Positions 1 to 64,000 of a stretch of 64,000 nt of DNA are shown here, in pieces. The stretch lies in the NCBI GenBank assembly GCA_001414325.1, contig LLKB01000001.1, positions 997,699-1,061,698 on the forward strand. Reading direction: 5' to 3'. A program made the translations under genes and the position numbers. Position 1 is the first letter of the stretch; each line of letters begins with the position of its first letter. Source of the stretch: Butyribacter intestini. GTDB lineage: Bacteria; Bacillota; Clostridia; Lachnospirales; Lachnospiraceae. The notes under the pieces were generated by a model that did no database searches, was not told the origin of the DNA, and worked only from the letters and a program-made list of their open reading frames with translations.

Positions 1-2221
1 TATAATACTTGCCTTCAACCTCTACCGGTTCTTTCCAGTTTGTATTTGTAAGATAACCTCCATGATTCTGAATAGTTACATTAAACAAGAATAAAGGCTT
101 ACTCTTATCACGCTTGTTATAAAGTTCTATCAACTTTTTATAACTTTCTTTATCACTGATATAGCGTATATACTCAGGGTTTTTAAAGTCATCTATAGAT
201 ATGAACTTGTCAAACTTCATACTGTTGTAGGTCGCTATTCTGTTCCAGTTCTTAGCACTACTTGGATGTATCGCATCACAATCATATCCGAGAGTCTTTA
301 AATACTGTGAAATCGAATATGTTGAGTCGTGCATAAATTGCTGATAAACATTACATCCACTTGGGAAAAATTTCATTGTATTTCCCGTCATGGCTTCAAA
401 TTCAGAATTACTTGTACCAGCTCCAAAAACAGATACATAATCAAGACCTGATATAGTATTATCTTTCATGCTGTGTATAAACTCTAATGGATCTCTGTTA
501 TAATTAACTTTTCCTATTTTTGAAAAATCCGCAAGACTCTCATTCATTATATAGATAATGTTAGGCTTTTTGCCATTAAGAGTCGTATTGGTCTTAAAGT
601 CACTGTTTGAGATAACCTTTCTCGATGAAGTCTCCTCTACCGATGTAATATTATCTTTTTTTGTTTCAGCTATTATCTTTTTTGCCTTTTCCTGTGAATA
701 TCCGGCAGGTTTTGAAACCTTAAGATAATGCAGGTTTATAAAATAATTCATGTAAAATCCGTTTTTCTGGCATGAACCCACTTTATTCCAGACATCATCA
801 GTAATCTTACACGCCTCAAGAATAGGAGTATTATACATTATACCTATCAAAATCATTCCGGCAAAAACGGGAACAGCTCTTCTTATTATATTAATCTTAA
901 GAGTTTCTTTCGGCTGTTTTTTAATTGCTATCCTGAAAACAAACAAATTCCATATAAAGAATGCCGGAACTATTATAAACTGTGCCGGTGATAAGCTGAA
1001 TGTATAATGGTCAGCAACCTCTGTTGCAGTCGCCACGCCAAGTATATCAGCCGGTAAAAAAGGTGTTCCTCGTACATTCATAATAAACAGGTTTGCAAGA
1101 CCGATAGGGAACATCACAAAGTTAAGTATGAGCATTGAAAGTGATGCCCTGCGGCATATACCATATATCAGAAGCTCGATTGAAAACAGTAACAGCCATG
1201 TAAACGGCCACACACCCGGACGCATAAGTTCAAGCGAACCGTTCATTGACTCAAGCATTAAAAATACGATAAGCGGATTTAAGACAAATGCCGCTTTTCG
1301 TACAATGACAATAAATTTTTTGTGTGCAAGACACCATTTTGCAATGCCTTTAACACTAACTGTATGTTTTTTGCCATACTCCTGTTTTTTATTATGCTTT
1401 TTAATATATGCCTTTTTCTTCTTATCATTTTCCTTGTCAAACATTGCCTTTTTAGAATATTTAATCTTGGCATCCTGACTTTTAGTTTTGTCATTTTTCT
1501 GCTCACCGTTCCCGGCTGTATTTTCACGCTGTTTTTTCTTTTTAAGTTCTCTTAAATATCTCTTTCTGTAAACAGCAGCCATATCTGATATATGTTCGAA
1601 ACATAATACAAACAATATCAATATTTCAATCAACATAACAATCAGCGGGTACACCTGCCTGAAACGGTATGTATAACGGATGTTAAGTGATTTTGCATGT
1701 GTCTGCATTTTAAGTGTTGACATATAAGTATTTGGATTAGTACGATTTGTCGTATTCAATGTAGGAATTGCCGCATATGAATTTTCCTTAGAACTGCAAG
1801 TTATTCTTATACAGCAGGTAACACCCTTAGGAATCGTAACTGTATTATCCATCTTTATCGGATAGTCCTGATTTGCCTTAATCTTATCAACTGAAATATC
1901 TGTATTATATACAATATTATTATTTCCATCTGTCATCTGGATATGAAGTGTATCCCCAACATCATTTCTCTCAAATGAACCAAAACTTAAAACAAAACGT
2001 GAAAGCACAACCTTTCTGTTAAATGAAAATTTCTGCCTTATTATCTCTTCGTTGTCAATAATTCCTATAACGGCACTGTTTGTATTACCAGCCTCAGTAG
2101 TAACTGACTGTTCTGACATAAGAGAACCGGTAAGAAATACCTGTATGCTCAATATAATTATAAGAAGTATTGCAAATACCACCACTCTTTTTTTGTTAAA
2201 TCTAAAATATCTATATAACAT
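1..2221 (-). CDS. LtaS-like membrane sulfatase/phosphotransferase, C-terminus cut by window edge
   Basis: The reading frame is open from an ATG at 2221 to base 1, giving about 740 residues without a stop, so the 3' end lies outside the window. Seen: a membrane segment at about residues 13-32, a probable extracytoplasmic beta-rich stretch to about 185, a second membrane segment at about 188-210, a very lysine-rich cytoplasmic stretch (about 215-300), several more hydrophobic segments to about 500, then a sulfatase-type domain starting near 550 with KPNIIYIMNESL and a GAGTSNSEFEAMTG motif whose Thr matches the nucleophile position of LtaS-like enzymes. Family knowledge: such proteins move phosphoglycerol or phosphoethanolamine groups onto surface polymers or glycolipids. 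The lysine-rich insert and extra N-terminal domain are longer than in classical LtaS. The substrate cannot be told. The family call is firm, the reaction is not. Confidence 0.8.
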   Translation of the reverse strand, partial: MLYRYFRFNKKRVVVFAILLIIILSIQVFLTGSLMSEQSVTTEAGNTNSAVIGIIDNEEIIRQKFSFNRKVVLSRFVLSFGSFERNDVGDTLHIQMTDGNNNIVYNTDISVDKIKANQDYPIKMDNTVTIPKGVTCCIRITCSSKENSYAAIPTLNTTNRTNPNTYMSTLKMQTHAKSLNIRYTYRFRQVYPLIVMLIEILILFVLCFEHISDMAAVYRKRYLRELKKKKQRENTAGNGEQKNDKTKSQDAKIKYSKKAMFDKENDKKKKAYIKKHNKKQEYGKKHTVSVKGIAKWCLAHKKFIVIVRKAAFVLNPLIVFLMLESMNGSLELMRPGVWPFTWLLLFSIELLIYGICRRASLSMLILNFVMFPIGLANLFIMNVRGTPFLPADILGVATATEVADHYTFSLSPAQFIIVPAFFIWNLFVFRIAIKKQPKETLKINIIRRAVPVFAGMILIGIMYNTPILEACKITDDVWNKVGSCQKNGFYMNYFINLHYLKVSKPAGYSQEKAKKIIAETKKDNITSVEETSSRKVISNSDFKTNTTLNGKKPNIIYIMNESLADFSKIGKVNYNRDPLEFIHSMKDNTISGLDYVSVFGAGTSNSEFEAMTGNTMKFFPSGCNVYQQFMHDSTYSISQYLKTLGYDCDAIHPSSAKNWNRIATYNSMKFDKFISIDDFKNPEYIRYISDKESYKKLIELYNKRDKSKPLFLFNVTIQNHGGYLTNTNWKEPVEVEGKYY

Positions 2222-2470
2222 CTTACAAACCTTCCAATTTTTTTTGATTTAAAATAATGCACCAAAATATTTCTGCCTTAAATATCTGAATTTAAAGAGT
2301 CAATATGCACCAGCTACTATAATAACTGTATTCTGCCGTTTTTGTCAATGTGTGAACCTTACATGTTTTTTACAAAATTCTTAATTTTTGACATCTGTTT
2401 TCCAACAAACTATTTTGACATACCTTCTCAAAAATATTTTACAGATATTTTTAATGCCGCTCACGGTATT
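2222..2470. other. intergenic region without recognised features
   Basis: This AT-rich gap between the YhfC-type gene and the sulfatase-like gene should hold the sulfatase promoter, but I see no convincing -35/-10 pair and no coding stretch with a ribosome binding site. Confidence 0.4.
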
Positions 2471-3319
2471 TCATCCGAGTTTCTTTCCTGCAATATCAAA
2501 ATCTTTTTCTTTGCTTACAGTTTTCTTTTTCGGCAGACTCTTATATACATTGTAAGCAAAAATGCATACCACGATAGAATATGCTATTGAAAACAGTTCA
2601 GAACCGAGTCTCGGACACACATCCCTCTGGTAAAGTGCCGCCGGTATATTTCCCAACGTATGTAATACTATCGCAATAGCGATATAACGGTTGTTATTAA
2701 CTTCCCTGACGGCTTTAAACACAAGGACAGACAGTGCTACCTGCAAAAACATTATGAAAAATCTCTGTCCACCTGCAAGCAGGCTTTCACTAAGAGTCAT
2801 ATCCTTTATTGCATTTATAAGTTCCGTCATTGCGGTCTTTGAAGCCTTGTCAGGCAATGTATTTATGACTGTGTCAATTTTATTTTGATTTATAAGCTGA
2901 GCATAGGCATAGTATTGAAGCTGTGTAATACCAAGTGCTATTATACACTCAATACCTCCATGTCCAAGACCATATGATATAGCTGTCTCATTATCGTCTG
3001 TGTGTTTAGTAAGGAAAAACTTAAAAGCGACAAATCTTCCCGCCTCCTCAAAAACTGCTGCCATCAGACTTACATATAATGCATAAGCAATGGCATTTCC
3101 GGTTATAAACTCCGAAATTGGATTTTTAGTATGTAGAAATATCATATTAGGAACAGACTCAAAACAGAAAGTAAACAAAAGAAATACTCCCATGCCCACA
3201 AATGACGGAACTATACTTTTTTTAGTCCTTACTTTCCATGCCAGAATAAAGACGAACGGTATCACAAAACCGAGAACCGCCATCTGCATTATCAAATTAA
3301 CCATACCACTAGAAATCAT
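2471..3319 (-). CDS. YhfC-family putative intramembrane metalloprotease
   Basis: The 282-residue protein is almost entirely hydrophobic, with about seven to eight membrane segments. The segment near residues 88-120 carries the pattern EEAGRF...HGGIECI, the paired acidic/His motifs that define the YhfC family of glutamic-type or CAAX-like intramembrane peptidases. An ATG with a GAGGTGA site seven bases upstream fixes the start. A terminator-like hairpin sits about 25 bases upstream of the start, so expression may be attenuated or the gene may be monocistronic. Its substrate is unknown; related Bacillus proteins are uncharacterised. The family is well supported, peptidase activity is inferred from family membership only. 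Confidence 0.75.
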   Translation of the reverse strand: MISSGMVNLIMQMAVLGFVIPFVFILAWKVRTKKSIVPSFVGMGVFLLFTFCFESVPNMIFLHTKNPISEFITGNAIAYALYVSLMAAVFEEAGRFVAFKFFLTKHTDDNETAISYGLGHGGIECIIALGITQLQYYAYAQLINQNKIDTVINTLPDKASKTAMTELINAIKDMTLSESLLAGGQRFFIMFLQVALSVLVFKAVREVNNNRYIAIAIVLHTLGNIPAALYQRDVCPRLGSELFSIAYSIVVCIFAYNVYKSLPKKKTVSKEKDFDIAGKKLG

Positions 3320-3341
3320 AATTCACCTCATATTTTTTATT

Positions 3342-3372
3342 AAAAAGCAAAACGCTGGTTTTGCTCTTTTTT
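3342..3372. terminator. CTGGTTTTGC hairpin, copy 1
   Basis: A perfect GCAAAAC/GTTTTGC stem is flanked by A-rich and T-rich runs, so it could act in either direction. It repeats almost base for base at 3437-3464. It stands directly upstream of the minus-strand YhfC-type gene. Confidence 0.5.
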
Positions 3373-3411
3373 ATTGTATAAGAAAATGCTCGTAAAGTTG
3401 TGTGACGCCAA

Positions 3412-3434
3412 CAAGAATTGCAAAGCAATTCTTG
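3412..3434. repeat. perfect 10-bp stem hairpin
   Basis: CAAGAATTGC, an AAA loop, then GCAATTCTTG form a perfect stem between the two CTGGTTTTGC hairpins. No gene of its own is visible; it appears to be part of a compact repeated intergenic element. Confidence 0.5.
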
Positions 3435-3436
3435 GA

Positions 3437-3464
3437 GAGCAAAACGCTGGTTTTGCTCTTTTTT
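3437..3464. terminator. CTGGTTTTGC hairpin, copy 2
   Basis: Second copy of the GCAAAAC/GTTTTGC stem followed on the plus strand by a six-T run. It abuts the stop codon of the decayed minus-strand fragment at 3463. Further partial copies are at 6958-6979 and, inverted, at 13142-13162. Confidence 0.5.
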
Positions 3465-3651
3465 ATTTGAACGGATATATATGGTTCTTTTCCATATAAT
3501 CTACCGATTCAGCCAAATCTTTATACCCTCTGACTTCAACAAGAACAGATGGGGTAATATCTGAACTTTTACACCAGTCATCATAAACAGACCAGTTAAA
3601 TTTACCACTTCTTACAGGTAAATGCAAATCCTGGTCTGCATACCTTTTTCA
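3463..3651 (-). pseudogene. C-terminal remnant, possibly of a sugar phosphate isomerase/epimerase
   Basis: A minus-strand frame of about 62 codons ends at a TAA at 3463-3465 and is preceded by an in-frame TGA, with no ATG and no ribosome binding site. It encodes DLHLPVRSGKFNWSVYDDW followed by a stretch ending LVEVRGYKDLAESVDYMEK. The H-L-P...G...W then VEV...ESVDYM layout resembles the C-terminal end of xylose-isomerase-like TIM-barrel proteins (sugar phosphate isomerase/epimerase). It is read as the tail of a gene whose front has been deleted. The coding look is fair; the family call is weak. Confidence 0.4.
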
Positions 3652-3723
3652 AACGAATATAAACATTTTAAAAATATTTAGTCTTATATCTGACTGTTAT
3701 TTTTATAATAGAATTTATCATTT

Positions 3724-4959
3724 TTACAGCAGCTTAAAAATATTATCAAGTGAAAATCTTGGATTTCTCTGCATAAGGCTGTCCCACTGTTCCATATTTT
3801 CATCGGAGTTTTCGACCTCCCTCACAAACCAATGGGCATATTCAACCTTGTCCTCCATTGTAAGAGTCTTATCATTTTCAAGCCAGCACATAAACCACAA
3901 TTCCTTTATGATAAGCGTGTTGACAACAGCCATCTTTATCTTGGCAAGAAGTGCTCCGTCATAAGCTGACTGACAGCAGTAAACATATGTGAAATAAAAA
4001 AGTAACTGCTCTATCTCAATATCATCCGTGACTGCTTCAAATTCTTTATATGACTCAAGATATTCCTTGTTATCCATCTGCTGCCTTATATTGAGGACAC
4101 TCTGAAGATACGGAATCCATGTAGGTTTTAATGCTTCCATAGTACAAAGCGTAAATATCATATCGCTGAGTATTTTTTTCTTATCCTCCTCGTCATCTAA
4201 CATAAACCAGTCAGACTCCTCGCTCTTTTCGATATTTTTGCACATTTTTTCAAATGCATCTGACTTTTTATAATATTTTAATATTTTTTCAATATCCCCT
4301 AATTCCTCATCAGTAAAACTATTTTTCTTTGCAAACAGCTTATCTAAAAATCCGGTATTTTTATTCCTTAAACTTTTTGCTCTTATGCGTCTTTCTATAT
4401 CATGTGATATTCCGAGAGAGAGAGCCATCCTCTGTGAAATTGTAAGTTCTCTGTCCTGCTGTAATTTCAAAAGATTGTCTCTTGTTTTAAGTAAAACATC
4501 AAAAAGTTCATAGTCAAATTTCTTGTCTTTATCGCCCGGCTCATCAGTGTCTTCATAAATTATCCGTACCGGCTTTTTTCTCTCCAGAAGCTGTCTGCAC
4601 GCTATCGGACAGGTTATCGCAAGTGAACGCTCTCTCACATCAGGATATACCTCTTCATGACGCGGATGCGTATAACAAGTCTCACAAAGGTAATCCTCAC
4701 CAAGCTTAGCAACAATGTCGCAGAGATTGTCCTCGTTTAAAAATTCGCATCTGTTTTCCTCACCGTGTGGACATATATCTCCGGTCTTTTGGTCTATCTT
4801 CTCTGCCATACGCTTTCCCAGTTCACCGGTAACATGTTTATACTTTCTAAGTGTTTTTTTGTCAACGGTAATCTGCCATATATGACAACAACTGTCTGAA
4901 CAGGCTTTTCCTCCAATACAGACAAAATCTTTAAAATAATCAGGATAATAGTAACGCAT
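3724..4959 (-). CDS. fliB: FliB-like flagellin lysine N-methylase family protein
   Basis: The 411-residue protein starts MRYYYPDYF and has a cysteine cluster in its first 125 residues: C-G-G-K-A-C-S-D-S-C-C-H, then C..H, C, C, and CETCYTHPR, followed by CPIAC. This is the CxxCxxCC (YkgJ/FliB) metal-binding pattern of proteins annotated as flagellin lysine-N-methylase. Known for the family: Salmonella FliB methylates lysines of flagellin, probably using an iron-sulfur cluster. The remaining 280 residues are alpha-helical and poorly conserved. It lies two bases downstream of the Nudix gene and is very probably co-transcribed with it. No flagellar gene is in the window, so the true protein target here is open. 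Confidence 0.75.
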   Translation of the reverse strand: MRYYYPDYFKDFVCIGGKACSDSCCHIWQITVDKKTLRKYKHVTGELGKRMAEKIDQKTGDICPHGEENRCEFLNEDNLCDIVAKLGEDYLCETCYTHPRHEEVYPDVRERSLAITCPIACRQLLERKKPVRIIYEDTDEPGDKDKKFDYELFDVLLKTRDNLLKLQQDRELTISQRMALSLGISHDIERRIRAKSLRNKNTGFLDKLFAKKNSFTDEELGDIEKILKYYKKSDAFEKMCKNIEKSEESDWFMLDDEEDKKKILSDMIFTLCTMEALKPTWIPYLQSVLNIRQQMDNKEYLESYKEFEAVTDDIEIEQLLFYFTYVYCCQSAYDGALLAKIKMAVVNTLIIKELWFMCWLENDKTLTMEDKVEYAHWFVREVENSDENMEQWDSLMQRNPRFSLDNIFKLL

Positions 4960-4961
4960 AT

Positions 4962-5474
4962 CTACTCAAAAGCCTCCTTAATGCTGTCATAATGTAAAAA
5001 TATTCCCTCATTTGCAAATTCTTTAATTTTATTTACATCGGTTATCATAAAATCTTTTGTCTCTGCATCCTGAAGTTTTATATCTGAATCAGTAAAATCC
5101 ATTTCAAATCTGTAAACATCTACAAAATAATTATCACCCTCCGACGGATTTTCCCTGTGGTATGAGAATAAAAAGCCGCCTTTGGCACCGTTTACATCAA
5201 GCCCCGTTTCCTCAAGGATTTCTCTCTTTATTGCATCCTCTGAGTCCTCTCCTGCCATAGCTGCTCCGCCTGATATTTCCCACCAGCCCGGTGCCCATGC
5301 CTTATCCATTGCACGCTTTGTTATAAGAAACTTTCCGTCAGGTCTTTTTATGACACCGAGAACCGTAAGATGGTATTCTCCATCCTCAAGAGACCAGTCA
5401 TTTCTTTTCATCGTGCGTCCGGTTCTTTTCTTATCTTTATCATAAATATCCCACATTTCAACTTTTTCACTCAT
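4962..5474 (-). CDS. Nudix hydrolase
   Basis: A 170-residue protein with a complete Nudix box at about residues 70-92: G-G-A-A-M, then E, then REILEETGLDV, matching GX5EX7REUXEEXGU. The opening MWDIYDKDKKRTGRT is typical of the Nudix subgroup related to isopentenyl-diphosphate isomerase-like and YfcD-like enzymes. It should hydrolyse a nucleoside diphosphate linked to some group X, with Mg2+ or Mn2+ bound by the box glutamates. The start ATG is the first good one after the intergenic region; the FliB-like gene follows after two bases. Substrate not predictable. Confidence 0.85.
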   Translation of the reverse strand: MSEKVEMWDIYDKDKKRTGRTMKRNDWSLEDGEYHLTVLGVIKRPDGKFLITKRAMDKAWAPGWWEISGGAAMAGEDSEDAIKREILEETGLDVNGAKGGFLFSYHRENPSEGDNYFVDVYRFEMDFTDSDIKLQDAETKDFMITDVNKIKEFANEGIFLHYDSIKEAFE

Positions 5475-5672
5475 TATCCGTATCCTCCGGTTATTTTAAT
5501 TTTATGCCGGTTAATGTTAAATCACCGGCTATTTTTCCATCAGCTTTGGCAGATGTTTTAAACATTATCAATATTAACCCTAAAAACAGGGTTTATAGCA
5601 TTACAAATCTGTGGTATAATAGTTCTTAAATTTACAGATATTATACAGCTTTGTAAAATAATCAAACTTACC

Positions 5673-5714
5673 AATCATGAGAAATTTATACATTATTCAT
5701 ATTTTCTCATGATT
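5673..5714. promoter_or_regulatory. perfect inverted repeat, possible operator
   Basis: AATCATGAGAAA and its exact complement TTTCTCATGATT are separated by 18 bases. There is no following T-run, so a binding site or processed RNA structure is more likely than a terminator. It lies about 155 bases upstream of the CbiT-like start. Confidence 0.4.
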
Positions 5715-5779
5715 ACATGATGATGTTTAGGCAGCCACCAGATATAGGTCTGTACATAAACATGCATTGCTATCTACTT

Positions 5780-5808
5780 TTGACCCTAACATCATATGAT
5801 TATACTAT
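5780..5808 (+). promoter_or_regulatory. putative sigma-A promoter of the CbiT-like gene
   Basis: TTGACC at 5780-5785 and TACTAT at 5803-5808 are 17 bases apart; TATACT at 5801 with a 15-base spacer is the alternative. The start codon follows about 60 bases later behind a GAGGTGAA site. Confidence 0.4.
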
Positions 5809-5869
5809 AAAATTGTCACAAATTAAATATCAATTTTCAAATTAAATATCAATGAGGTGAATTTAAGGT

Positions 5870-6790
5870 ATGGATAATAACACTTTTTCAAATGAAACGA
5901 TTCTTGCATGGCTTAACTTTTTTTCAAACGGTACACTTATCGACCTTGAACATGTAAAAATTCTTGATATTACAAGAAAAAATAAAAATGTTGTTCCAAC
6001 AGTCGAAGCCCACAGGACAACACTCGTCTTTACAAAGGCTGGCGATTATGATATATTTTATCGTCTTTGGAACGCAGGACTAGGTGATTGTGAGGTATGG
6101 TTTAACGAAGGCAATGTCCCCATTGGCAAAATCTATCACAAAAAGGTTTCCGATATGATAAACCGTGGCATAAATGCATCAGCAGGTATGCTGATAATCA
6201 ATAAAGCCGCAAGAAATACGGCAAAGATAGGACTTTCAAATGAGCTTTTCCAAAAAGGCTCTATACATTATGTAGGAAGTGAGATACGTTCTATCATTCT
6301 AAATAAAATGACTATAGCACCACAGGATAATATCTGTGTTATAAGTGGAGAGAGTATCGCCATAGAAGCAGCTATGCTCGCATCTGAGGGCAATGTTACA
6401 GCCGTTGAGTACAGCAGTGCAGACAGAAACACTCTTGAGGACAATATCGAACACTTCTGTCTGCACAATATAAATATTGTCGACCATGTCGATGAGAAAA
6501 CCATGAAAGACTGTCCCGTACCGGATGTTATTTTTATGGTAGCATCTGCAAGCATGGATCAGGAACTCGATTATTTTATAAGGGTAAATCCAAAAGTCCG
6601 TATAGTAATCTATACACTTGATTTTACAGTGGCAGCAGGTATAAAAAATACTTTAGAACCCTTTGGCATAATAAATCCTGAGATAATACAGGTAAGTGTA
6701 TCAACCTTAGAAAGTAATAATATGTTCAAGCAGCAGCCGGCACCGTGGATAATATCAGCAAAAGTAGAGAGATTTCTGCATATTGTATAA
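5870..6790 (+). CDS. orphan CbiT/CbiE-like (cobalt-precorrin methyltransferase-related) protein
   Basis: The 306-residue protein lines up in outline with CbiE-CbiT fusions. From about residue 120 it reads GLSNELFQKG...SEIRSIILNKM...DNICVISGESIAIEAAMLA, the CbiT layout GIPDEEF..T..EVRA..L.KL...D..WDIGAGTGS..IEAA, and continues with an E-x(5)-R..LEDNI.HF stretch and an NP-x-VRIVI strand. The canonical acidic-G-x-G-x-G SAM loop is degenerate (ISGESIAIEAA), so methyltransferase activity is doubtful. No other cobalamin gene is nearby and the N-terminal half has lost the usual CbiE motifs. It stands alone on the plus strand with its own promoter and terminator. Membership of the SAM-methyltransferase fold is likely; function is unknown. 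Confidence 0.55.
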   Translation: MDNNTFSNETILAWLNFFSNGTLIDLEHVKILDITRKNKNVVPTVEAHRTTLVFTKAGDYDIFYRLWNAGLGDCEVWFNEGNVPIGKIYHKKVSDMINRGINASAGMLIINKAARNTAKIGLSNELFQKGSIHYVGSEIRSIILNKMTIAPQDNICVISGESIAIEAAMLASEGNVTAVEYSSADRNTLEDNIEHFCLHNINIVDHVDEKTMKDCPVPDVIFMVASASMDQELDYFIRVNPKVRIVIYTLDFTVAAGIKNTLEPFGIINPEIIQVSVSTLESNNMFKQQPAPWIISAKVERFLHIV

Positions 6791-6895
6791 TACATAATAT
6801 ATATAAATATTTTCACTATGTTTGATATAAAAATTTTGTATTTAACTGATACCGCAGAATACTATCTTGCCTAATACTTTATATATGGCAGGCAA

Positions 6896-6941
6896 AAAGA
6901 GATAGAAAAGCAATATTATACTATGTTTTTCTATCTCTTTA
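6896..6941. terminator. bidirectional hairpin terminator
   Basis: AAAGAGATAGAAAA pairs with TTTTCTATCTCTTT around a short AT-rich loop. It lies between the convergent CbiT-like gene (plus) and the YqeG-type gene (minus) and has A/T runs on both sides, as expected for a shared terminator. Confidence 0.65.
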
Positions 6942-7000
6942 TATTTTTGTATGTTAAGCTGGTTTTGCTCTTTTTTATTAAGCCTTAAACAGTTATTATG

Positions 7001-7510
7001 CTAAGCCTGAGCCTTTCTTTTTGTCTTATTGTATTCGCCCAGTACTATCTTTTCTAACTTGCGTTTAAGCACTATCTGAATTTCTTCATGCTTTGCTATC
7101 GGTTTTACAAGTATTGAATGAATACCTGCTTTATTTGCCCCCCAGATGTCTGTAAAAATCTGGTCGCCTATAAAAAGAGTATTTTCACGGTTTGTTCCCA
7201 TAATCTCCATACCCTTTTCATAGCCTGCTTTTGATGGCTTTCCGGCTTTATATACATACTCAGACTCTAATGCATCAGCAAGCGGCTTCACCCTATAGTC
7301 CTTGTTATTTGATATGATACATGTTTTAAAACCCATCTCCTTGAGATTTTCAAACAACTCGATAGCAGGAAGCGTAACCGGCTGGTCATGCTCCACCAGA
7401 GTATTGTCAACATCAAAGAGTATTCCTCGATAACCCTTATCATAAAAACCCTCATAGTCTATTTGGTACGCCGAGTCATAATCCTCACTGGGATATAAAT
7501 TTTGAAACAT
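7001..7510 (-). CDS. YqeG-family HAD superfamily (IIIA) phosphatase
   Basis: The protein has the HAD motif I FDVDNTLVEHD near its start, motif II IISNN at about 60, the conserved lysine in KAGKPSKAG, and motif III IGDQIFTDIWGANKAG. This order and its roughly 170-residue length are those of YqeG, a HAD-IIIA phosphatase widespread in Firmicutes. The start was set at the second ATG (7510), six bases behind GAGGA; the ATG at 7522 overlaps that ribosome binding site. The leader upstream carries a repeated hairpin (7547-7573) shared with the Fur-family gene. The physiological substrate is not known. Confidence 0.85.
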   Translation of the reverse strand: MFQNLYPSEDYDSAYQIDYEGFYDKGYRGILFDVDNTLVEHDQPVTLPAIELFENLKEMGFKTCIISNNKDYRVKPLADALESEYVYKAGKPSKAGYEKGMEIMGTNRENTLFIGDQIFTDIWGANKAGIHSILVKPIAKHEEIQIVLKRKLEKIVLGEYNKTKRKAQA

Positions 7511-7546
7511 TTTATTCCTCATTTCTGCACATATTTTTTAATCAAG

Positions 7547-7573
7547 TTTGTGTCAAGTGTGCACAGACACAAA
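7547..7573. repeat. GTGTC/GACAC leader hairpin, copy 1
   Basis: TTTGTGTC, an 11-base loop and GACACAAA form a hairpin about 35-60 bases upstream of the YqeG-type start. The same stem, a near-identical loop and the flanking GTGTGAAAAAT and CATTTCTGCACA motifs recur at 24670-24696 upstream of the Fur-family gene. Confidence 0.55.
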
Positions 7574-7623
7574 TCTTTGGTGTGAAAAATTTAAACAATA
7601 ATAACTATGGGTATTTTAGATGA

Positions 7624-8088
7624 TTATAACTGTTTTGTCAAATTTGCCATTTCAATAGCACTAAGTGCACAGTCATAGCCTTTGTTTCCTGCCTTTGTTC
7701 CGGCTCTCTCTATCGCCTGCTCAATATTGTCTGTTGTGACAACACCGAAAAGTACCGGTATCCCTGATTCAAGTGATACACTTGCAATTCCCTTTGCAGC
7801 TTCATTGCACACAAGGTCATAGTGGCTTGTTGCACCTCTTATAACAGCACCAAGACATATAACGGCATCATATTTTCCTGACATAGCCATTTTCTTAGCA
7901 ATAACAGGAATTTCAAAAGCTCCCGGTACCCATGCAAATGTGATATTGTCATCCTCAACACCGTGACGCACAAGACCGTCTCTTGCACCTGAGATAAGTT
8001 TGGAAACGATAAATTCATTAAATCTCGCTCCAATAATACCAACTTTCATTCCTTCTGCTGCAACTAAATTTCCCTCTAATGTTCTCAT
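7624..8088 (-). CDS. ribH: 6,7-dimethyl-8-ribityllumazine synthase
   Basis: Condenses 5-amino-6-ribitylaminouracil with 3,4-dihydroxy-2-butanone 4-phosphate to the lumazine precursor of riboflavin. The 154-residue length is standard. Visible motifs: GARFNEFI near residue 20, [10 protein letters not shown] at about 53, [14 protein letters not shown] with the catalytic histidine near residue 87, and [20 protein letters not shown] at about 110. It is the last gene of the riboflavin operon and is read behind ribBA with a 136-base gap. It depends on the FMN riboswitch upstream of ribD. Confidence 0.97.
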
Positions 8089-8224
8089 AATTTTTATCTC
8101 CTTATCTTTAATTTTTATAATAGATGATTAAGTGATTGCGAAACTATTTATATGCTATGTTAATTATGCAAATATCTAAATTTCTATAATTAATTATTTT
8201 CTTAGCGAAATGATAATACTTATA

Positions 8225-9427
8225 TCATATATTTAGCAGGTGTCCCATCTTCTCTTTTTTCGTTTTAAGATAGAACATATCGTATTTGCCGGGTTCCATT
8301 TCAATAGGGACTCTTTCTACTATCTTAAGGTTGTAACCCGCAAGTCCGTAAACCTTTAACGGATTGTTTGTCATAAGTTTAAGTTCATGGATACCGAGGT
8401 CTACAAGTATCTGCGTTCCTATCGTATAATCTCTCGCATCTTCCGGAAATCCGAGTTCAAGATTTGCCTCGACCGTATCACGCCCTTTATCCTGAAGTTC
8501 ATAGGCTCTTATCTTATTTATAAGTCCTATTCCTCTGCCCTCCTGACGCATATAGAGCAATACTCCTCTGCCCTCTTTTGCTATCATCTTCATCGCAGCG
8601 TCATACTGCTGGCCGCAGTCACATCTTGCAGAGCCTAAAGCATCTCCCGTAAGACACTCTGAATGTACTCTGCAAAGAACTGGTTTACCGTCCGTTATGT
8701 CACCTTTTACAAGGGCAACATGATGTTCACCGTTTAATTTATTTACATAACCATAAATTGTAAATTCACCGTATCTTGTAGGCATCTTTGCTTTTGCAAC
8801 ACATTCCACGAGAACTTCATGTTCTTTTCTGTACTGCACAAGATCTGCTATCGTTCCTATTTTAAGTTCATGTTTTTTTGCAAACTCCACAAGGTCAGGT
8901 GTTCTTGCCATTGTTCCGTCATCTTTCATTATCTCGCAGCAAAGTCCGACCGGCTTAAGTCCCGCAAGTCTTACAATATCCACCGTAGCTTCGGTATGAC
9001 CGTTTCTCTCCAAAACACCGCCTTTCTTTGCTTTTAACGGGAACATATGACCCGGTGTTCTGAAATCAGACGGCTTTGCATCATCCTCAACAAACTTCAT
9101 TGCCGTTATTGAACGCTCATATGCCGAAATACCGGTTTTTGTGTCAACATGGTCTATTGAAACAGTAAATGCCGTACAGTGATTATCCGTGTTTACTTCA
9201 CACATCTGTGGCAGCAAAAACTTTTCGGTATATTCCTCAGACATTGGCATACAGATAAGTCCTTTTGCGTAACTTGCCATAAAGTTTACATTTTCATTTG
9301 TGGCAAACTCAGCGGCACATATTACATCGCCCTCATTTTCTCTGTCCTCATCATCTATCATGACTACTATTTTGCCGTTTTTTATATCCTCTAAAATCTC
9401 ATCAATACTATTAAATTTATTATCCAT
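8225..9427 (-). CDS. ribBA: bifunctional DHBP synthase / GTP cyclohydrolase II
   Basis: The N-terminal half (to about residue 200) is 3,4-dihydroxy-2-butanone-4-phosphate synthase with the [10 protein letters not shown] motif and the HTEATVD region; the C-terminal half is GTP cyclohydrolase II with the zinc ligands C...C-D-C in [17 protein letters not shown] and the RQEGRGIGL motif. Together they supply both riboflavin precursors from ribulose 5-phosphate and GTP. The start was placed at the ATG at 9427 behind AAAGAGG rather than at the upstream in-frame codon at 9448. The leader just upstream contains a 30-base motif shared with the ribD leader. Confidence 0.96.
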
Positions 9428-9466
9428 TTTAAACCTCTCTTTCTGCATACATTTTTATGCATAGTA

Positions 9467-10153
9467 TCAAAAGCCGTTTTCGGCAAGAAAATCCATTGTT
9501 ATTTTACTATTTGTACTTCTGTCAGTTTTGTTGTCAAACGGTGATTTTTGTGAAGTGTTAAAATTCATCAGTCTCTCAACATATTTTCCTACTATATCAT
9601 TCTCAAGATTTACAATATCCCCCGGTTTCTTGGCAAGAAGTGTTGTCTCCTCACCAGTGTGTGGTATCACCGATACCGAAAAACTGTCATCCGTAAGTTT
9701 TGCCACCGTGAGACTTATGCCATCGATTGCAATAGAACCCTTTTCAACAATATATTTGAGCAGTTTGTCAGGTGTCTCTATCTCAACCCATACGGCATTA
9801 TCCTCACGCTCCAGTGAGCGTATAACTCCTGTGCCGTCAATATGACCCGACACTATATGACCGCCAAATCTGCCGTCAGCTGCCATCGCCCGTTCAAGAT
9901 TGACTTTGCTTCCATGTTTTAAAGTACCAAGAGAACTTCGTCTTATCGTCTCAGCCATAACATCAGCCGTAAATTTATTTCCGCTTATTGAAGTAACCGT
10001 AAGGCACACTCCGTTCACCGCTATGCTGTCACCGATTTTAGTGCCTTTAAGCACTTTGTCTGCAATTATAGTAATAATGGCAGATTTATTACCATTTGCA
10101 ACCGATTCTATTTTCCCTGTTTCCTCAACTATTCCGGTAAAAATTTTAATCAC
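9467..10153 (-). CDS. ribE: riboflavin synthase, alpha chain
   Basis: Two molecules of ribityllumazine are dismutated to riboflavin. The protein shows the usual two-barrel duplication: FTGIVEETG with GDSIAVNGVCLTV and FTADVMAETIRRS in the first half; GHIVSGHIDGTG with GSIAIDGISLTV and FSVSVIPHT in the second. A C-terminal extension of about 30 residues past the usual end is polar and probably disordered. The annotated first codon is a GTG at 10153, but the family almost always starts MFTGIVEE and the residue before F here is an ATT codon at 10144 with AAAGAAGTGAT at ideal distance, so an ATT start is possible. Confidence 0.95.
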   Translation of the reverse strand: MIKIFTGIVEETGKIESVANGNKSAIITIIADKVLKGTKIGDSIAVNGVCLTVTSISGNKFTADVMAETIRRSSLGTLKHGSKVNLERAMAADGRFGGHIVSGHIDGTGVIRSLEREDNAVWVEIETPDKLLKYIVEKGSIAIDGISLTVAKLTDDSFSVSVIPHTGEETTLLAKKPGDIVNLENDIVGKYVERLMNFNTSQKSPFDNKTDRSTNSKITMDFLAENGF

Positions 10154-10172
10154 TTCTTTCTGTTTTTAACTA

Positions 10173-10199
10173 TTTAAACATATCTTATATATGTTTAAA
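10173..10199. repeat. perfect intercistronic hairpin between ribD and ribE
   Basis: TTTAAACATAT, a five-base loop and ATATGTTTAAA form a perfect 11-bp stem in the 75-base gap. There is no T-run on the minus strand, so an mRNA stability or processing element is more likely than a terminator. Confidence 0.45.
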
Positions 10200-10228
10200 A
10201 CTCATTATTTTGTTTTCATAACAGCCTT

Positions 10229-11308
10229 TTAAATATCACAGTCTATAAGAATATCATCACCTATATGCGTAATATTCATATTTTTACATATATATGCCTC
10301 TGACGGAACCGCCACGCTTTCACCTTTCACCGGGTTGTATATGCCACTCCCACCAAATATTTTTGGTGCTATATATGCCTGAATGTGATTTACTATTCCT
10401 GCTTTTAATGCACTCATATTTAATGTTCCACCGCCCTCAAGCAGCAAGCCGTCTATTTTTCTCTCACCGAGTTTTAACATAAGGTCACAAAGGTCAACTC
10501 TGTTATCCTGTTTTGCTGTCTTTAGGACATCTATCCCCTGCTGTTCAAAAAATTTAATAAGTTTTTCATCTTCTGAAACAGTAGCTATGATAGTTGGAAC
10601 TTCAAATGCAGTCCTAACGATGTTGCAATCTTTTGGTGTTCTCAAATTGCTGTCACATATTATACGGACTGGATTTACACCTCCATCAATACGGCAGGTA
10701 AGATTTGGATTATCATTGATAACAGTTCCTACACCCACCATTATTCCTTTAAGTGCATTTCTAGTATATTGCACATTTTCTCTAGCCGTTTCTGAAGTTA
10801 TCCACTTGCTCTCTCCATTGTCACACGCTGTCTTTCCGTCAAGCGTCATTGCATATTTCATCACGACATATGGTGTTTTATGAGTTATGTAGTGGAAAAA
10901 TACAGGATTTAGAGCATCACACTCCGGTTTCAAAACTCCTGTCACAACATTTATACCGGCATCTTTAAGCTGCTTTATGCCTTTTCCTGCAACAAGCTCG
11001 TTTGGGTCATCAGAACCAACATAAACATTTTTAATGCCATTCTCGATAATCGCCTGTGTGCAGGGCGGCTGTTTTCCATAGTGACAGCACGGTTCCAATG
11101 TCACATACATATCCGCTCCCTTTGCACTCTCTCTTAACTTTGAAAAAGCATCTCTCTCTGCATGAAGAGCACCGTATTTTGCATGATAGCCTTCTGCTAT
11201 CACTTTGCCGTCCTTAACTATAACTGCTCCGACAAGAGGATTAGGAGAAACCTTTCCGACACCTTTTGCGGCAAGTTCTATAGCACGCCGCATATACTTT
11301 TCATCCAT
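10229..11308 (-). CDS. ribD: bifunctional riboflavin-specific deaminase/reductase
   Basis: The N-terminal deaminase domain has the zinc site H-A-E (LHAERDAF) and EPCCHYGKQPPC; the C-terminal reductase domain follows from about residue 145 with VVMKYAMTLDGKTA and GGGTLNMSAL. It carries out the second and third steps of the pathway, deamination and side-chain reduction. The start at 11308 is chosen because GGAGG lies six bases upstream; an in-frame codon at 11320 overlaps that site. It is the first gene of the rib operon, 290 bases downstream of the FMN aptamer. Confidence 0.96.
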   Translation of the reverse strand: MDEKYMRRAIELAAKGVGKVSPNPLVGAVIVKDGKVIAEGYHAKYGALHAERDAFSKLRESAKGADMYVTLEPCCHYGKQPPCTQAIIENGIKNVYVGSDDPNELVAGKGIKQLKDAGINVVTGVLKPECDALNPVFFHYITHKTPYVVMKYAMTLDGKTACDNGESKWITSETARENVQYTRNALKGIMVGVGTVINDNPNLTCRIDGGVNPVRIICDSNLRTPKDCNIVRTAFEVPTIIATVSEDEKLIKFFEQQGIDVLKTAKQDNRVDLCDLMLKLGERKIDGLLLEGGGTLNMSALKAGIVNHIQAYIAPKIFGGSGIYNPVKGESVAVPSEAYICKNMNITHIGDDILIDCDI

Positions 11309-11484
11309 ATATACCTCCATTTATGCACACTTTTTATGTATAGTATTAAAAATAACTTTTTCCATACCATACATTCTCCAACATATAACAAATACATAAG
11401 CGTTCGTATTTATGTATCAAAAAGTATGCACACTTTTGTAATTTTTACGGGGTTTTTCTGAACAAGCATTTTACTATACATAAA

Positions 11485-11516
11485 AAAGAAAAACCCTGAA
11501 AAATTTCAAGGTTTTT
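11485..11516 (-). terminator. intrinsic terminator of the FMN riboswitch
   Basis: On the minus strand AAAAACCTTGAAA pairs with TTTCAGGGTTTTT, followed by CTTTTTTAT. It lies about 85 bases downstream of the aptamer and upstream of ribD, the right place for the expression platform. Confidence 0.75.
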
Positions 11517-11601
11517 ATAAGATAAATTCTATAAGATATTTTAATATAATCAAATCTGATACTATCAAAATAAATATTATACATAAACTGTATATCTAAT
11601 T

Positions 11602-11720
11602 TCTCTCATCCAGACTATACTGTCGGCTTTGGAATCTCACCAAATCATGCCTGTAAAGGCTTGCGGGCTTATTCATCAAATACGAAAATACCGCCGGTGG
11701 GGAATCGCACCCCGCCTTGA
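11602..11720 (-). ncRNA. FMN riboswitch (RFN element)
   Basis: The minus strand shows the conserved RFN core in order: GGCGGGGTGCGATTCCCCACC at the 5' side, GGCGGTAT, then GCCCGCAAGCC, and at the 3' end CCAAAGCCGACAGTATAGTC followed by TGGATGAGAGA. These are the signature blocks of the six-stem FMN aptamer. It is preceded by a strong promoter, followed by a terminator and the ribDEBAH operon, so FMN binding should cause early termination. Confidence 0.97.
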
Positions 11721-11730
11721 AATTAAATAT

Positions 11731-11759
11731 AGTATATACCTGTGCTATTAAGTTGTCAA
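11731..11759 (-). promoter_or_regulatory. promoter of the rib operon
   Basis: TTGACA (11759-11754) and TATACT (11736-11731) on the minus strand are separated by exactly 17 bases. Transcription would start about five bases upstream of the riboswitch core. Confidence 0.85.
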
Positions 11760-11774
11760 GACTGGTATGATTTT

Positions 11775-12821
11775 TTATTTGACAGCTTGTAAATTAGCTT
11801 TTATAATATCCTTTATTTCTTCCTCACCCAACTCCACAATATCCATTATCTGTTCTGTCGTATAACCTTTTTTATACATATTCATAACAACCTTTTCACT
11901 TTTTTTATTCTCACCTCTTGCCTCTGCTCTTTCTTCTATTCCTAAACTCAGATTACACATAACACTCACATCCTCTCTTAACTCTGTATTGGTCGGAATA
12001 TTATACTCTTTCTCAAGAATATCAAATTTTTGATTTCCTTGTACTTGATTTGAAAGCAATGCACAAATCAAACGATGCAGTTCATATCGCTCGTCTTTTT
12101 CCGGAAGTTCATTTGTTATCCCTATCATCACGATATTTAATAAATCAAGATTTCCTTTCCATTCATATGGCTTTAATGTTTCGTCTTTCGTAAGATGAAT
12201 ATGTGTCATACTGTTATATTTCATATTCATACAAACCCATATGCTGAATACCTGTTTTATGTCATCATAGTTTGAATTTGCAAAATCTCTTTCTTTTTGT
12301 GATGATATAAGTCTGCTCACATAAAAGATTGCCCTGTTTAATATGCTATATGCTGTTGGTTCATCTTTTTGACATTCTACATTTACTATAATCTTCAATA
12401 ATCTGTTTTCTTCATTATCCGTTGATGGTATCCTGACATAAAAAACTATATCAAATCTTATCATGCCCTCATTGATTTCAGCATTTTCCGTATTAAAACC
12501 TGTTATTCTCTGTCCCTGTTCATCTGTTTTTTGCACATTTGTCACCCCCGGCTCTATCGGGATAATCCCAATTTCCGGCTCACCCTCAATATATTTTTCC
12601 ACTTCACTTGGATCCATATCCTTAAATTCAGCCACAGTTTTTACTAATATGTTTGCAAGTATGCTTTTTTGTGCAAGTAATCTCTTTGCATAAATATCAT
12701 ACTGTGTTTTATCATCTGCCGCAATAATTGCATTTTTTATTTCCGTATTCATTTCCCCAATTTCTGCAATTACATTTTCATGCGACATATATTGTTTTGT
12801 CGCTACATCAATCTTCCCCAT
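11775..12821 (-). CDS. Rpn/PDDEXK_2-type transposase-like nuclease
   Basis: The 348-residue protein has the PD-(D/E)XK core FDIVFYVRIP...LLKIIVNVECQ at about residues 115-150, then a helical stretch LNRAIFYVSRLISSQKERDF and IWVCMNMKYNSMTH. This pattern is that of the Rpn family, annotated as recombination-promoting nuclease or putative transposase, which is common and usually solitary in Lachnospiraceae. The C-terminal 70 residues are charged, with a KKSEKVV...GYTTEQIMDIVELGEEEI ending seen in many members. The start at 12821 has GGAAGA ten bases upstream; a codon at 12869 is in frame but poor. No terminal inverted repeats flank it. Confidence 0.85.
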   Translation of the reverse strand: MGKIDVATKQYMSHENVIAEIGEMNTEIKNAIIAADDKTQYDIYAKRLLAQKSILANILVKTVAEFKDMDPSEVEKYIEGEPEIGIIPIEPGVTNVQKTDEQGQRITGFNTENAEINEGMIRFDIVFYVRIPSTDNEENRLLKIIVNVECQKDEPTAYSILNRAIFYVSRLISSQKERDFANSNYDDIKQVFSIWVCMNMKYNSMTHIHLTKDETLKPYEWKGNLDLLNIVMIGITNELPEKDERYELHRLICALLSNQVQGNQKFDILEKEYNIPTNTELREDVSVMCNLSLGIEERAEARGENKKSEKVVMNMYKKGYTTEQIMDIVELGEEEIKDIIKANLQAVK

Positions 12822-12869
12822 AAATGTTTTTCTTCCTTTCATTATATTTTGTTTGTATTTAAAAATCAA

Positions 12870-13331
12870 TATTTCTTTTTTGAGATAATAACAATTATAT
12901 TTACTTATTTCAATCTGTATTTTTCACATATTGTCCCTTATTTTTTGTGTACTTTTCACGATAAAAATCCCAAAATAATGAGATTTGATAAGATTTGAAA
13001 ACTTTAGACAAAATTTTGTTTATTTTCCATTATCATTTTCGTGATTTTAGATAAAATATTAAAAATTTTAATGATGTAAAACACAGCAGCCAGTCTATAG
13101 TGCATAATTTGTCAGACAGCATCAATCTTACCTTGCCCCATAATATAAAAGGGCAAAACCAGCATTTTGTCTTGGCAGCCACTCTACATTACGAGCATTT
13201 TTCTATATGTTAGTAAAGGAGCAGCACACTGTTGATTTTCTTAGTATGCTACTCCTTGCTTAATCATTTAAAGTTTATTTTTCGCAATTTCTAACTTCCG
13301 TATCAAAAGCCTTATCTTTGTCAGCGAAGCC
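12870..13331. other. 460-bp intergenic region with a degraded repeat copy
   Basis: No gene is visible. At 13142-13200 lies an inverted, degenerate copy of the 3380-3465 element: its complement reads AAAATGCTCGTAA, then GGCTGCCAAGACAAA, then ATGCTGGTTTTGC. A hairpin of AAGGAGCAGCA with TGCTACTCCTT (about 13215-13257) could terminate the BspA-like gene. Confidence 0.45.
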
Positions 13332-16300
13332 CTATTTCTTCTTTTTGTAAGCAAACTTAACTTTCTTTGCCCCTGCTTTCTTTATCAGCTTGACAATTTT
13401 GTTGTACTGTTTCTTATCTTTTGCCCGAACTGTTATCTTACAGTTTTTCTTTACTCCGCTGAAAGCATTCTTTCCGATTGATTTTATGGTATTTCCATTT
13501 ACTGTTATCTGACTGAGATTTTTTGCTTTGTAAAATGCCTTTGTACCAATCTTTGTTATGTTCTTTCCTAATGTTACGGTTTTTATCTTTTTATTTCCTG
13601 CAAATGCACTTGCACCTACCGCCGTTACTTTAAGTTTTGTGCCGTTTACGGTTATCGTATCAGGTACTACCGCTTTTTTGGATGTTGTCTTTGTCTTACT
13701 GTATGTTACGGTTTTCTTCTTTACATCTGTTACTTTGTAAGATGCAGCATCCGACTTTTTGTTATTTTTGACAGGTTTTACTGTCTGATTTTTCTTAAGC
13801 GGTGTTTTTGTTGGTGATGCCGTGGCATTTGGATTTTTTGTAGGTGTCACCGTCTGAGCCGGTGTTTCCGTTGGTTTTACTGTCTCATCCGGATTTGAGC
13901 TTTCATTTGGTGACGCTGTACCTGTTGGTTTTACTGTCGCCGTCGGTTTAGGTGTTTTCGTCGGCTTTGGTGTACTCGTCGGTTTTGGAGTCTTTGTCGG
14001 TGCAGGTGTTTTTGTCGGTGCATGTGTTTTTGTCGGTGCAGGTGTTTTTGTCGGTTTCGGTGTGGCTATTATGTCATAGTAAGCTGTTATCACCATATCA
14101 CGATAAACACTTGTAAAGTCATCACTCCAGCGTGAGAATGTATAACCCTCTATTTCAGGTGCTTCCGGTGCCTCTGCCGCTTCACCGCTTCTTACATACT
14201 GAACCTTAAGTTCCGTCTGACCGTCTTTTGACTTAAATGTTACTTTATAAAGTTTTGTATAGACTGCTTTTACAACTATATCTCTTGTCACATTTGTAAA
14301 GCTTCTATCCCAGCCGGTAAATTCATAGCCCTCTTTTGCAGGTGCTTCAGGAGCCGTGGCATCCTGCCCTTTCTTTAATTCCTGTTCGGCAATAACTGTC
14401 TTTCCGTCACTGTCGGTGAATATTACCTTATAAAGTTTCTCTGCCACTTTTACATTAAATGTGTATGGCACATTGCAATAATTTATTGTTATCTTCTGCG
14501 TACCCTCTTTAAATCTGTCATAATCACATTCCTTGTCATCAGGAACGGTCTTTGTGATGGTCTTTCCGTTTAATTTGTACGATATCTTAAGTCCTGAGAG
14601 GTCAAGTTTTTCACCATATTTATACTCTGTCTTAAGTCCGTCTGCCTGATATTTCACATCTGTTATCTCATTTTCCATATTGTCATAAAGCTGAGGATAT
14701 GAAAGTCCAGTCTCCTCGGCAGATACCCACACATTTGTGAAATCAAAACCTCTGAACGCATCTTCTGATTTTAACTCATCAGTTGTTCTTGCTGTTGTTG
14801 TTGAGTTCTTGTCATCACATGACTCTGCTCCCCTTGTATAGAGGTCGTTGCCCTCTAAATCCTTTTGCTGTTCATATACTGAGTAGAATACCGGCACTGA
14901 ACCGCAGAGTATAGGGTATGTATGCTTGTTATCGCCCTGTATCTTACCTGTGTTAAAACAATATGCAACAGGTCCGGAAGATGAACCAGTCGAGTAGCCC
15001 ACAATTCCGGCTGCATATGCTATCGCGTTCTGGAACGGCACTGTCGGTGTCATCTCGTCAAGTTTCTTCATAATTGAGTCAAAAATACTATCCCCCGCAT
15101 CAGGTGAAACTATAGTAGTATCTCTGTTTACATAACTGTGTATGTCACCTGTATTGTAGCAGTTTTTTACCTGCGTGCTGAGATATAATGCTCCACATAT
15201 TCCGCCTGACATAGTGTTTGAATATGAATTTGTTGTAAAGTCGAACAATGAATATGTATTGCTTGTATAAGTGTCAACCTTTGCAATATTGTAGCATTTC
15301 TGTATAAGTCCGTCCTGTGCGGCAACACCGCATATTCCGCCTGAAGCATTGTAGCAATTAAGTCCGCTCAACGCACTGTCTATAATATCTCCACCTGCAT
15401 TATAATTTCCAAAATAACAGCGGTATGATACAACATTTCCCTTATTTACACAGGATGTGATATTTCCACGCTGCAAATATCCCGTAATTCCACCAAGAAA
15501 TCTCGATGTAGGATTTACAGGCATTTCCTGTTCTTTTGACTCATAGCCCACAAATGCGTTGTTTGTGCAATTTGTTATGTCTGCCTTTCCTGCATATCCT
15601 ATAATTCCGCCGACTGCAAGGTTTTTCTCGACTGTCTGTTTCGGTGATGAGAAGATAACTTTTCCGCTTACACTTACATTCTCTACAGAAGCATTTGCAC
15701 CTGTCTCCTCGTCACTGTCAACAAATCCGGCAAGTATTCCCGTGTGGATACAACATCCTGTAGCGGCATTGCTTACTGTGATATCTGCATCATTTATGTT
15801 TACATTTTTCAGCTTTCCACCCTCAACTCTGCCAAACAGACCAGTTGAAGTATAAGGTGTCTCGCCATTTTTTGAACCGTCAGTATTTCCTTTCATTGTA
15901 AGTCCCGAAATACTGTGACCGTTTCCGTCAAATATACCGCTGAATGAGCCCTGCCACTTTCCGTCAGTACCATATCCAAAAGGAATCCAGCCAAGTTTTC
16001 CTACATTTTTATCATCTTTTGTAACTTTTGAAAGGTCAATATCGCTCATAAGTTTATAATTGCCGCTAAGATTTTCTCTTATCTTAATGAAATCTGCAAC
16101 AGAATTTATCTCTGTATAAACAATATCTTTTTCCTGTTCTTCCTCGCTTAAAGGAATTCTCGTCGGTGTTCCCTCCTGTTCCGTCACCTGCTTACTCCAG
16201 ATGGCATAGAGCGTAACTGTCGGAGTCTTTAACCTGTCAAATGCAGTAATAATATTATTGCCGTCAGCACTCTCACTCCAGCCGACAAAATCATATCCGT

Positions 16301-18416
16301 CTTTTTCAGGCACAGGAAGTGAACCGTACTCGTGACCTATCGCCTTAGTTTTATCAGCATAGCCTGTACCAGCCGTAGTTAAGTCAAAAGAAACTGTTCC
16401 CATCTGAACTTCTGAAAATTTGCATTTCAAATCGCCGCCCTGTGAATTAACAGACTCAACATAATCATATGCTGCACTGTTATCACCTGACGCATCATGT
16501 CTTGAACTATATATAGTTACAGTTGATTTTACATCTCTAAGCATAGAACTCTGGATGTTTTCCACTGTCTCAGGAATATAAAGTTCTTCAATTCTTCCAT
16601 CTTCCTCAAAAGCAAATCTTCCTATACTCTCAAATCCATATGGCAATGCGACATTTTTTAAAATTGTATCTCCTGCAAACACACCCTCCGAAAGTTCTGT
16701 AATACCGTCACCAAAAGACACTTTTACAAGTGATGTATTCTTTGCAAACGCACATGTTCCTATTGACTCAAGCCCATCAGGAAGACTTATCTTTGTAACA
16801 CTGTCATTATTTCTAAATGCATCCATTTCAATAGATTTTAATGTTTCTGGAAATTTAATCTCCGAATAACTCATAGGAATATCTCCGGAATTAAATGCAC
16901 AATCACCTATAGTTATAACTCCCTCAGGAATGATTACCTTTTCTAATGCCAAACAGCCTGAACAAGTATGTGCCGGTATCTCCTTTAAACTGTGTGAAAA
17001 TCTGATTTGCATAAGATTTTCACATCCATCAAATACAGCTTTATCCATCTTTTCAACACTGTCAGGCATAATAACTTTTAACACTGTTTTATTTCCAGCA
17101 AATGCTCCATATCCTATCTCTTTTACTGTATCAGGTATGATAACAACAGGTTCATTTCCCTGATATTTTTCAAGCACGCCGTCCTCAATAACAAAGTCAG
17201 AGTCATCTCCCTGATAGACAAGCTCTGTCTTTTCTTCTTTCTCCCACTTTGCATAAAGTGTATAATTGTCTTTATTTACTATTGTTGTGCTCACGACCTT
17301 TCTCTTAAATTTATCATCGGAATACCAACCCTTAAAAGTCCAGCCTGCAAGCTTTGGTGTAGGGAGCAGACCAAATCCCTGTCCCTTAACAAGCTCCTTT
17401 GAAGTTTCAGAAACCGTACCACCGCTTGCATCAAATACGACTTTTGAATTATATGCTACTTCCTGAAATTTCCACTCCTCTTTTATCTTTGTTGCATTTG
17501 AAGCAAATGAACCTTTTATTCCATAAATAGTATGTTCCTCTGCACAAGTTAAGCTAGTATCATTAAAATAATCTACAGATGGCGGAATAAAATATGTTTT
17601 ATGTGAAGATCCACCCAAACGGTCTCTTAAATCCAGTGCATAACTGTTTATATATTTTGTTCCATCAGTAATTTTTACTACACTTAATCCAGGACAAATT
17701 GCAAATGTATAGCTCTGCAAATTTGCAATCCCCGCCGGAATTATAAGTGTTCCTTTTAAACCACTATAACCAAATGCGCCACTTCCTATATAGCGAAGAC
17801 TCTCTGGAAGTTCAACAGTATTTAATGCAGATGTGTGGTCAAAAGCACTATCCCCTATATAGCGAAGCCCTTCCGGAAAATTTATCTTACCAAGTTTTCC
17901 ACAATATGCAAATGAACTTTTTGCAATTACTTTTATACTGTCAGGCAGCTTAACCTCCGTCAGATTAGCACATGACCAAAACATCGAGTCACCTATACTT
18001 GATATCTTTGTCTTAGAAAGGTCTATCATCTGCAGACTGCTGCAGCCATGAAATGCCCAGTCACCTATCTCTTTAATACTGTTTGGCATATTTATAACAG
18101 CAAGATTAGAGCACTCAGCAAAACATGAATGTGGCAGTTTTTGTACTGAATCGGGCAGTATAATCTGTTCTATCGTTTTATTTCCCGAAAAAGCATAGCC
18201 ATCTATCTCCTTAACCCCATCAGGCACTTTTATCACTGCCGCCGTGCCGTCAATCCCTTTTAACACACCGTCAGCCGTAATGTCAAATGTCACTTTTGCA
18301 TCGGCGTGTATCGTTGATATGCTCTGCGATATCATACATAAAAGCACCACCGCAAAAGCCATCGCAAAATATCTGCCGACAGCAGCCACCTTTCTGTAAT
18401 TTTTTTGTTTTTTCAT
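13332..18416 (-). CDS. giant BspA-like leucine-rich-repeat surface protein
   Basis: The 1694-residue protein begins with a signal peptide (KKQK..., hydrophobic to about 40). Two blocks of LRR_5 (BspA) repeats follow at about 70-300 and 405-630, each unit near IGDSAF...LxxVxLPxSL. Each block is followed by an InlB B-type repeat ending in ALYAKWE or LYAIWS (about 325-392 and 675-742). Residues about 790-1170 are GLUG-like repeats, then an Ig-like segment (about 1250-1320), two more B-repeats (to about 1442), a Pro/Thr/Lys stalk built of PTKTPAPTKT units (about 1450-1540) and a final short LRR block with a strongly basic end. No LPXTG motif is visible, so anchoring may rely on the basic tail. 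A role in adhesion or glycan binding is inferred. Confidence 0.9.
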   Translation of the reverse strand: MKKQKNYRKVAAVGRYFAMAFAVVLLCMISQSISTIHADAKVTFDITADGVLKGIDGTAAVIKVPDGVKEIDGYAFSGNKTIEQIILPDSVQKLPHSCFAECSNLAVINMPNSIKEIGDWAFHGCSSLQMIDLSKTKISSIGDSMFWSCANLTEVKLPDSIKVIAKSSFAYCGKLGKINFPEGLRYIGDSAFDHTSALNTVELPESLRYIGSGAFGYSGLKGTLIIPAGIANLQSYTFAICPGLSVVKITDGTKYINSYALDLRDRLGGSSHKTYFIPPSVDYFNDTSLTCAEEHTIYGIKGSFASNATKIKEEWKFQEVAYNSKVVFDASGGTVSETSKELVKGQGFGLLPTPKLAGWTFKGWYSDDKFKRKVVSTTIVNKDNYTLYAKWEKEEKTELVYQGDDSDFVIEDGVLEKYQGNEPVVIIPDTVKEIGYGAFAGNKTVLKVIMPDSVEKMDKAVFDGCENLMQIRFSHSLKEIPAHTCSGCLALEKVIIPEGVITIGDCAFNSGDIPMSYSEIKFPETLKSIEMDAFRNNDSVTKISLPDGLESIGTCAFAKNTSLVKVSFGDGITELSEGVFAGDTILKNVALPYGFESIGRFAFEEDGRIEELYIPETVENIQSSMLRDVKSTVTIYSSRHDASGDNSAAYDYVESVNSQGGDLKCKFSEVQMGTVSFDLTTAGTGYADKTKAIGHEYGSLPVPEKDGYDFVGWSESADGNNIITAFDRLKTPTVTLYAIWSKQVTEQEGTPTRIPLSEEEQEKDIVYTEINSVADFIKIRENLSGNYKLMSDIDLSKVTKDDKNVGKLGWIPFGYGTDGKWQGSFSGIFDGNGHSISGLTMKGNTDGSKNGETPYTSTGLFGRVEGGKLKNVNINDADITVSNAATGCCIHTGILAGFVDSDEETGANASVENVSVSGKVIFSSPKQTVEKNLAVGGIIGYAGKADITNCTNNAFVGYESKEQEMPVNPTSRFLGGITGYLQRGNITSCVNKGNVVSYRCYFGNYNAGGDIIDSALSGLNCYNASGGICGVAAQDGLIQKCYNIAKVDTYTSNTYSLFDFTTNSYSNTMSGGICGALYLSTQVKNCYNTGDIHSYVNRDTTIVSPDAGDSIFDSIMKKLDEMTPTVPFQNAIAYAAGIVGYSTGSSSGPVAYCFNTGKIQGDNKHTYPILCGSVPVFYSVYEQQKDLEGNDLYTRGAESCDDKNSTTTARTTDELKSEDAFRGFDFTNVWVSAEETGLSYPQLYDNMENEITDVKYQADGLKTEYKYGEKLDLSGLKISYKLNGKTITKTVPDDKECDYDRFKEGTQKITINYCNVPYTFNVKVAEKLYKVIFTDSDGKTVIAEQELKKGQDATAPEAPAKEGYEFTGWDRSFTNVTRDIVVKAVYTKLYKVTFKSKDGQTELKVQYVRSGEAAEAPEAPEIEGYTFSRWSDDFTSVYRDMVITAYYDIIATPKPTKTPAPTKTHAPTKTPAPTKTPKPTSTPKPTKTPKPTATVKPTGTASPNESSNPDETVKPTETPAQTVTPTKNPNATASPTKTPLKKNQTVKPVKNNKKSDAASYKVTDVKKKTVTYSKTKTTSKKAVVPDTITVNGTKLKVTAVGASAFAGNKKIKTVTLGKNITKIGTKAFYKAKNLSQITVNGNTIKSIGKNAFSGVKKNCKITVRAKDKKQYNKIVKLIKKAGAKKVKFAYKKKK

Positions 18417-18548
18417 CTTTTTTGTCTCCTTTCTGTGTTGGTATTTTCAATATGTTTGTTTTCATTTCTTAAATATTGATATGAAATTATGAAAATATTC
18501 TTAACAAGCATATTTTATGCCAGTTAAGAATATTTGTCAACTTTTTCC

Positions 18549-18576
18549 ACAAAAAAAGAGTCGCTTGTGACTCTTT
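18549..18576 (-). terminator. rho-independent terminator
   Basis: AAAGAGTC and GACTCTTT form a perfect 8-bp stem around a six-base loop, followed on the minus strand by seven T. It is downstream of the AAA-ATPase/PD-(D/E)XK gene. Confidence 0.7.
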
Positions 18577-18659
18577 GTCGCCTGAGCAGAATTCGTAGCA
18601 TTTATTTCTTTTCCGCAAAATGCACATCCTCACGGAGTGTTTTTTATGTTAATAAAAAG

Positions 18660-18720
18660 GACACTTCCACATACTATGCTCAAATACTACCGTATCAGAC
18701 CAAAAGTATATGGAAGTGTC
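18660..18720 (-). terminator. hairpin with T-run after the AAA-ATPase gene
   Basis: GACACTTCCA pairs exactly with TGGAAGTGTC around a loop of about 41 bases; on the minus strand CCTTTTTATT follows. It starts 27 bases after the stop codon of the AAA-ATPase gene. Confidence 0.55.
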
Positions 18721-18736
18721 TTATTTTTCTTTTTAC

Positions 18737-18749
18737 GGCTGAACTGTTA
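18737..18749 (-). repeat. TAACAGTTCAGCC element, stop-codon copy
   Basis: On the minus strand the 13-mer begins with the TAA that terminates the AAA-ATPase gene (18749-18747). Other copies are at 29927, 29949, 30118, 44579 and 52465. Confidence 0.6.
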
Positions 18750-20453
18750 CCGTCCGTCTATCAGCACTTCTTTACCTTTAAACGCAAAACCATAGTGATG
18801 AATGTTTTCTTCTTTTACTCCTCTTTTTATAAGCTCTGCATCATAATTCTTTTCTTCTATCTGCTCTAATGCCGATGCGACTGTTTCTTCAAGTGTGTTT
18901 TCTTTTCTTGGATTTATTACTTTAAATTCTATTACGATGCCCGGATATTTTTCATTTGTTTTATCTATCGGTTCAAGCATTATATCGTATCGTCCGTAAC
19001 CGCTCTCACGGTTTGAGGTTATGATATAGTTTTCTGTCTGGTCGACCATAAGACCGAGTACAAAGCCGTGGAAAAAATTCTCTGGGGCTTTTTTCTCTGA
19101 TGTATGTTTTCCTGAGTCAAATGAACTGAAAGTTTTTAGTGCTACATCATTCATATAATCATTCATTGATTCTATATCGCCATTTATGAGTGCTCTTATA
19201 AACTCATTTGTTTCCATTTTTGCAGGACTGAACCATCTGAGTATCATATTTTCAAACATAAGCTGTATTTCAAAATTTGTAAGTGCAAGTTTATATACAA
19301 CTGCCTTTCTTCGGTCACCTGTAAGCTCATCTGACGATATTACTTTAATATAGCCACTTGCAAGCATCAGACTCCACACGGCATCTTCTGAATAATCAAG
19401 TTCCGAAAACACTATCTGCTCGTCTATCGGCACATCTATCGTTTCTCCCTTAAGGAGTGTTTCCATCATTATTTTTATATACGAACTGCCTGTTTTTACT
19501 AAGCTGTTTATAAGTCCATTTGAACTTGAATCTGCCCAATAAGTTTTATATTTCTTTTCGTCAAGAAAGTTGATTATCGACCACGGATTATATATATCCC
19601 TGCTTTCACCAAATGTAAATCCGTCATACCATAATTTTACTTTTTCTTTTTCGCTTGAAAGTCCCTGTTCTTCAAGTGCCGCAAAAACTTCATCTTCCGT
19701 AAAACCAAAGCATTTTGAATACTCATCACTTGTTACCGTGATAACTTTTAAATTATTGAGGTCGCTAAAAATACTTTCTTTCGATACTCTCGTTATACCT
19801 GTCATTATTGCTCGCTCTAAATATGGGTTTGTCTTAAAAGTAGAATTAAAAAGACTTCTTGTAAATCCTACAAGTTCCTCCCAGTAACCATTTACATATG
19901 CTTCCTGCATAGGCGTGTCATATTCATCAAGAAGAATAATTACTTTTTTGCCATAATATCGGCTAAGATAATTTGAAAGGTTTTTCAATGCCTCCTGCGC
20001 CACAGTATCACTCATGCCAACGCACACAGATTGATATTGCATTTTTTCATTTGCATTATATATACCACTTTTCATTATATAATCATATTCATTATATATT
20101 CTTATAAGCTCATCTTTTATCTTTATAACCGTCTCATCGTACCTAACCTGTTTTATACTTGCAAAACTTAAAAATATCACCGGATATGTTCCCTGTAATT
20201 CACGATATTTTTCGTCTCTCCATATTTCAAGACCATCGAACAAATCCCCTCTGTCTTTATATTTGTTTGAGAAAAAACATTCAAGCATATTCATATTTAA
20301 TGTTTTTCCAAAACGGCGTGGGCGTGTTATAAGTGTTACTGCATCATCGCTATCCCACCATTCTCTTATAAATAATGTTTTATCTACATAAAAATTATCT
20401 TTTTCTCGTATCGATTCAAAACTCTGATTTCCTATACTTACAACTTTCGCCAT
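18747..20453 (-). CDS. AAA-ATPase-like / PD-(D/E)XK nuclease protein
   Basis: The N-terminal half is the AAA-ATPase_like domain (Pfam PF09820 type): FYVDKTLFIREW, the P-loop TRPRRFGKTLNMNML, and a Walker B-like VIILLDEYDTPMQEAY near residue 170. The C-terminal part has the PDDEXK_9 nuclease fold with GRYDIMLEP and GIVIEFKVIN, i.e. the D...E-x-K active site. These proteins are abundant and variable in gut Bacteroidetes and Lachnospiraceae; their function is unproven, with mobile or defence roles suggested. The start at 20453 has AGGAGG six bases upstream, preferred over the GTG at 20459. Its stop codon is supplied by a dispersed repeat. Confidence 0.9.
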   Translation of the reverse strand: MAKVVSIGNQSFESIREKDNFYVDKTLFIREWWDSDDAVTLITRPRRFGKTLNMNMLECFFSNKYKDRGDLFDGLEIWRDEKYRELQGTYPVIFLSFASIKQVRYDETVIKIKDELIRIYNEYDYIMKSGIYNANEKMQYQSVCVGMSDTVAQEALKNLSNYLSRYYGKKVIILLDEYDTPMQEAYVNGYWEELVGFTRSLFNSTFKTNPYLERAIMTGITRVSKESIFSDLNNLKVITVTSDEYSKCFGFTEDEVFAALEEQGLSSEKEKVKLWYDGFTFGESRDIYNPWSIINFLDEKKYKTYWADSSSNGLINSLVKTGSSYIKIMMETLLKGETIDVPIDEQIVFSELDYSEDAVWSLMLASGYIKVISSDELTGDRRKAVVYKLALTNFEIQLMFENMILRWFSPAKMETNEFIRALINGDIESMNDYMNDVALKTFSSFDSGKHTSEKKAPENFFHGFVLGLMVDQTENYIITSNRESGYGRYDIMLEPIDKTNEKYPGIVIEFKVINPRKENTLEETVASALEQIEEKNYDAELIKRGVKEENIHHYGFAFKGKEVLIDGR

Positions 20454-20573
20454 ATGCACCCTCCTGTTTATAATTTAAAAACAAAATCCGTATTCAGCAG
20501 CTATATTTTATACAAATCACCAAAATCTGTCCTAACTCACTTTTTATTACAATATTTTCAATTCTGAAAATAT

Positions 20574-20855
20574 TTACTCCCAATTCTCGTCTTCCTCTAT
20601 AACATGAATTTCCAGATAGTCAAAATCTATTCCCTCGATAAAATTATCACTGTCAAAGCGTGTTTTATCCATCTTTTTAAATTCTTTTATATTTTTATCA
20701 AGCCATATCGGACGACCGAGGTCAAATGTATAGCATACCTCGTCCAGACTGTCAAACACCTTTTTTGTTCTGTTTTTCTCTTTTGACGGGTCGGTTATCG
20801 TAATATCATCTAACATCCTGTTGTCTTTAAATTTCTTTGCCCACAAACGAAACAT
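20574..20855 (-). CDS. conserved small protein of unknown function
   Basis: This 93-residue acidic protein begins FRLWAKKFKDNRMLDDITI, continues with KKVFDSLDEVCYTFDLGRP and IWLDKNIKEFK, and ends in DFDYLEIHVIEEDENWE. I know of similar short proteins annotated only as hypothetical in Lachnospiraceae, with the same F-R-L-W-A-K start and I-W-L-D centre, but no named domain. It has a clear ribosome binding site (GGAGA) eight bases before the ATG. It stands between the AAA-ATPase gene and the nucleoid-associated protein gene, on the same strand, with gaps of over 100 bases on both sides. Coding status is likely; function is unknown. Confidence 0.65.
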   Translation of the reverse strand: MFRLWAKKFKDNRMLDDITITDPSKEKNRTKKVFDSLDEVCYTFDLGRPIWLDKNIKEFKKMDKTRFDSDNFIEGIDFDYLEIHVIEEDENWE

Positions 20856-21017
20856 TATTTTTCTCCATTCTTTTTAGCTTATCTTCTTCTAATAATCCAT
20901 TTTGCACTTTTTTAAATAAAAATCATTTATCGCTTAAAACTAAATTCTCTTTATAATTAGCCAGGTCTGTTTTATAATTATCAGCCATCCCATAATTTAA
21001 ACAATATCACTATAATT

Positions 21018-22028
21018 TTATCTGGTTGATATTTTATTGATATTCTTTATCATAACCGATATAGTTCCGTCAGGATTTGATATAAATTCAACCTGATTTA
21101 TATCCTGATACTGTTCCATTGGAATATTTATCTCTATTCCGGTATCTGTCTTTAAAAACTGTTTTTCAAATTTCTTTGTCGTTGCACTGCTCTGTGGTTT
21201 TACTTCGGCTTTTTCCATATGATATTTTTCCATTTTTGCATCAAATTCTTCTTTTATATCAGGAGTTTTGCCATAAAGCTTTTCGCTTATCTTTTCTACA
21301 TTGACCGCACCTGTCTCCTCGATTTCTTCCTTTATAATGCGTTTAGCCTCCATCTGCTTAACAGGTTCTTCCTCAAAATGCTTTTTATTGACCTGCTCAA
21401 CCGCTTTTGTGACTATAGCAAGTTTTGACTTGGACGACATAGCTGCATGGCAGTTAAGATAAAGCTCAGAAAGATAATTACATTTTTCTCCGTTTACCTC
21501 ATATTTTTTCTCTATTATATTGACCGTATAATCGCCAAGGTTTATTATAACCGCTTCTGAAAGTTTTGATGAAGATGCAGGGAGCGTCGAGCGGTATTTA
21601 ATAATACTGTTTACATTACCGCTCTCCTCTGCCTGCGTCATGTGAACAAAACTCTCTTTATAATTCATTTTTAAAATGGCAAGATACATAACGCTGTGTA
21701 GACTGAACGACAAAACGGCAAGATCAGCCGATGGGATAGCGAGGTTGCTGTTCATTATATCGTAAAGTCTTTTTGTAATATCCTTGCTGAAATCTATAAA
21801 ATCGTCCTCCGAAAAATCTTTAAGCAGCTTGTAAATATCAGAACTTTCCTCATCAAAATAGCATTTCTTCATATCGTCACCTGACATTATCTTAAAAATA
21901 TGCCCGGTAAAAAATTCGTTAAGATCCGGTGTAATGTCAAGCTGCTGCTCCGAATAAACGGGATAGCCAAGCTCACCATCAAGAATATGTACTATCCCTT
22001 TTCTCAAAATAATTTCATCCTGCTGCAT
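21018..22028 (-). CDS. NdpA/YejK-family nucleoid-associated protein
   Basis: The 336-residue protein fits the nucleoid-associated protein family (PF04245): IVHILDGELGYPVYSEQQLD near the start, FFTGHIFKIMSGDDMKKCYF, and a conserved mid-region ILKMNYKESFVH. The C-terminal third has VEKISEKLYGKTPDIKEEF and a beta-rich end. E. coli YejK is found with the nucleoid; activity of Gram-positive members is not established. The start ATG has GGAGAGA upstream. It is followed 23 bases away, upstream in transcription, by the alcohol dehydrogenase gene and could share its transcript. Confidence 0.75.
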   Translation of the reverse strand: MQQDEIILRKGIVHILDGELGYPVYSEQQLDITPDLNEFFTGHIFKIMSGDDMKKCYFDEESSDIYKLLKDFSEDDFIDFSKDITKRLYDIMNSNLAIPSADLAVLSFSLHSVMYLAILKMNYKESFVHMTQAEESGNVNSIIKYRSTLPASSSKLSEAVIINLGDYTVNIIEKKYEVNGEKCNYLSELYLNCHAAMSSKSKLAIVTKAVEQVNKKHFEEEPVKQMEAKRIIKEEIEETGAVNVEKISEKLYGKTPDIKEEFDAKMEKYHMEKAEVKPQSSATTKKFEKQFLKTDTGIEINIPMEQYQDINQVEFISNPDGTISVMIKNINKISTR

Positions 22029-22051
22029 CGTATCTCTCCATTTCCAAAAAT

Positions 22052-23140
22052 TTAAGCCAGATAAGCCGCCATATCCTCTACATCTTCCCTTGTAACCTTA
22101 AACGGAACGGCATTTAATTTTCTAGGTGTTGCCATTATCTCGTCCGTCATCTTCTCTATATCTTCTTTTGTAATCTCATAATCACCGAGAAGCTGTTTTA
22201 TAAGAAATGCAAACTGCTCTAATTCATCAAATCCAAGCACTGCAAGGAAATCTGCTACCTCGTCAGGCATTTCCTTCTGAATGACTTTAAGATAGCCAGG
22301 CAGGAATAAACCTACTGCTTTTCCGTGTGGTATGTCTTTGTTATATGTAAGATAATAGCTGAGTCCGTGTGGAATTGATGTTCCGGTGTGGGTTATAGCC
22401 ATTCCTGCGAGACATGATGCGAGCATAAGCGAATCATATGCTTCAAAGTCTGCCTCCTCGCCGAGAAGTACCGGAATATTTTCTGCCCATACTGAAATTC
22501 CATACTGACAGAGCATTTTGCTAAAATCAGTTGCCTTTGAGTTAAAATAACTTTCCACCATATGACCGAGGGCATCTACAGCAGTATTTTTAATAACACT
22601 TTCCGGTGCTGCCGCAAGATATTCAGGGTCTATGCAGGCAAGTTCCGGATAAATCTTATGGCTGATACTCTGTTTTGTGTTTTTGTCATGTCTTGTAAGT
22701 ATCGCATACGGTGTAACTTCTGAACCTGTTCCGCAGGTTGTAGGAATTTCAACAACCGGAATCGCACGCAGTTCTAAATTCTGGTAAAGCACTTCCTCTG
22801 TCGTATCCCTGTTCTGTATCATAAGTGCTATCGCCTTTGCAGAATCCATCGGCGAACCGCCGCCTATTCCGATAACAAAGTCTGCCCCCTCATTTCTTCC
22901 GAACTCGCTTGCTTTCATTATAAGCTCAACAGACGGATTTTGTGGAACTTCATCAAATATAACATACTCCGTTGCATTTTCGTTAAGTACATCTATAACA
23001 TCCTGAAGTGAATGATTCTTTTTTGATGATGACTTACCTGTTACTATAAGTGCTTTCTTACCAAACGATGCAATCTTTGCACCATTTTTCTTTACTGCAT
23101 TTTTTTCCTGAAACACCTGTGTAGGCATATAAAAATTCAT
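22052..23140 (-). CDS. iron-containing alcohol dehydrogenase
   Basis: A 362-residue group III alcohol dehydrogenase. Seen: the NAD(P)-binding GIGGGSPMDSAKAIA near residue 95, EIPTTCGTGSEVTPYAIL at about 130, and the metal-ligand histidines in ALGHMVESYF, ITHTGTSIPHGLSYYL and DIPHGKAVGLF. It should interconvert an alcohol and an aldehyde with NAD(P)H, using Fe2+ or another divalent metal; the actual substrate (ethanol, butanol, diol or lactaldehyde) is not predictable. AGGAGG lies eight bases before the ATG. It is followed by the nucleoid-associated gene. Confidence 0.9.
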   Translation of the reverse strand: MNFYMPTQVFQEKNAVKKNGAKIASFGKKALIVTGKSSSKKNHSLQDVIDVLNENATEYVIFDEVPQNPSVELIMKASEFGRNEGADFVIGIGGGSPMDSAKAIALMIQNRDTTEEVLYQNLELRAIPVVEIPTTCGTGSEVTPYAILTRHDKNTKQSISHKIYPELACIDPEYLAAAPESVIKNTAVDALGHMVESYFNSKATDFSKMLCQYGISVWAENIPVLLGEEADFEAYDSLMLASCLAGMAITHTGTSIPHGLSYYLTYNKDIPHGKAVGLFLPGYLKVIQKEMPDEVADFLAVLGFDELEQFAFLIKQLLGDYEITKEDIEKMTDEIMATPRKLNAVPFKVTREDVEDMAAYLA

Positions 23141-23162
23141 TGTTGTTTTCCTCCTGATCTAT

Positions 23163-23477
23163 CTAAAATGTATTTTGATACAATAATATCCCTTTTTCAT
23201 CTATTTCTTTTCGCAAAACATCACTGACTAATATACTGTCATAATCAACAATATCAAACATAAGTAATACCGGCAGATTTTTAACCGCTTCCTCAAAGTC
23301 TGCCCGCACCATCGGCGAACCATAGCCTTTTACGGCAAGGTCAACATCCGAAACATCACTCGCAGTTCCATCAGCCCTTGAACCAAAAATAATAAGTTCT
23401 TTCAAATGAAACTTTGCCGCCAGTTTTTGTAAATCCGATAATATCCCTGCTTCTAAATCAACATCTTCTAACGACAT
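23163..23477 (-). CDS. MNT-type nucleotidyltransferase (antitoxin-like)
   Basis: A 104-residue minimal nucleotidyltransferase with the Pol-beta motif GSRADGTASDVSDVDLAV at about residues 33-50; the G-S and D-x-D metal ligands are intact. It pairs with the HEPN gene 63 bases upstream on the same strand. Known for the pairing: MNT proteins adenylylate or otherwise silence their HEPN partner in type VII toxin-antitoxin systems. The start at 23477 has GGAGG six bases upstream and is preferred over 23498. Confidence 0.85.
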   Translation of the reverse strand: MSLEDVDLEAGILSDLQKLAAKFHLKELIIFGSRADGTASDVSDVDLAVKGYGSPMVRADFEEAVKNLPVLLMFDIVDYDSILVSDVLRKEIDEKGILLYQNTF

Positions 23478-23540
23478 TTTTAACCTCCAATTTATCATTA
23501 CTGCTCATACTTAAGTACAGATAATAACACTTTATTTAAC

Positions 23541-24077
23541 TTATGGCTTTTTCCAATGCTCGACAATATAATCAACAGACACATCCTGTTTTTTTGCTTC
23601 TTTTACGGCTAACTCCCATAATGGAACACCTTTTATTTTTGATTCTTCAAGCAAATCCTCCGACACCTTTGCTGCCTGTATCTGTTCGTCAGGTATTACA
23701 TCTTTAAAATAATCTATAAGTTCTTTCATATATCCCAGATATACTTCTTCTATCTTGCTTTTATATATTACGGCAACCGACAATCTGTATATATGGGCAT
23801 CATCATTTCTGTTTTGCAGCATCTCAAGCCAGACGGCACCATCTTTTATTATCCCCTGATTGTGAGCCAGACTTAAGATTTCCTTTGGAGAGCCTGTTTT
23901 TGCCGCCTGCATCCCTAAATTTTTATACATATATTCTTTCATTGTTTTCCATGCAAGCTCAAACAGCCTGTCAAAATCAGATGTTATGGCAGAAACATAT
24001 ACTTCTGAAAAATCACCAATTTTATTATTTCGCACAATAGACTCATATGCACTTTTAAACTGTTCAAATTTCTTCAT
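23541..24077 (-). CDS. HEPN-domain protein, HI0074 family (toxin-like partner)
   Basis: From the ATG at 24077 (GGAGGA ten bases upstream) the protein has 178 residues. It contains LARGE helices with the HEPN RNase motif R-x4-H in QNRNDDAHIY near residue 87, and the family pattern FELAWKTMKEYMY and GSPKEILSLAHNQGII. This is the HI0074 or 'nucleotidyltransferase substrate binding' family. The C-terminal 40 residues are an extension over the standard 130-residue protein. It forms a likely toxin/antitoxin pair with the following MNT gene. The longer frame to 24185 lacks a ribosome binding site. Confidence 0.85.
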   Translation of the reverse strand: MKKFEQFKSAYESIVRNNKIGDFSEVYVSAITSDFDRLFELAWKTMKEYMYKNLGMQAAKTGSPKEILSLAHNQGIIKDGAVWLEMLQNRNDDAHIYRLSVAVIYKSKIEEVYLGYMKELIDYFKDVIPDEQIQAAKVSEDLLEESKIKGVPLWELAVKEAKKQDVSVDYIVEHWKKP

Positions 24078-24210
24078 AAATCTGTTCCTCCAATGCTCTA
24101 AAATGTAAGTCAAGCTGATGTGCACAATAAAAGTGTGGCACTTTCCTGACAGCGTTAAATATATTTTATCATTGAACCGTTCCAATGTAAAGCATACTCA
24201 CAACGCTTGT

Positions 24211-24627
24211 TCACACCTGCGACTGTGCATTGGCACACTCCATGCAGGTTCCATATATTATCGACCTTTTACATTCTATAAAAAATCCGTGCTCACTCTG
24301 TATATGTGCAGCTATCTCATCCATAAACTCACATTCAAGATGAAATATCCTGCCGCATTTTATACATTGAAGATGCAGATGTTTTTCGCAATGGTGTCCG
24401 TCCTCAATATACTGGAATGTAGCCTTTTTTCCTTTTTCGGCGGCATATTTTACTATCTTTTTTTCAATTATCAGTTTGTCTAAAAATCTGTAAATTGTTG
24501 TCTTATTTACGGCACATTCTTTTTCGATAAGATAATTTTCTATATCAGCCGCCGTGACTGTTCTGTTTTTATTTTTTTCAAGATACTCTAATATTCTTTT
24601 TCTGCTTGGTGTTGAATATCCCTGCAT
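24211..24627 (-). CDS. Fur-family metal-responsive regulator
   Basis: A 138-residue protein with a winged-helix domain (TPSRKRILEYLEKNKN...TTIYRFLDKLIIEKKIVK) and the metal-binding half: HCEKHLHLQCIKCGRIFHLEC with CxxC, and a second CMEC pair in YGTCMECAN. The two CxxC pairs build the structural zinc site of Fur/Zur/PerR proteins; the HxHLxC motif is the regulatory site. It is the gene after the heavy-metal exporter in the same direction and is the natural candidate to bind the two palindromes before that exporter. The ATG at 24627 has a GAGGA seven bases upstream; the upstream ATG at 24663 lies inside a repeated leader motif. Confidence 0.88.
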   Translation of the reverse strand: MQGYSTPSRKRILEYLEKNKNRTVTAADIENYLIEKECAVNKTTIYRFLDKLIIEKKIVKYAAEKGKKATFQYIEDGHHCEKHLHLQCIKCGRIFHLECEFMDEIAAHIQSEHGFFIECKRSIIYGTCMECANAQSQV

Positions 24628-24669
24628 ATTTATCCTCATTTCTGCACACGCATTTTTGTGCATATCAGG

Positions 24670-24696
24670 TTTGTGTCAAGTGTGTGCAGACACAAA
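24670..24696. repeat. GTGTC/GACAC leader hairpin, copy 2
   Basis: TTTGTGTC, an 11-base loop and GACACAAA sit about 45-70 bases upstream of the Fur-family start. The loop and flanks match copy 1 at 7547-7573 closely. Confidence 0.55.
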
Positions 24697-24702
24697 TCTT
24701 GA

Positions 24703-24757
24703 GTGTGAAAAATCGGATTATCCACGCTAAAATCCTGCATATATAGATTTTTCACAC
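24703..24757. repeat. perfect 12-bp inverted repeat after the exporter gene
   Basis: GTGTGAAAAATC and GATTTTTCACAC are exact complements 31 bases apart, located between the exporter stop codon and the Fur-family leader hairpin. It may work as a weak terminator or mRNA processing structure. Confidence 0.45.
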
Positions 24758-24790
24758 TATCCTCCGTATAAAAAGTTCATAATAAAGATG

Positions 24791-25645
24791 TCAGAATGTT
24801 ATTCCAAAAATCTGTATGAAAACTCCCCAGAATACTCCGAGAATATACATCACTCCTACTATACTAAGATTTTGTTTTATATGCCTGTTCAATCTAAAAA
24901 GCACCAGCATACCGACTCCTGCATTTACAAGGAGTCCTGCCATCATCGCACCTGCACTTATAACTCCGTCAAGATAAAATTCAGTTATTACGACAGACGA
25001 AGCACAGTTTGGTATAAGACCGACAAGGGCAGACAAAAACTGTTCTAACATTGGCATTGCCGAAAAAAGTCCTTTGATATTTTCAATCCCCCAGAAATGT
25101 GTTATCAGATTTAACACAAATGAGATAAGGATAATATATATTGCAATCTTAACAGTATGCTTTACTGCCGAAATAAACGAACCGTCTTCACAGCGGCAGT
25201 GTTCTTCCTCACATACTATATGAATATCCGGTTCTCTTTCTTTTTTCATAAATATTTTTATATAAAAATATTCTGCCACAAGGCCTGAGATTACTGCAAT
25301 AACCACTTTTGTACCTAATATTCTCAATATTGTTGTGACTGATACTTCTCTCGATATAAGTATAGGTAACATCTCATCAGAGGTTGACATAAATACGGCA
25401 ATAAGCGTTCCGACTGTTATGATACCTCCCGAATAAAGACTCGCCGCCGCTGTTGAAAATCCGCACTGTGGTATCACACCTAAAATGCCTCCCCATACGG
25501 GACCGGTCTTTCCGGCTTTCGCAATCTTTTCTTTGAGATTATTATTCATTTTATGTTCAAGAATTTCCATAAAAAGATATGTGATAAATAAAAACGGTAC
25601 AAGTTTCACACCATCGATAAGTGTATCTTCTATTACTTCAAACAT
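24791..25645 (-). CDS. putative heavy-metal exporter (ArsP_2 / 10-TM family)
   Basis: A 284-residue membrane protein with about nine to ten hydrophobic segments in two related halves. Each half carries a P-x-C motif: GVIPQCGFSTAAASLYSGG (near residue 57) and GLIPNCASSVVITEFYLDG (near 215). This duplication is the hallmark of the ArsP_2 'putative manganese/10TM heavy-metal exporter' family. A central loop has HIVCEEEHCRCEDGS, a probable metal-binding patch. AGGAG precedes the ATG. The promoter overlaps two tandem TGCAA-N5-TTGCA palindromes and a Fur-family gene follows, so metal-dependent control is likely. Which metal is exported is not known. Confidence 0.82.
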   Translation of the reverse strand: MFEVIEDTLIDGVKLVPFLFITYLFMEILEHKMNNNLKEKIAKAGKTGPVWGGILGVIPQCGFSTAAASLYSGGIITVGTLIAVFMSTSDEMLPILISREVSVTTILRILGTKVVIAVISGLVAEYFYIKIFMKKEREPDIHIVCEEEHCRCEDGSFISAVKHTVKIAIYIILISFVLNLITHFWGIENIKGLFSAMPMLEQFLSALVGLIPNCASSVVITEFYLDGVISAGAMMAGLLVNAGVGMLVLFRLNRHIKQNLSIVGVMYILGVFWGVFIQIFGITF

Positions 25646-25671
25646 AATCTTTTACTCCTTAATTTTAAATT

Positions 25672-25703
25672 TGCAATTCATTTGCATTTGCAACCAAGTT
25701 GCA
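25672..25703. promoter_or_regulatory. two tandem palindromic operators before the metal exporter
   Basis: Two 15-bp palindromes with the form TGCAA-N5-TTGCA occupy 25672-25686 and 25689-25703, 17 bases apart. They lie between the -10 box and the start codon of the exporter. Their size and symmetry fit Fur-family boxes; the adjacent Fur-family gene makes it the best candidate regulator. Confidence 0.7.
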
Positions 25704-25709
25704 TTTTAT

Positions 25710-25737
25710 ATAATACACCATTTTTTTGATATGTCAA
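25710..25737 (-). promoter_or_regulatory. promoter of the metal exporter
   Basis: TTGACA (25737-25732) is followed after 16 bases by TATTAT (25715-25710). The predicted transcription start falls at the edge of the first TGCAA palindrome, so a bound repressor would block initiation. Confidence 0.65.
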
Positions 25738-25917
25738 GTCTATATCATCTAGATGAAGACTTGACAAGCATTATCTCCAAAATATATATTTATCTATGAT
25801 AAAAAGTGTTGCTGTTCACATCTGCGGTGCGAGTGGCTTATAGTCAGGCGGATATTGGCAATTCACTCTGCTGCTTTATTGATAGTGTTAAATAAATACG
25901 AACGGAGAAATACCATT

Positions 25918-26784
25918 ATGGAAATGAACATTCAGAAATATATGTCGTTTGTCAAAACAGTTGAATATGGAAGTTTTACTAAAGCATCGGAAATTTTAAA
26001 TTATTCCCAGTCGGGCATCAGCAGAATGATTGGGGACCTTGAAAAGGAGTGGAATATGTGTTTACTTGAAAGAGACCATTCCGGTGTAAAACCTACATCT
26101 GACGGATTAAGACTTCTTCCTTTTGCCAAGAAACTGTGTGATGATTTTGACAGATTACAGATGGAAGCCGACAACTTAAATGACCTCTCATCAGGCATTA
26201 TAAGAATAGGTACCTTCTCAAGTGTCGCGACCTACTGGCTTCCAAATATCATAATGGAATTTAAAAAGGATTATCCGAATATTGAATATGAACTTCTTAT
26301 CGGTGATTACGATGAGATAGAGAGCTGGATAACAGACGGTCGTGTCGATTGCGGTTTTATCTGTCTGCCCGCTTCTCCTGGAATCGAAACAATTTTTCTT
26401 GAGGAGGATGCTTTTCTTGCGATACTGCCAAATAAACATCCACTTCTAAAATATGATAAAATTCCTTTGAAAGACCTTTCAAAGGAACCCTTTATGCTGC
26501 TTGAAAAAGATAAAAACACTGAAATCTCTGAAATCTTTAAGGAAAATAATATTACACCGAATACACAATTTACGACATGGGATGACTATGCCATCATGTC
26601 AATGGTCGAACATGGACTCGGTGTAAGTATCCTGCCTGAGCTTATATTGCAAAAAAAACCTTTTAATATCGTGACAAGACCTCTTAATGTCCCGGCAAAA
26701 AGACAGATAGGTCTTGCACTAAAAAGCAGCAAAAACGCATCACTTGCAACAAAGAAATTTATTGAATATCTGAAATACCGCTAA
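25918..26784 (+). CDS. LysR-family transcriptional regulator
   Basis: The 288-residue protein has the N-terminal LysR helix-turn-helix (QKYMSFVKTVEYGSFTKASEILNYSQSGISRMIGDLEKEW) and a substrate-binding domain opening with GIIRIGTFSSVATYWLPNII. The start at 25918 has GGAGA upstream; the longer frame from 25855 would put extra residues before the DNA-binding domain. It is divergent from the metal exporter and convergent with the MATE gene, ten bases from its stop. LysR regulators often control a divergent neighbour, but the palindromes in that promoter look Fur-like instead. Its ligand is unknown. Confidence 0.92.
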   Translation: MEMNIQKYMSFVKTVEYGSFTKASEILNYSQSGISRMIGDLEKEWNMCLLERDHSGVKPTSDGLRLLPFAKKLCDDFDRLQMEADNLNDLSSGIIRIGTFSSVATYWLPNIIMEFKKDYPNIEYELLIGDYDEIESWITDGRVDCGFICLPASPGIETIFLEEDAFLAILPNKHPLLKYDKIPLKDLSKEPFMLLEKDKNTEISEIFKENNITPNTQFTTWDDYAIMSMVEHGLGVSILPELILQKKPFNIVTRPLNVPAKRQIGLALKSSKNASLATKKFIEYLKYR

Positions 26785-26794
26785 ATCTGAGTTA

Positions 26795-28165
26795 TTATCC
26801 TGCATTATTGTTGTTAAATACCTTTCTTCTTATGACATAATAACTCAAAAGCACCAGTGAGCCTGTTATAACCCATGAAACCGGATAAACATTCATCAGG
26901 ACTTCAAAACCTTTAAACTTTCTGCACACGGTATAAATCCATGCAAGTCTGAAAACACATGTTCCAAACACCGTTATAACAGCAGGTGTCATAGAGTATC
27001 CCATTCCTCTTAATGTTGAACCTGCTATCTCATATGTAGGGATAAGGAAATAAAAGCTTAAAAGACGCATCATTCTTACTGACGCATAATGTGCTACTTT
27101 GGGCTCTGATGTGAATATCCCTATAAAAAATCCTTTCCACAACAGAAAACATCCGCACATTATTATGGTGACGGCTACCGCAAGTGTCATTGTTATTCTG
27201 TATATTTTCTTGCACCTGTCATATTTTTTCGCACCAAAGTTCTGGCTTGTAAATGTCATCGTTGCCTGATTGAAAGCCGAAATCATAAAGTACGCTATAT
27301 ATTCGTAATTAAGACCTGCTGCCGAACCCGCAACCGCATCTGAACCGTATTTGTTTAACTCTGCCTGTATAAACACATTTGCAAATGAAAATACCATTGA
27401 CTGAAGTCCAGCCGGCACACCAATCTTTAACATTCTTATAAGTTCTATCTTATGTATCTTAAGTTCTCTCGGATAAAGTTTTATAGGGTCTTTTTCTTTT
27501 ATGAGGAAATAGACGATCATAGAAGAACTTATCATATTTGAAACAACAGTTCCTATACCTACACCTGCAACACCCATGTGAAAAACGATTACCAGTATAA
27601 GGTTTATTGCGGCATTTGTCACTCCTGCAACAACAAGACAGATAAGCGGTCTTTTGGTATCCCCGATACTTCTTAATATTGAAGCCCCAAAGTTATAAAC
27701 CATTATAAACGGCATTCCTGCAAAATATATCCTCAGATAAAGCACCGCCTGGTCTATAACATCGTAAGGTGTTCCCATAAGCTCAAGTATCGGCTTTGCA
27801 ACTGAGATACCAAGTACAAGCAATATGATACCGCTAAAAAATGCAATGAGCATTGCCGTATGCACCGCACCTTTTATCCTGTTAGTCCTGCCCTGTCCTA
27901 TGTATTTTGCAATGACAACATTTGCACCGACTGAAATCCCTATAAAAAGATTTAACAGCAGATTTATAAGTGCTCCGTTTCCGCCGACTGCCGCCTGTGC
28001 CGTACTACTCGCAAATCTTCCGACCACCGCCACATCAACGGCATTGAACATCTGCTGTAATATACTGCTAAGTGCTATAGGTATCGCAAATATAAGTATC
28101 TTATCCGTCAGACTTCCATTTAACATATCCATCTGTTTATTTTTCTTAACTGTAACACTACTCAT
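26795..28165 (-). CDS. MATE-family multidrug/cation efflux transporter
   Basis: A 456-residue protein with twelve predicted membrane segments in two halves, beginning LTDKILIFAIPIALSSILQQMFNAVDVAVVGRF, the classical MatE start, and a second half from about residue 240 with MLKIGVPAGLQSMVFSFANVFIQ. It exports organic cations or drugs by Na+ or H+ antiport (family knowledge). The ATG at 28165 is used because GGA lies 11 bases upstream; a TTG at 28174 is too close to the site. Substrate unknown. Confidence 0.92.
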   Translation of the reverse strand: MSSVTVKKNKQMDMLNGSLTDKILIFAIPIALSSILQQMFNAVDVAVVGRFASSTAQAAVGGNGALINLLLNLFIGISVGANVVIAKYIGQGRTNRIKGAVHTAMLIAFFSGIILLVLGISVAKPILELMGTPYDVIDQAVLYLRIYFAGMPFIMVYNFGASILRSIGDTKRPLICLVVAGVTNAAINLILVIVFHMGVAGVGIGTVVSNMISSSMIVYFLIKEKDPIKLYPRELKIHKIELIRMLKIGVPAGLQSMVFSFANVFIQAELNKYGSDAVAGSAAGLNYEYIAYFMISAFNQATMTFTSQNFGAKKYDRCKKIYRITMTLAVAVTIIMCGCFLLWKGFFIGIFTSEPKVAHYASVRMMRLLSFYFLIPTYEIAGSTLRGMGYSMTPAVITVFGTCVFRLAWIYTVCRKFKGFEVLMNVYPVSWVITGSLVLLSYYVIRRKVFNNNNAG

Positions 28166-28386
28166 TTTTATCAAAATCCTTTCAAAATATATAAAATCAA
28201 CACTTAATTATCCGAAAATACAAGTTTTTATCCTTCATTTTTTCTATACAAAGACAAACAAGAGCAAAAATTAACTTTTTGCCCCTGCCTATCTTATTAC
28301 TTTTATTTTGTTTTTTCAAGAGTGGATTTTGATTTACATAAGTTTGTTGTATTTCCAGCCACTTTTTATGACAGAAACACTACATT

Positions 28387-29766
<1,380 letters not shown>

Positions 29767-29926
29767 TCATCTGCACGCAATGACTTTACGAACTAAAACA
29801 CCGACTTATATTCATGTACGCCTGATACAAGTCTTTTCGATAGTTAGCTTACACTAACCATTCTGATAAATCAATATCTGCTATTGATAAGATTTCCCAT
29901 TTCAATAAATTAAATTCAATTTTTAT

Positions 29927-29961
29927 GGCTGAACTGTTATATTTTTTGTAACAGTTCAGCC
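29927..29961. repeat. TAACAGTTCAGCC inverted pair (hairpin)
   Basis: Two copies of the dispersed 13-mer face each other across nine bases and give a perfect 13-bp stem. The minus-strand arm is continued by a further 20 bases nearly identical to the copy at 44558-44591. Confidence 0.65.
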
Positions 29962-30117
29962 TTGCATTTCTTACATTCATAAACCTGCCAGCGAGCTGTC
30001 AGTCGCTGCTATGCAGCTTATGTTTATTTCATTTCAGAAATGAAAGGCTATTCTACCATAAAAATGTACTTAACAATACAATGAACAAGCTCATTGTATT
30101 GCCAATTACCTTTTTAT

Positions 30118-30130
30118 GGCTGAACTGTTA
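30118..30130 (+). repeat. TAACAGTTCAGCC element, copy near pyrB promoter
   Basis: GGCTGAACTGTTA preceded by CTTTTTAT, the same prefix as the copy at 29927. It is about 30 bases upstream of the pyrB -35 box. Confidence 0.6.
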
Positions 30131-30160
30131 CAATTTTTTTCATTTTTTTATTTATCACTA

Positions 30161-30189
30161 TTGAATACTTTTAATCATTGTAGTAAAAT
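30161..30189 (+). promoter_or_regulatory. promoter of pyrBI
   Basis: TTGAAT (30161-30166) and TAAAAT (30184-30189) are 17 bases apart. The start codon of pyrB follows 30 bases later behind GGGGGT, so the leader is very short and leaves no room for a PyrR-type attenuator. Confidence 0.7.
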
Positions 30190-30218
30190 TAGAAAAATAC
30201 ATTTTATAGGGGGTAACC

Positions 30219-31142
30219 ATGAGACATTTAATAAGTCCACTTGATCTATCTATTGAAGAATTAGATGAAATTTTATCCTTAGGACAAGCTATTATGCAGA
30301 ATCCTGAAAAATATTCCCATGTATGTGATGGAAAGAAATTAGCCACTTTATTTTACGAACCAAGTACAAGAACCCGTCTTAGTTTTGAATCAGCAATGCT
30401 TAATCTCGGTGGTAAGGTACTTGGTTTTTCTTCGGCTGATTCAAGCTCAGCGTCAAAAGGAGAGAGTGTCGCAGATACTATCAGAGTTATTTCGTCATTT
30501 GCCGACATATGTGCCATGCGCCATCCTAAAGAGGGTGCACCTACAGTTGCATCAATGTACTCTAAAATTCCTGTTATAAACGCAGGTGACGGCGGTCACA
30601 ATCATCCGACCCAGACACTTACAGATCTTCTTACTATCAAATCCCTCAAAGGCCGTCTTGACAATATGACTATAGGTATGTGCGGAGATCTTAAGTTTGG
30701 CCGTACGGTACACTCTCTTATCAATGCAATGGTAAGATATGAAAATGTACGCTTTATTCTCATATCTCCAAACGAACTGAAGATACCTGATTATCTCAGA
30801 CAGGAAGTCTTAGACGCAAAGAATATTGAATATGTAGAGACTAATGAGCTTGAAAAATATATGCCTGAACTTGATATTCTCTACATGACAAGGGTTCAGC
30901 GTGAACGCTTCTTCAACGAGGAAGATTACATACGATTAAAAGACAGCTTCATACTTGACCGTGAAAAAATGAAACTGGCAAGGGATGATATGTATGTTCT
31001 CCATCCTCTCCCGCGTGTAAACGAAATATCTACTGATGTCGATGATGATCCGAGAGCTGTTTATTTTGAACAGGTTCACTATGGAGTATATGCAAGAATG
31101 GCACTTATCATTACATTGCTCGGTCTTAAAGATAAATGCTAA
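30219..31142 (+). CDS. pyrB: aspartate carbamoyltransferase catalytic subunit
   Basis: Forms carbamoyl aspartate, the committed step of pyrimidine synthesis. Seen: the carbamoyl-phosphate motif [16 protein letters not shown] (residues about 47-62), the SSSASKGES loop, [17 protein letters not shown], and the aspartate site [11 protein letters not shown] near residue 267. Length 307 is standard. It is followed by pyrI after 35 bases, forming a two-gene plus-strand operon with its own promoter and terminator. Confidence 0.97.
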
Positions 31143-31177
31143 GCCATATCAGAAAATAAAGAAAGGGGAATTATACC

Positions 31178-31603
31178 ATGCTTAATATCAGCGGTTTAAA
31201 AGAAGGAATCGTTATAGACCATATACAGCCGGGCGGAGCCATGAAGATATATGAATATCTCAATCTCGAAAAAATGGACTGCCAGGTTGCTATCATTAAA
31301 AATGCCAAAAGCAATAAAATGGGCAAAAAAGACATAATCAAAATTGAGGGTAATCTCAATATAGACCTGAATGTATTAGGAGTTCTTGACCATAAGATTA
31401 CTATCAATATTATAAAAGATAATAAAATAGTCGGAAAGCATTTGCTTGAATTACCGGAAACGGTAACAAACATAATAAAATGTAAAAACCCACGCTGCAT
31501 AACATCCATAGAGCAGGAACTTCCACACAAATTTAAGCTTACAAACCGTGAACACAGAATATACAGATGTGTTTACTGCGAGTCCAAATTTAAAGGAAAC
31601 TAA
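31178..31603 (+). CDS. pyrI: aspartate carbamoyltransferase regulatory subunit
   Basis: The 141-residue protein has the allosteric domain (IDHIQPGGAMKIYEYL; KMGKKDIIKIEG) and a C-terminal zinc domain with four cysteines: CKNPRCI near residue 104 and CVYCESKF near 133. It binds nucleotides and links catalytic trimers into the dodecameric enzyme, giving CTP/ATP control at protein level. AAAGGGG precedes the ATG. pyrI in a Firmicute operon is typical of Clostridia. Confidence 0.96.
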   Translation: MLNISGLKEGIVIDHIQPGGAMKIYEYLNLEKMDCQVAIIKNAKSNKMGKKDIIKIEGNLNIDLNVLGVLDHKITINIIKDNKIVGKHLLELPETVTNIIKCKNPRCITSIEQELPHKFKLTNREHRIYRCVYCESKFKGN

Positions 31604-31685
31604 TTAGATACTCTTAATACTGCACCACATTTATGTGCTTATTATCACATTATACAGGTAGTATTATTAAAAACATATTTTTATT

Positions 31686-31738
31686 AAAACACCCCAAAAA
31701 ACATTACATATAAACAATGCTTTTTGGGGTGTTTTTTT
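31686..31738 (+). terminator. strong rho-independent terminator of pyrBI
   Basis: AAAACACCCCAAAAA pairs with TTTTTGGGGTGTTTT around an AT-rich loop and runs into a T-stretch. It also lies between convergent genes and may serve both strands. Confidence 0.85.
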
Positions 31739-31806
31739 CGCTGTCAGTAAAGCATCTTGTCCCACTCCTGATATGCTTCAATAACAGCTAACATACTATT
31801 AAAAAT

Positions 31807-33144
31807 CTATTTTGTCCTATAATTTTTATCAACTGATGTAGATTTTGCCTTAGGAAAATACTTTTTAAGCCATGTATGGTCCTTTGCCATATACGCATCT
31901 GTTTTCAAAAAATATGTCTTATATACATGAGTATTATTAAAACTCCAGTTTACAATAGGATCATCATAGGTACAGTCAACATGATACCATTTATTTTTTA
32001 TCTTTACGAGATTCCATGCGTGCTGACCTCCGGTTACCATCATGCACGGAATATTATAATGCTCCATAATCGTCATAAATGCCTTTGAATAACCATCACA
32101 AACCGCTACTCCGTATTTAAACGCACCTTTTGCCGTATGGCTTACATAAGGGACTGTTCCGGTCGTATAAAGTCTTTTGTCATACTTAACATTCTGTATA
32201 AGCCATTTGTGTGCGGCAGCTACCTTTTCATAATCACTCATGCCCGGTTTTACATACTGCTTATATATGACACGCAATGTTGAACTGTTTGTTTTAGCTT
32301 TAACCGTAATCTTACAACTGTAACTTTTACCATTGCAAATCGCAGTTATGGTAACCTTTCCATTCCTTTTTGCGGTAATCTTTCCGCCGCTGTTTACAGA
32401 TGCAATCGACGAGTGATTACTTTTCCATTTTATGCTCTTTGACGGATTATACAAATAAAGCTGAAACTTTTCTTTTGCTATCATGCTCTTACTTTTATTT
32501 GAAAGCTTTGTAGCCTTTGAAGTGGTTGTCATTATACTGTATTTTTTTGCATATTTTACCGCATATGAATTTTTAGGTGCAACTATCGTAAGTCTTTTTT
32601 TATTGCAATCAGTAAATGATGAAGATGTTATCGACTTAACATTTTTTGTCACATTTACCTGATAAAGATTTTTGCAGGCTGAAAATGCATTATATCCTAT
32701 CTGGCTGCATGATGACGGCAGCGTGATTTTTGTCAATGAAGAGCAATAAACAAAACACTCCATAGGAATGGCAGTGAGTTTTTGCGGAAGTCTTACACTT
32801 TTTAATTTAGTACAATAACCAAATGCATCTATTCCTATGGTTGTTATCGTATCCGGAATATAAATATTTGTAATAGTAGAATTCTTATAAAACACTCCAT
32901 CAAGAATCGAAACAACCTGTCCATCATTAATACGCTCAGGTATAGTCACCGAACCTCCCTCTCCCTGATATGCCGCAACATTAAATGTTCCATCCGTATT
33001 TTCCGTATAATAAAAGCCCTGGTCATCAACATATACATTCTGTGCCGATGCGTGTTCCTTTCCACTATAAGAAAGGATTACACCGATTACCATAAGCATC
33101 AAAAATAAACCGGTCCTTTCTTTTATATAAATGATAAACTTCAT
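31807..33144 (-). CDS. secreted LRR / Ig-like / transglutaminase-like protein
   Basis: The 445-residue protein has an N-terminal signal or anchor (hydrophobic to about 33), BspA-type LRR_5 repeats at about 60-190 (IGIDAFGYCTKLKSVRLP and similar), a Big_2-like Ig domain at about 205-280, and a transglutaminase-like domain to the end. The Cys-His-Asp triad is visible in AVCDGYSKAF (about 350), GGQHAWNLV (about 372) and HVDCTYDD (about 388). Related domains act as surface cysteine proteases or crosslinkers. The LRR block could dock it on other BspA-like proteins such as the giant one at 13332-18416, but that is inference. It appears monocistronic. Confidence 0.88.
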   Translation of the reverse strand: MKFIIYIKERTGLFLMLMVIGVILSYSGKEHASAQNVYVDDQGFYYTENTDGTFNVAAYQGEGGSVTIPERINDGQVVSILDGVFYKNSTITNIYIPDTITTIGIDAFGYCTKLKSVRLPQKLTAIPMECFVYCSSLTKITLPSSCSQIGYNAFSACKNLYQVNVTKNVKSITSSSFTDCNKKRLTIVAPKNSYAVKYAKKYSIMTTTSKATKLSNKSKSMIAKEKFQLYLYNPSKSIKWKSNHSSIASVNSGGKITAKRNGKVTITAICNGKSYSCKITVKAKTNSSTLRVIYKQYVKPGMSDYEKVAAAHKWLIQNVKYDKRLYTTGTVPYVSHTAKGAFKYGVAVCDGYSKAFMTIMEHYNIPCMMVTGGQHAWNLVKIKNKWYHVDCTYDDPIVNWSFNNTHVYKTYFLKTDAYMAKDHTWLKKYFPKAKSTSVDKNYRTK

Positions 33145-33168
33145 CTAAAACCTCCCTATGATAAACTC

Positions 33169-33201
33169 AAGGAGTGCAGTTCTAAAAGACCTGCACTCCT
33201 T
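33169..33201. terminator. perfect 11-bp hairpin upstream of the LRR/transglutaminase gene
   Basis: AAGGAGTGCAG and CTGCACTCCTT pair exactly around an 11-base loop. The T-rich tail is on the plus strand, so minus-strand termination is uncertain. Confidence 0.4.
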
Positions 33202-33319
33202 TTCGTCTTTCGTTACCACATACATAGCTGTATAATAGTAACCTTTTTGAAATTTGACAATTTTGTTATTTTGTTTTTCATATATTATACATTTTTATTG
33301 TGTCTAAACATTGTCAGAC

Positions 33320-34990
33320 TTATGATAATCCGATAATAACTCCATCATCATTTACATCTATCCTCTCAGCAGCCGGATGAAGCGGAAGTCCCGGCATTGT
33401 CATGACAGTACCCGTGATTGCAACGACAAAACCTGCACCGGCTGAGACATAAACCTCACGGATATTTATATTGAAGTTTTCAGGTCTTCCAAGCTTCTTT
33501 GCATCATCAGATAATGAATACTGGTTTTTTGCCATACAGATAGGTGTATTTCCATAACCGAGTTCTTCAAGTCTGTCAATGGATTTTGCAGCGGCTGCGT
33601 CATAGGTAACACTTGCAGCACCGTAAATCTCTTTTGCAATAGTCTCAATCTTTTCTCTGATAGAAAGATTTATATCATAGAGTGGTTTGAAATGGCTTTC
33701 TTTTGTCTCAAGTGTGTTGATAATCTTCTTGCAAAGTTCAACTCCGCCTTCTCCGCCTTTCTCCCATACTTCTGAGAGTGCGAAGTCACAATTTCGCTCC
33801 TCACAGAAATTCTTTACATATTCAAGTTCAGCATCTGAATCCGTCACAAACCTGTTGAGTGTAACAACGCAAGGAACTCCAAATTTAGCAACATTTTCGA
33901 TATGTTTTTCAAGGTTTACGATACCTTTCTTCAATGCGTCAAGATTTTCTTCTGAAAGTTTATCTTTTGGTACTCCGCCATTGTATTTTAATGCTCTTAC
34001 TGTTGCCACAAGTACAACTGCATCAGGTTTAAGACCTGCCATGCGGCATTTTATGTCGAAGAATTTTTCTGCACCGAGGTCCGCACCAAAACCTGCCTCA
34101 GTAATAGTATAGTCTGCAAGTTTAAGTGCTGTCTTTGTTGCACGCACGCTGTTACATCCGTGTGCTATATTTGCAAAAGGTCCTCCATGCACAAATGCAG
34201 GTGTATGCTCCAATGTCTGAACCATATTTGGTTTGATGGCATCTTTTAAAAGTGCCGCCATAGCTCCGACTGCATTTAACTCAGACGCAGTAACAGGCTT
34301 TCCCTCATAATTGTATGCAACTATCATTCTGCCAAGCCTGTCTTTTAAATCTTTCATATTGTCGGCAAGACAGAGTATAGCCATAATCTCTGAAGCAACA
34401 GATATGATAAAGTGGTCTTCTCTAACAACACCGTCTACCGGTCTTCCAAGTCCTACCACAATATTTCTGAGAACACGGTCATTCATATCCATACAGCGTT
34501 TCCATACTACCTGGTTTGTATCAATCACGAGTTTATTGCCCTGTTTGATATGATTATCAAGCATAGCTGCCAAAAGATTGTTTGCCGATGTTATCGCATG
34601 AAAATCTCCAGTAAAATGAAGATTTAAGTCTTCCATAGGTACAACCTGTGCATATCCGCCACCGGCTGCCCCGCCTTTTATACCAAAACATGGTCCAAGT
34701 GATGGCTCACGAAGTGCAATAGCTGCTTTCTTTCCAAGCTTTGCCATAGCCTGACCGATACCTACAGATGTTGTTGTCTTTCCCTCACCTGCCGGTGTCG
34801 GATTTATGGCTGTGACAAGAACAAGCTTACCGTCCTCCCTGTCTTTTACCTGTTCCCAAAGCTCATCTGAAATTTTTGCTTTGTATTTGCCATAAAGCTC
34901 TAAGTCATCTTCTGCAATCCCAAGCTGTTTTGCAACCTCGCGAATATGAATAAGTTCCGCTTCCTGTGCGATTTCAATATCACTTTTCAT
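33320..34990 (-). CDS. fhs: formate--tetrahydrofolate ligase
   Basis: ATP-dependent synthesis of 10-formyltetrahydrofolate. Seen: the P-loop-like [18 protein letters not shown] at about 65, [23 protein letters not shown] at about 95, [12 protein letters not shown] and the C-terminal [19 protein letters not shown]. The length of 556 matches the family. The start at 34990 has GGAAAGAGG upstream; a longer frame to 35116 has neither a site nor family support. It provides one-carbon units for purines and is a step of the acetyl-CoA pathway in acetogens; no other gene of that pathway is present here. Confidence 0.97.
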
Positions 34991-35095
34991 CCTGTAACCT
35001 CTTTCCTGCATAGTCTTCACATAAAATACACTGCTACCATAAGCATCGTATTTTATAAGATATTGCAATTTTATTTGTAAATAATTTTTGTCTCT

Positions 35096-35126
35096 TAAAT
35101 ATTCTGTAATTATCACAGAATATTTA
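35096..35126. promoter_or_regulatory. perfect 12-bp palindrome upstream of fhs
   Basis: TAAATATTCTGT and ACAGAATATTTA are separated by seven bases, about 105-135 bases before the fhs start. A T-run is missing, so an operator or mRNA structure is more likely than a terminator. Confidence 0.4.
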
Positions 35127-35193
35127 CTTCATTTTTTGAAATCAGTACAATAGAAATTAAATTTCTGATACATTGAGCATGAAGTATCAATTA

Positions 35194-36066
35194 TTAAAGA
35201 TTTAATTTTCGTTGTACAAGTTCTACATATTCTTTTACTATATCATGTTTTGAACAATTATACAACATTCGTGAACCGACCATTTCTTCCAGTTCATTAA
35301 AAATAAGTCTGCCGTCTTTTGTAAGTATAAAATCTATTCCTGCCATTTTAAGCTCATCTTTTCCGAAAGCTTCAATAAAATTTCTGATAAAATTACGCTG
35401 TTTTTCATCCGGAAAATATTCTGAGACACTTCCACCAAGAGAAAAATTTGACTTAAAACCGTCTGTTCCATGCCTTAATACCGCCGCATATATCTCGCCA
35501 AATAATATGTAAACCCTTATATCGTTGCTGTCACTGTCTATGCGTTTTTGCAAGATGCAGTCATGTCCCTTAAGCTTTTCATATACACAACTTTCCAACA
35601 GAAAAACTTCACTGCCGCCGTGTCCGTCAACAGATTTAATCACATAATCATTTCCGTTGTATTTATCTGTTGTCTGTTTTAGCTCATCGGCTTTTACAAA
35701 AACCGTATCTGCTATCCATTCTTTTTGATTTTCCGGTTCAAAACCTTTTCTTTTAAAATAATCTTTCAGATAACAGTAAGTCTTGTATTTGTTATTTCCA
35801 AGTTCAGTTATCTTAGAGGAATGAAAAACTTTTATATCTATATCTTCAAATCTTTTGCTTAGCCTGTACTCCCTTGTGCGGTTTATAACAAAAACAGCAT
35901 CATTAAAACTGTTTTTAAACACATCGCCGGACATTGCAGCCGTGACTTCGTAAGATACATATTCTAAAACTATATCATATTTAAAAAACTCTGTCATAAG
36001 CATTTCTATAAAACCGCTGTTTTTCTGAGCTTCTTTATCATAATAAATAATATATGCTGTTTTCAC
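35194..36066 (-). CDS. ATP-grasp ligase (RimK/D-Ala-D-Ala ligase-like), first of a pair
   Basis: The 290-residue protein has the ATP-grasp layout: an N-terminal Rossmann-like domain (MKTAYIIYYDKEAQKNSG), then YVIKSVDGHGGSEVFLLE with the ATP-binding lysine and Gly loop at about 145, ILQKRIDSDSNDIRVYILF, and the Mg2+ site MAGIDFILTKDGRLIFNELEE near 250. Family members join a carboxylate to an amine via an acyl phosphate. A GTG start behind GGAGA is used. A second, different ATP-grasp gene lies 117 bases upstream on the same strand. The pair suggests synthesis of a small peptide-like compound or a protein tail modification; the substrate is unknown. Confidence 0.75.
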   Translation of the reverse strand: MKTAYIIYYDKEAQKNSGFIEMLMTEFFKYDIVLEYVSYEVTAAMSGDVFKNSFNDAVFVINRTREYRLSKRFEDIDIKVFHSSKITELGNNKYKTYCYLKDYFKRKGFEPENQKEWIADTVFVKADELKQTTDKYNGNDYVIKSVDGHGGSEVFLLESCVYEKLKGHDCILQKRIDSDSNDIRVYILFGEIYAAVLRHGTDGFKSNFSLGGSVSEYFPDEKQRNFIRNFIEAFGKDELKMAGIDFILTKDGRLIFNELEEMVGSRMLYNCSKHDIVKEYVELVQRKLNL

Positions 36067-36182
36067 TTGTTCTCCATTCTATATACGCAGTTTTTAGTTG
36101 TAATTATCAAAAGCAGATAGCTGTACAACAATACACAGCACCCGTCAAGGTCAATGTCAAAAGCTATTTTAAATCTATATTT

Positions 36183-37157
36183 TCAGCATGACATTATATA
36201 TTTCATTATTTCATCAGCAACATTTACGCCTGTGCAATCAAATATATTTTTAAAATGAGCATTTGAGTTTACCTCACATACCATATCGGCAGGCATATCT
36301 GCACCATTTGAAAACAATAGGTCAACTCCGGCAAAATCAAGTCCTAGCGCCTTTACCGTATCAGTCGCAAGCTTTATCTCACTTGCATCCGGTTCATAAC
36401 TTTTCATCTTACCGCCATGCGTTATATTGGCTCTGAAATCTCCATCATCTGTATATCGGTACATTGCAGCCACCACTTCATCACCTACGACCTGAAGTCT
36501 TACATCAAATCCACTGCTTTTTTCTATAAACTTCTGAAATATCATAGGTTTTCCGCCTATATCACTGACTCTCTTTTTAAGTTCATCCATATCATGAGCC
36601 ATATATACCTGCATACCAAATGAACCAAAACATTCTTTTATCACAAGCGGAAAACCAAACTTTTCAGCAACTTTATCCAAAAAATTCATGTCCGTATATC
36701 CTATATTTTCGTATGTCATAGGTGCAACTATCGTCGGAATCATTTTTATCTGCTCCAAAGTATCGTGGCAGTCATTCCACTGCCCTATCTTTTCATATGT
36801 TGCGGATTTATCATCACAGTCAGCTATCGCACGGATATTGTTATAAATAGGAATGTTAATCTTTTTGCATATGTTCGTGAACTTCTTTCCAAGTCTTATG
36901 TCTTTATCCCAGAAAAGGATAAACCTGTATTTTCCAAGAGTTTCGATAAGCTCTTTGTCAAAAGAAGTTCCATACGAACACAGAAATTCGGAATTTCCCA
37001 TGAGTTCAAGCTTTATATCGTAAGTCTCGGCGGCGTTTTTAAGCCATTTATAATGCGTTAGAAATTTGCCGCTGTGCAAAAAATCATTATAGATAAGCAG
37101 TGCTTTATCCGAAAACCTGTTACTGTCTGCATATCCATCATTTATGTTGTTTCCCAT
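36183..37157 (-). CDS. ATP-grasp ligase (RimK-like), second of a pair
   Basis: The 324-residue protein reads ALLIYNDFLHSGKFLTHYKWL at the start, then IFWDKDIRLGKK and IPIYNN.RAI.DCDDKSATY, where RimK-type enzymes keep N-x-x-x-I-x-x-C-x-D-K. ATP-binding motifs PLVIKECFGSFGMQVYM (about 182) and FQKFIEKSSGFDVRLQVVG are intact, as is the metal site DFAGVDLLF...CEVNSNAHF. It follows ftsK by 45 bases in the same direction, and the other ATP-grasp gene follows it. It is likely an L-glutamate- or amino-acid-ligase of the RimK/LysX group. Confidence in the family is high, in the reaction low. Confidence 0.8.
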   Translation of the reverse strand: MGNNINDGYADSNRFSDKALLIYNDFLHSGKFLTHYKWLKNAAETYDIKLELMGNSEFLCSYGTSFDKELIETLGKYRFILFWDKDIRLGKKFTNICKKINIPIYNNIRAIADCDDKSATYEKIGQWNDCHDTLEQIKMIPTIVAPMTYENIGYTDMNFLDKVAEKFGFPLVIKECFGSFGMQVYMAHDMDELKKRVSDIGGKPMIFQKFIEKSSGFDVRLQVVGDEVVAAMYRYTDDGDFRANITHGGKMKSYEPDASEIKLATDTVKALGLDFAGVDLLFSNGADMPADMVCEVNSNAHFKNIFDCTGVNVADEIMKYIMSC

Positions 37158-37202
37158 TTTTTCCTCTTTTCTAAACTGTATTATAATAAATAGCTGTTTG
37201 CT

Positions 37203-40200
37203 TTACTGCTGCACAAATCTCTCCGAATCCTGTCCGAATTTTTCTGAGATAGCATCTATCTCATCGTCAGATACCGGCTCCGGTGCATTGCCAAGCATCA
37301 TTTCAAATTCATTTTTGCTCATAAGCACCTTACGGGGTTTTGTTCCCTCTGCCGGGCCTACAACTCCCGCATCATGAAGCTGGTCTATAATCCTTCCTGC
37401 CCTGTTAAATCCAATTGAAAATTTTCTCTGAAGCTGTCCGGCAGCAGCTCTGTCAGACTCTATGACAAATCTGCCCGCCTCCTCAAAATATTCATCTCTG
37501 TCAGATTTTGAATCCCTGTCAGAGTCTTTTGAATCATTTGTTTCATCCTCAACAATTTCAGTAACCTTGTCGTTATACTGAGGTTCTTCATTGTTATTTT
37601 TAAGGAACTCGACTACATCACTGACTTCCTCATCCGTGACAAATGCTCCCTGCACTCTGATAGGTTCTGAATAACCCGATGGAAAGAAAAGCATATCACC
37701 TTTTCCAAGCAGTTTTTCCGCACCACCCCTGTCAAGTATTGTTCTTGAATCTATAGCAGATGATACCGAAAATGCTATTCTTGACGGTATATTTGCCTTA
37801 ATCGTACCTGTTATAACATTTACTGACGGACGCTGTGTTGCGAGCACCAAATGAATACCTGCGGCTCTGGCAAGCTGTGCAAGACGGCATACTGCATCTT
37901 CAACATCTTTTGATGCAACCATCATAAGGTCGGCAAACTCGTCAACTATAACAACTATGTACGGCATCTTTGCAAAGCCCGCCTTTTCAGGATTTTCAAC
38001 TTTCTTTATCTTATCATTATATCCTGCAATATTTCTCACACCAAGCTCCGTAAATTTATTATATCTGTCACTCATCTCTCTAACTGCCCAGTTAAGCGTT
38101 GCGGCTGCCTCTTTTGCATCCGTCACTACCGGACACATAAGATGAGGGATTCCATTATATACGCTAAGTTCAACAACCTTAGGATCTATCATTATAAGTT
38201 TGACATCATTTGGATCGGATTTATATAAAATACTCATTATAAGCGTATTTATGCAGACTGATTTTCCGGAACCGGTTGCACCCGCAATAAGAAGATGCGG
38301 CATTTTACCTATATCTGTAAGGATAAGTTTTCCTGATATGTCCTTACCTACCGCAAAAGTCAGCGGTGACTTAGCTTTTTCAAATGCCTCTCCCTCAAGA
38401 AGTTCCCTGAAATAAACAGAACTTGGTGTAGGATTTGGAACCTCGATGCCAACTGCCGATTTACCCGGTATAGGTGCTTCTATACGGATACTCTGTGCTG
38501 CAAGGCTTAACTTTATATCATCAGTGAGCTTGGTAATCTTGTTTACTCTCACACCCTGTTCAGGTAAAAGTTCATATCTCGTTACTGTAGGACCACAGGT
38601 AACAGCACCCATTTTTACATCAACATTAAAACTTTTTAATGTATCCTGTAATTTTTGAGCAGTCTCTCTAAGTTCAGTGTCACTTAATGAATCATTATTA
38701 TGTACCGGCTCACCGAGAAGCTCTATCGGTGGAAATGCATATGCCCTCTCTATAACAGGTTCTTCCACTTTTGTCTTGTTCAGTGCATTAAATGACTCTG
38801 ATGCCGAAACATAGTCATCACCGCCAAACTTTCCGTGTTTATCAGCTCTTTCAGGCTTTTTATAAGAAACTGCTTCTTTCGGTTCTATAAACAGTGCATT
38901 ATCATTATAATTATCATCGCCATCGTTATTTTCCTCTGCACTCACATTTTCGGCTTCAACATCTGCCTGTGTATCATAACTTTCTACTTGTGTGGTATCA
39001 TATGAATACAGATTTTCACCGACTTCCATTTTATCTTTTTCAGCCGCATCACTCATATTCACTTCTGTTTTTTCTACCGCAGTATCGTCGATGTCTACTA
39101 CTGTCTCTTTATCGTTTTCGTCTTTAAAATGCTTTTCTACTTGTGTATCGTCATATTTTTGAGTTTCAAAATCCTGCATAGAAGCTGCCGACGCTTCTTC
39201 TGCCGCTTTCCTGCATTCTTCCTCTTCTTTGTCCGCCTTTATTATTTCAGGTTTATAATCTTTAGAAAAAGCAGAGTTCTCATATGCTGTACTCTCATTT
39301 ACTATTGTCTCATTTTTTTGGGAATCCTGCTGTTTTAAACTACTCCCAAAACCTCTCCCAAATTTCTGGTTCATCTCTTCCCTGAATATTGGAATCGGTT
39401 CTTTATCAGGCTTTTTTTCATATGATTTTAAATCAGCAGCATTAAGTGTGCTACCGCTTTTTAAAATTGTATCTTTCTTTTGATTTTGTGTATCTGCACT
39501 GCTTTTTTCACTTATACTTTCTGTTTCGTTACTGTCCTTTATAATCTCACTTACATCCGCAGCTTTGTTTATTTTATTTTCTTTTTTTGTTTTTTCTTTA
39601 ATGGATTGCTTCTTTTTCTGTTCATCAAGAAACTTTCCCATCATTTTAAGATCAACCGACTGCATAACATTATCTGAATTTTCCCGTACTCTCTCAACAT
39701 AATCAAATTTGTTCTTGTTTTTTATATTATTTTCACTTGCATGGCTGTACTTTTTGCGTATGTCTGTTTCTTCCTGTTTTTCCTCTTTACACCTGCTTCG
39801 CTCACCAAACGGACTAATTGCTGTTTTTCCTCTAAGCACGGTATATGACGGCTCACTAAAATCAATTTCATCTTTTACTTCTCCATACAATCTTTCCATT
39901 TCTTCTCTGTATGCATTTCTTTTTCTAAGTGCCGCCATAATCTCAATGCCCTCAAAGACAAAAAAACTTAGCAGCAAAAGTGCAAACAGCAAAATACACG
40001 CTCCGACAGAACCACATACTTTTGTTAATAATGAACTTATCCATCTTCCAATAAGACCACCGCTGCTCTTTCCACTCTCAAGAACATCCTGAAGTGTAAG
40101 ATTCATGCACTCAAAATAACCATGATGTAAAACATGGTTTGAAGTATAGTATTCAGTTATAATCTCTTTTCCGGTCAAAAGGTCAGTTATTGCCAGCATA

Positions 40201-40697
40201 CATACAAAGGCTCCAATAATGCCTCCCATTTTTCTGGGAACTCGTCTGTCACCCCTGTTTACCATCGTAAATATATAACCTATAAATATCCCCAGAGGAA
40301 TAAACCATGCTGCCCAGCCGAAAAATCCAAAGCAAATTCCACCAAAAACTCTTCCGACCACTCCGCCAAGTCCAAAGAAACTGATATATAAAAAGACTGC
40401 CACTATTCCTATAACAATAAGTGTAATTCCTGTCTCAAATGCAAGCCTGTCCCTGTATTCAGTCACATCCTGAATTTTACGCTGATGTGTAATATCTATC
40501 TTTACCGGTGTTTTCTTTCTGGTTGTAGTTTTTGCGGCTGTCTGATGCCCTGCCTTTTTTGAAGCTCCCGCTCTCGAAGTTTTCTGTCTGCTTTTTCCTG
40601 AAGCATTGCTTTCAAAAACACTTTCATTTTCTTTTTTATTTTTATCGTTGACCTCAATTTTTTCTTTTGTCATTCTTTTATTTGAAGCCGCTGCCAT
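37203..40697 (-). CDS. ftsK: DNA translocase FtsK/SpoIIIE
   Basis: The 1164-residue protein has four membrane segments at about residues 85-255, a long acidic, low-complexity linker (about 260-690), the RecA-like motor with Walker [14 protein letters not shown] near 808 and Walker [13 protein letters not shown] near 910, and a C-terminal winged-helix gamma domain ([20 protein letters not shown], about 1090) for KOPS/SRS-like DNA sites. It pumps chromosomal DNA through the division or sporulation septum. The linker is longer than in Bacillus SpoIIIE (about 790 residues in total). AAGGAG precedes the ATG. A large imperfect inverted repeat is located directly upstream. Confidence 0.95.
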
Positions 40698-40715
40698 TAA
40701 TTTTCTCCTTTTTTA

Positions 40716-40905
40716 TACATATGTACTCTCAGAATCTTCTCAAAACGAGTCATTTCGGCTGGATTTCTGATATACTGTTTCCATTTTCTCGTCGTACACA
40801 CCTTGTACGCATACATACTTTGTATGTATTGCGAAAATGTTATTGTATATCAAAAATCCATCTCGAAATTCTTCATTCAGAATACTCCGAGAATACATTA
40901 CATTT
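40716..40905. repeat. about 190-bp imperfect inverted repeat upstream of ftsK
   Basis: The left arm (about 40716-40791) and right arm (about 40831-40905) are imperfect complements: AAAATG...GTATATCA.AAATCCA..CGAAAT is shared by the right arm and the complement of the left. The centre is a small perfect hairpin, ATACATAC-TTT-GTATGTAT. It fills nearly the whole gap between the nuclease and ftsK genes and holds no ORF. Confidence 0.6.
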
Positions 40906-40964
40906 CTAATGTTTTAATTATATCTTTTTTTAGGATAATACGCAAGTTTAAAATAACAGACCGC

Positions 40965-41984
40965 TTACGGATTGCATCTCTTACAAGGTTCATATCCTTC
41001 CTTGATAAGTTTTTCCCTATCACCCTTAAAAGATTTTCTGTTTTTTATCAGCGTATCATTTACACTGCTGCATGATGGCAGATGAAATTTTTTCGTATTT
41101 GTATTTAATATATATCTTTGAACTTTTGAAACCTTTTTTCGTGCTGACGAATAACCGTTCTTTCTGTCAGACACCGAACTATTTTCGCTCTTATCTCCCG
41201 ACAGACTGCTTTTTCCTGTAGCATAATCTATAGTTATCTTCGGCTGGACATTATACACAAAGACATTAAAGCATACTCCCCTGCCTTTATCTTCAACAGA
41301 GTAACCCTCCATCTTAACTCCTTCAGCCACAAGATTGTTTCCCTTATATACCGGAGTAACCCTATATAAAACATGGTTATTTGTTCTCTTTACATAATCT
41401 GCGACTTCATCCTCAAAAGGCAGCATTCCCGTCACATTCATATATCTTGTTCCGGTAATGAGATTCTTCTCATTTGCATTTTCTCCTGCAAGCTGGAAAC
41501 CTATAAGATGGCAACGGTTATAGAGATAATTGCCATCAACTATACCTGCATATTTTGCAGTCTGCCAGCCGCTCGGTTTTATCATACCTATACCTGTTCG
41601 TTTTGTAGCCGGCATAAGTTCCTTACATATATTGGCAAATGCAGCACCACATCTTCCAAGACTGTCAAGTTCACTGTAATTTTCAAATATCTGCGTGCTT
41701 TTCTTTTGCTTATTCGTAAAATCAGGTTTGTTATTTGAAATTATTCCGTACGGCTCACCATTATACGAGGTATGTGTAAGCCCACTCTTGCCAGACAGTG
41801 CATTATTTTTAGAATTACTGCTGCTTTCTGAACTGTCGTCTTGCACAGAACTTTCATACCCCGCTGATGAAGTGCTGTATTTATCACTTATCTCGGATAA
41901 ATTCTGGCATCCCGAAAATACAAGCGAGACTAAGAGAAAACTTATAAGAAGCCTGCTCTTAAATTTAACTTTCATATTGTTCAT
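40965..41984 (-). CDS. DNA/RNA non-specific endonuclease lipoprotein with Ada-type zinc domain
   Basis: The 339-residue protein has a lipoprotein signal (LLVSLVFSGCQ, Cys near residue 26), a Ser-rich linker, then an Endonuclea_NS_2-type nuclease domain: GRCGAAFANICKELMP, NRCHLIGFQLAGENANEKNLITGTRYMN with the H and N metal/catalytic residues, and HVLYRVTPVY. The C-terminal 50 residues (RYILNTNTKKFHLPSCSSVN...GYEPCKRCNP) match the Ada_Zn_binding pattern C...CxxC. It should be a surface-anchored nuclease, perhaps for nucleic acid scavenging or DNA uptake. The fusion of nuclease and Ada-like finger is known in Firmicutes. The ATG has GGAGA upstream. Confidence 0.88.
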   Translation of the reverse strand: MNNMKVKFKSRLLISFLLVSLVFSGCQNLSEISDKYSTSSAGYESSVQDDSSESSSNSKNNALSGKSGLTHTSYNGEPYGIISNNKPDFTNKQKKSTQIFENYSELDSLGRCGAAFANICKELMPATKRTGIGMIKPSGWQTAKYAGIVDGNYLYNRCHLIGFQLAGENANEKNLITGTRYMNVTGMLPFEDEVADYVKRTNNHVLYRVTPVYKGNNLVAEGVKMEGYSVEDKGRGVCFNVFVYNVQPKITIDYATGKSSLSGDKSENSSVSDRKNGYSSARKKVSKVQRYILNTNTKKFHLPSCSSVNDTLIKNRKSFKGDREKLIKEGYEPCKRCNP

Positions 41985-42013
41985 CTTTTATATTCTCCGT
42001 TTTTTTAAATAAC

Positions 42014-42058
42014 AAACTGCCATCCAAAATATATCAGATATATCCCGGATGACAGTTT
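42014..42058 (-). terminator. hairpin after the aconitase-family gene
   Basis: AAACTGCCATCC and GGATGACAGTTT pair with one mismatch around a 21-base loop, about 140 bases downstream of the aconitase-family stop codon. The following T-run is weak. Confidence 0.45.
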
Positions 42059-42196
42059 TAAATATTTATAAATTTATCTGTATTGAAACTAAAAGTCATA
42101 TATCACACATTTATAGACAATGTATGACATCAATTTGTGACAAAATATCTTTTATCACAGACATTCTTTATATTTCAATATATAGCTCAGATACAA

Positions 42197-44488
42197 TTAC
42201 ATCTGCGAACGGTAGTAATTGATAAGACATCCCTTAACGATTATCTCACGCTCTGCATCTGTAAGTTTTCCAAGATGAAGCTCAAATTCTTTCATTTCAT
42301 CACCGACAACATATGCCTTGATAGTGTCAATCTTGTCTTCAACTGATTTCTTTATATCTTTTACAAAGATGTAGTCTCCATTCTTGAACGGAAGCTCGTC
42401 CTCATCATAGATAAATGGGAGCATACCCCAGTTGATAAGATTTGAACGGTATCTCTTTGTAGCATATTCTTTTGCAATATTTGCAAAACCACCGAGAACT
42501 TTCTGACATGAAGCTGCCTGCTCACGTGCAGAACCATCACCAGGCTTAACGGCATATATCATACTTCCAATCTGTGTATTTTCCGGCTTAACATCAAATT
42601 TTGCATTTATCTTTTCAAATACATCTTTTACTTCAGGACATGCTGTAAATATATCTTCGCCCGCAACTCTTGCCTTTTCAGCTTTTGCAACTGCTTTTGC
42701 ACGACCTACATACTCAGGGTCTTTACGGGAAAGTGTAAACTCGGCAAGTCCTAAAGGATTTGAACGGAATGATGAAGTTTCTCCTGATGGGATAAGCTCA
42801 TCTGTTGTAGTTACCGGGTCATGTATCTCTGAAACGACTTTGATAACAATATCATCGGTTAGTGCTGACATTGCAGGCCAGTCTTTGATGTTTGGACCAA
42901 ATTTTATCTCAACATCAGAATCCGGTTTTCCAACACCATTGTAAACTCTGTTCTCATAAATAGTGCTGTCAAAGAAGTATTTAGGCTTTGTGAAATCTAC
43001 ATCCACATTTTCTGCCGATGTAAGATAACCCTTGTTTGCCGCTGTTGCCGCAATAGAACGTGCATCCATAAGTGCAACTGATGCTATCTGACCGCTTGTG
43101 ACCTTAGAACCCTCTCTGTTAGGGAAGTTTCTTGTCGAATGTCTGATAGAAAGTCCATTGTTTGGAGGAACATCACCTGCACCAAAGCAAGGACCACAGA
43201 ATGCCGAACGTATAGTAGCACCTGTCTCCATAAGGTCTGCAATCCTGCCGTTTTTAACAAGTTCCATAAATACAGGCTGGCTTGACGGATAAACACTTAA
43301 AGAGAACTCATCCGCACCGATATATTTTCCACGGAGAATATCAGCAGCATCACAGATATTTTCAAATCCACCGCCTGCACATCCTGCAATGACACCCTGC
43401 TCTACATAAAGTCTGCCATTGTGAACCTTGTCTTTGAGAGTGTATTTAACCTTATTATTGTCAAGACTTACAAGTGCTTTCTTCTCAACATCGTCAAGAA
43501 TATCCATAAGATTTGCGTTAAGTTCATCAATAGTGTAGACATTGCTTGGATGGAAAGGCATTGCTATCATAGGCTTAATCTTGCTGAGATCAACATATAC
43601 CATACCGTCATAATAAGCAACTGCATCCGGCTTAAGTTCCTTAAAATCCTGCGGACGCTTGTGAATATCATAGAAATCCTTTATCTTGTCATCTGTTGTC
43701 CAGATTGATGAAAGACAAGTTGTTTCCGTTGTCATAACATCTATACCTATTCTAAAATCAGCACTGAGGTTTGCAACACCATCACCAACAAATTCCATGA
43801 CTTTATTGTTTACATAGCCGTTTCCAAATACTGCTCCTATAATGGCAAGAGCCACATCCTGAGGACCCACGCCCTTATTTGGCTTTCCTGTAAGATAAAC
43901 TGCTACGACACCCGGCATAGGAATATCATATGTACGGTTCAAAAGCTGTTTTACAAGCTCCGGTCCGCCCTCACCCATAGCCATTGTACCAAGTGCACCA
44001 TAGCGTGTATGTGAATCAGAACCAAGAAGCATCTTTCCGCCGCCTGCAAGCATCTCTCTTGCAAACTGATGTATGACAGCCTGATGAGGTGGTACATACA
44101 TTCCACCATATTTCTTAGCACAGGTAAGTCCAAACATATGGTCATCTTCATTGATAGTTCCACCTACTGCACAAAGACTGTTGTGACAGTTTGTGAGAAC
44201 ATATGGTACAGGAAACTTTTCAAGTCCTGATGCACGAGCTGTCTGGATGATACCTACAAATGTAATATCATGCGAAGTAAGTTTGTCAAACTTAATCTGA
44301 AGATTTTCCATGTTGCCTGAAGTATTGTGTGCTTCAAGAATACCATAAGCCATAGTACCCTTAGCTGCCTCTTCCTTAGTGACTTTTTTGCCTGTTTTTG
44401 CTAAAACGGCATCTAAAGCCTGTGCATTATCCTCAACGATCTCAGAACCGTTTACAAGATATACACCGTTGTCGTAAAGCTTGATCAT
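42197..44488 (-). CDS. aconitase-superfamily hydratase
   Basis: A 763-residue protein of the aconitase fold. Seen: the substrate loop [24 protein letters not shown], the iron-sulfur cysteines in [18 protein letters not shown] and [33 protein letters not shown] (CxxC with an R-N-F-x-x-R-E-G-S substrate motif), and a swivel-domain-like C-terminus with [15 protein letters not shown]. It is closer to the YbhJ-type 'hydratase' group than to AcnA or AcnB. It could serve as the citrate-to-isocitrate step of a partial TCA branch to glutamate. The start at 44488 has AGGAGG 10 bases upstream; the frame to 44545 lacks one. No citrate synthase or isocitrate dehydrogenase is adjacent. Confidence 0.82.
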
Positions 44489-44557
44489 TATCAAAATCCT
44501 CCTATTAATTTCGTAATTATTAAATATTATATATGCTAACAGCACAATAAGTCAAGT

Positions 44558-44591
44558 TTATGAATGTAAGAAATAAAAGGCTGAACTGTTA
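44558..44591 (+). repeat. TAACAGTTCAGCC element, extended copy
   Basis: GTTTATGAATGTAAGAAAT followed by GGCTGAACTGTTA and CAAA; almost identical over about 38 bases to the complement of 29946-29984. It lies downstream of the MocA-like gene and upstream of the aconitase-family gene. Confidence 0.65.
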
Positions 44592-44664
44592 CAAAGCCGA
44601 GCTATTACACATATGAATGTAATCTTATAAAAAATGTTAATTGGCGTATAACTGACGGATAACA

Positions 44665-45402
44665 TCAATCCTGAGAATAAATATTAATATCTTTTTCACT
44701 GTCAATATCAAACAATTCTTTCCCGTCTTCAACATCTATATAAAAACATTCATGTCTTTTTGCGACTTTTCTGCCCCCGCTGTCACCGCTTAACTCCAAC
44801 AGTTCAGGGATAAGTTCGCAGGAGAACATACATGGATTTCCTGCTTTTGCCCTATATCTTGCTGAAAATACCTTGTAATCTTTGCTGTTTTTTTCTTCTG
44901 ACAAAATATTTTCATAATCACCATTATTTTTTTCACCATTCGCCAAAAGCATTTTGTAATCTTCACTTTTTTTATCTTGCGATGCTGCCTCGATAAATTT
45001 AAGTATCGTCTTTTCGCTAAGATACGGCTGGTCCGCAACGATAAACAAAAGCCAGTCGTCTTTTTTCAACCTGCCCATCAAACTATTTATCCCTGCTTTT
45101 ATCGTATATGACGCACCGAGCCTGCTATCACCGCAAAACACGGTATTTATATCTTTTCTGCCATCAAGGTCAGCTATTATCCTGTCGTATTGTGTTACAA
45201 CAGTAAGTGTTATGTCGTAATCTATATCTTCGTTTATTTTTCTGCTGCTTACAATATCTGATAACATATCAAGCGTATGTCTGTAAAGCATTTTTCCCTG
45301 CCAGATATGTAAGAGTTTATTACTTCCAAAACGGCGGCTGTTCCCAGCCGCCATATATATAATGTGTATCATATTTTTTGATTTTATATATTTGCGAAAC
45401 AA
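44665..45402 (-). CDS. mocA: MocA/YgfJ-type molybdenum cofactor nucleotidyltransferase
   Basis: The start IIYMAAGNSRRFGSNKLLHIW is the nucleotidyltransferase signature (AAGxSxRxGxxK), and LFIVADQPYLSEKTI is the D-x-P motif II of MocA/MobA/YgfJ proteins; GNPCMFSCELIPELLELSGDSGGRK matches motif III (GNP...GD.G.R). It should attach CMP to molybdopterin for xanthine-dehydrogenase-type enzymes. About 35 residues (138-175) between motifs II and III form an insert with a threefold echo: SEDYKM, NGDYEN, SKDYKV. The start is uncertain: TTG at 45402 or ATG at 45369, neither with a strong site. It is the last gene of the hydroxylase locus. Confidence 0.85.
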   Translation of the reverse strand: MFRKYIKSKNMIHIIYMAAGNSRRFGSNKLLHIWQGKMLYRHTLDMLSDIVSSRKINEDIDYDITLTVVTQYDRIIADLDGRKDINTVFCGDSRLGASYTIKAGINSLMGRLKKDDWLLFIVADQPYLSEKTILKFIEAASQDKKSEDYKMLLANGEKNNGDYENILSEEKNSKDYKVFSARYRAKAGNPCMFSCELIPELLELSGDSGGRKVAKRHECFYIDVEDGKELFDIDSEKDINIYSQD

Positions 45403-45505
45403 TCTTAATTTTATATAAGCAACGTGTGTGAATGCTATTATCTATATCCCTGTTCAATCAATATAGACTAATCCGTCGAAGCTTTTCACCTCAGCCGCCA
45501 GACTA

Positions 45506-47842
45506 CTATATGATACGGTGGTCAATCTCTTTCCACTCAGGATCAATCATCCCCATAAGGATTTTTTCAGGTGTGAACGGAACTGTTCTGTGCCACACTC
45601 CGGTTGCCCTGTATATTGCGTGTGCAAGAGCCGGTGCAGGGGTATTTATAACTATCTCTCCTATCGACTTTACACCGAAAGGTCCTGACGGTTCATAGCT
45701 TGTTTCAAACTCAACATTTATATTTCCTACATCAAGTCTTGTTGGAATTTTATACTGCATAAGGCTGTTCTCGGCAATCTTTCCCTCTGCACTGTATGTG
45801 ACATTTTCATAGAGTGCCATGCCTATCCCCTGTCCTATACCGCCCTCTGTCTGAACTCTTGCAAGGTTTGGATTTACCGGTATTCCGCAGTCGACAACCG
45901 CCTGATAATCAAGTATCTTTACGCTTCCTGTTTCTTTGTCAAGCTCTATCTCAACCATTCCGACCATATACGGCGGCGGTGATACAGGTGATGAATATGT
46001 CTCGGTCACATCGACAGGGATATTATTGTTTACCTGTGATTTTGTAGCAATATCCGCAAGGCTGACCGATTTTTCATATTCCGTCATATACACTTTCTCG
46101 CCATCAAAATCTACATCTTCAGAAGAACAGCCGAGAAGCCCTGCACCTATCTTCATTATGTTTTCACGAAGTTTTAAAGCGGCATTTTGTGTAGCCATTC
46201 CCGTGATGTAAGTTGTTGATGAAGCATAAGAACCTGAATCATAAGGTGATGCGTCTGTGTCTGCACCAAAAACGGAAATTTTATCTGCATCACAGTCTAG
46301 GACTTCTGCTGCCATCTGCGAAAGAATGGTATCACAGCCTGTTCCCATGTCAGCCGCACCTATCATCATATTATATGTTCCATCGTCTGAAAGTTTTAAT
46401 GTACATGAACCCACATCAACATTTGAGATGCACGAACCCTGCATCGCAAGTGCCATTCCTGCTGCCCTGACTTTGCCGTTTCCCATATCCCTGACCGGAT
46501 ATTTCTCAGCCCAGTTGAAATTTGCGGCACAATGCTCTATACACCTATCCAATGCACAGGCATTCGCTGTCTCACCAAAGTATGCAGGCATGAACATTCC
46601 CTCTCTTACAATGTTTTTCATCCTTATCTCAACCGGATCTATATGAAGTTTTTCCGCAAGTTCATTTACAGCAGATTCGAGTGCAAAAATTCCCTGTGTT
46701 GCCCCGTATCCTCTATATGCTCCTGCTGCCTGAACATTCGTGTAGACAACATCACATGAAAATTTTGTCGCTTCACATCCGCCCGTATAAAGCGGCAGTG
46801 ATTTGTGGCCTGAAAGTCCAACGGTCGTTGTGCTGTGTTCACCGTATGCTCCTCCGTTTGACAGCGTATAAAGGTCTATCGCTCTTATCCTGCCGTCTTT
46901 CATTGCACCAAGACGAACCGTCACTTCCATTTCATGGCGGGGTGAAGATATTATCTGACATTCATTTCTGCTGTAAATAAGTTTGCTCGGCTTTTTTGTC
47001 ATCCATGTAACAAAAGCCGGATAGACTTCACATACGGCTGTCTGTTTTGCCCCAAAACCTCCGCCTATGCGTGGTTTTTCCGCACGCACCATCGATTTTG
47101 GAATATCGAGTGCATTTGCAAGTATTCTTCTGATATGAAAAACTATCTGCGTTGAACTTATGCAATGAAGTCTGCCATATCTGTCAATCTCACAGTACGC
47201 CCTTATCGTTTCCATGTAAGCCTGCTGTGCCGCCTTTATATGCCAGGTATGCTCTATTATCTCCTCACAGTCATTAAATACTGCATTTACATCACCATGT
47301 TCATCTTCCTCATGGTGTATAAGATTTCTCTTAACATCACCCGTATTGCCATATGACATCCAGTTATCCTCCGGATGCACAAGTATGGGATTGTCAAGTG
47401 CCTTGTGAAAATCAAGTACAGGTTCGAGTACCTGATATTTTACTTTTATAAGTTTTAATGCTTTATCAACAGCTTTCTCACTCTCACCCGCAACTATCGC
47501 AACAGGATCACCTACACTTCTCACCCTTCTGTCAAGTATAAGCCTGTCATACGGTGACGGCTCCGGAAAAGTCTGGCCTGCAATGCTGAAACGCTTGTCA
47601 GGAACATCTTTCCATGTATAAACAGCTTCTATCCCCGATACTTTCATTGCAATATCAGTGTTTATATCCTCAACTAAGGCATGAGCATGAGGGCTTCTGA
47701 GAAGCTTTACCACAAGGCAGTCCGATGGTGTTATGTCATCGGTAAATACCGGCTTTCCAAGGAGAAGCTGTGATGAGTCTTTCTTTGGAATACTTTTTCC
47801 TACTGCATGATAATCTTTTCTTTCACGGTTAAATTCACTCAT
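45506..47842 (-). CDS. xdhA: xanthine-dehydrogenase-type molybdenum-binding subunit
   Basis: The 778-residue large subunit has the molybdenum hydroxylase motifs GGGFGAKQ (about 260), AAGAYRGYGATQG (about 374), AMQGSCISNVDVGS...GAADMGTGCDTILSQMAAE and the C-terminal GPFGVKSIGEIVINTPAPALAHA holding the general-base glutamate (about 728). It hydroxylates a purine or related N-heterocycle at the Mo centre. In this locus a labile selenium ligand on Mo is expected from the neighbouring maturation genes. The start at 47842 has AGGAG seven bases upstream and overlaps the 2Fe-2S gene by eight bases, so translation is coupled. Substrate is inferred only from the purine permease in the same cluster. Confidence 0.93.
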   Translation of the reverse strand: MSEFNRERKDYHAVGKSIPKKDSSQLLLGKPVFTDDITPSDCLVVKLLRSPHAHALVEDINTDIAMKVSGIEAVYTWKDVPDKRFSIAGQTFPEPSPYDRLILDRRVRSVGDPVAIVAGESEKAVDKALKLIKVKYQVLEPVLDFHKALDNPILVHPEDNWMSYGNTGDVKRNLIHHEEDEHGDVNAVFNDCEEIIEHTWHIKAAQQAYMETIRAYCEIDRYGRLHCISSTQIVFHIRRILANALDIPKSMVRAEKPRIGGGFGAKQTAVCEVYPAFVTWMTKKPSKLIYSRNECQIISSPRHEMEVTVRLGAMKDGRIRAIDLYTLSNGGAYGEHSTTTVGLSGHKSLPLYTGGCEATKFSCDVVYTNVQAAGAYRGYGATQGIFALESAVNELAEKLHIDPVEIRMKNIVREGMFMPAYFGETANACALDRCIEHCAANFNWAEKYPVRDMGNGKVRAAGMALAMQGSCISNVDVGSCTLKLSDDGTYNMMIGAADMGTGCDTILSQMAAEVLDCDADKISVFGADTDASPYDSGSYASSTTYITGMATQNAALKLRENIMKIGAGLLGCSSEDVDFDGEKVYMTEYEKSVSLADIATKSQVNNNIPVDVTETYSSPVSPPPYMVGMVEIELDKETGSVKILDYQAVVDCGIPVNPNLARVQTEGGIGQGIGMALYENVTYSAEGKIAENSLMQYKIPTRLDVGNINVEFETSYEPSGPFGVKSIGEIVINTPAPALAHAIYRATGVWHRTVPFTPEKILMGMIDPEWKEIDHRII

Positions 47843-48356
47843 TCTTCCACTCCTTTCCGATGTCTGCCCCAAAAACTTCTGCTTCAAGCTGCATAGGTGC
47901 ATTTTCCTTTTTGCTGTTCAGATAATTCCTGAGTGAACGAAGCTGGCTCTGATACCCCGTGCAGCGGCACAGATTGCCCGAAAGATACTCAAGTATCTCC
48001 TCGTCAGTCGGATCAGGATTTTCACGGAGAAGTGCCACTATATTAACTATATATCCCGGATTGCAAAAACCGCACTGGTCAGCACCCTGCATTGCAAAAT
48101 AACCGGTAAATTTTTTAGCTTCTTCCTCCAGTCCTTCAAGTGTATCAACGCATCTTCCGTCTGCCCTGCCGACAGGAATACTGCACGAAAGCATCGGCTT
48201 TCCATCCATAAGCACCGTGCAAAGACCACAGTTTCCTGTTTCACATCCTCTCTTTACCGAATAACATTTATGTTTCCTGCAAAAATCTATAAGAAGCATA
48301 TCTGCGTCTACGGTATCTTTTATCATTTTTCCATTTAATGTAATCTTTACTTCCAT
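47835..48356 (-). CDS. xdhC: xanthine-dehydrogenase-type 2Fe-2S subunit
   Basis: The 173-residue small subunit carries two [2Fe-2S] clusters: CYSVKRGCETGNCGLCTVLMDGKPMLSC in the plant-ferredoxin domain (quoted cysteines at about 38-68) and QCGFCNPGYI...NLCRCTGY in the helical domain. It passes electrons from the Mo site to FAD. The start ATG at 48356 overlaps the stop TGA of the FAD subunit gene and is preceded by AGGAGG; a longer frame to 48425 runs inside that gene. The C-terminal 25 residues beyond the second cluster are an unusual short tail. Symbol follows the E. coli XdhABC subunit usage, not the maturation factor. Confidence 0.94.
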   Translation of the reverse strand: MEVKITLNGKMIKDTVDADMLLIDFCRKHKCYSVKRGCETGNCGLCTVLMDGKPMLSCSIPVGRADGRCVDTLEGLEEEAKKFTGYFAMQGADQCGFCNPGYIVNIVALLRENPDPTDEEILEYLSGNLCRCTGYQSQLRSLRNYLNSKKENAPMQLEAEVFGADIGKEWKNE

Positions 48357-49165
48357 CAGCAGATTTCCTCCTTTTCGTTTTCTGATACTATCGTCTTTAA
48401 TGCCCTTTTTACAAGAACATTGCATATTATCTTTCTATACTCGGCACTGGCACGCATATTGCTGCCAAAACGGATATTTTTTGCCACATAATCTGCAAAT
48501 CTTTCAATATTTTCATCTGTAGTTACAGATAATATATTTTCACTGTCATATACAGGCTCAGCCATATATGGAGTTGCCCCGATAACAGCCATAGTACCTC
48601 TTTTTCCTTTTGAAACGGCACAGGTAAGCACCGGAAAATCTGTTGACTGGTTTCTCTGGCTCAGATAAACTACCTTTTCGGTTTCCTTTGGCACAATTAC
48701 TGACACAAGTATATCTCTCACCGTGCGTGGCAGCTTTACAAAATCGTCAAGTTCCATGATACCCTCATGGAAAAGCTCCACTTTAGCACCAAGTGCCCTA
48801 AATATCGTCATAACATCTGAAAAGCCATACCGCCCCCATATACTTCCGCCGACCGTTGCAACATTTCTAAACTGGACACCGACTATATCTTTTACGGAAT
48901 TGGCAAAGGCATTATCCGTATATTTATTTAATGATTCATTTGTCTCTATGTCCCTTAATGATACATATGCACCTATACGAAACTCGTTTTCATTTTCTTC
49001 TATGCCGTCAAGCCCCAGTTCACAGAGGTCTATCGCTGTTCCAAGAGTCGTATTTTTCATCTTTGTCCAAAGCATTCCGCCGACAATGAAATTTTGTCTT
49101 TTCTGGTAGAGTTCATATGCTTCTTCGAGGCTTTTTGCCCTTATATACTGATTATAATAGAACAT
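48356..49165 (-). CDS. xdhB: xanthine-dehydrogenase-type FAD-binding subunit
   Basis: The 269-residue subunit shows the FAD_binding_5 start (YNQYIRAKSLEEAYELYQKRQNFIVGGM), the FAD loop FRNVATVGGSIWGRYGFSD at about 110, and the CO-dehydrogenase flavoprotein C-terminal domain. The usual G-G-T-D/N-L pyrophosphate loop at about residue 32 is replaced by GGMLW, which is seen in the Se-dependent hydroxylase group. It takes electrons from the iron-sulfur subunit to NAD+ or another acceptor. First of the three structural genes; ends overlapping the 2Fe-2S subunit start. Confidence 0.92.
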   Translation of the reverse strand: MFYYNQYIRAKSLEEAYELYQKRQNFIVGGMLWTKMKNTTLGTAIDLCELGLDGIEENENEFRIGAYVSLRDIETNESLNKYTDNAFANSVKDIVGVQFRNVATVGGSIWGRYGFSDVMTIFRALGAKVELFHEGIMELDDFVKLPRTVRDILVSVIVPKETEKVVYLSQRNQSTDFPVLTCAVSKGKRGTMAVIGATPYMAEPVYDSENILSVTTDENIERFADYVAKNIRFGSNMRASAEYRKIICNVLVKRALKTIVSENEKEEIC

Positions 49166-49195
49166 ATCTCTTTCCTTTCTCTTATGATTTTAGTG

Positions 49196-49450
49196 TTAAA
49201 ACAAATCCAGTTCATATACCGCATCCCACTGAATTTTTTCTTTCTGCATAAAGTTTATTGTCTCATTTCTCATATCAGGCTCTGTCTTCCAAGCAAGACC
49301 ACACCCTGCCGATATTTTTGACGGCAGCGGTATTATCCTGCCGTAAATATTTTCACTCTTTGCCCTGCTCTCCATTTCCATCGCAGCAGTTGTATTTTTG
49401 AATGAAATCACAAGCTGTGTATGTCTCTCTCTCTTACAATTTTCGTACAT
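49196..49450 (-). CDS. DUF3343 (putative Se/S carrier-like) protein
   Basis: An 84-residue protein reading HTQLVISFKNTTAAMEMESRAK...GRIIPLPSKISAGCGLAWKTEP, the typical DUF3343 pattern with one conserved cysteine in AGCGLAW. It is known by context as a frequent companion of selenium and sulfur trafficking genes and is sometimes annotated as putative Se/S carrier. Here it sits between YedF (four bases away) and the hydroxylase subunits, supporting a role in selenium delivery. No strong ribosome binding site is visible, so it may be translationally coupled to yedF. Confidence 0.82.
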   Translation of the reverse strand: MYENCKRERHTQLVISFKNTTAAMEMESRAKSENIYGRIIPLPSKISAGCGLAWKTEPDMRNETINFMQKEKIQWDAVYELDLF

Positions 49451-49454
49451 AATA

Positions 49455-50126
49455 TTATGGGCAGACTATAAGTGATGCTTCCGTCATTTTTTTAGTAATT
49501 TCATACATATTTGTGGCTTCGCCGACACAGAGCTTTTCGGTAAGTCCGTAATAATTTAGACAAGTACCACAGGTAAATATCTTTACACCTTTTTCCTCTA
49601 AAGCCTTTAAATCTTCTATCGACTCAGAGCCTTCACTTGTAATCTTTGCACCGCCGTTATAAAAAAGCATTGTCTGTGGCAATTCGTCCTGCTGCGAAAG
49701 TGCATAGATAAAGCCTTTGATAAGCACCTTTCCAAGTTCGTTATCACCATCACCCATAAATTCAGACTTTATTACTACAACTTTTTCACCGCTGTTTTTA
49801 ATATTGCATGAAACCATATCATCCGCACCTGTCTTTATGGAATTTGCTTTAGCCTCGGATGTTGCTTTAGCATTTGTTACTGACATTTTATTGTCATTTA
49901 TTTTATCAATATCCTCCACGGTTATCTTTACACTGTACCCGGAATTTATCTTGCTGTCTGAAACTGCAAATCCCATCTGTGAAGCCATCTTTTTAAGATT
50001 TTCAACGGCAATCTCATTATCAACAAGAGTCTCAACCGTATCCGGTTTTTCAAGTTTCTCAATCGCTTTTTTTGTCTTAACTACCGGTATCGGACAGGTA
50101 TCACCTATTGCATTTATTGTTATCAT
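49455..50126 (-). CDS. yedF: YedF-type sulfurtransferase-like selenium metabolism protein
   Basis: The 223-residue protein has an N-terminal TusA-like domain (INAIGDTCPIPVVKTKKAIEKL, with the CPxP cysteine at about 10), a variable linker at about 75-115, and a C-terminal DsrE-like domain ending TCGTCLNYYGLTEKLCVGEATNMYEI. This two-domain form is annotated 'sulfurtransferase-like selenium metabolism protein YedF' and occurs beside selD. The CPxP and CGTC cysteines could carry persulfide or perselenide. The start at 50126 has AAAGGAG upstream. SelD lies 89 bases upstream in transcription. Confidence 0.9.
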   Translation of the reverse strand: MITINAIGDTCPIPVVKTKKAIEKLEKPDTVETLVDNEIAVENLKKMASQMGFAVSDSKINSGYSVKITVEDIDKINDNKMSVTNAKATSEAKANSIKTGADDMVSCNIKNSGEKVVVIKSEFMGDGDNELGKVLIKGFIYALSQQDELPQTMLFYNGGAKITSEGSESIEDLKALEEKGVKIFTCGTCLNYYGLTEKLCVGEATNMYEITKKMTEASLIVCP

Positions 50127-50215
50127 AATAACTTTTTTCTCCTTTACTTTATATCCATAGTATATGTTATATTCACACAATTAATACAACATATAATTAG
50201 TTTCGCAATCTCCTG

Positions 50216-51241
50216 TTACTTTATATAGATATTTTTTTCTTTTTTTTGCGTAAAATGACCAACTATCGCCGCCGGAAGTCCCTCATTTTTTAATTCTTTT
50301 AAAAATGGCAGTGCATCTTCTTTCTTTACGGCAAATAAAAGTCCACCCGATGTCTGCGGATCAAATAACAGCTCTTCCATCGCAAATGTTATGTTTTCTG
50401 AAAAATCCACATTATCTGCGACATGATTTCTGTTTCGCTGTGCTGCTGCCGTGAGCAGAAATTCTTCGGCATAATGAAGTGCACCTTTTATAACAGGTAT
50501 GGATATTGAGTCAATCTCCGCCGATACATTGTTATTTATCATCTCGTTTAAATGACCTAAAAATCCAAATCCTGTCACATCAGTGCAGGCATGGATTTCA
50601 TAATTTCTGCTTATCTCAGACGCTTTTTTATTGAGTGTAGTCATCGACTCTATTGCTTCATCAAGTGAACCTTTAAAAGCCTGTCCGACACGCTGTGCAT
50701 TGCACACAAGCCCTACACCGAGTTTTTTTGTAAGTATAAGTATGTCAGCCGGTTCTGCCTTATTATTTTCATATATTTTGTCAGGATTTACAAGTCCCAT
50801 AACAGACAGACCGTATTTTACACTGTCATCGGCTATGGAATGACCTCCTGCAAGTGTGGCACCTGCTTCATTCACCTTTTTTGCACCGCCCTGCATTATC
50901 TTTCCAAGAATGTTTAAGTCCATCTTTTCAGGAAAACAGACTATATTTAGTGCAGTCTTTACCTCACCGCCCATCGCATATACATCACTTAATGCATTTG
51001 CCGCCGCTATCTGTCCAAAAATATACGGATCGTCGACCATCGGTGGAAAAAAATCGAGTGTCTGAACAATTGCCATATCGTCTGATATTCTATATACTGC
51101 CGCATCGTCACTGCTGTCATAACCGACAAGAAGTGAAATATCTTTCTCACCTTTAGGTATTTTTGAAAGTATATGTTTCAATACATCTGCTCCAAGTTTT
51201 GCGGTACATCCACCGCCTTTACAAAAAACTATATCTTCCAT
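50216..51241 (-). CDS. selD: selenide, water dikinase
   Basis: Makes selenophosphate from selenide and ATP. The 341-residue protein has the N-terminal glycine-rich loop [11 protein letters not shown], where the Cys and Lys match E. coli Cys17 and Lys20, then [66 protein letters not shown] and the C-terminal [13 protein letters not shown]. The protein is the Cys form, not the selenocysteine form found in many Clostridia. There is no selA, selB or tRNA-Sec gene in the window; the neighbours point to the labile-selenium cofactor use of selenophosphate. It follows the desulfurase gene by six bases. Confidence 0.96.
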
Positions 51242-51247
51242 GATAAA

Positions 51248-52399
51248 TTATATGTCCACCACCTTTTTAGCAATTTCTTTTACTGCATCTGCCGCCGCCG
51301 TCACTTCTTCCTCTGTATTATAATACGAAAAACTAAATCTTACCATACCCTGTGTTTTTGTGCCAAAATATTCGTGCATAAGCGGAGCACAATGAATCCC
51401 TGCTCTGGTGACTATTCCAAATTCATCTTCAAGGAGCATACTTATCTCTGAAGAATCTGCCGTTCCTATATTTAATGAAACTATCGGACAGCGGACTCTA
51501 TCCTGTCTGAAATCACCATAGACTTTTACGCCTTTTACCCTGCTTATACCCGAATAAAATATCTGCATAAGTCTGTTTTCTTTATTGTATATCTTATCAA
51601 TTCCAACAGTGTTTATCTCCTTTACAGCGGCAAGAAGCCCTGCTATCCCGTGGCTGTTTAATGTCCCTGCTTCAAGCAGTTCAGGAAGTTCCTCAGGCTG
51701 TTGTCTTAAAAAACTTTTTATGCCTGTCCCACCGCTTTTTAAAGGTCTTATATCTATACCGTTTCTTATATAAAACCCGCCTGTCCCCTGCGGTCCCATA
51801 AGACTTTTATGTCCTGTAAAACAGAGTATGTCTATATTCATATCCCTAACATTTATAGGCAGTACACCTGCAGTCTGTGATGCGTCCACTATAAAAAGAA
51901 GATTATGTTTTTTTGCAATCTCTCCAATCTTTTTTATATCGACAACATTCCCCGTAAGGTTGGATGCGTGAGTACAGATGATTGCTTTTGTAGCTTTTGT
52001 TATCATATCTTCTATACCAGAGGCATCAACAATCCCATTACCACTGCACGATACAATGTCTGCCTTAACTCCTCTTTCACCGGCATAATAAAGAGGTCTT
52101 AACACTGAATTATGTTCAAGGTTTGTGGTAATAACCGTGTCACCCTCATTAAAAAGTCCATGAATAACGGTATTTAATGCCTCGGTCGCATTTGATGTAA
52201 ATATAAGACCTGAGACATTGTCACCGCCAAAAAATTCAGTAAGGCACTTTCTTGTTTCAAATATACACCTTGATGCTTCAAGTGATGTCTCTCCATACCC
52301 CCTGCCTGAATTTCCATAATTTTTCATTGCGTGCATAACAGCATCATATACAGCTTGCGGTTTGTAAAGTGTAGTCGCCGCATTATCAAGATATATCAC
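51248..52399 (-). CDS. cysteine desulfurase-like PLP enzyme of the EF2568 type
   Basis: A 383-residue class V aminotransferase-fold enzyme: IYLDNAATTLYKP at the start, NATEALNTVIHGL, the PLP aspartate and His in VDASQTAGVLPI, the PLP lysine in CFTGHKSLMGPQGTGG (about 203) and the catalytic cysteine in RAGIHCAPLMHEYFGT (about 335). This form, annotated as a cysteine desulfurase family protein after the Enterococcus faecalis EF2568 locus, travels with selD and yqeB. It could release sulfur or selenium from (seleno)cysteine. A GTG start behind GGGGGA is used. It is adjacent to selD. Confidence 0.92.
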   Translation of the reverse strand: MIYLDNAATTLYKPQAVYDAVMHAMKNYGNSGRGYGETSLEASRCIFETRKCLTEFFGGDNVSGLIFTSNATEALNTVIHGLFNEGDTVITTNLEHNSVLRPLYYAGERGVKADIVSCSGNGIVDASGIEDMITKATKAIICTHASNLTGNVVDIKKIGEIAKKHNLLFIVDASQTAGVLPINVRDMNIDILCFTGHKSLMGPQGTGGFYIRNGIDIRPLKSGGTGIKSFLRQQPEELPELLEAGTLNSHGIAGLLAAVKEINTVGIDKIYNKENRLMQIFYSGISRVKGVKVYGDFRQDRVRCPIVSLNIGTADSSEISMLLEDEFGIVTRAGIHCAPLMHEYFGTKTQGMVRFSFSYYNTEEEVTAAADAVKEIAKKVVDI

Positions 52400-52464
52400 T
52401 AATATATTCCCCCTGACATGATATCAGCAACAGAAATCATCTTCAATTTATTTAAGAAATGCAA

Positions 52465-52477
52465 GGCTGAACTGTTA
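52465..52477 (-). repeat. TAACAGTTCAGCC element, stop-codon copy in modC
   Basis: The element begins with the TAA stop of modC (52477-52475) and continues CAGTTCAGCC, then TTGCATTTCTTAAATAAA, matching the 29949 copy in its flank. Confidence 0.6.
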
Positions 52478-53608
52478 TTTAAGAAGATGTATGTATTCTT
52501 TTGCTACTGTAATTTTTTTAACATTATTTAATAAGTCAATATATTTATCCTGTAATTTATCCGAAAACAACTGATTTTCTTTTGGCTTTATCATTGTAAT
52601 AACCTCACCGTTTTCAAGCTCACAAAGGCAGCAGGTATTATAAAGTTCTTCTGACAGCGAGATACTTTTTATCTTTAAGGTATTTAGCGTATCTTCAAAC
52701 ATTCCTGTTGTTTCAGAATTTATATTTTCGTTTTTAATATATTTTTTCTGATGCGTAAAGGAATGTTTTCCAATATTTATATCATTTTGAAAAATGCAGA
52801 TACTATGATATTTTCCCCAGTCACTTTCTTTTGTTGCCTTAACTTTAAGCGTAACACCCCAGTCAACCGCTTTCACATGACTTTCATCTATCCAGCTTAT
52901 GTTTGAGAAATTCAGACACCCTGCTAGTTTTGCCTGTGCTTTTGTCTCAGGTTTATAATAAAAATATTTTTTATCATATATCCTGCTTACAATTCCATCT
53001 TCCACGGAACATACTTTATCTGCAAATCTGTAGATTTCTTCCCGGTTATGCGAAACAAAAATTATCGGCTTATGAAAATTTTCAAGCATCTCCATAAGTT
53101 CCACTTCCATTTTTCTTTTGATATGTTCATCAAGTGCAGAAAATGGTTCGTCAAGCAATATACACTCCGGGTCTGATGCAAGCATACGAATCATTGCAAC
53201 ACGCTGTTTCTGTCCTCCTGACAATTTTTTAGGATAATTGTCTGCCACTTTTTCAAGCCCATATGCACTAAGCCACTTATCTACAAGTTCATGGTTTTTC
53301 TTTTTCATAACAATATTTATATTTTCTCTTGCCGTCATTGTAGGAAATAAAGCATAATCCTGAAAGAGATAACCTGTTTTTCTAAGTGAAGCTTTTAAAT
53401 TTATCTTTTTTTCCGAGTCAAAAAGGACACGACCGTTCAGTGATATATAACCGCTGTCAGGTGTTGCTATCCCTGCAATACATTTTAATATCATAGTCTT
53501 TCCCGCACCGGATGCACCACTTAGTGCCAGTATATCGTCATCTGTCTGTATATCCGTATTTAATTCAAAATTATCAAGTCTTTTTCTTATCTTTACTATT
53601 AAAGCCAT
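52475..53608 (-). CDS. modC: molybdate ABC transporter ATP-binding protein
   Basis: A 377-residue ABC ATPase with Walker A SGASGAGKTMILK (about 31-43), signature LSGGQKQRVAMIRML (about 128), and Walker B ECILLDEPFSALDEH. The last 150 residues hold a regulatory or TOBE-like extension. It follows modB by 29 bases in the modABC order. The start at 53608 has GAGGA seven bases upstream. Substrate molybdate (or tungstate) is inferred from ModA/ModB similarity and the molybdenum cofactor genes on both sides. Its stop codon is provided by the dispersed 13-mer. Confidence 0.92.
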   Translation of the reverse strand: MALIVKIRKRLDNFELNTDIQTDDDILALSGASGAGKTMILKCIAGIATPDSGYISLNGRVLFDSEKKINLKASLRKTGYLFQDYALFPTMTARENINIVMKKKNHELVDKWLSAYGLEKVADNYPKKLSGGQKQRVAMIRMLASDPECILLDEPFSALDEHIKRKMEVELMEMLENFHKPIIFVSHNREEIYRFADKVCSVEDGIVSRIYDKKYFYYKPETKAQAKLAGCLNFSNISWIDESHVKAVDWGVTLKVKATKESDWGKYHSICIFQNDINIGKHSFTHQKKYIKNENINSETTGMFEDTLNTLKIKSISLSEELYNTCCLCELENGEVITMIKPKENQLFSDKLQDKYIDLLNNVKKITVAKEYIHLLK

Positions 53609-53637
53609 ATCAATCCTCATTCTTGCAGATTTCTTAC

Positions 53638-54306
53638 TTATCTGTCACCCGTAATAAAATTTATAATAACAAGACAGATAAACGAAATTGCCGTTATCAC
53701 AATACACCAGAAACCTGCCGTTTTAAAATCACCACTCTGAATCACCATCGCTATCTGCTGAGATATTGTTGAGGTTTTTCCTGCAATGTTTCCGGCAAGC
53801 ATTGATGTTGCACCGTACTCTCCGAGTGCTCTTGTAAATGTAAGTGTAATCCCCGATAAAATTCCGGGTTTTGCCATTGGCATACGGATTTTAAAGAAAA
53901 TTGTCCACTCACTAAGACCAAGCGTCTGTGCCGCATATATCACATTTTCGTCTACCTGTTCAAATGCCGCTCTGGCATTTCGGTACATAAGAGGAAATGC
54001 AATAACCGTAGCCGCAATGATACAGCCAAGCCATGTATGTATGACATGAATTGAAAGTCCCTTATCTACAAAATTTCCAAAGCTGTGTCTGGTACTAAAT
54101 ATACGGAGCAATATATATCCCGCAACTGTCGGCGGCAGTACAAGAGGCATTGTAAGAATACCATCCCATATACCTCTTGTTCTTCCACGCCTGCTCACGA
54201 CAAACCAAGCTGCCAGTATGCCAAGCACAAAAGATACCAATGAAGCCACAATACCGGTTTTAAGACTTATCCAAAGCGGACTAAAATCAATCTGGGAGTA
54301 ATCCAT
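53638..54306 (-). CDS. modB: molybdate ABC transporter permease
   Basis: A 222-residue permease with five to six membrane segments; the start FSPLWISLKTGIVASLVSFVLG and the strongly conserved TMPLVLPPTVAGYILL are ModB hallmarks. The ATPase-contact loop AAQTLGLSEWTIFFKIRMPMAKPGILSGITLTFTRALGEYGAT holds the EAA motif. The ATG at 54306 has GAGG upstream; an in-frame codon at 54318 overlaps this site. It lies between modA and modC. Confidence 0.95.
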   Translation of the reverse strand: MDYSQIDFSPLWISLKTGIVASLVSFVLGILAAWFVVSRRGRTRGIWDGILTMPLVLPPTVAGYILLRIFSTRHSFGNFVDKGLSIHVIHTWLGCIIAATVIAFPLMYRNARAAFEQVDENVIYAAQTLGLSEWTIFFKIRMPMAKPGILSGITLTFTRALGEYGATSMLAGNIAGKTSTISQQIAMVIQSGDFKTAGFWCIVITAISFICLVIINFITGDR

Positions 54307-54320
54307 AATAAACCTCATTT

Positions 54321-55187
54321 CTAAGACATAGAAAAATGGTATTTTTCAAATAATTTTACAGCCTTTTCTTCGCTCATAAACTTTACAAATTCGTTTGAAG
54401 CATTAAATTCAGCGTCAGATATATCATCACTTTTAAGTGGTGCAACAGGGTAGATAACATCACCTGTAAGGCTGTTTGGAAGTTTTTCTATTATCTCTAA
54501 ATTATCTTCATATCCAAAGGTATCTGAATAATAAACAGTTCCAATCTCGTCTGCACCCTCTGCAACTGCTGCCGCAACAGCACCTACATTTGCACAACTG
54601 TTTATCTCAAGACCTCCCAGTGCATTTGATATATCTGTATCTTTTAAGTCATTAGCCTTTTCCTTATCGCCTGATACCAGATGTGAATTTATCAAAGCCT
54701 TTCTTGTGTACTGTCCTACGGGAACAGTTTCATCTGCAAGTGCCATGTTTTTTGCTTTTGCCATATCTTTAAAACTCTTAACTTTTGTATTACTTCCTTT
54801 CCATGTTACAAGGCACACCTGATTGTTTAAAAGGTCTTTGCGGTTATCCTTATCTGCACTGCCGCCATCATATCCCTTTTCAAGCTCGTCCATCTGCTCT
54901 ACACCTGCCGAAAAGAATATATTGCACTTTGCACCCTCTTTTATCTGTGTCATAAGTGTTCCTGAACTGTCATAATTTGTGTGGAAATTTATATCAGGAT
55001 GCTCTTTGTTGTATTCTTTGCATAGTTCATCCATAACACCGTTAAGACTTTTTGCAGCAAATATGATTATTTCTGTTTTTTTGCTATTCTCGTTTTTCTT
55101 TCCGCAGCCTGCGGGCATCCCTGTAACAAGTGCCGCCATAACACAGCATACGCTTATTTTTTTAATTATCTTCTTAACATTAAGCAT
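54321..55187 (-). CDS. modA: molybdate-binding lipoprotein
   Basis: A 288-residue periplasmic-type binding protein anchored as a lipoprotein: basic start, hydrophobic core and lipobox MPAGC near residue 28. Core motifs IIIFAAKSLNGVMDELCKEY, NYDSSGTLMTQIKEGAKCNIFFSAG and PVGQYTRKALI match ModA; the Ser residues in AAKSL and DSSGT positions bind the oxyanion. First gene of modABC in the direction of transcription. ATG at 55187 preceded by AAAAGAG; the frame upstream (GTG at 55208) overlaps that site. Molybdate over tungstate cannot be decided from the sequence. Confidence 0.94.
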   Translation of the reverse strand: MLNVKKIIKKISVCCVMAALVTGMPAGCGKKNENSKKTEIIIFAAKSLNGVMDELCKEYNKEHPDINFHTNYDSSGTLMTQIKEGAKCNIFFSAGVEQMDELEKGYDGGSADKDNRKDLLNNQVCLVTWKGSNTKVKSFKDMAKAKNMALADETVPVGQYTRKALINSHLVSGDKEKANDLKDTDISNALGGLEINSCANVGAVAAAVAEGADEIGTVYYSDTFGYEDNLEIIEKLPNSLTGDVIYPVAPLKSDDISDAEFNASNEFVKFMSEEKAVKLFEKYHFSMS

Positions 55188-55229
55188 AAAAAACTCTTTT
55201 CTGCACACTCATTTTTTCCTTTAATCAAT

Positions 55230-56795
55230 CTACATTCTCTCCAGCATAACACTTATATTTCCACCACACACCATGCCCTCTTTTTCAGTATCATCAGTAT
55301 TCATACTTACTTCCATTATCTCAGGTTTGCCTATAAAATGTTTATTTGCAAAATCGTCTTTCTGACAAACAGCCTTATTTTTATTCTCATCATTTTTTGA
55401 TGCTGTTTCCTGCATTGGCATTGCAAAGCCGTTAAAAATGTCCCTGCATCTCGTGATAATTTCAGCCTCCGCACATCCTCCTCCGATAGTTCCTATAATT
55501 CGGTTGTCCGAAGTTACTATCATCTGTGTTCCGACATTTCTTGGAGCACTGCCGCTTTTTCTTATAATGGTACATAAAATCCTCTGCTCATCAGACGGTT
55601 TTGCAAGTTCATCAATAATATTATCATCAACAGAGCCGTTATTGCAATGTTTATTTTTACAATATACTATCTCACTCATAACTGACAACGCTATCTCCTG
55701 TGGTGTAGCCGCACATATTGAAAGACCTATTGGTGAATGAAGTTCATTTATTTTTTCAATCTCAATACCATGTTCTTTAAGGTCTTTTCTTACCATTACC
55801 GACCTCCTTTTTGAACCCATCATCCCTACATATGCGTATGGCATCTTAAAAATCTCAAAAATGCACTGTTCGTCAAATCTGTGTCCTCTGGTCATGCACA
55901 CAAAATAGTTGTCACGGTTTTTGTCTATAGTTTTCAATGCATTTACATAGTCATCACATATAACATTTTCTACCCCAAGACTGCGTATTTTCTGAGCAAA
56001 TATGGGTCTGTCCTCTATCGCGGTAATGTCGAAATCCACAAGTTCAGCCATCTTCACAAGTGCCTCTGCCACATGACCTCCACCGCATATTACAAGATTA
56101 GGTCTGCCGGTGATGTTTTGGATAAATAATGTATTGTCCCCTATCTTAACCAGACTGCTGCCATCATTACTTCCGTTATCATCAATACCGCAGAAAGTCT
56201 TACACATTTTTTTTACTATATCACCGGTAAAATAGTCACCATAGCTTACCCTTATTCTGCCGTCTGTAATGTAGGCTTTCTGTCCTGTTGCCTCACCTGA
56301 TACAACTGTAGCAATAAATGACTTTTCAGCTCGATCCCTGTCTCTTATACTTAAATACATATCAGCTTCAAGCATTTTTACTTCATCACCCTCATTTATC
56401 ATACCTCCATTTATGACAACTGCAAACACACCCTCTTTGGGCATAATACATTCACCCATACGCTCATATATCTTGCAATGAGAATGACACTCCTTACCTA
56501 TCTGCGTCATTTCAAGAACGGCATCACCTATTTTAAAGCGTGTTCCAAGCGGCAGACTCCTAAAATCAAATCCTGAGATTATCAGATTTTCTCCAAATGC
56601 ACCGTTTTCTACTTTAGCACCTTTTTTCCTGAACTCCTCTATTTTTTCATATGACAAAAGACTCACCTGTCTGTGCCATCTTCCGGCGTGTGCATCTCCA
56701 TCAAGCCCATAATTCCTGATAAGCCTGACTTTTGGAATCTGCTTTTTTTCAGTTCCACGCTCCCTGCTTATGTTTATTGCAATAAGTTTTCCCAA
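55230..56795 (-). CDS. MOSC domain - XdhC-family fusion protein
   Basis: A 521-residue fusion. Residues 1-145 form a MOSC domain (INISRERGTEKKQIPK, GLDGDAHAGRWHRQVSLL, GAFGENLIISG, IGKECHSHCKIYE with the cysteine of the family). Residues about 150-220 resemble a shortened XdhC/CoxI segment, about 220-370 are the XdhC Rossmann domain (RPNLVICGGGHVAEALVKMAEL, MTRGHRFDEQ, YVGMMGSKRR, SPIGLSICAATPQEIALSV), and about 390-521 look like a complete XdhC_CoxI domain (CTIIRKSGSAPRNVGTQMIV...IGTIGGGCAEAEI, ending MVCGGNISVML). CoxI normally precedes the Rossmann domain, so the order is rearranged. XdhC proteins bind Moco and insert the terminal sulfido ligand; MOSC domains bind Moco or carry sulfur. A TTG start behind AGGAGG is the only credible one. 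Confidence 0.88.
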   Translation of the reverse strand: MGKLIAINISRERGTEKKQIPKVRLIRNYGLDGDAHAGRWHRQVSLLSYEKIEEFRKKGAKVENGAFGENLIISGFDFRSLPLGTRFKIGDAVLEMTQIGKECHSHCKIYERMGECIMPKEGVFAVVINGGMINEGDEVKMLEADMYLSIRDRDRAEKSFIATVVSGEATGQKAYITDGRIRVSYGDYFTGDIVKKMCKTFCGIDDNGSNDGSSLVKIGDNTLFIQNITGRPNLVICGGGHVAEALVKMAELVDFDITAIEDRPIFAQKIRSLGVENVICDDYVNALKTIDKNRDNYFVCMTRGHRFDEQCIFEIFKMPYAYVGMMGSKRRSVMVRKDLKEHGIEIEKINELHSPIGLSICAATPQEIALSVMSEIVYCKNKHCNNGSVDDNIIDELAKPSDEQRILCTIIRKSGSAPRNVGTQMIVTSDNRIIGTIGGGCAEAEIITRCRDIFNGFAMPMQETASKNDENKNKAVCQKDDFANKHFIGKPEIMEVSMNTDDTEKEGMVCGGNISVMLERM

Positions 56796-56800
56796 ACTTT

Positions 56801-57751
56801 TTAACCTCCTATCATATTCATGGTTTTAGTTTCTTTTTCACATAAAATATCTTCAAAATGATGGGATTTTGGCTTTTCATATATAGCCTTTCTCATAATT
56901 TTTGTAAGTTCATCTTTTCCGATGTCAAGTGCTTCTTTTAAATCTATAATTCTGCTATCGGCAAGGCATGGTTTTAACCCTGCATCTGATGTTATTCTTA
57001 TGCGGTTGCATCTGTCACAAAATTTACCGTGAACCGCCTGAATAAGACCTACACGCACCCCTAGTTTCCGGAAAGCATAATACTCTGCCGGTCCGTTTTC
57101 ATCATGCATTTTTGATACTCCACACACTTTTCCGTATTTCTTTTCAAGTTTTTCAATAACAGCCTTTCTCGGAATAATATCATTTTTCTCTCCTATTCCT
57201 ACAGGCATCAGCTCGATAAATCTTATATCAATATTTTTGTCATTTGCAAACTCTGTCATTTTCAGCACATCAACTTCACTTCTTAGAACAGTATTTATTT
57301 TAAGTTTAATTCTGCTATCTAAAGCGGCATCTATCCCATCAATAACATTCCTAAGGCAGTTTCGCCCCGTGATTTTCCTAAACTCGTCAGAATCTACGGT
57401 ATCAAGACTCACATTTATGCTGTCTGTCCCTGCCATTTTTAATACATCAGCCTTTTCGCTTAGAAAAACTCCGTTTGTGGTAATTCCGATAAAATTTACT
57501 CCACTCACATTTCTCATTTTTGCGATAAGTTTTTCAATATCCGGATAGATAAGCGGCTCACCCCCTGTCAGTCTGAAATTTGTTATCCCAAGGCAAACAG
57601 CACTCTCAACACACTTTAATACGGTTTCCACAGTGAGATAATGTATATCGGAAATCTTTCCCTCGGGCATACAATAACTGCATCTGAGATTACAATTATC
57701 AGTCAGCGAAATCCTCATATAATCAATCTTTCTTCCATAGCCGTCCGTCAT
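56801..57751 (-). CDS. moaA: GTP 3',8-cyclase
   Basis: A radical SAM enzyme that starts molybdopterin synthesis from GTP. Seen: the 4Fe-4S motif CNLRCSYC near residue 22, the GGEPL motif, SLDTVDSDEF, the second cluster CDRCNRIRITSDAGLKPCL near 250, and the conserved C-terminal Gly-Gly. The start was placed at the ATG at 57751, with GGTGGTG as ribosome binding site; two GTG codons just upstream are in frame. It follows the MoeA-like gene by 50 bases and precedes the MOSC-XdhC gene by five. Confidence 0.96.
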   Translation of the reverse strand: MTDGYGRKIDYMRISLTDNCNLRCSYCMPEGKISDIHYLTVETVLKCVESAVCLGITNFRLTGGEPLIYPDIEKLIAKMRNVSGVNFIGITTNGVFLSEKADVLKMAGTDSINVSLDTVDSDEFRKITGRNCLRNVIDGIDAALDSRIKLKINTVLRSEVDVLKMTEFANDKNIDIRFIELMPVGIGEKNDIIPRKAVIEKLEKKYGKVCGVSKMHDENGPAEYYAFRKLGVRVGLIQAVHGKFCDRCNRIRITSDAGLKPCLADSRIIDLKEALDIGKDELTKIMRKAIYEKPKSHHFEDILCEKETKTMNMIGG

Positions 57752-57801
57752 ACTTTTCACCACCCCTGTACGATTTAAATATCAAGTTTGTACAAAGCAC
57801 A

Positions 57802-58836
57802 TTACCACCCTTTTCCAAAACCGCAATTTGGAAATGTGCACACATCACAATTTAAGCAAAATCCACCCTCACCTAATAATGCGAGTTCATCCGATGTTAT
57901 CATATCATTTGCAAGAAGTCTCGGCAGAACCAGGTCAAAGATAGTTCTTTTATTATACATGGCACACCCGGGAAGTCCGCATATCGGTATTATCCTGTCA
58001 TCTTTTTTATAATAAGACAACAAAAACATTGCACCCGGCAAAACGGGTGAACCATATGATATTATATCCGCTCCCGTATTTTTTATGGCAAGAGGTGTTT
58101 TATCATCGGGGTCAACACTCATACCACCGGTACAAAATATTATGTCAACGCCTGTATTTACGGCATCAAGGCATCCCTTAGTTATCTTTTTATCATCATC
58201 ATTAAAAGTCTCATGGAATACCATTTCTACACCAAATTCATTTATTTTTTTTTCGATAACAGGTGTAAATCCGTCTTTTATCCTGCCATAAAATACCTCG
58301 TTGCCTGTCGTAATAACAGCCGCTTTTTTCATCGTAAACGGGAGTATCTTTAATATCGGAACATCCGAACATATCTCAGAAGCCTTTTCCATTTTCTCTT
58401 TTTTTATAACAAGAGGTATTATCCTTGTTCCTGCAAGTTTATCCCCCTTTTTTACAACGGTATTTCCATGCCTTGCCGCTATCATAAGCTCACCAAAAGA
58501 ATTAACTTTCTTTAATCTTTCTCTGTCAACCTTAAGAAGTCCGTCACTATCTGCGATTACTTCTATTTTTCCCTCTTTTACCTCGGACGGATGCATATTT
58601 TCCCCTGCCGTCATACGATAAAGTATCTCTGCCGCATCGTTCTCATGAAGCATTGTCTCATCATTTTCCCATATATATATCATATCTTTACCGACGCTTA
58701 AAAGCACCGGTATATCTTCTTCTGTTATAATATGTCCCTTGCGGAATACGGCATCCTTTTTTACACCGGGAATTATCTGTGTTATGTCATGGCACAACAC
58801 CTGCCCGACCGCTTCAGTTGTTTTTACAAGTTTCAT
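57802..58836 (-). CDS. MoeA-like molybdopterin-binding protein with C-terminal cysteine cluster
   Basis: A 344-residue protein with a MoCF-biosynthesis domain (ITTGNEVFYGRIKD near 175; DIIFCTGGMSVDPDDKTP near 232; ICGLPGCAMYNKRTIFDLVLPRLL near 290) preceded by a short MoeA domain I/II-like region (LCHDITQIIPGVKKDAVFRKGHII). It lacks the standard MoeA C-terminal domain IV and ends with C-x2-C-x2-C-x4-C (CLNCDVCTFPNC), a possible Fe-S or zinc site. This truncated MoeA-like form is known near yqeB in selenium-hydroxylase loci. Molybdate insertion or a variant step is inferred. It overlaps the mogA gene by four bases. Confidence 0.87.
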   Translation of the reverse strand: MKLVKTTEAVGQVLCHDITQIIPGVKKDAVFRKGHIITEEDIPVLLSVGKDMIYIWENDETMLHENDAAEILYRMTAGENMHPSEVKEGKIEVIADSDGLLKVDRERLKKVNSFGELMIAARHGNTVVKKGDKLAGTRIIPLVIKKEKMEKASEICSDVPILKILPFTMKKAAVITTGNEVFYGRIKDGFTPVIEKKINEFGVEMVFHETFNDDDKKITKGCLDAVNTGVDIIFCTGGMSVDPDDKTPLAIKNTGADIISYGSPVLPGAMFLLSYYKKDDRIIPICGLPGCAMYNKRTIFDLVLPRLLANDMITSDELALLGEGGFCLNCDVCTFPNCGFGKGW

Positions 58837-59333
58837 TTAAGTTTCCCTCCGCACTCACTGTCATATCCGAGCAGAATATCAAGCCCATGCTCTATATTTC
58901 CAATCAGGAACTCCATACTCTCTGATACTGCTTTAACGCTTCCTGGAAGATTTATTATAAGTGTCCTGTTTCTTATAACTGATGCTCCTCTTGAAAGAAT
59001 TGCTCTTTTTGTAAACTGCATACTATAGGCACGAAGTCCTTCTGCTATCCCCGGTGCATTTTTTTCTGCCACACTAAGCGTCACCTCAGGTGTTATATCT
59101 CTTTTTGAAAAACCGGTCCCGCCTGTTGTTAGGACAAGATTGCATTTTACTTCATCGCAAAGTCTTGTAAGCTCACTCTTAAGCATCTGTTCATCATCAG
59201 GCAGCAGTTTATATGATACAACCTCGTACTTATCTTTTGGGAGGAGTTCTTTTATTTTGGGTCCGCTCATGTCCTTCCTAATCCCTTCTGAGCCTTTATC
59301 ACTTAATGTGATTATCCCTACGCTGTACAACAT
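58833..59333 (-). CDS. MogA/MoaB-family molybdopterin adenylyltransferase-like protein
   Basis: A 166-residue protein with GIITLSDKGSEGIRKDMSGP at the start, LVLTTGGTGFSKRDITPEVT at about 66 and LIINLPGSVKAVSESMEFL near 128, the molybdopterin-binding MogA/MoaB fold. It activates molybdopterin by adenylylation (MogA) or is a paralogue (MoaB); the TGGTG and D-x-T-P-E motifs are intact. MogA and MoaB are not easily separated at this level. It ends in an ATGA overlap with the MoeA-like gene, so translation is coupled. Confidence 0.93.
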   Translation of the reverse strand: MLYSVGIITLSDKGSEGIRKDMSGPKIKELLPKDKYEVVSYKLLPDDEQMLKSELTRLCDEVKCNLVLTTGGTGFSKRDITPEVTLSVAEKNAPGIAEGLRAYSMQFTKRAILSRGASVIRNRTLIINLPGSVKAVSESMEFLIGNIEHGLDILLGYDSECGGKLK

Positions 59334-59357
59334 AAGATTATCTCACCTCGTCTGATA

Positions 59358-59870
59358 TTAATTGTCACTACTGTTCACATCTGTATTGCGGTCAGCAACA
59401 TAATGACCGCTTTTTCCACCTGCTTTTTCGAGCAGATAAATATTTTTTATCTCCATTGAACGACAGACCGCCTTGCACATATCATATATAGTCAAAAGTG
59501 CCGTGCTCACACCTGTAAGAGCCTCCATCTCAACACCCGTTTTTCCAACACAGGCAGTTGTACATACTGCCGTTATTGTCTTATTGTCTTCATCAAGTTC
59601 AAAATCCACATCGCATTTTGTCATGGCAATGGGGTGGCAGAGCGGAATAAGCATTGAATTATTTTTTGCCCCCATTATCCCTGCAATGCGTGCTATTCCA
59701 AGCACATCCCCTTTTTTGGCAGTCCCGTTTGCCACGGCATTAAATGCATCCTCATTCATTTTTATCTCACCACAGGCTTTTGCTACACGGTATGTGTCCT
59801 CTTTTTCGTGAACATCTACCATATGTGCTTCGCCTGCTTCATTAAAATGTGTAAGTTCTTTCTTATCCAT
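59358..59870 (-). CDS. moaC: cyclic pyranopterin monophosphate synthase
   Basis: Converts the MoaA product to cyclic pyranopterin monophosphate. The protein has the family motifs [49 protein letters not shown] (with the catalytic Lys/His), [26 protein letters not shown] and the C-terminal [12 protein letters not shown]. The 170-residue length includes a short Asn/Ser-rich tail. The start at 59870 has GAGGA upstream; the ATG-like codon at 59882 is inside that site. Confidence 0.97.
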
Positions 59871-59967
59871 TTTTATCCTCATTATTATAGCTCATTTGCA
59901 AAACCTATTGCAGATGATGTCTACTTTATAATTTCTGCACATTACCATCCTGAAAAACATAAATAAA

Positions 59968-60816
59968 CTACATACCCGACACATAGCTGCATACCGCTTC
60001 AAGCACACTGCCGCCTATACTTCTTGATTTGTCCGATATTGTAAAGCAGTTTTTTAACTCGCCCTCTCTCGGATCTATATCTGCTATTTTAAATCCCTCA
60101 GTCACCTCAAAGCCGTCTCTGATAAGACCTCTGATAATACCTGATATGGTTGCATTTACAGGTACATACTCTCCTTGAAATCCTGACTTGGAAGTATTAT
60201 TATCATATTTCTCGTATATCCTTGCTATCTCATCACCTTTTTTTACAACATCACCTATGTGGCGGATATTTTTTATAAAGCCATAAGCCGCCGCATGAAT
60301 GACACGCTCACTTGTATAACCGCCTATATTTCCCGGTATTCCGGTATTTGCAAGAGCCTGCCCTTTATCTATTATCCTTGCGAGATTGTGACCTCTCATA
60401 GTTTCCACAACTATGTCAACATCTTCCCCAGCCGTAAATCCCGGACCAACTCCTATAACAAGCGGTGCCATGTCCATAAATGTTCCAAGATTTTTCTTTG
60501 CGATTATCGCATCTACTACTATGTCAGGTCTTAATTTTGCAATCGACTCTCCTTCAGGGTCAATGATAACCGGCACAACTCCCTGTTTAATAACCTCATC
60601 CATCTCATCTAATGATGTTATAAGTCTAGCCTTAACTCCCTCTATTGTTATCTCTTTGTCGTAGACTGCCTCGCAGAACGAAACCTGCCTTCGTATTGCT
60701 GCTGGCTTTTTAGTTTCAAGTGCCAGCACTTTAAACCCTGCCCTGTGAAGTCTGTGAATAATGCCTGTCGCAAGGTCACCCGCACCACGGCACACTATAA
60801 ATATATCTTTAATCAT
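59968..60816 (-). CDS. yqeB: YqeB-family selenium-dependent hydroxylase maturation protein
   Basis: A 282-residue protein beginning IFIVCRGAGDLATGIIHRLHRAGFKVLALE, an NAD-like Rossmann start, with FCEAVYDKEITIEGVKA, GPGFTAGEDVDIVVETMRGHNLARII and IPGNIGGYTSERVIHA blocks typical of YqeB (EF2570-type). The C-terminal third has a biotinyl/lipoyl-like IGDVVKKGDEIA. Known by comparative genomics as a marker of the labile-selenium molybdenum hydroxylase trait; its chemistry is unproven. It follows yqeC after three bases. The ATG has AAAGGA upstream. Confidence 0.93.
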   Translation of the reverse strand: MIKDIFIVCRGAGDLATGIIHRLHRAGFKVLALETKKPAAIRRQVSFCEAVYDKEITIEGVKARLITSLDEMDEVIKQGVVPVIIDPEGESIAKLRPDIVVDAIIAKKNLGTFMDMAPLVIGVGPGFTAGEDVDIVVETMRGHNLARIIDKGQALANTGIPGNIGGYTSERVIHAAAYGFIKNIRHIGDVVKKGDEIARIYEKYDNNTSKSGFQGEYVPVNATISGIIRGLIRDGFEVTEGFKIADIDPREGELKNCFTISDKSRSIGGSVLEAVCSYVSGM

Positions 60817-60819
60817 AAT

Positions 60820-61425
60820 CTATTCCTTTAAAAATACAATTCCATCATCTGTCTTTTTTGAATAAATATAATGCATTTTTCCTTTAAATCCTAATTTTCT
60901 AAGCCTTTTTTCATATACTTCCTGAATTTGTTTTATATGTTCAAAAGTAACCTTTTCATCAGCTTTTGTCCCTATTTCAAAACTCATATCCTCAAATCTG
61001 AAAATAACATCTTTGCAATACTTTCCTATATCCCACAACCCTAAAACAAGATAAACATCCGTAGTAAACTCAAAAATAACAGGTTCACTTTCTAACGGAT
61101 ATTTAAGCGAATAATGCTTTGCTCCGTCAGCTTCTATCAGAATATTGTCTGCATACGGCATTATCCCTTTAAGTATTTCAAGCGGAAGTGCCTGAATTTT
61201 TTTATTGCTGCCATCACATATTTTTCCTGCCATGCAGTATTTATCATTTTTTAATCTCTCAATGATGCTAAAAATATCACATGAAATATCGGTATCTTTT
61301 TCAAGCATCATATGTGTTGTAGTTGTCAGAAGTACCGTCTCTTTTTTTCCAAGATAATAATCTGACATTTTATGGAGCAGGCTTGTCTTACCGCCTGCTC
61401 CTATCACTGATATTATATTTTTCAC
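60820..61425 (-). CDS. yqeC: YqeC-family selenium-dependent hydroxylase accessory protein
   Basis: A 201-residue P-loop-like protein: NIISVIGAGGKTSLLHKMSDYYL (GxGGKTS loop at about 9), VLLTTTTHMM, and a conserved LIEADGAKHYSLKYPLESEPVI near 97. These are the YqeC hallmarks; the family is a putative selenium-dependent hydroxylase accessory protein of unproven activity, possibly a GTP/ATPase used in selenium insertion. The start is GTG behind AAGAGG; it overlaps the stop of the short ORF upstream by GTGA. yqeB follows three bases after its stop. Confidence 0.92.
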   Translation of the reverse strand: MKNIISVIGAGGKTSLLHKMSDYYLGKKETVLLTTTTHMMLEKDTDISCDIFSIIERLKNDKYCMAGKICDGSNKKIQALPLEILKGIMPYADNILIEADGAKHYSLKYPLESEPVIFEFTTDVYLVLGLWDIGKYCKDVIFRFEDMSFEIGTKADEKVTFEHIKQIQEVYEKRLRKLGFKGKMHYIYSKKTDDGIVFLKE

Positions 61426-61523
61426 TTTAATCCTCTTTTCTGAGCAATTTGTTTATTATACAGTTCTTCTAAAACTTCATCTTCTTTACTTTTAGTCAGG
61501 AAATTTATTTTGCTCAGAAGCAA
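61422..61523 (-). CDS. possible 33-codon ORF coupled to yqeC
   Basis: In the 130-base gap between permease and yqeC the minus strand has a frame ending LTKSKEDEVLEELYNKQ and then IAQKRGLK, stopping at a TGA that overlaps the yqeC GTG. Its composition (charged helix, E/K-rich) looks more coding than the flanks. The only start is a TTG at 61523 with no clear ribosome binding site, so it may instead be a remnant or a chance frame. Nothing is known of its function. Confidence 0.3.
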   Translation of the reverse strand: MLLSKINFLTKSKEDEVLEELYNKQIAQKRGLK

Positions 61524-61554
61524 ATTGTGGCATGAAATGTATCAGTAGTATTTT

Positions 61555-63024
61555 TTAGTCTTCCTCATCTATATCCCACATCTTACGCACTGACTTTGAT
61601 TCCTTTGGCAATAAGATGTTTAATATTATCGCTGCAAGTGAACATGGTACTATTCCTGAACCACCAAATATAAGCTGTATATAATATGGAAGATGTGCTG
61701 TCGCACCCGTAGTTGCTCCAAGACCATAACCAAGTCCTATCGCCACCGAGATAATTGTTATCTCACGGCTGCCTATAGGCTCTTTTGTGATAAGCTGGAT
61801 ACCTGAAATAAGGATTGACGCAAACATCATAACTGCCGCACCGCCTAAAACAGACTGTGGCATTATTGACATGATAGCTCCTATCTTAGGGCAAAAGCCG
61901 CAGAGTATAAGGAATATTGCTCCCATAGATATTGCAAAACGATTTACGACTTTAGTCATTGAAACAAGTCCGACATTCTGTGAAAATGATGTATTGGGAA
62001 GTACACCGAAAAATGCCGCAAACGCTGAGCCAAGACCATCACATATAACACCGCCTGAAAGTTCGGTATCTGTTGCTTCTCTGTCCATTCCTCCCTCGAT
62101 ACAGGCAGATATATCTCCAACTGTCTCTATCGCAGTAACTATGAACATGATGCCTATCGGGATGATTGCACTTGCCTGAAATGACATTTTAACATCTGAA
62201 AGTGCACCAAATCCCATAAAACTTGGAATTGCTATCCATGCTGCATCTTTTACCTGTGAAAAATTTACTACCCATGAATATGTATATTTAGCTCCGTCAG
62301 CATCAACACCCGTATTTGGAAGTACAAATGTCATTATGACCGCAACTATATATCCTGCAAGTATTCCAAAAAGGATTGCCGAAGAAGAAAAGATACTGTT
62401 CTGTGGTGCAAAATGTTTTAATAATACGATAACTATCAAAACAACAAATCCCAAGAAAAGATTTGGAAGTGAGCCGTAATCAGCCTTACCGCTTCCTCCG
62501 CAGAAATAATTTATTCCGACACCAAGAAGTGAAAGTCCTATCGCTATTACGACAGAACCGGTAACTATAGGAGGAAAGAACTTTCTGAGTGGTTTTAAAA
62601 ATGCTCCTAATATTCCCTCGAAAATACCTCCTATAAGACAGGCTCCCATAATTGCCCCGTATGCAATAATACCTCCACCGCAAGCTGTCACGGTATTATT
62701 TAACACACCTAAAAATCCCGAAGATGTTCCCATGACGATAGGCACTTTTCCTCCGACAGGTCCTATCGAAAACATCTGCACAAGTGTTACTATTCCGGCT
62801 ATTATCATGGCATTCTGTAAAAGTGCCGTTCTAAGTTCAGAAAAACCTGCATCTGCCGTAAGTCCACAGACACCCATAACGATAATGAGCGGTGTAAGGT
62901 TTCCTATAAACATCGCCATTACATGCTGAAGTCCGAGCGGGATTGCCTGTGAGAGCGGAATTCTTCCCTCAAATTCATAAGGACTTGAATATCCGGCTGA
63001 CTTTTTTTCATTTGTCTCTTTCAT
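61555..63024 (-). CDS. NCS2-family purine/xanthine permease
   Basis: A 489-residue nucleobase-cation symporter with about 12-14 membrane segments. It begins PLSQAIPLGLQHVMAMFIGNLTPLIIV (the QH pair is a family hallmark), contains FPPIVTGSVVIAIGLSLLGVGINYF, and the signature SFSQNVGLVSMTKVVNRFA near residue 340. The family moves uracil, xanthine, hypoxanthine or urate with H+ or Na+; the QNVGL motif points to the purine/xanthine branch. The start at 63024 has GGAGG nine bases upstream. It has its own promoter and is the first gene of the hydroxylase locus, so the enzyme's substrate is probably a purine. Confidence 0.92.
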   Translation of the reverse strand: MKETNEKKSAGYSSPYEFEGRIPLSQAIPLGLQHVMAMFIGNLTPLIIVMGVCGLTADAGFSELRTALLQNAMIIAGIVTLVQMFSIGPVGGKVPIVMGTSSGFLGVLNNTVTACGGGIIAYGAIMGACLIGGIFEGILGAFLKPLRKFFPPIVTGSVVIAIGLSLLGVGINYFCGGSGKADYGSLPNLFLGFVVLIVIVLLKHFAPQNSIFSSSAILFGILAGYIVAVIMTFVLPNTGVDADGAKYTYSWVVNFSQVKDAAWIAIPSFMGFGALSDVKMSFQASAIIPIGIMFIVTAIETVGDISACIEGGMDREATDTELSGGVICDGLGSAFAAFFGVLPNTSFSQNVGLVSMTKVVNRFAISMGAIFLILCGFCPKIGAIMSIMPQSVLGGAAVMMFASILISGIQLITKEPIGSREITIISVAIGLGYGLGATTGATAHLPYYIQLIFGGSGIVPCSLAAIILNILLPKESKSVRKMWDIDEED

Positions 63025-63067
63025 TGCTAATATTATCCTCCTGTTTTTGTTGATAATTGTCCCTAAT

Positions 63068-63096
63068 ATTTTACTAAGATATTTATCTACGGTCAA
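63068..63096 (-). promoter_or_regulatory. promoter of the permease and hydroxylase locus
   Basis: TTGACC (63096-63091) and TAAAAT (63073-63068) are separated by 17 bases; the predicted start of transcription is about 35 bases before the permease start codon. It is the only clear promoter found at the head of the 18-gene run. Confidence 0.7.
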
Positions 63097-63117
63097 TTAC
63101 TTTTTTCTTTTTCCGTT

Positions 63118-63165
63118 GAAAAAAATACTGAATAATCTGAGGTTATCAAATTATTCAGTATTTTT
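63118..63165 (-). terminator. strong hairpin terminator upstream of the permease promoter
   Basis: AAAAATACTGAATAAT and ATTATTCAGTATTTTT form a 16-bp stem with T-runs at both ends. It isolates the locus from the truncated gene upstream; since the permease promoter lies downstream of it, it is not an attenuator of the permease from that promoter. Confidence 0.75.
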
Positions 63166-63262
63166 CATATCTCATATCCCTGGTTTAAAGCTAAAATGCA
63201 TCCATCATTTTGAACCCGGTCAATCACAAATCCATTGTCATTGCCTCCTCATCCCTTTCAGG

Positions 63263-64000
63263 TTAATCAATCTTTAATATTTTTTTAACCTCTGCATTTT
63301 CACTGTCAGACAGCTTTGCACCTTTTCCCGATGTGATAAGCATCTTTGTATTTGAAATATAGTAATACTCATTTCCATTATATTTTATGACGGCATCATA
63401 TCCCTCTGTGTCTGAGTCAGAAGAAAACTTCTTTCCGTCAATTAAATTTTCTATTTTTTTTGATTCTGGGCCGGATATACTAATAGCAGTCCTATTTCCA
63501 TCACTGTTATTTTTATATGCAATGACAGACTCAGTTGTATCTGTTTTATCAGGCTTGTCACTCTTTGAGTCCGGCTGTTGTGTCTGTTCCGGTGCAGTAC
63601 TGTTTTGCTCATTGTCAGACTGGGCATTATCATCTGCACCATCACCCATTCTTTTTCTATCCGTGTCATTATCTTCACTGTAACTTTTCATCGTAGGTGC
63701 AGGTTCTTCATCTTGATCCGGCACAACATCTTTTTTTCCGGGATGTTTTTTATTTGTGGTAATATTTTTCCGGTTTCCTTTTTTAACCGTCTTTTTATGT
63801 TTACCTGTTTTCTTTTTCTTTGGATGTTTTTTCTTTTTTCCATCCCATACATAATAAGTGCTCTCTGGCTCAGCGGTCTGTTCTGTCACATAGTTATCAC
63901 CATCATTTGCTTTTTCCTCTATTTTAGAATCCATAGAATTTAGCTTCCATACTCCCGACACGATAACACAGACAAAAAGTGTTGCAACGAATGCCACAGC
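63263..64000 (-). CDS. membrane-anchored charged protein of unknown function, N-terminus outside window
   Basis: The frame is open to the window edge, so the N-terminus is missing; the visible part starts with a membrane segment (VATLFVCVIVSGVWKL), then a lysine-rich stretch (KKKKHPKKKKTGKHKKTVKK), an acidic/Gln/Ser-rich stretch, and a C-terminal beta-rich 75 residues (AISISGPESKKIENLID...YNGNEYYYISNTKMLITS). The layout of a single membrane pass with a low-complexity linker and a small outer domain resembles anti-sigma factors of extracytoplasmic type, but no domain is recognised. A terminator follows. Confidence 0.6.
   Translation of the reverse strand, partial: AVAFVATLFVCVIVSGVWKLNSMDSKIEEKANDGDNYVTEQTAEPESTYYVWDGKKKKHPKKKKTGKHKKTVKKGNRKNITTNKKHPGKKDVVPDQDEEPAPTMKSYSEDNDTDRKRMGDGADDNAQSDNEQNSTAPEQTQQPDSKSDKPDKTDTTESVIAYKNNSDGNRTAISISGPESKKIENLIDGKKFSSDSDTEGYDAVIKYNGNEYYYISNTKMLITSGKGAKLSDSENAEVKKILKID

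Follow-up and report, generated by a model that had tools for sequence, protein, structure and literature searches.

A contiguous selenium-dependent molybdenum hydroxylase-type locus in Butyribacter intestini, with a MOSC domain as a candidate substitute for MoaE

The analyzed window, a 64-kb stretch of the Butyribacter intestini genome, contains a run of 19 consecutive long open reading frames, all on the minus strand (44665-63096, about 18 kb; Table 1). In the direction of transcription, the genes are ordered as NCS2 permease, yqeC, yqeB, moaC, mogA, moeA-like, moaA, MOSC-xdhC, modA, modB, modC, EF2568-type desulfurase, selD, yedF, DUF3343, xdhB, xdhC (2Fe-2S), xdhA and mocA. The run thus brings together genes for molybdate uptake, for the synthesis of the molybdenum cofactor (Moco) and for selenium handling, along with maturation factors, a molybdenum hydroxylase of three subunits and an NCS2 permease. 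An earlier sequence-only reading described about 18 genes in one run on one strand; the contiguity and the single strand were borne out, whereas the count is 19, and the end coordinate of that reading corresponds to the ATG of the permease at 63024. The intergenic gaps range from -70 to 129 nt. None of the five terminator-like sites of the minus strand falls into the gaps of the run, and since both promoter- and terminator-like sites occur at chance level, co-transcription is suggested by the gene spacing. Within the run, no riboswitch or other regulatory RNA reached the Rfam gathering score, the matches there being weak and sub-gathering; the sole match at gathering score in the window is an FMN riboswitch located far from the run. 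No tRNA was found in the 64-kb window.

Table 1. Genes of the 19-gene run, in order of window coordinates, with the supporting matches (score in bits, then cut-off where given).
Feature	Coordinates	Strand	Evidence
MocA/YgfJ-like nucleotidyltransferase (probable MCD formation)	44665..45402	-	TIGR03310 93, below cut-off 186; Pfam NTP_transf_3 82.8 vs 27
XdhA-type molybdopterin-binding large subunit	45506..47902	-	NF043082 596, cut-off 780
2Fe-2S hydroxylase subunit	47835..48425	-	2Fe-2S subunit families, at most 136, under equivalog cut-offs
FAD hydroxylase subunit	48356..49165	-	FAD subunit models, at most 75, under cut-offs
DUF3343, putative Se/S carrier	49196..49450	-	PF11823 82.5 vs 25
YedF (TusA and DsrE domains)	49455..50180	-	TIGR03527 207 vs 110; PF01206 and PF02635
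SelD, selenophosphate synthetase, without in-frame TGA	50216..51241	-	TIGR00476 398 vs 125; N-terminus GGGCTAK
EF2568-type cysteine desulfurase / selenocysteine lyase	51248..52399	-	TIGR01977 450 vs 377
ModC, molybdate ABC ATPase	52475..53620	-	TIGR02142 195, below cut-off 285
ModB, molybdate permease	53638..54318	-	TIGR02141 204 vs 183
ModA, molybdate-binding protein	54321..55208	-	TIGR01256 92.8 vs 62.5
MOSC domain fused to XdhC	55230..56795	-	PF03473 51.6 vs 22.7; PF13478 123; PF02625 66
MoaA, GTP 3',8-cyclase	56801..57763	-	TIGR02666 306 vs 284
MoeA-like protein (MoCF domain, Cys4 tail)	57802..58836	-	PF00994 73 vs 26.6; alignment A4; Foldseek to Mo-insertase E domains
MogA-type MPT adenylyltransferase	58833..59333	-	NF006932 149 vs 158; TIGR00177 103 vs 85; PF00994 104
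MoaC, cPMP synthase	59358..59882	-	NF006870 221 vs 162
YqeB, SDMH maturation factor	59968..60816	-	TIGR03309 350 vs 220; model pLDDT 95.9
YqeC	60820..61425	-	TIGR03172 134 vs 73; PF19842 111 vs 27.6
NCS2 xanthine/uracil-family permease, ATG at 63024	61555..63096	-	TIGR00801 296 vs 292; PbuX 355 vs 414

Curated NCBIfam cut-offs were passed by YedF, SelD, the EF2568-type desulfurase, ModB, ModA, MoaA, MoaC, YqeB and YqeC, and Pfam cut-offs by the DUF3343, MOSC, XdhC_C and XdhC_CoxI domains. The names MocA, XdhA, FAD and 2Fe-2S subunits, ModC, MogA and PbuX-like permease are used at the family level, because these proteins score under the equivalog cut-offs; MogA passes a domain model but not its equivalog model, and the permease passes the NCS2 but not the PbuX cut-off. 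In the MOSC-XdhC protein, the MOSC domain occupies residues 35-140, and the Rossmann half of XdhC (234-376) precedes the CoxI half (403-454).

The molybdenum, 2Fe-2S and FAD subunits of the xanthine oxidase family were all matched at the family level, and close three-subunit relatives of XdhABC are located near yqeB in four other genomes (G058, G093, G057 and G032). XdhA matches 13 NCBIfam models and passes the curated cut-off of none. Its top match is the xanthine dehydrogenase model NF043082 (XdhA_XDHase), and it scores 282 against a cut-off of 830 with TIGR03311 (Se_dep_XDH), which describes the fused EF2570 type, the subunits being separate here. The best PDB match is the alpha subunit of 4-hydroxybenzoyl-CoA reductase (302 bits). 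It should be noted that these sub-threshold scores and this nearest solved relative, together with a MocA/YgfJ score under the equivalog cut-off expected of a selenium-dependent molybdenum hydroxylase (SDMH), weigh against the overall explanation given below. An SDMH acting on a non-purine ring, e.g., nicotinate or an aromatic acyl-CoA, would agree with the solved relative but seems unlikely, as the top NCBIfam model is that of xanthine dehydrogenase and an NCS2 permease heads the run; this permease is retained in a related run of another genus (G027) and is present in 10 of the 56 long named YqeB loci described below. The enzyme is probably a purine oxidase that works with molybdenum and a loosely bound selenium. 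Of the selenium-dependent purine oxidation proposed in the sequence-only reading, the SDMH-type locus is supported, whereas a purine as the substrate is suggested by two features, the permease and the family resemblance.

The genome carrying the window (3.61 Mb in 12 contigs, 99.6% complete) encodes a single SelD over the cut-off. Across this whole genome, SelA had no match, and neither YbbB nor tRNA-Sec was found over the cut-off; eight of the ten listed weak tRNA-Sec matches were checked, and each coincides with an ordinary tRNA predicted by ARAGORN. The SelD is therefore an orphan, as the SDMH trait predicts. The proposed search for selA, tRNA-Sec and a selenouridine synthase came out in favor of the earlier reading of the run as an SDMH-type locus. 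Orphan selD genes were reported in three species by Haft and Self 2008 (PMC2276186). Among the 100 genomes of our family sample, YqeB was found over the cut-off in 27, SelD in 31, SelA in 11 and YbbB in none, and each of the 31 SelD genomes has YqeB or SelA. SelD over the cut-off accompanies YqeB in 26 of the 27 YqeB genomes, the exception (G051) having a SelD fragment at a contig start. SelA is absent from 20 of these 26 genomes, which makes SelA-less selenium use common among the YqeB genomes of the family. SelD is read through one in-frame TGA in 11 genomes, which are exactly the 11 genomes with SelA.

XdhC acts as a sulfuration factor in other systems, and its presence here, as well as an XdhA scoring under all selenium-specific cut-offs, would suit an ordinary sulfur-ligand hydroxylase whose neighboring selenium genes have another function in the cell. 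We regard this explanation as very improbable, since the nearly complete genome yielded no SelA match and neither YbbB nor tRNA-Sec over the cut-off, selD, yqeB and yqeC lie inside the run, and YqeB is so regularly accompanied by SelD in the family. As judged from the gene content, the hydroxylase of the window would be selenium-dependent.

The gene packing, described earlier as unusually complete, is rare but not unique. All 19 genes occur in the same order in G027, and most of the order is found in several other loci. In the family sample, no more than about 10 kb separates selD from yqeB in at least 10 of the 27 YqeB genomes, and moaC from yqeB in at least 4 of the 23 genomes with both genes, these counts being lower bounds because of contig breaks. 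We also scored 80 named YqeB loci for 20 parts (MOSC and XdhC counted separately, with score thresholds of our own); as the flanks end at 10 kb, these part counts are lower bounds as well. Among the 56 loci longer than 18 kb, six have at least 15 parts and two at least 17; loci from an uncultured Roseburia (L180) and an uncultured Phascolarctobacterium (L139) contain 18 and 17 parts, respectively. A 17.8-kb locus (L164) with 15 parts is the seventh of the 80 with 15-18 parts. The nearest named YqeB loci, at 62% identity, belong to an Eubacteriales and a Lachnospiraceae MAG.

Fusions of YqeB in other genomes include XdhC-YqeB, YqeB-MocA and, in one genome, YqeB-EF2568-type desulfurase. Lysines 107, 243 and 263 are invariant in all 61 aligned sequences and would be the candidates if YqeB had a carrier lysine like that of biotinyl domains. 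A role of YqeB as a selenium carrier on a cysteine was rejected, as no cysteine is invariant in this alignment (the best, C257, is present in 51 of 61). Given the fusions and the lack of an invariant cysteine, YqeB looks like a chaperone that holds the cofactor. On xanthine and urate, Clostridioides difficile cells lacking yqeB show the growth of selD mutants; no obvious phenotype resulted from deleting yqeC by itself, although the partial complementation seen with the double mutant leaves room for a role (PMC11448449). The yqeC result is an observation against the overall explanation.

Two standard proteins of Moco synthesis are absent. MoaE, a component of MPT synthase, had no match in the window or the whole genome, whereas the same search was positive in 11 of 14 control genomes; MoeA_N (PF03453) had no match in the whole genome and was not seen by Pfam in the MoeA-like protein. 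The locus had been called self-contained, and nearly all cofactor genes are indeed in the run; without MoaE and MoeA_N in locus or genome, however, the term holds only if non-canonical proteins perform two Moco steps. MoaC was used as a marker in the family sample and in a second sample, drawn from the class and comprising 196 genomes; the two share the MoaC genomes G000 (the window's genome) and G022. MoaC is present in 33 family and 46 class genomes, i.e., in 77 distinct genomes. MoaE was found in one family genome (G050) and in 12 class genomes, 10 of which also have MoaC. Clostridial MoaE aligned to E. coli MoaE retains R39, R104 and K119, residues with a catalytic role, and a search of PDB sequences with its profile gave no match at E 0.1.

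Unlike MoaE, the MOSC domain accompanies MoaC in most genomes. It was detected by Pfam PF03473 in the family sample and by alignment A1 in the class sample; A1 comprises 18 sequences of a clostridial Moco MOSC subfamily, with the window protein as the first row, and its four invariant residues (C103, H104, C107 and C116) are all present in the window MOSC. Over the PF03473 cut-off, MOSC occurs in 31 family genomes, and MoaC is also present in 30 of these (the MOSC sequences of 29 were inspected in the alignment, G085 being left out). With A1, MOSC was matched in 44 class genomes; 43 of these have MoaC, and one (G217) has a broken copy. Altogether, 71 of the 77 distinct MoaC genomes have MOSC, and MOSC without a MoaC match was found in G058 and G287. 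The association has a Fisher p of 6e-21 in the family and 2e-38 in the class, with phylogeny ignored, and the class counts by genus are 34 of 134 for MoaC and 33 of 134 for MOSC. When a single contig carries both genes, they are no more than 5.5 kb apart in 24 of 25 genomes of the family and in 31 of 33 of the class. The domain is fused to MogA in 13 genomes of the family set and to XdhC in the window and G027; in G003, a MoaC-MOSC-MogA fusion follows the pathway order, with the dithiolene step in the middle. In five genomes of the class sample (G101, G155, G207, G224 and G242), the MoaC and MOSC matches share frames of 301-314 amino acids that fit one fused gene.

Six MoaC genomes lack MOSC, and MoaE stands beside moaC in three of them. 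In G239, a gene beside moaC encodes MogA with MoaE joined to its C-terminus, and in G274 moaE adjoins mogA and moaC. G053, which has YqeB and SelD, encodes a MogA fusion; its C-terminal part reaches 22.3 bits with MoaE (cut-off 23.4) and can be aligned with the other 12 MoaE sequences. The frequency of MOSC among MoaC genomes, its proximity to moaC, the fusions and these three replacements suggest that the MOSC domain carries out the dithiolene step; an MPT-forming role is, in our estimate, somewhat better than an even bet. In the remaining three genomes (G039, where moaC is at a contig end, G081 and G146), neither MOSC nor MoaE was found. In nine genomes with MoaE, MOSC and MoaC, the MoaE gene either lies over 700 kb away from moaC or is carried by a different contig, and G287 combines a detached MoaE with MOSC. 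Both groups are observations against the MOSC step. YedF and other SelD-linked proteins were set aside as MPT synthase substitutes, as genomes with MoaC and MOSC but no YqeB or SelD over the cut-off (e.g., G022 and G061) also lack MoaE.

The functions usually associated with MOSC domains are Moco binding and sulfuration. Accordingly, the MOSC protein could instead be a Moco carrier, a sulfurase of the molybdenum ligand or a molybdoenzyme of the YiiM/YcbX type, the dithiolene step being left to an unrecognized protein. This is conceivable but rather doubtful. The nearest solved chains are those of YiiM, although weak (E 0.0009), the window MOSC is fused to the late-acting factor XdhC, and three MoaC genomes have neither MOSC nor MoaE. 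On the other hand, proximity to moaC and fusion with MoaC and MogA, the enzymes of the adjoining steps, argue for a synthase, as do the MogA fusions ending in MoaE where MOSC is missing (G053 and G239). In line with the molybdoenzyme alternative, a 2018 survey counts MOSC-containing proteins, YcbX and YiiM and clostridial ones included, as molybdoenzymes (PMC6147048). In favor of the MOSC step, a published Tn-seq table of Enterococcus faecalis rates MoaC among EF1392-EF1395 as critical, and the genes EF1393-EF1395, which are MoaA, MOSC and the next Moco gene, as important (PMC7701990). Acetogens (PMC5039349) and Geobacter metallireducens (PMC2700814) have been noted to lack MoaE, and MOSC proteins were suggested in passing as a possible MPT synthase of Dehalobacter (PMC4751268). 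In the literature searched, these passing statements were found, but no systematic case for MoaE-less or MOSC-based MPT synthesis.

The MoeA-like protein consists of a MoCF domain and a tail with four invariant cysteines (327, 330, 333 and 338; alignment A4). Its predicted model matches the E domains of Mo-insertases (Foldseek E 3e-10, TM 0.36), with a poor whole-chain superposition (rmsd about 17-18 A). In the retrieved stretches, to which these counts refer, it was found in 25 of the 33 MoaC family genomes, 13 without and 12 with a MoeA_N match; three genomes have MoeA_N but no MoeA-like protein, and five have neither. The protein had been proposed as part of the selenium module; this was rejected, as it is also located in moa clusters of YqeB-negative genomes. 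Whether the cysteine-rich MOSC domain is a MoaD/MoaE-independent MPT synthase general to most Moco-making Clostridia, with the Cys4-tail MoeA-like protein as the matching Mo-insertase without MoeA and neither of them a selenium part, we consider evenly balanced.

Taken together, the run is best explained, with a probability of roughly 0.7, as the selenium locus of a bacterium that apparently uses SelD solely for a labile-selenium molybdenum hydroxylase. In the proposed order of work, the permease would import a purine and ModABC molybdate; MoaA and MoaC would form cPMP, the MOSC domain rather than MoaD/MoaE would put in the dithiolene sulfurs, MogA would adenylylate MPT, the MoeA-like protein would insert molybdenum, and MocA would add CMP. 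Selenium would be mobilized and activated by the EF2568-type lyase, DUF3343, YedF and SelD. XdhC, YqeB and YqeC may hold the MCD cofactor while selenium becomes the terminal molybdenum ligand, and the cofactor would then enter XdhABC. Within this scheme, we infer the catalytic roles of MOSC, the MoeA-like protein, YqeB and YqeC, the selenium dependence and the purine substrate.

Selenium insertion into molybdenum hydroxylases has been described as the least understood selenium route (PMC11448449), and MPT synthesis in MoaE-less bacteria is a second gap in knowledge on which the run bears. With both pathways in one run, in a genome without signs of selenocysteine use, each step becomes accessible to single-gene tests, and with MoaE and MOSC replacing one another next to moaC, a concrete candidate enzyme is at hand. 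The overall kind of locus is known, and one cofactor step likely has a substitute in place of its absent standard enzyme; what such a well-packed SDMH locus adds is a view of two non-standard Moco steps.

The run belongs to the SDMH loci that Haft and Self 2008 (PMC2276186) described. Similar to the SDMH region of E. faecalis (EF2563-EF2582), it contains an orphan selD, yqeB, yqeC, mocA, yedF, an EF2568-type desulfurase and a molybdenum hydroxylase. In E. faecalis, however, the moa genes with MOSC are located elsewhere (EF1392-EF1395) and the hydroxylase is of the fused EF2570 type, whereas the run of the window includes molybdate uptake and moa genes and encodes three separate subunits. The selenium-dependent purine pathway of C. 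difficile is comparable in that growing well on xanthine and urate requires selD and yqeB, but its yqeB, yqeC and selD are scattered (PMC11448449). The Dehalobacter Moco cluster likewise has MOSC proteins in the moa cluster and no MoaD/MoaE found; the passage concerned deals with formate dehydrogenases, mentions no SDMH and offers no survey or fusion evidence (PMC4751268). Compared with MoaD/MoaE, the MOSC domain would catalyze the same reaction, but it belongs to another Pfam domain. In three genomes MoaE occupies the cluster position of MOSC, and two of these have it as a fusion with MogA. Finally, the MoeA-like protein shares with MoeA, gephyrin E and Cnx1E the MoCF domain and a predicted model that aligns to their E domains, and differs from them in the lack of MoeA_N by Pfam, the Cys4 tail and the poor whole-chain superposition.

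Directly downstream of the 19-gene selenium-dependent molybdenum hydroxylase locus, and on the same strand, lies an aconitase-family hydratase of the PRK11413 type (1364 bits). A formate-tetrahydrofolate ligase, possibly of use in purine fermentation, is encoded about 10 kb from the locus. The window also carries an FMN riboswitch and two RimK-like ATP-grasp ligases side by side; the first of the pair (36183-37157) scores above the family cut-off, the second does not.

Stand-alone MoaE-like proteins were found in 11 genomes, with no moa genes seen within about 4.5 kb of any of them. In an alignment covering ten of the eleven, a cysteine near the C-terminus is common to these ten proteins and to the MoaE copies that are encoded in moa clusters of other genomes. 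In G217, a genome of the class sample, MOSC and MoaC remnants full of stops lie near an intact moaC; they may represent a moa cluster fragment that was duplicated or is decaying.

Coordinates of the features described (window positions unless a locus is named)
Feature	Location	Strand
FMN riboswitch	11594-11728	minus
Formate-tetrahydrofolate ligase	33320-35116	
RimK-like ligase pair	35194-37157	
Aconitase-family hydratase	42197-44545	minus
XdhC fusion	55230-56795	minus
XdhC fusion	L063:13316-14887	
XdhC fusion	L114:3609-5012	
MOSC and MoaC remnants	G217 (L117), C11, record positions 130018-130894	
Stand-alone MoaE-like proteins	L118 (G154), L119, L120, L121, L122, L123, L124, L125, L126, L127, L128	

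Judging from domain order, the MOSC-XdhC and YqeC-XdhC fusions appear to share a circularly permuted XdhC, because the Rossmann half precedes the CoxI half in the fused proteins of the window, L063 and L114 (stretches from other genomes), whereas it is C-terminal in the TIGR02964 profile.
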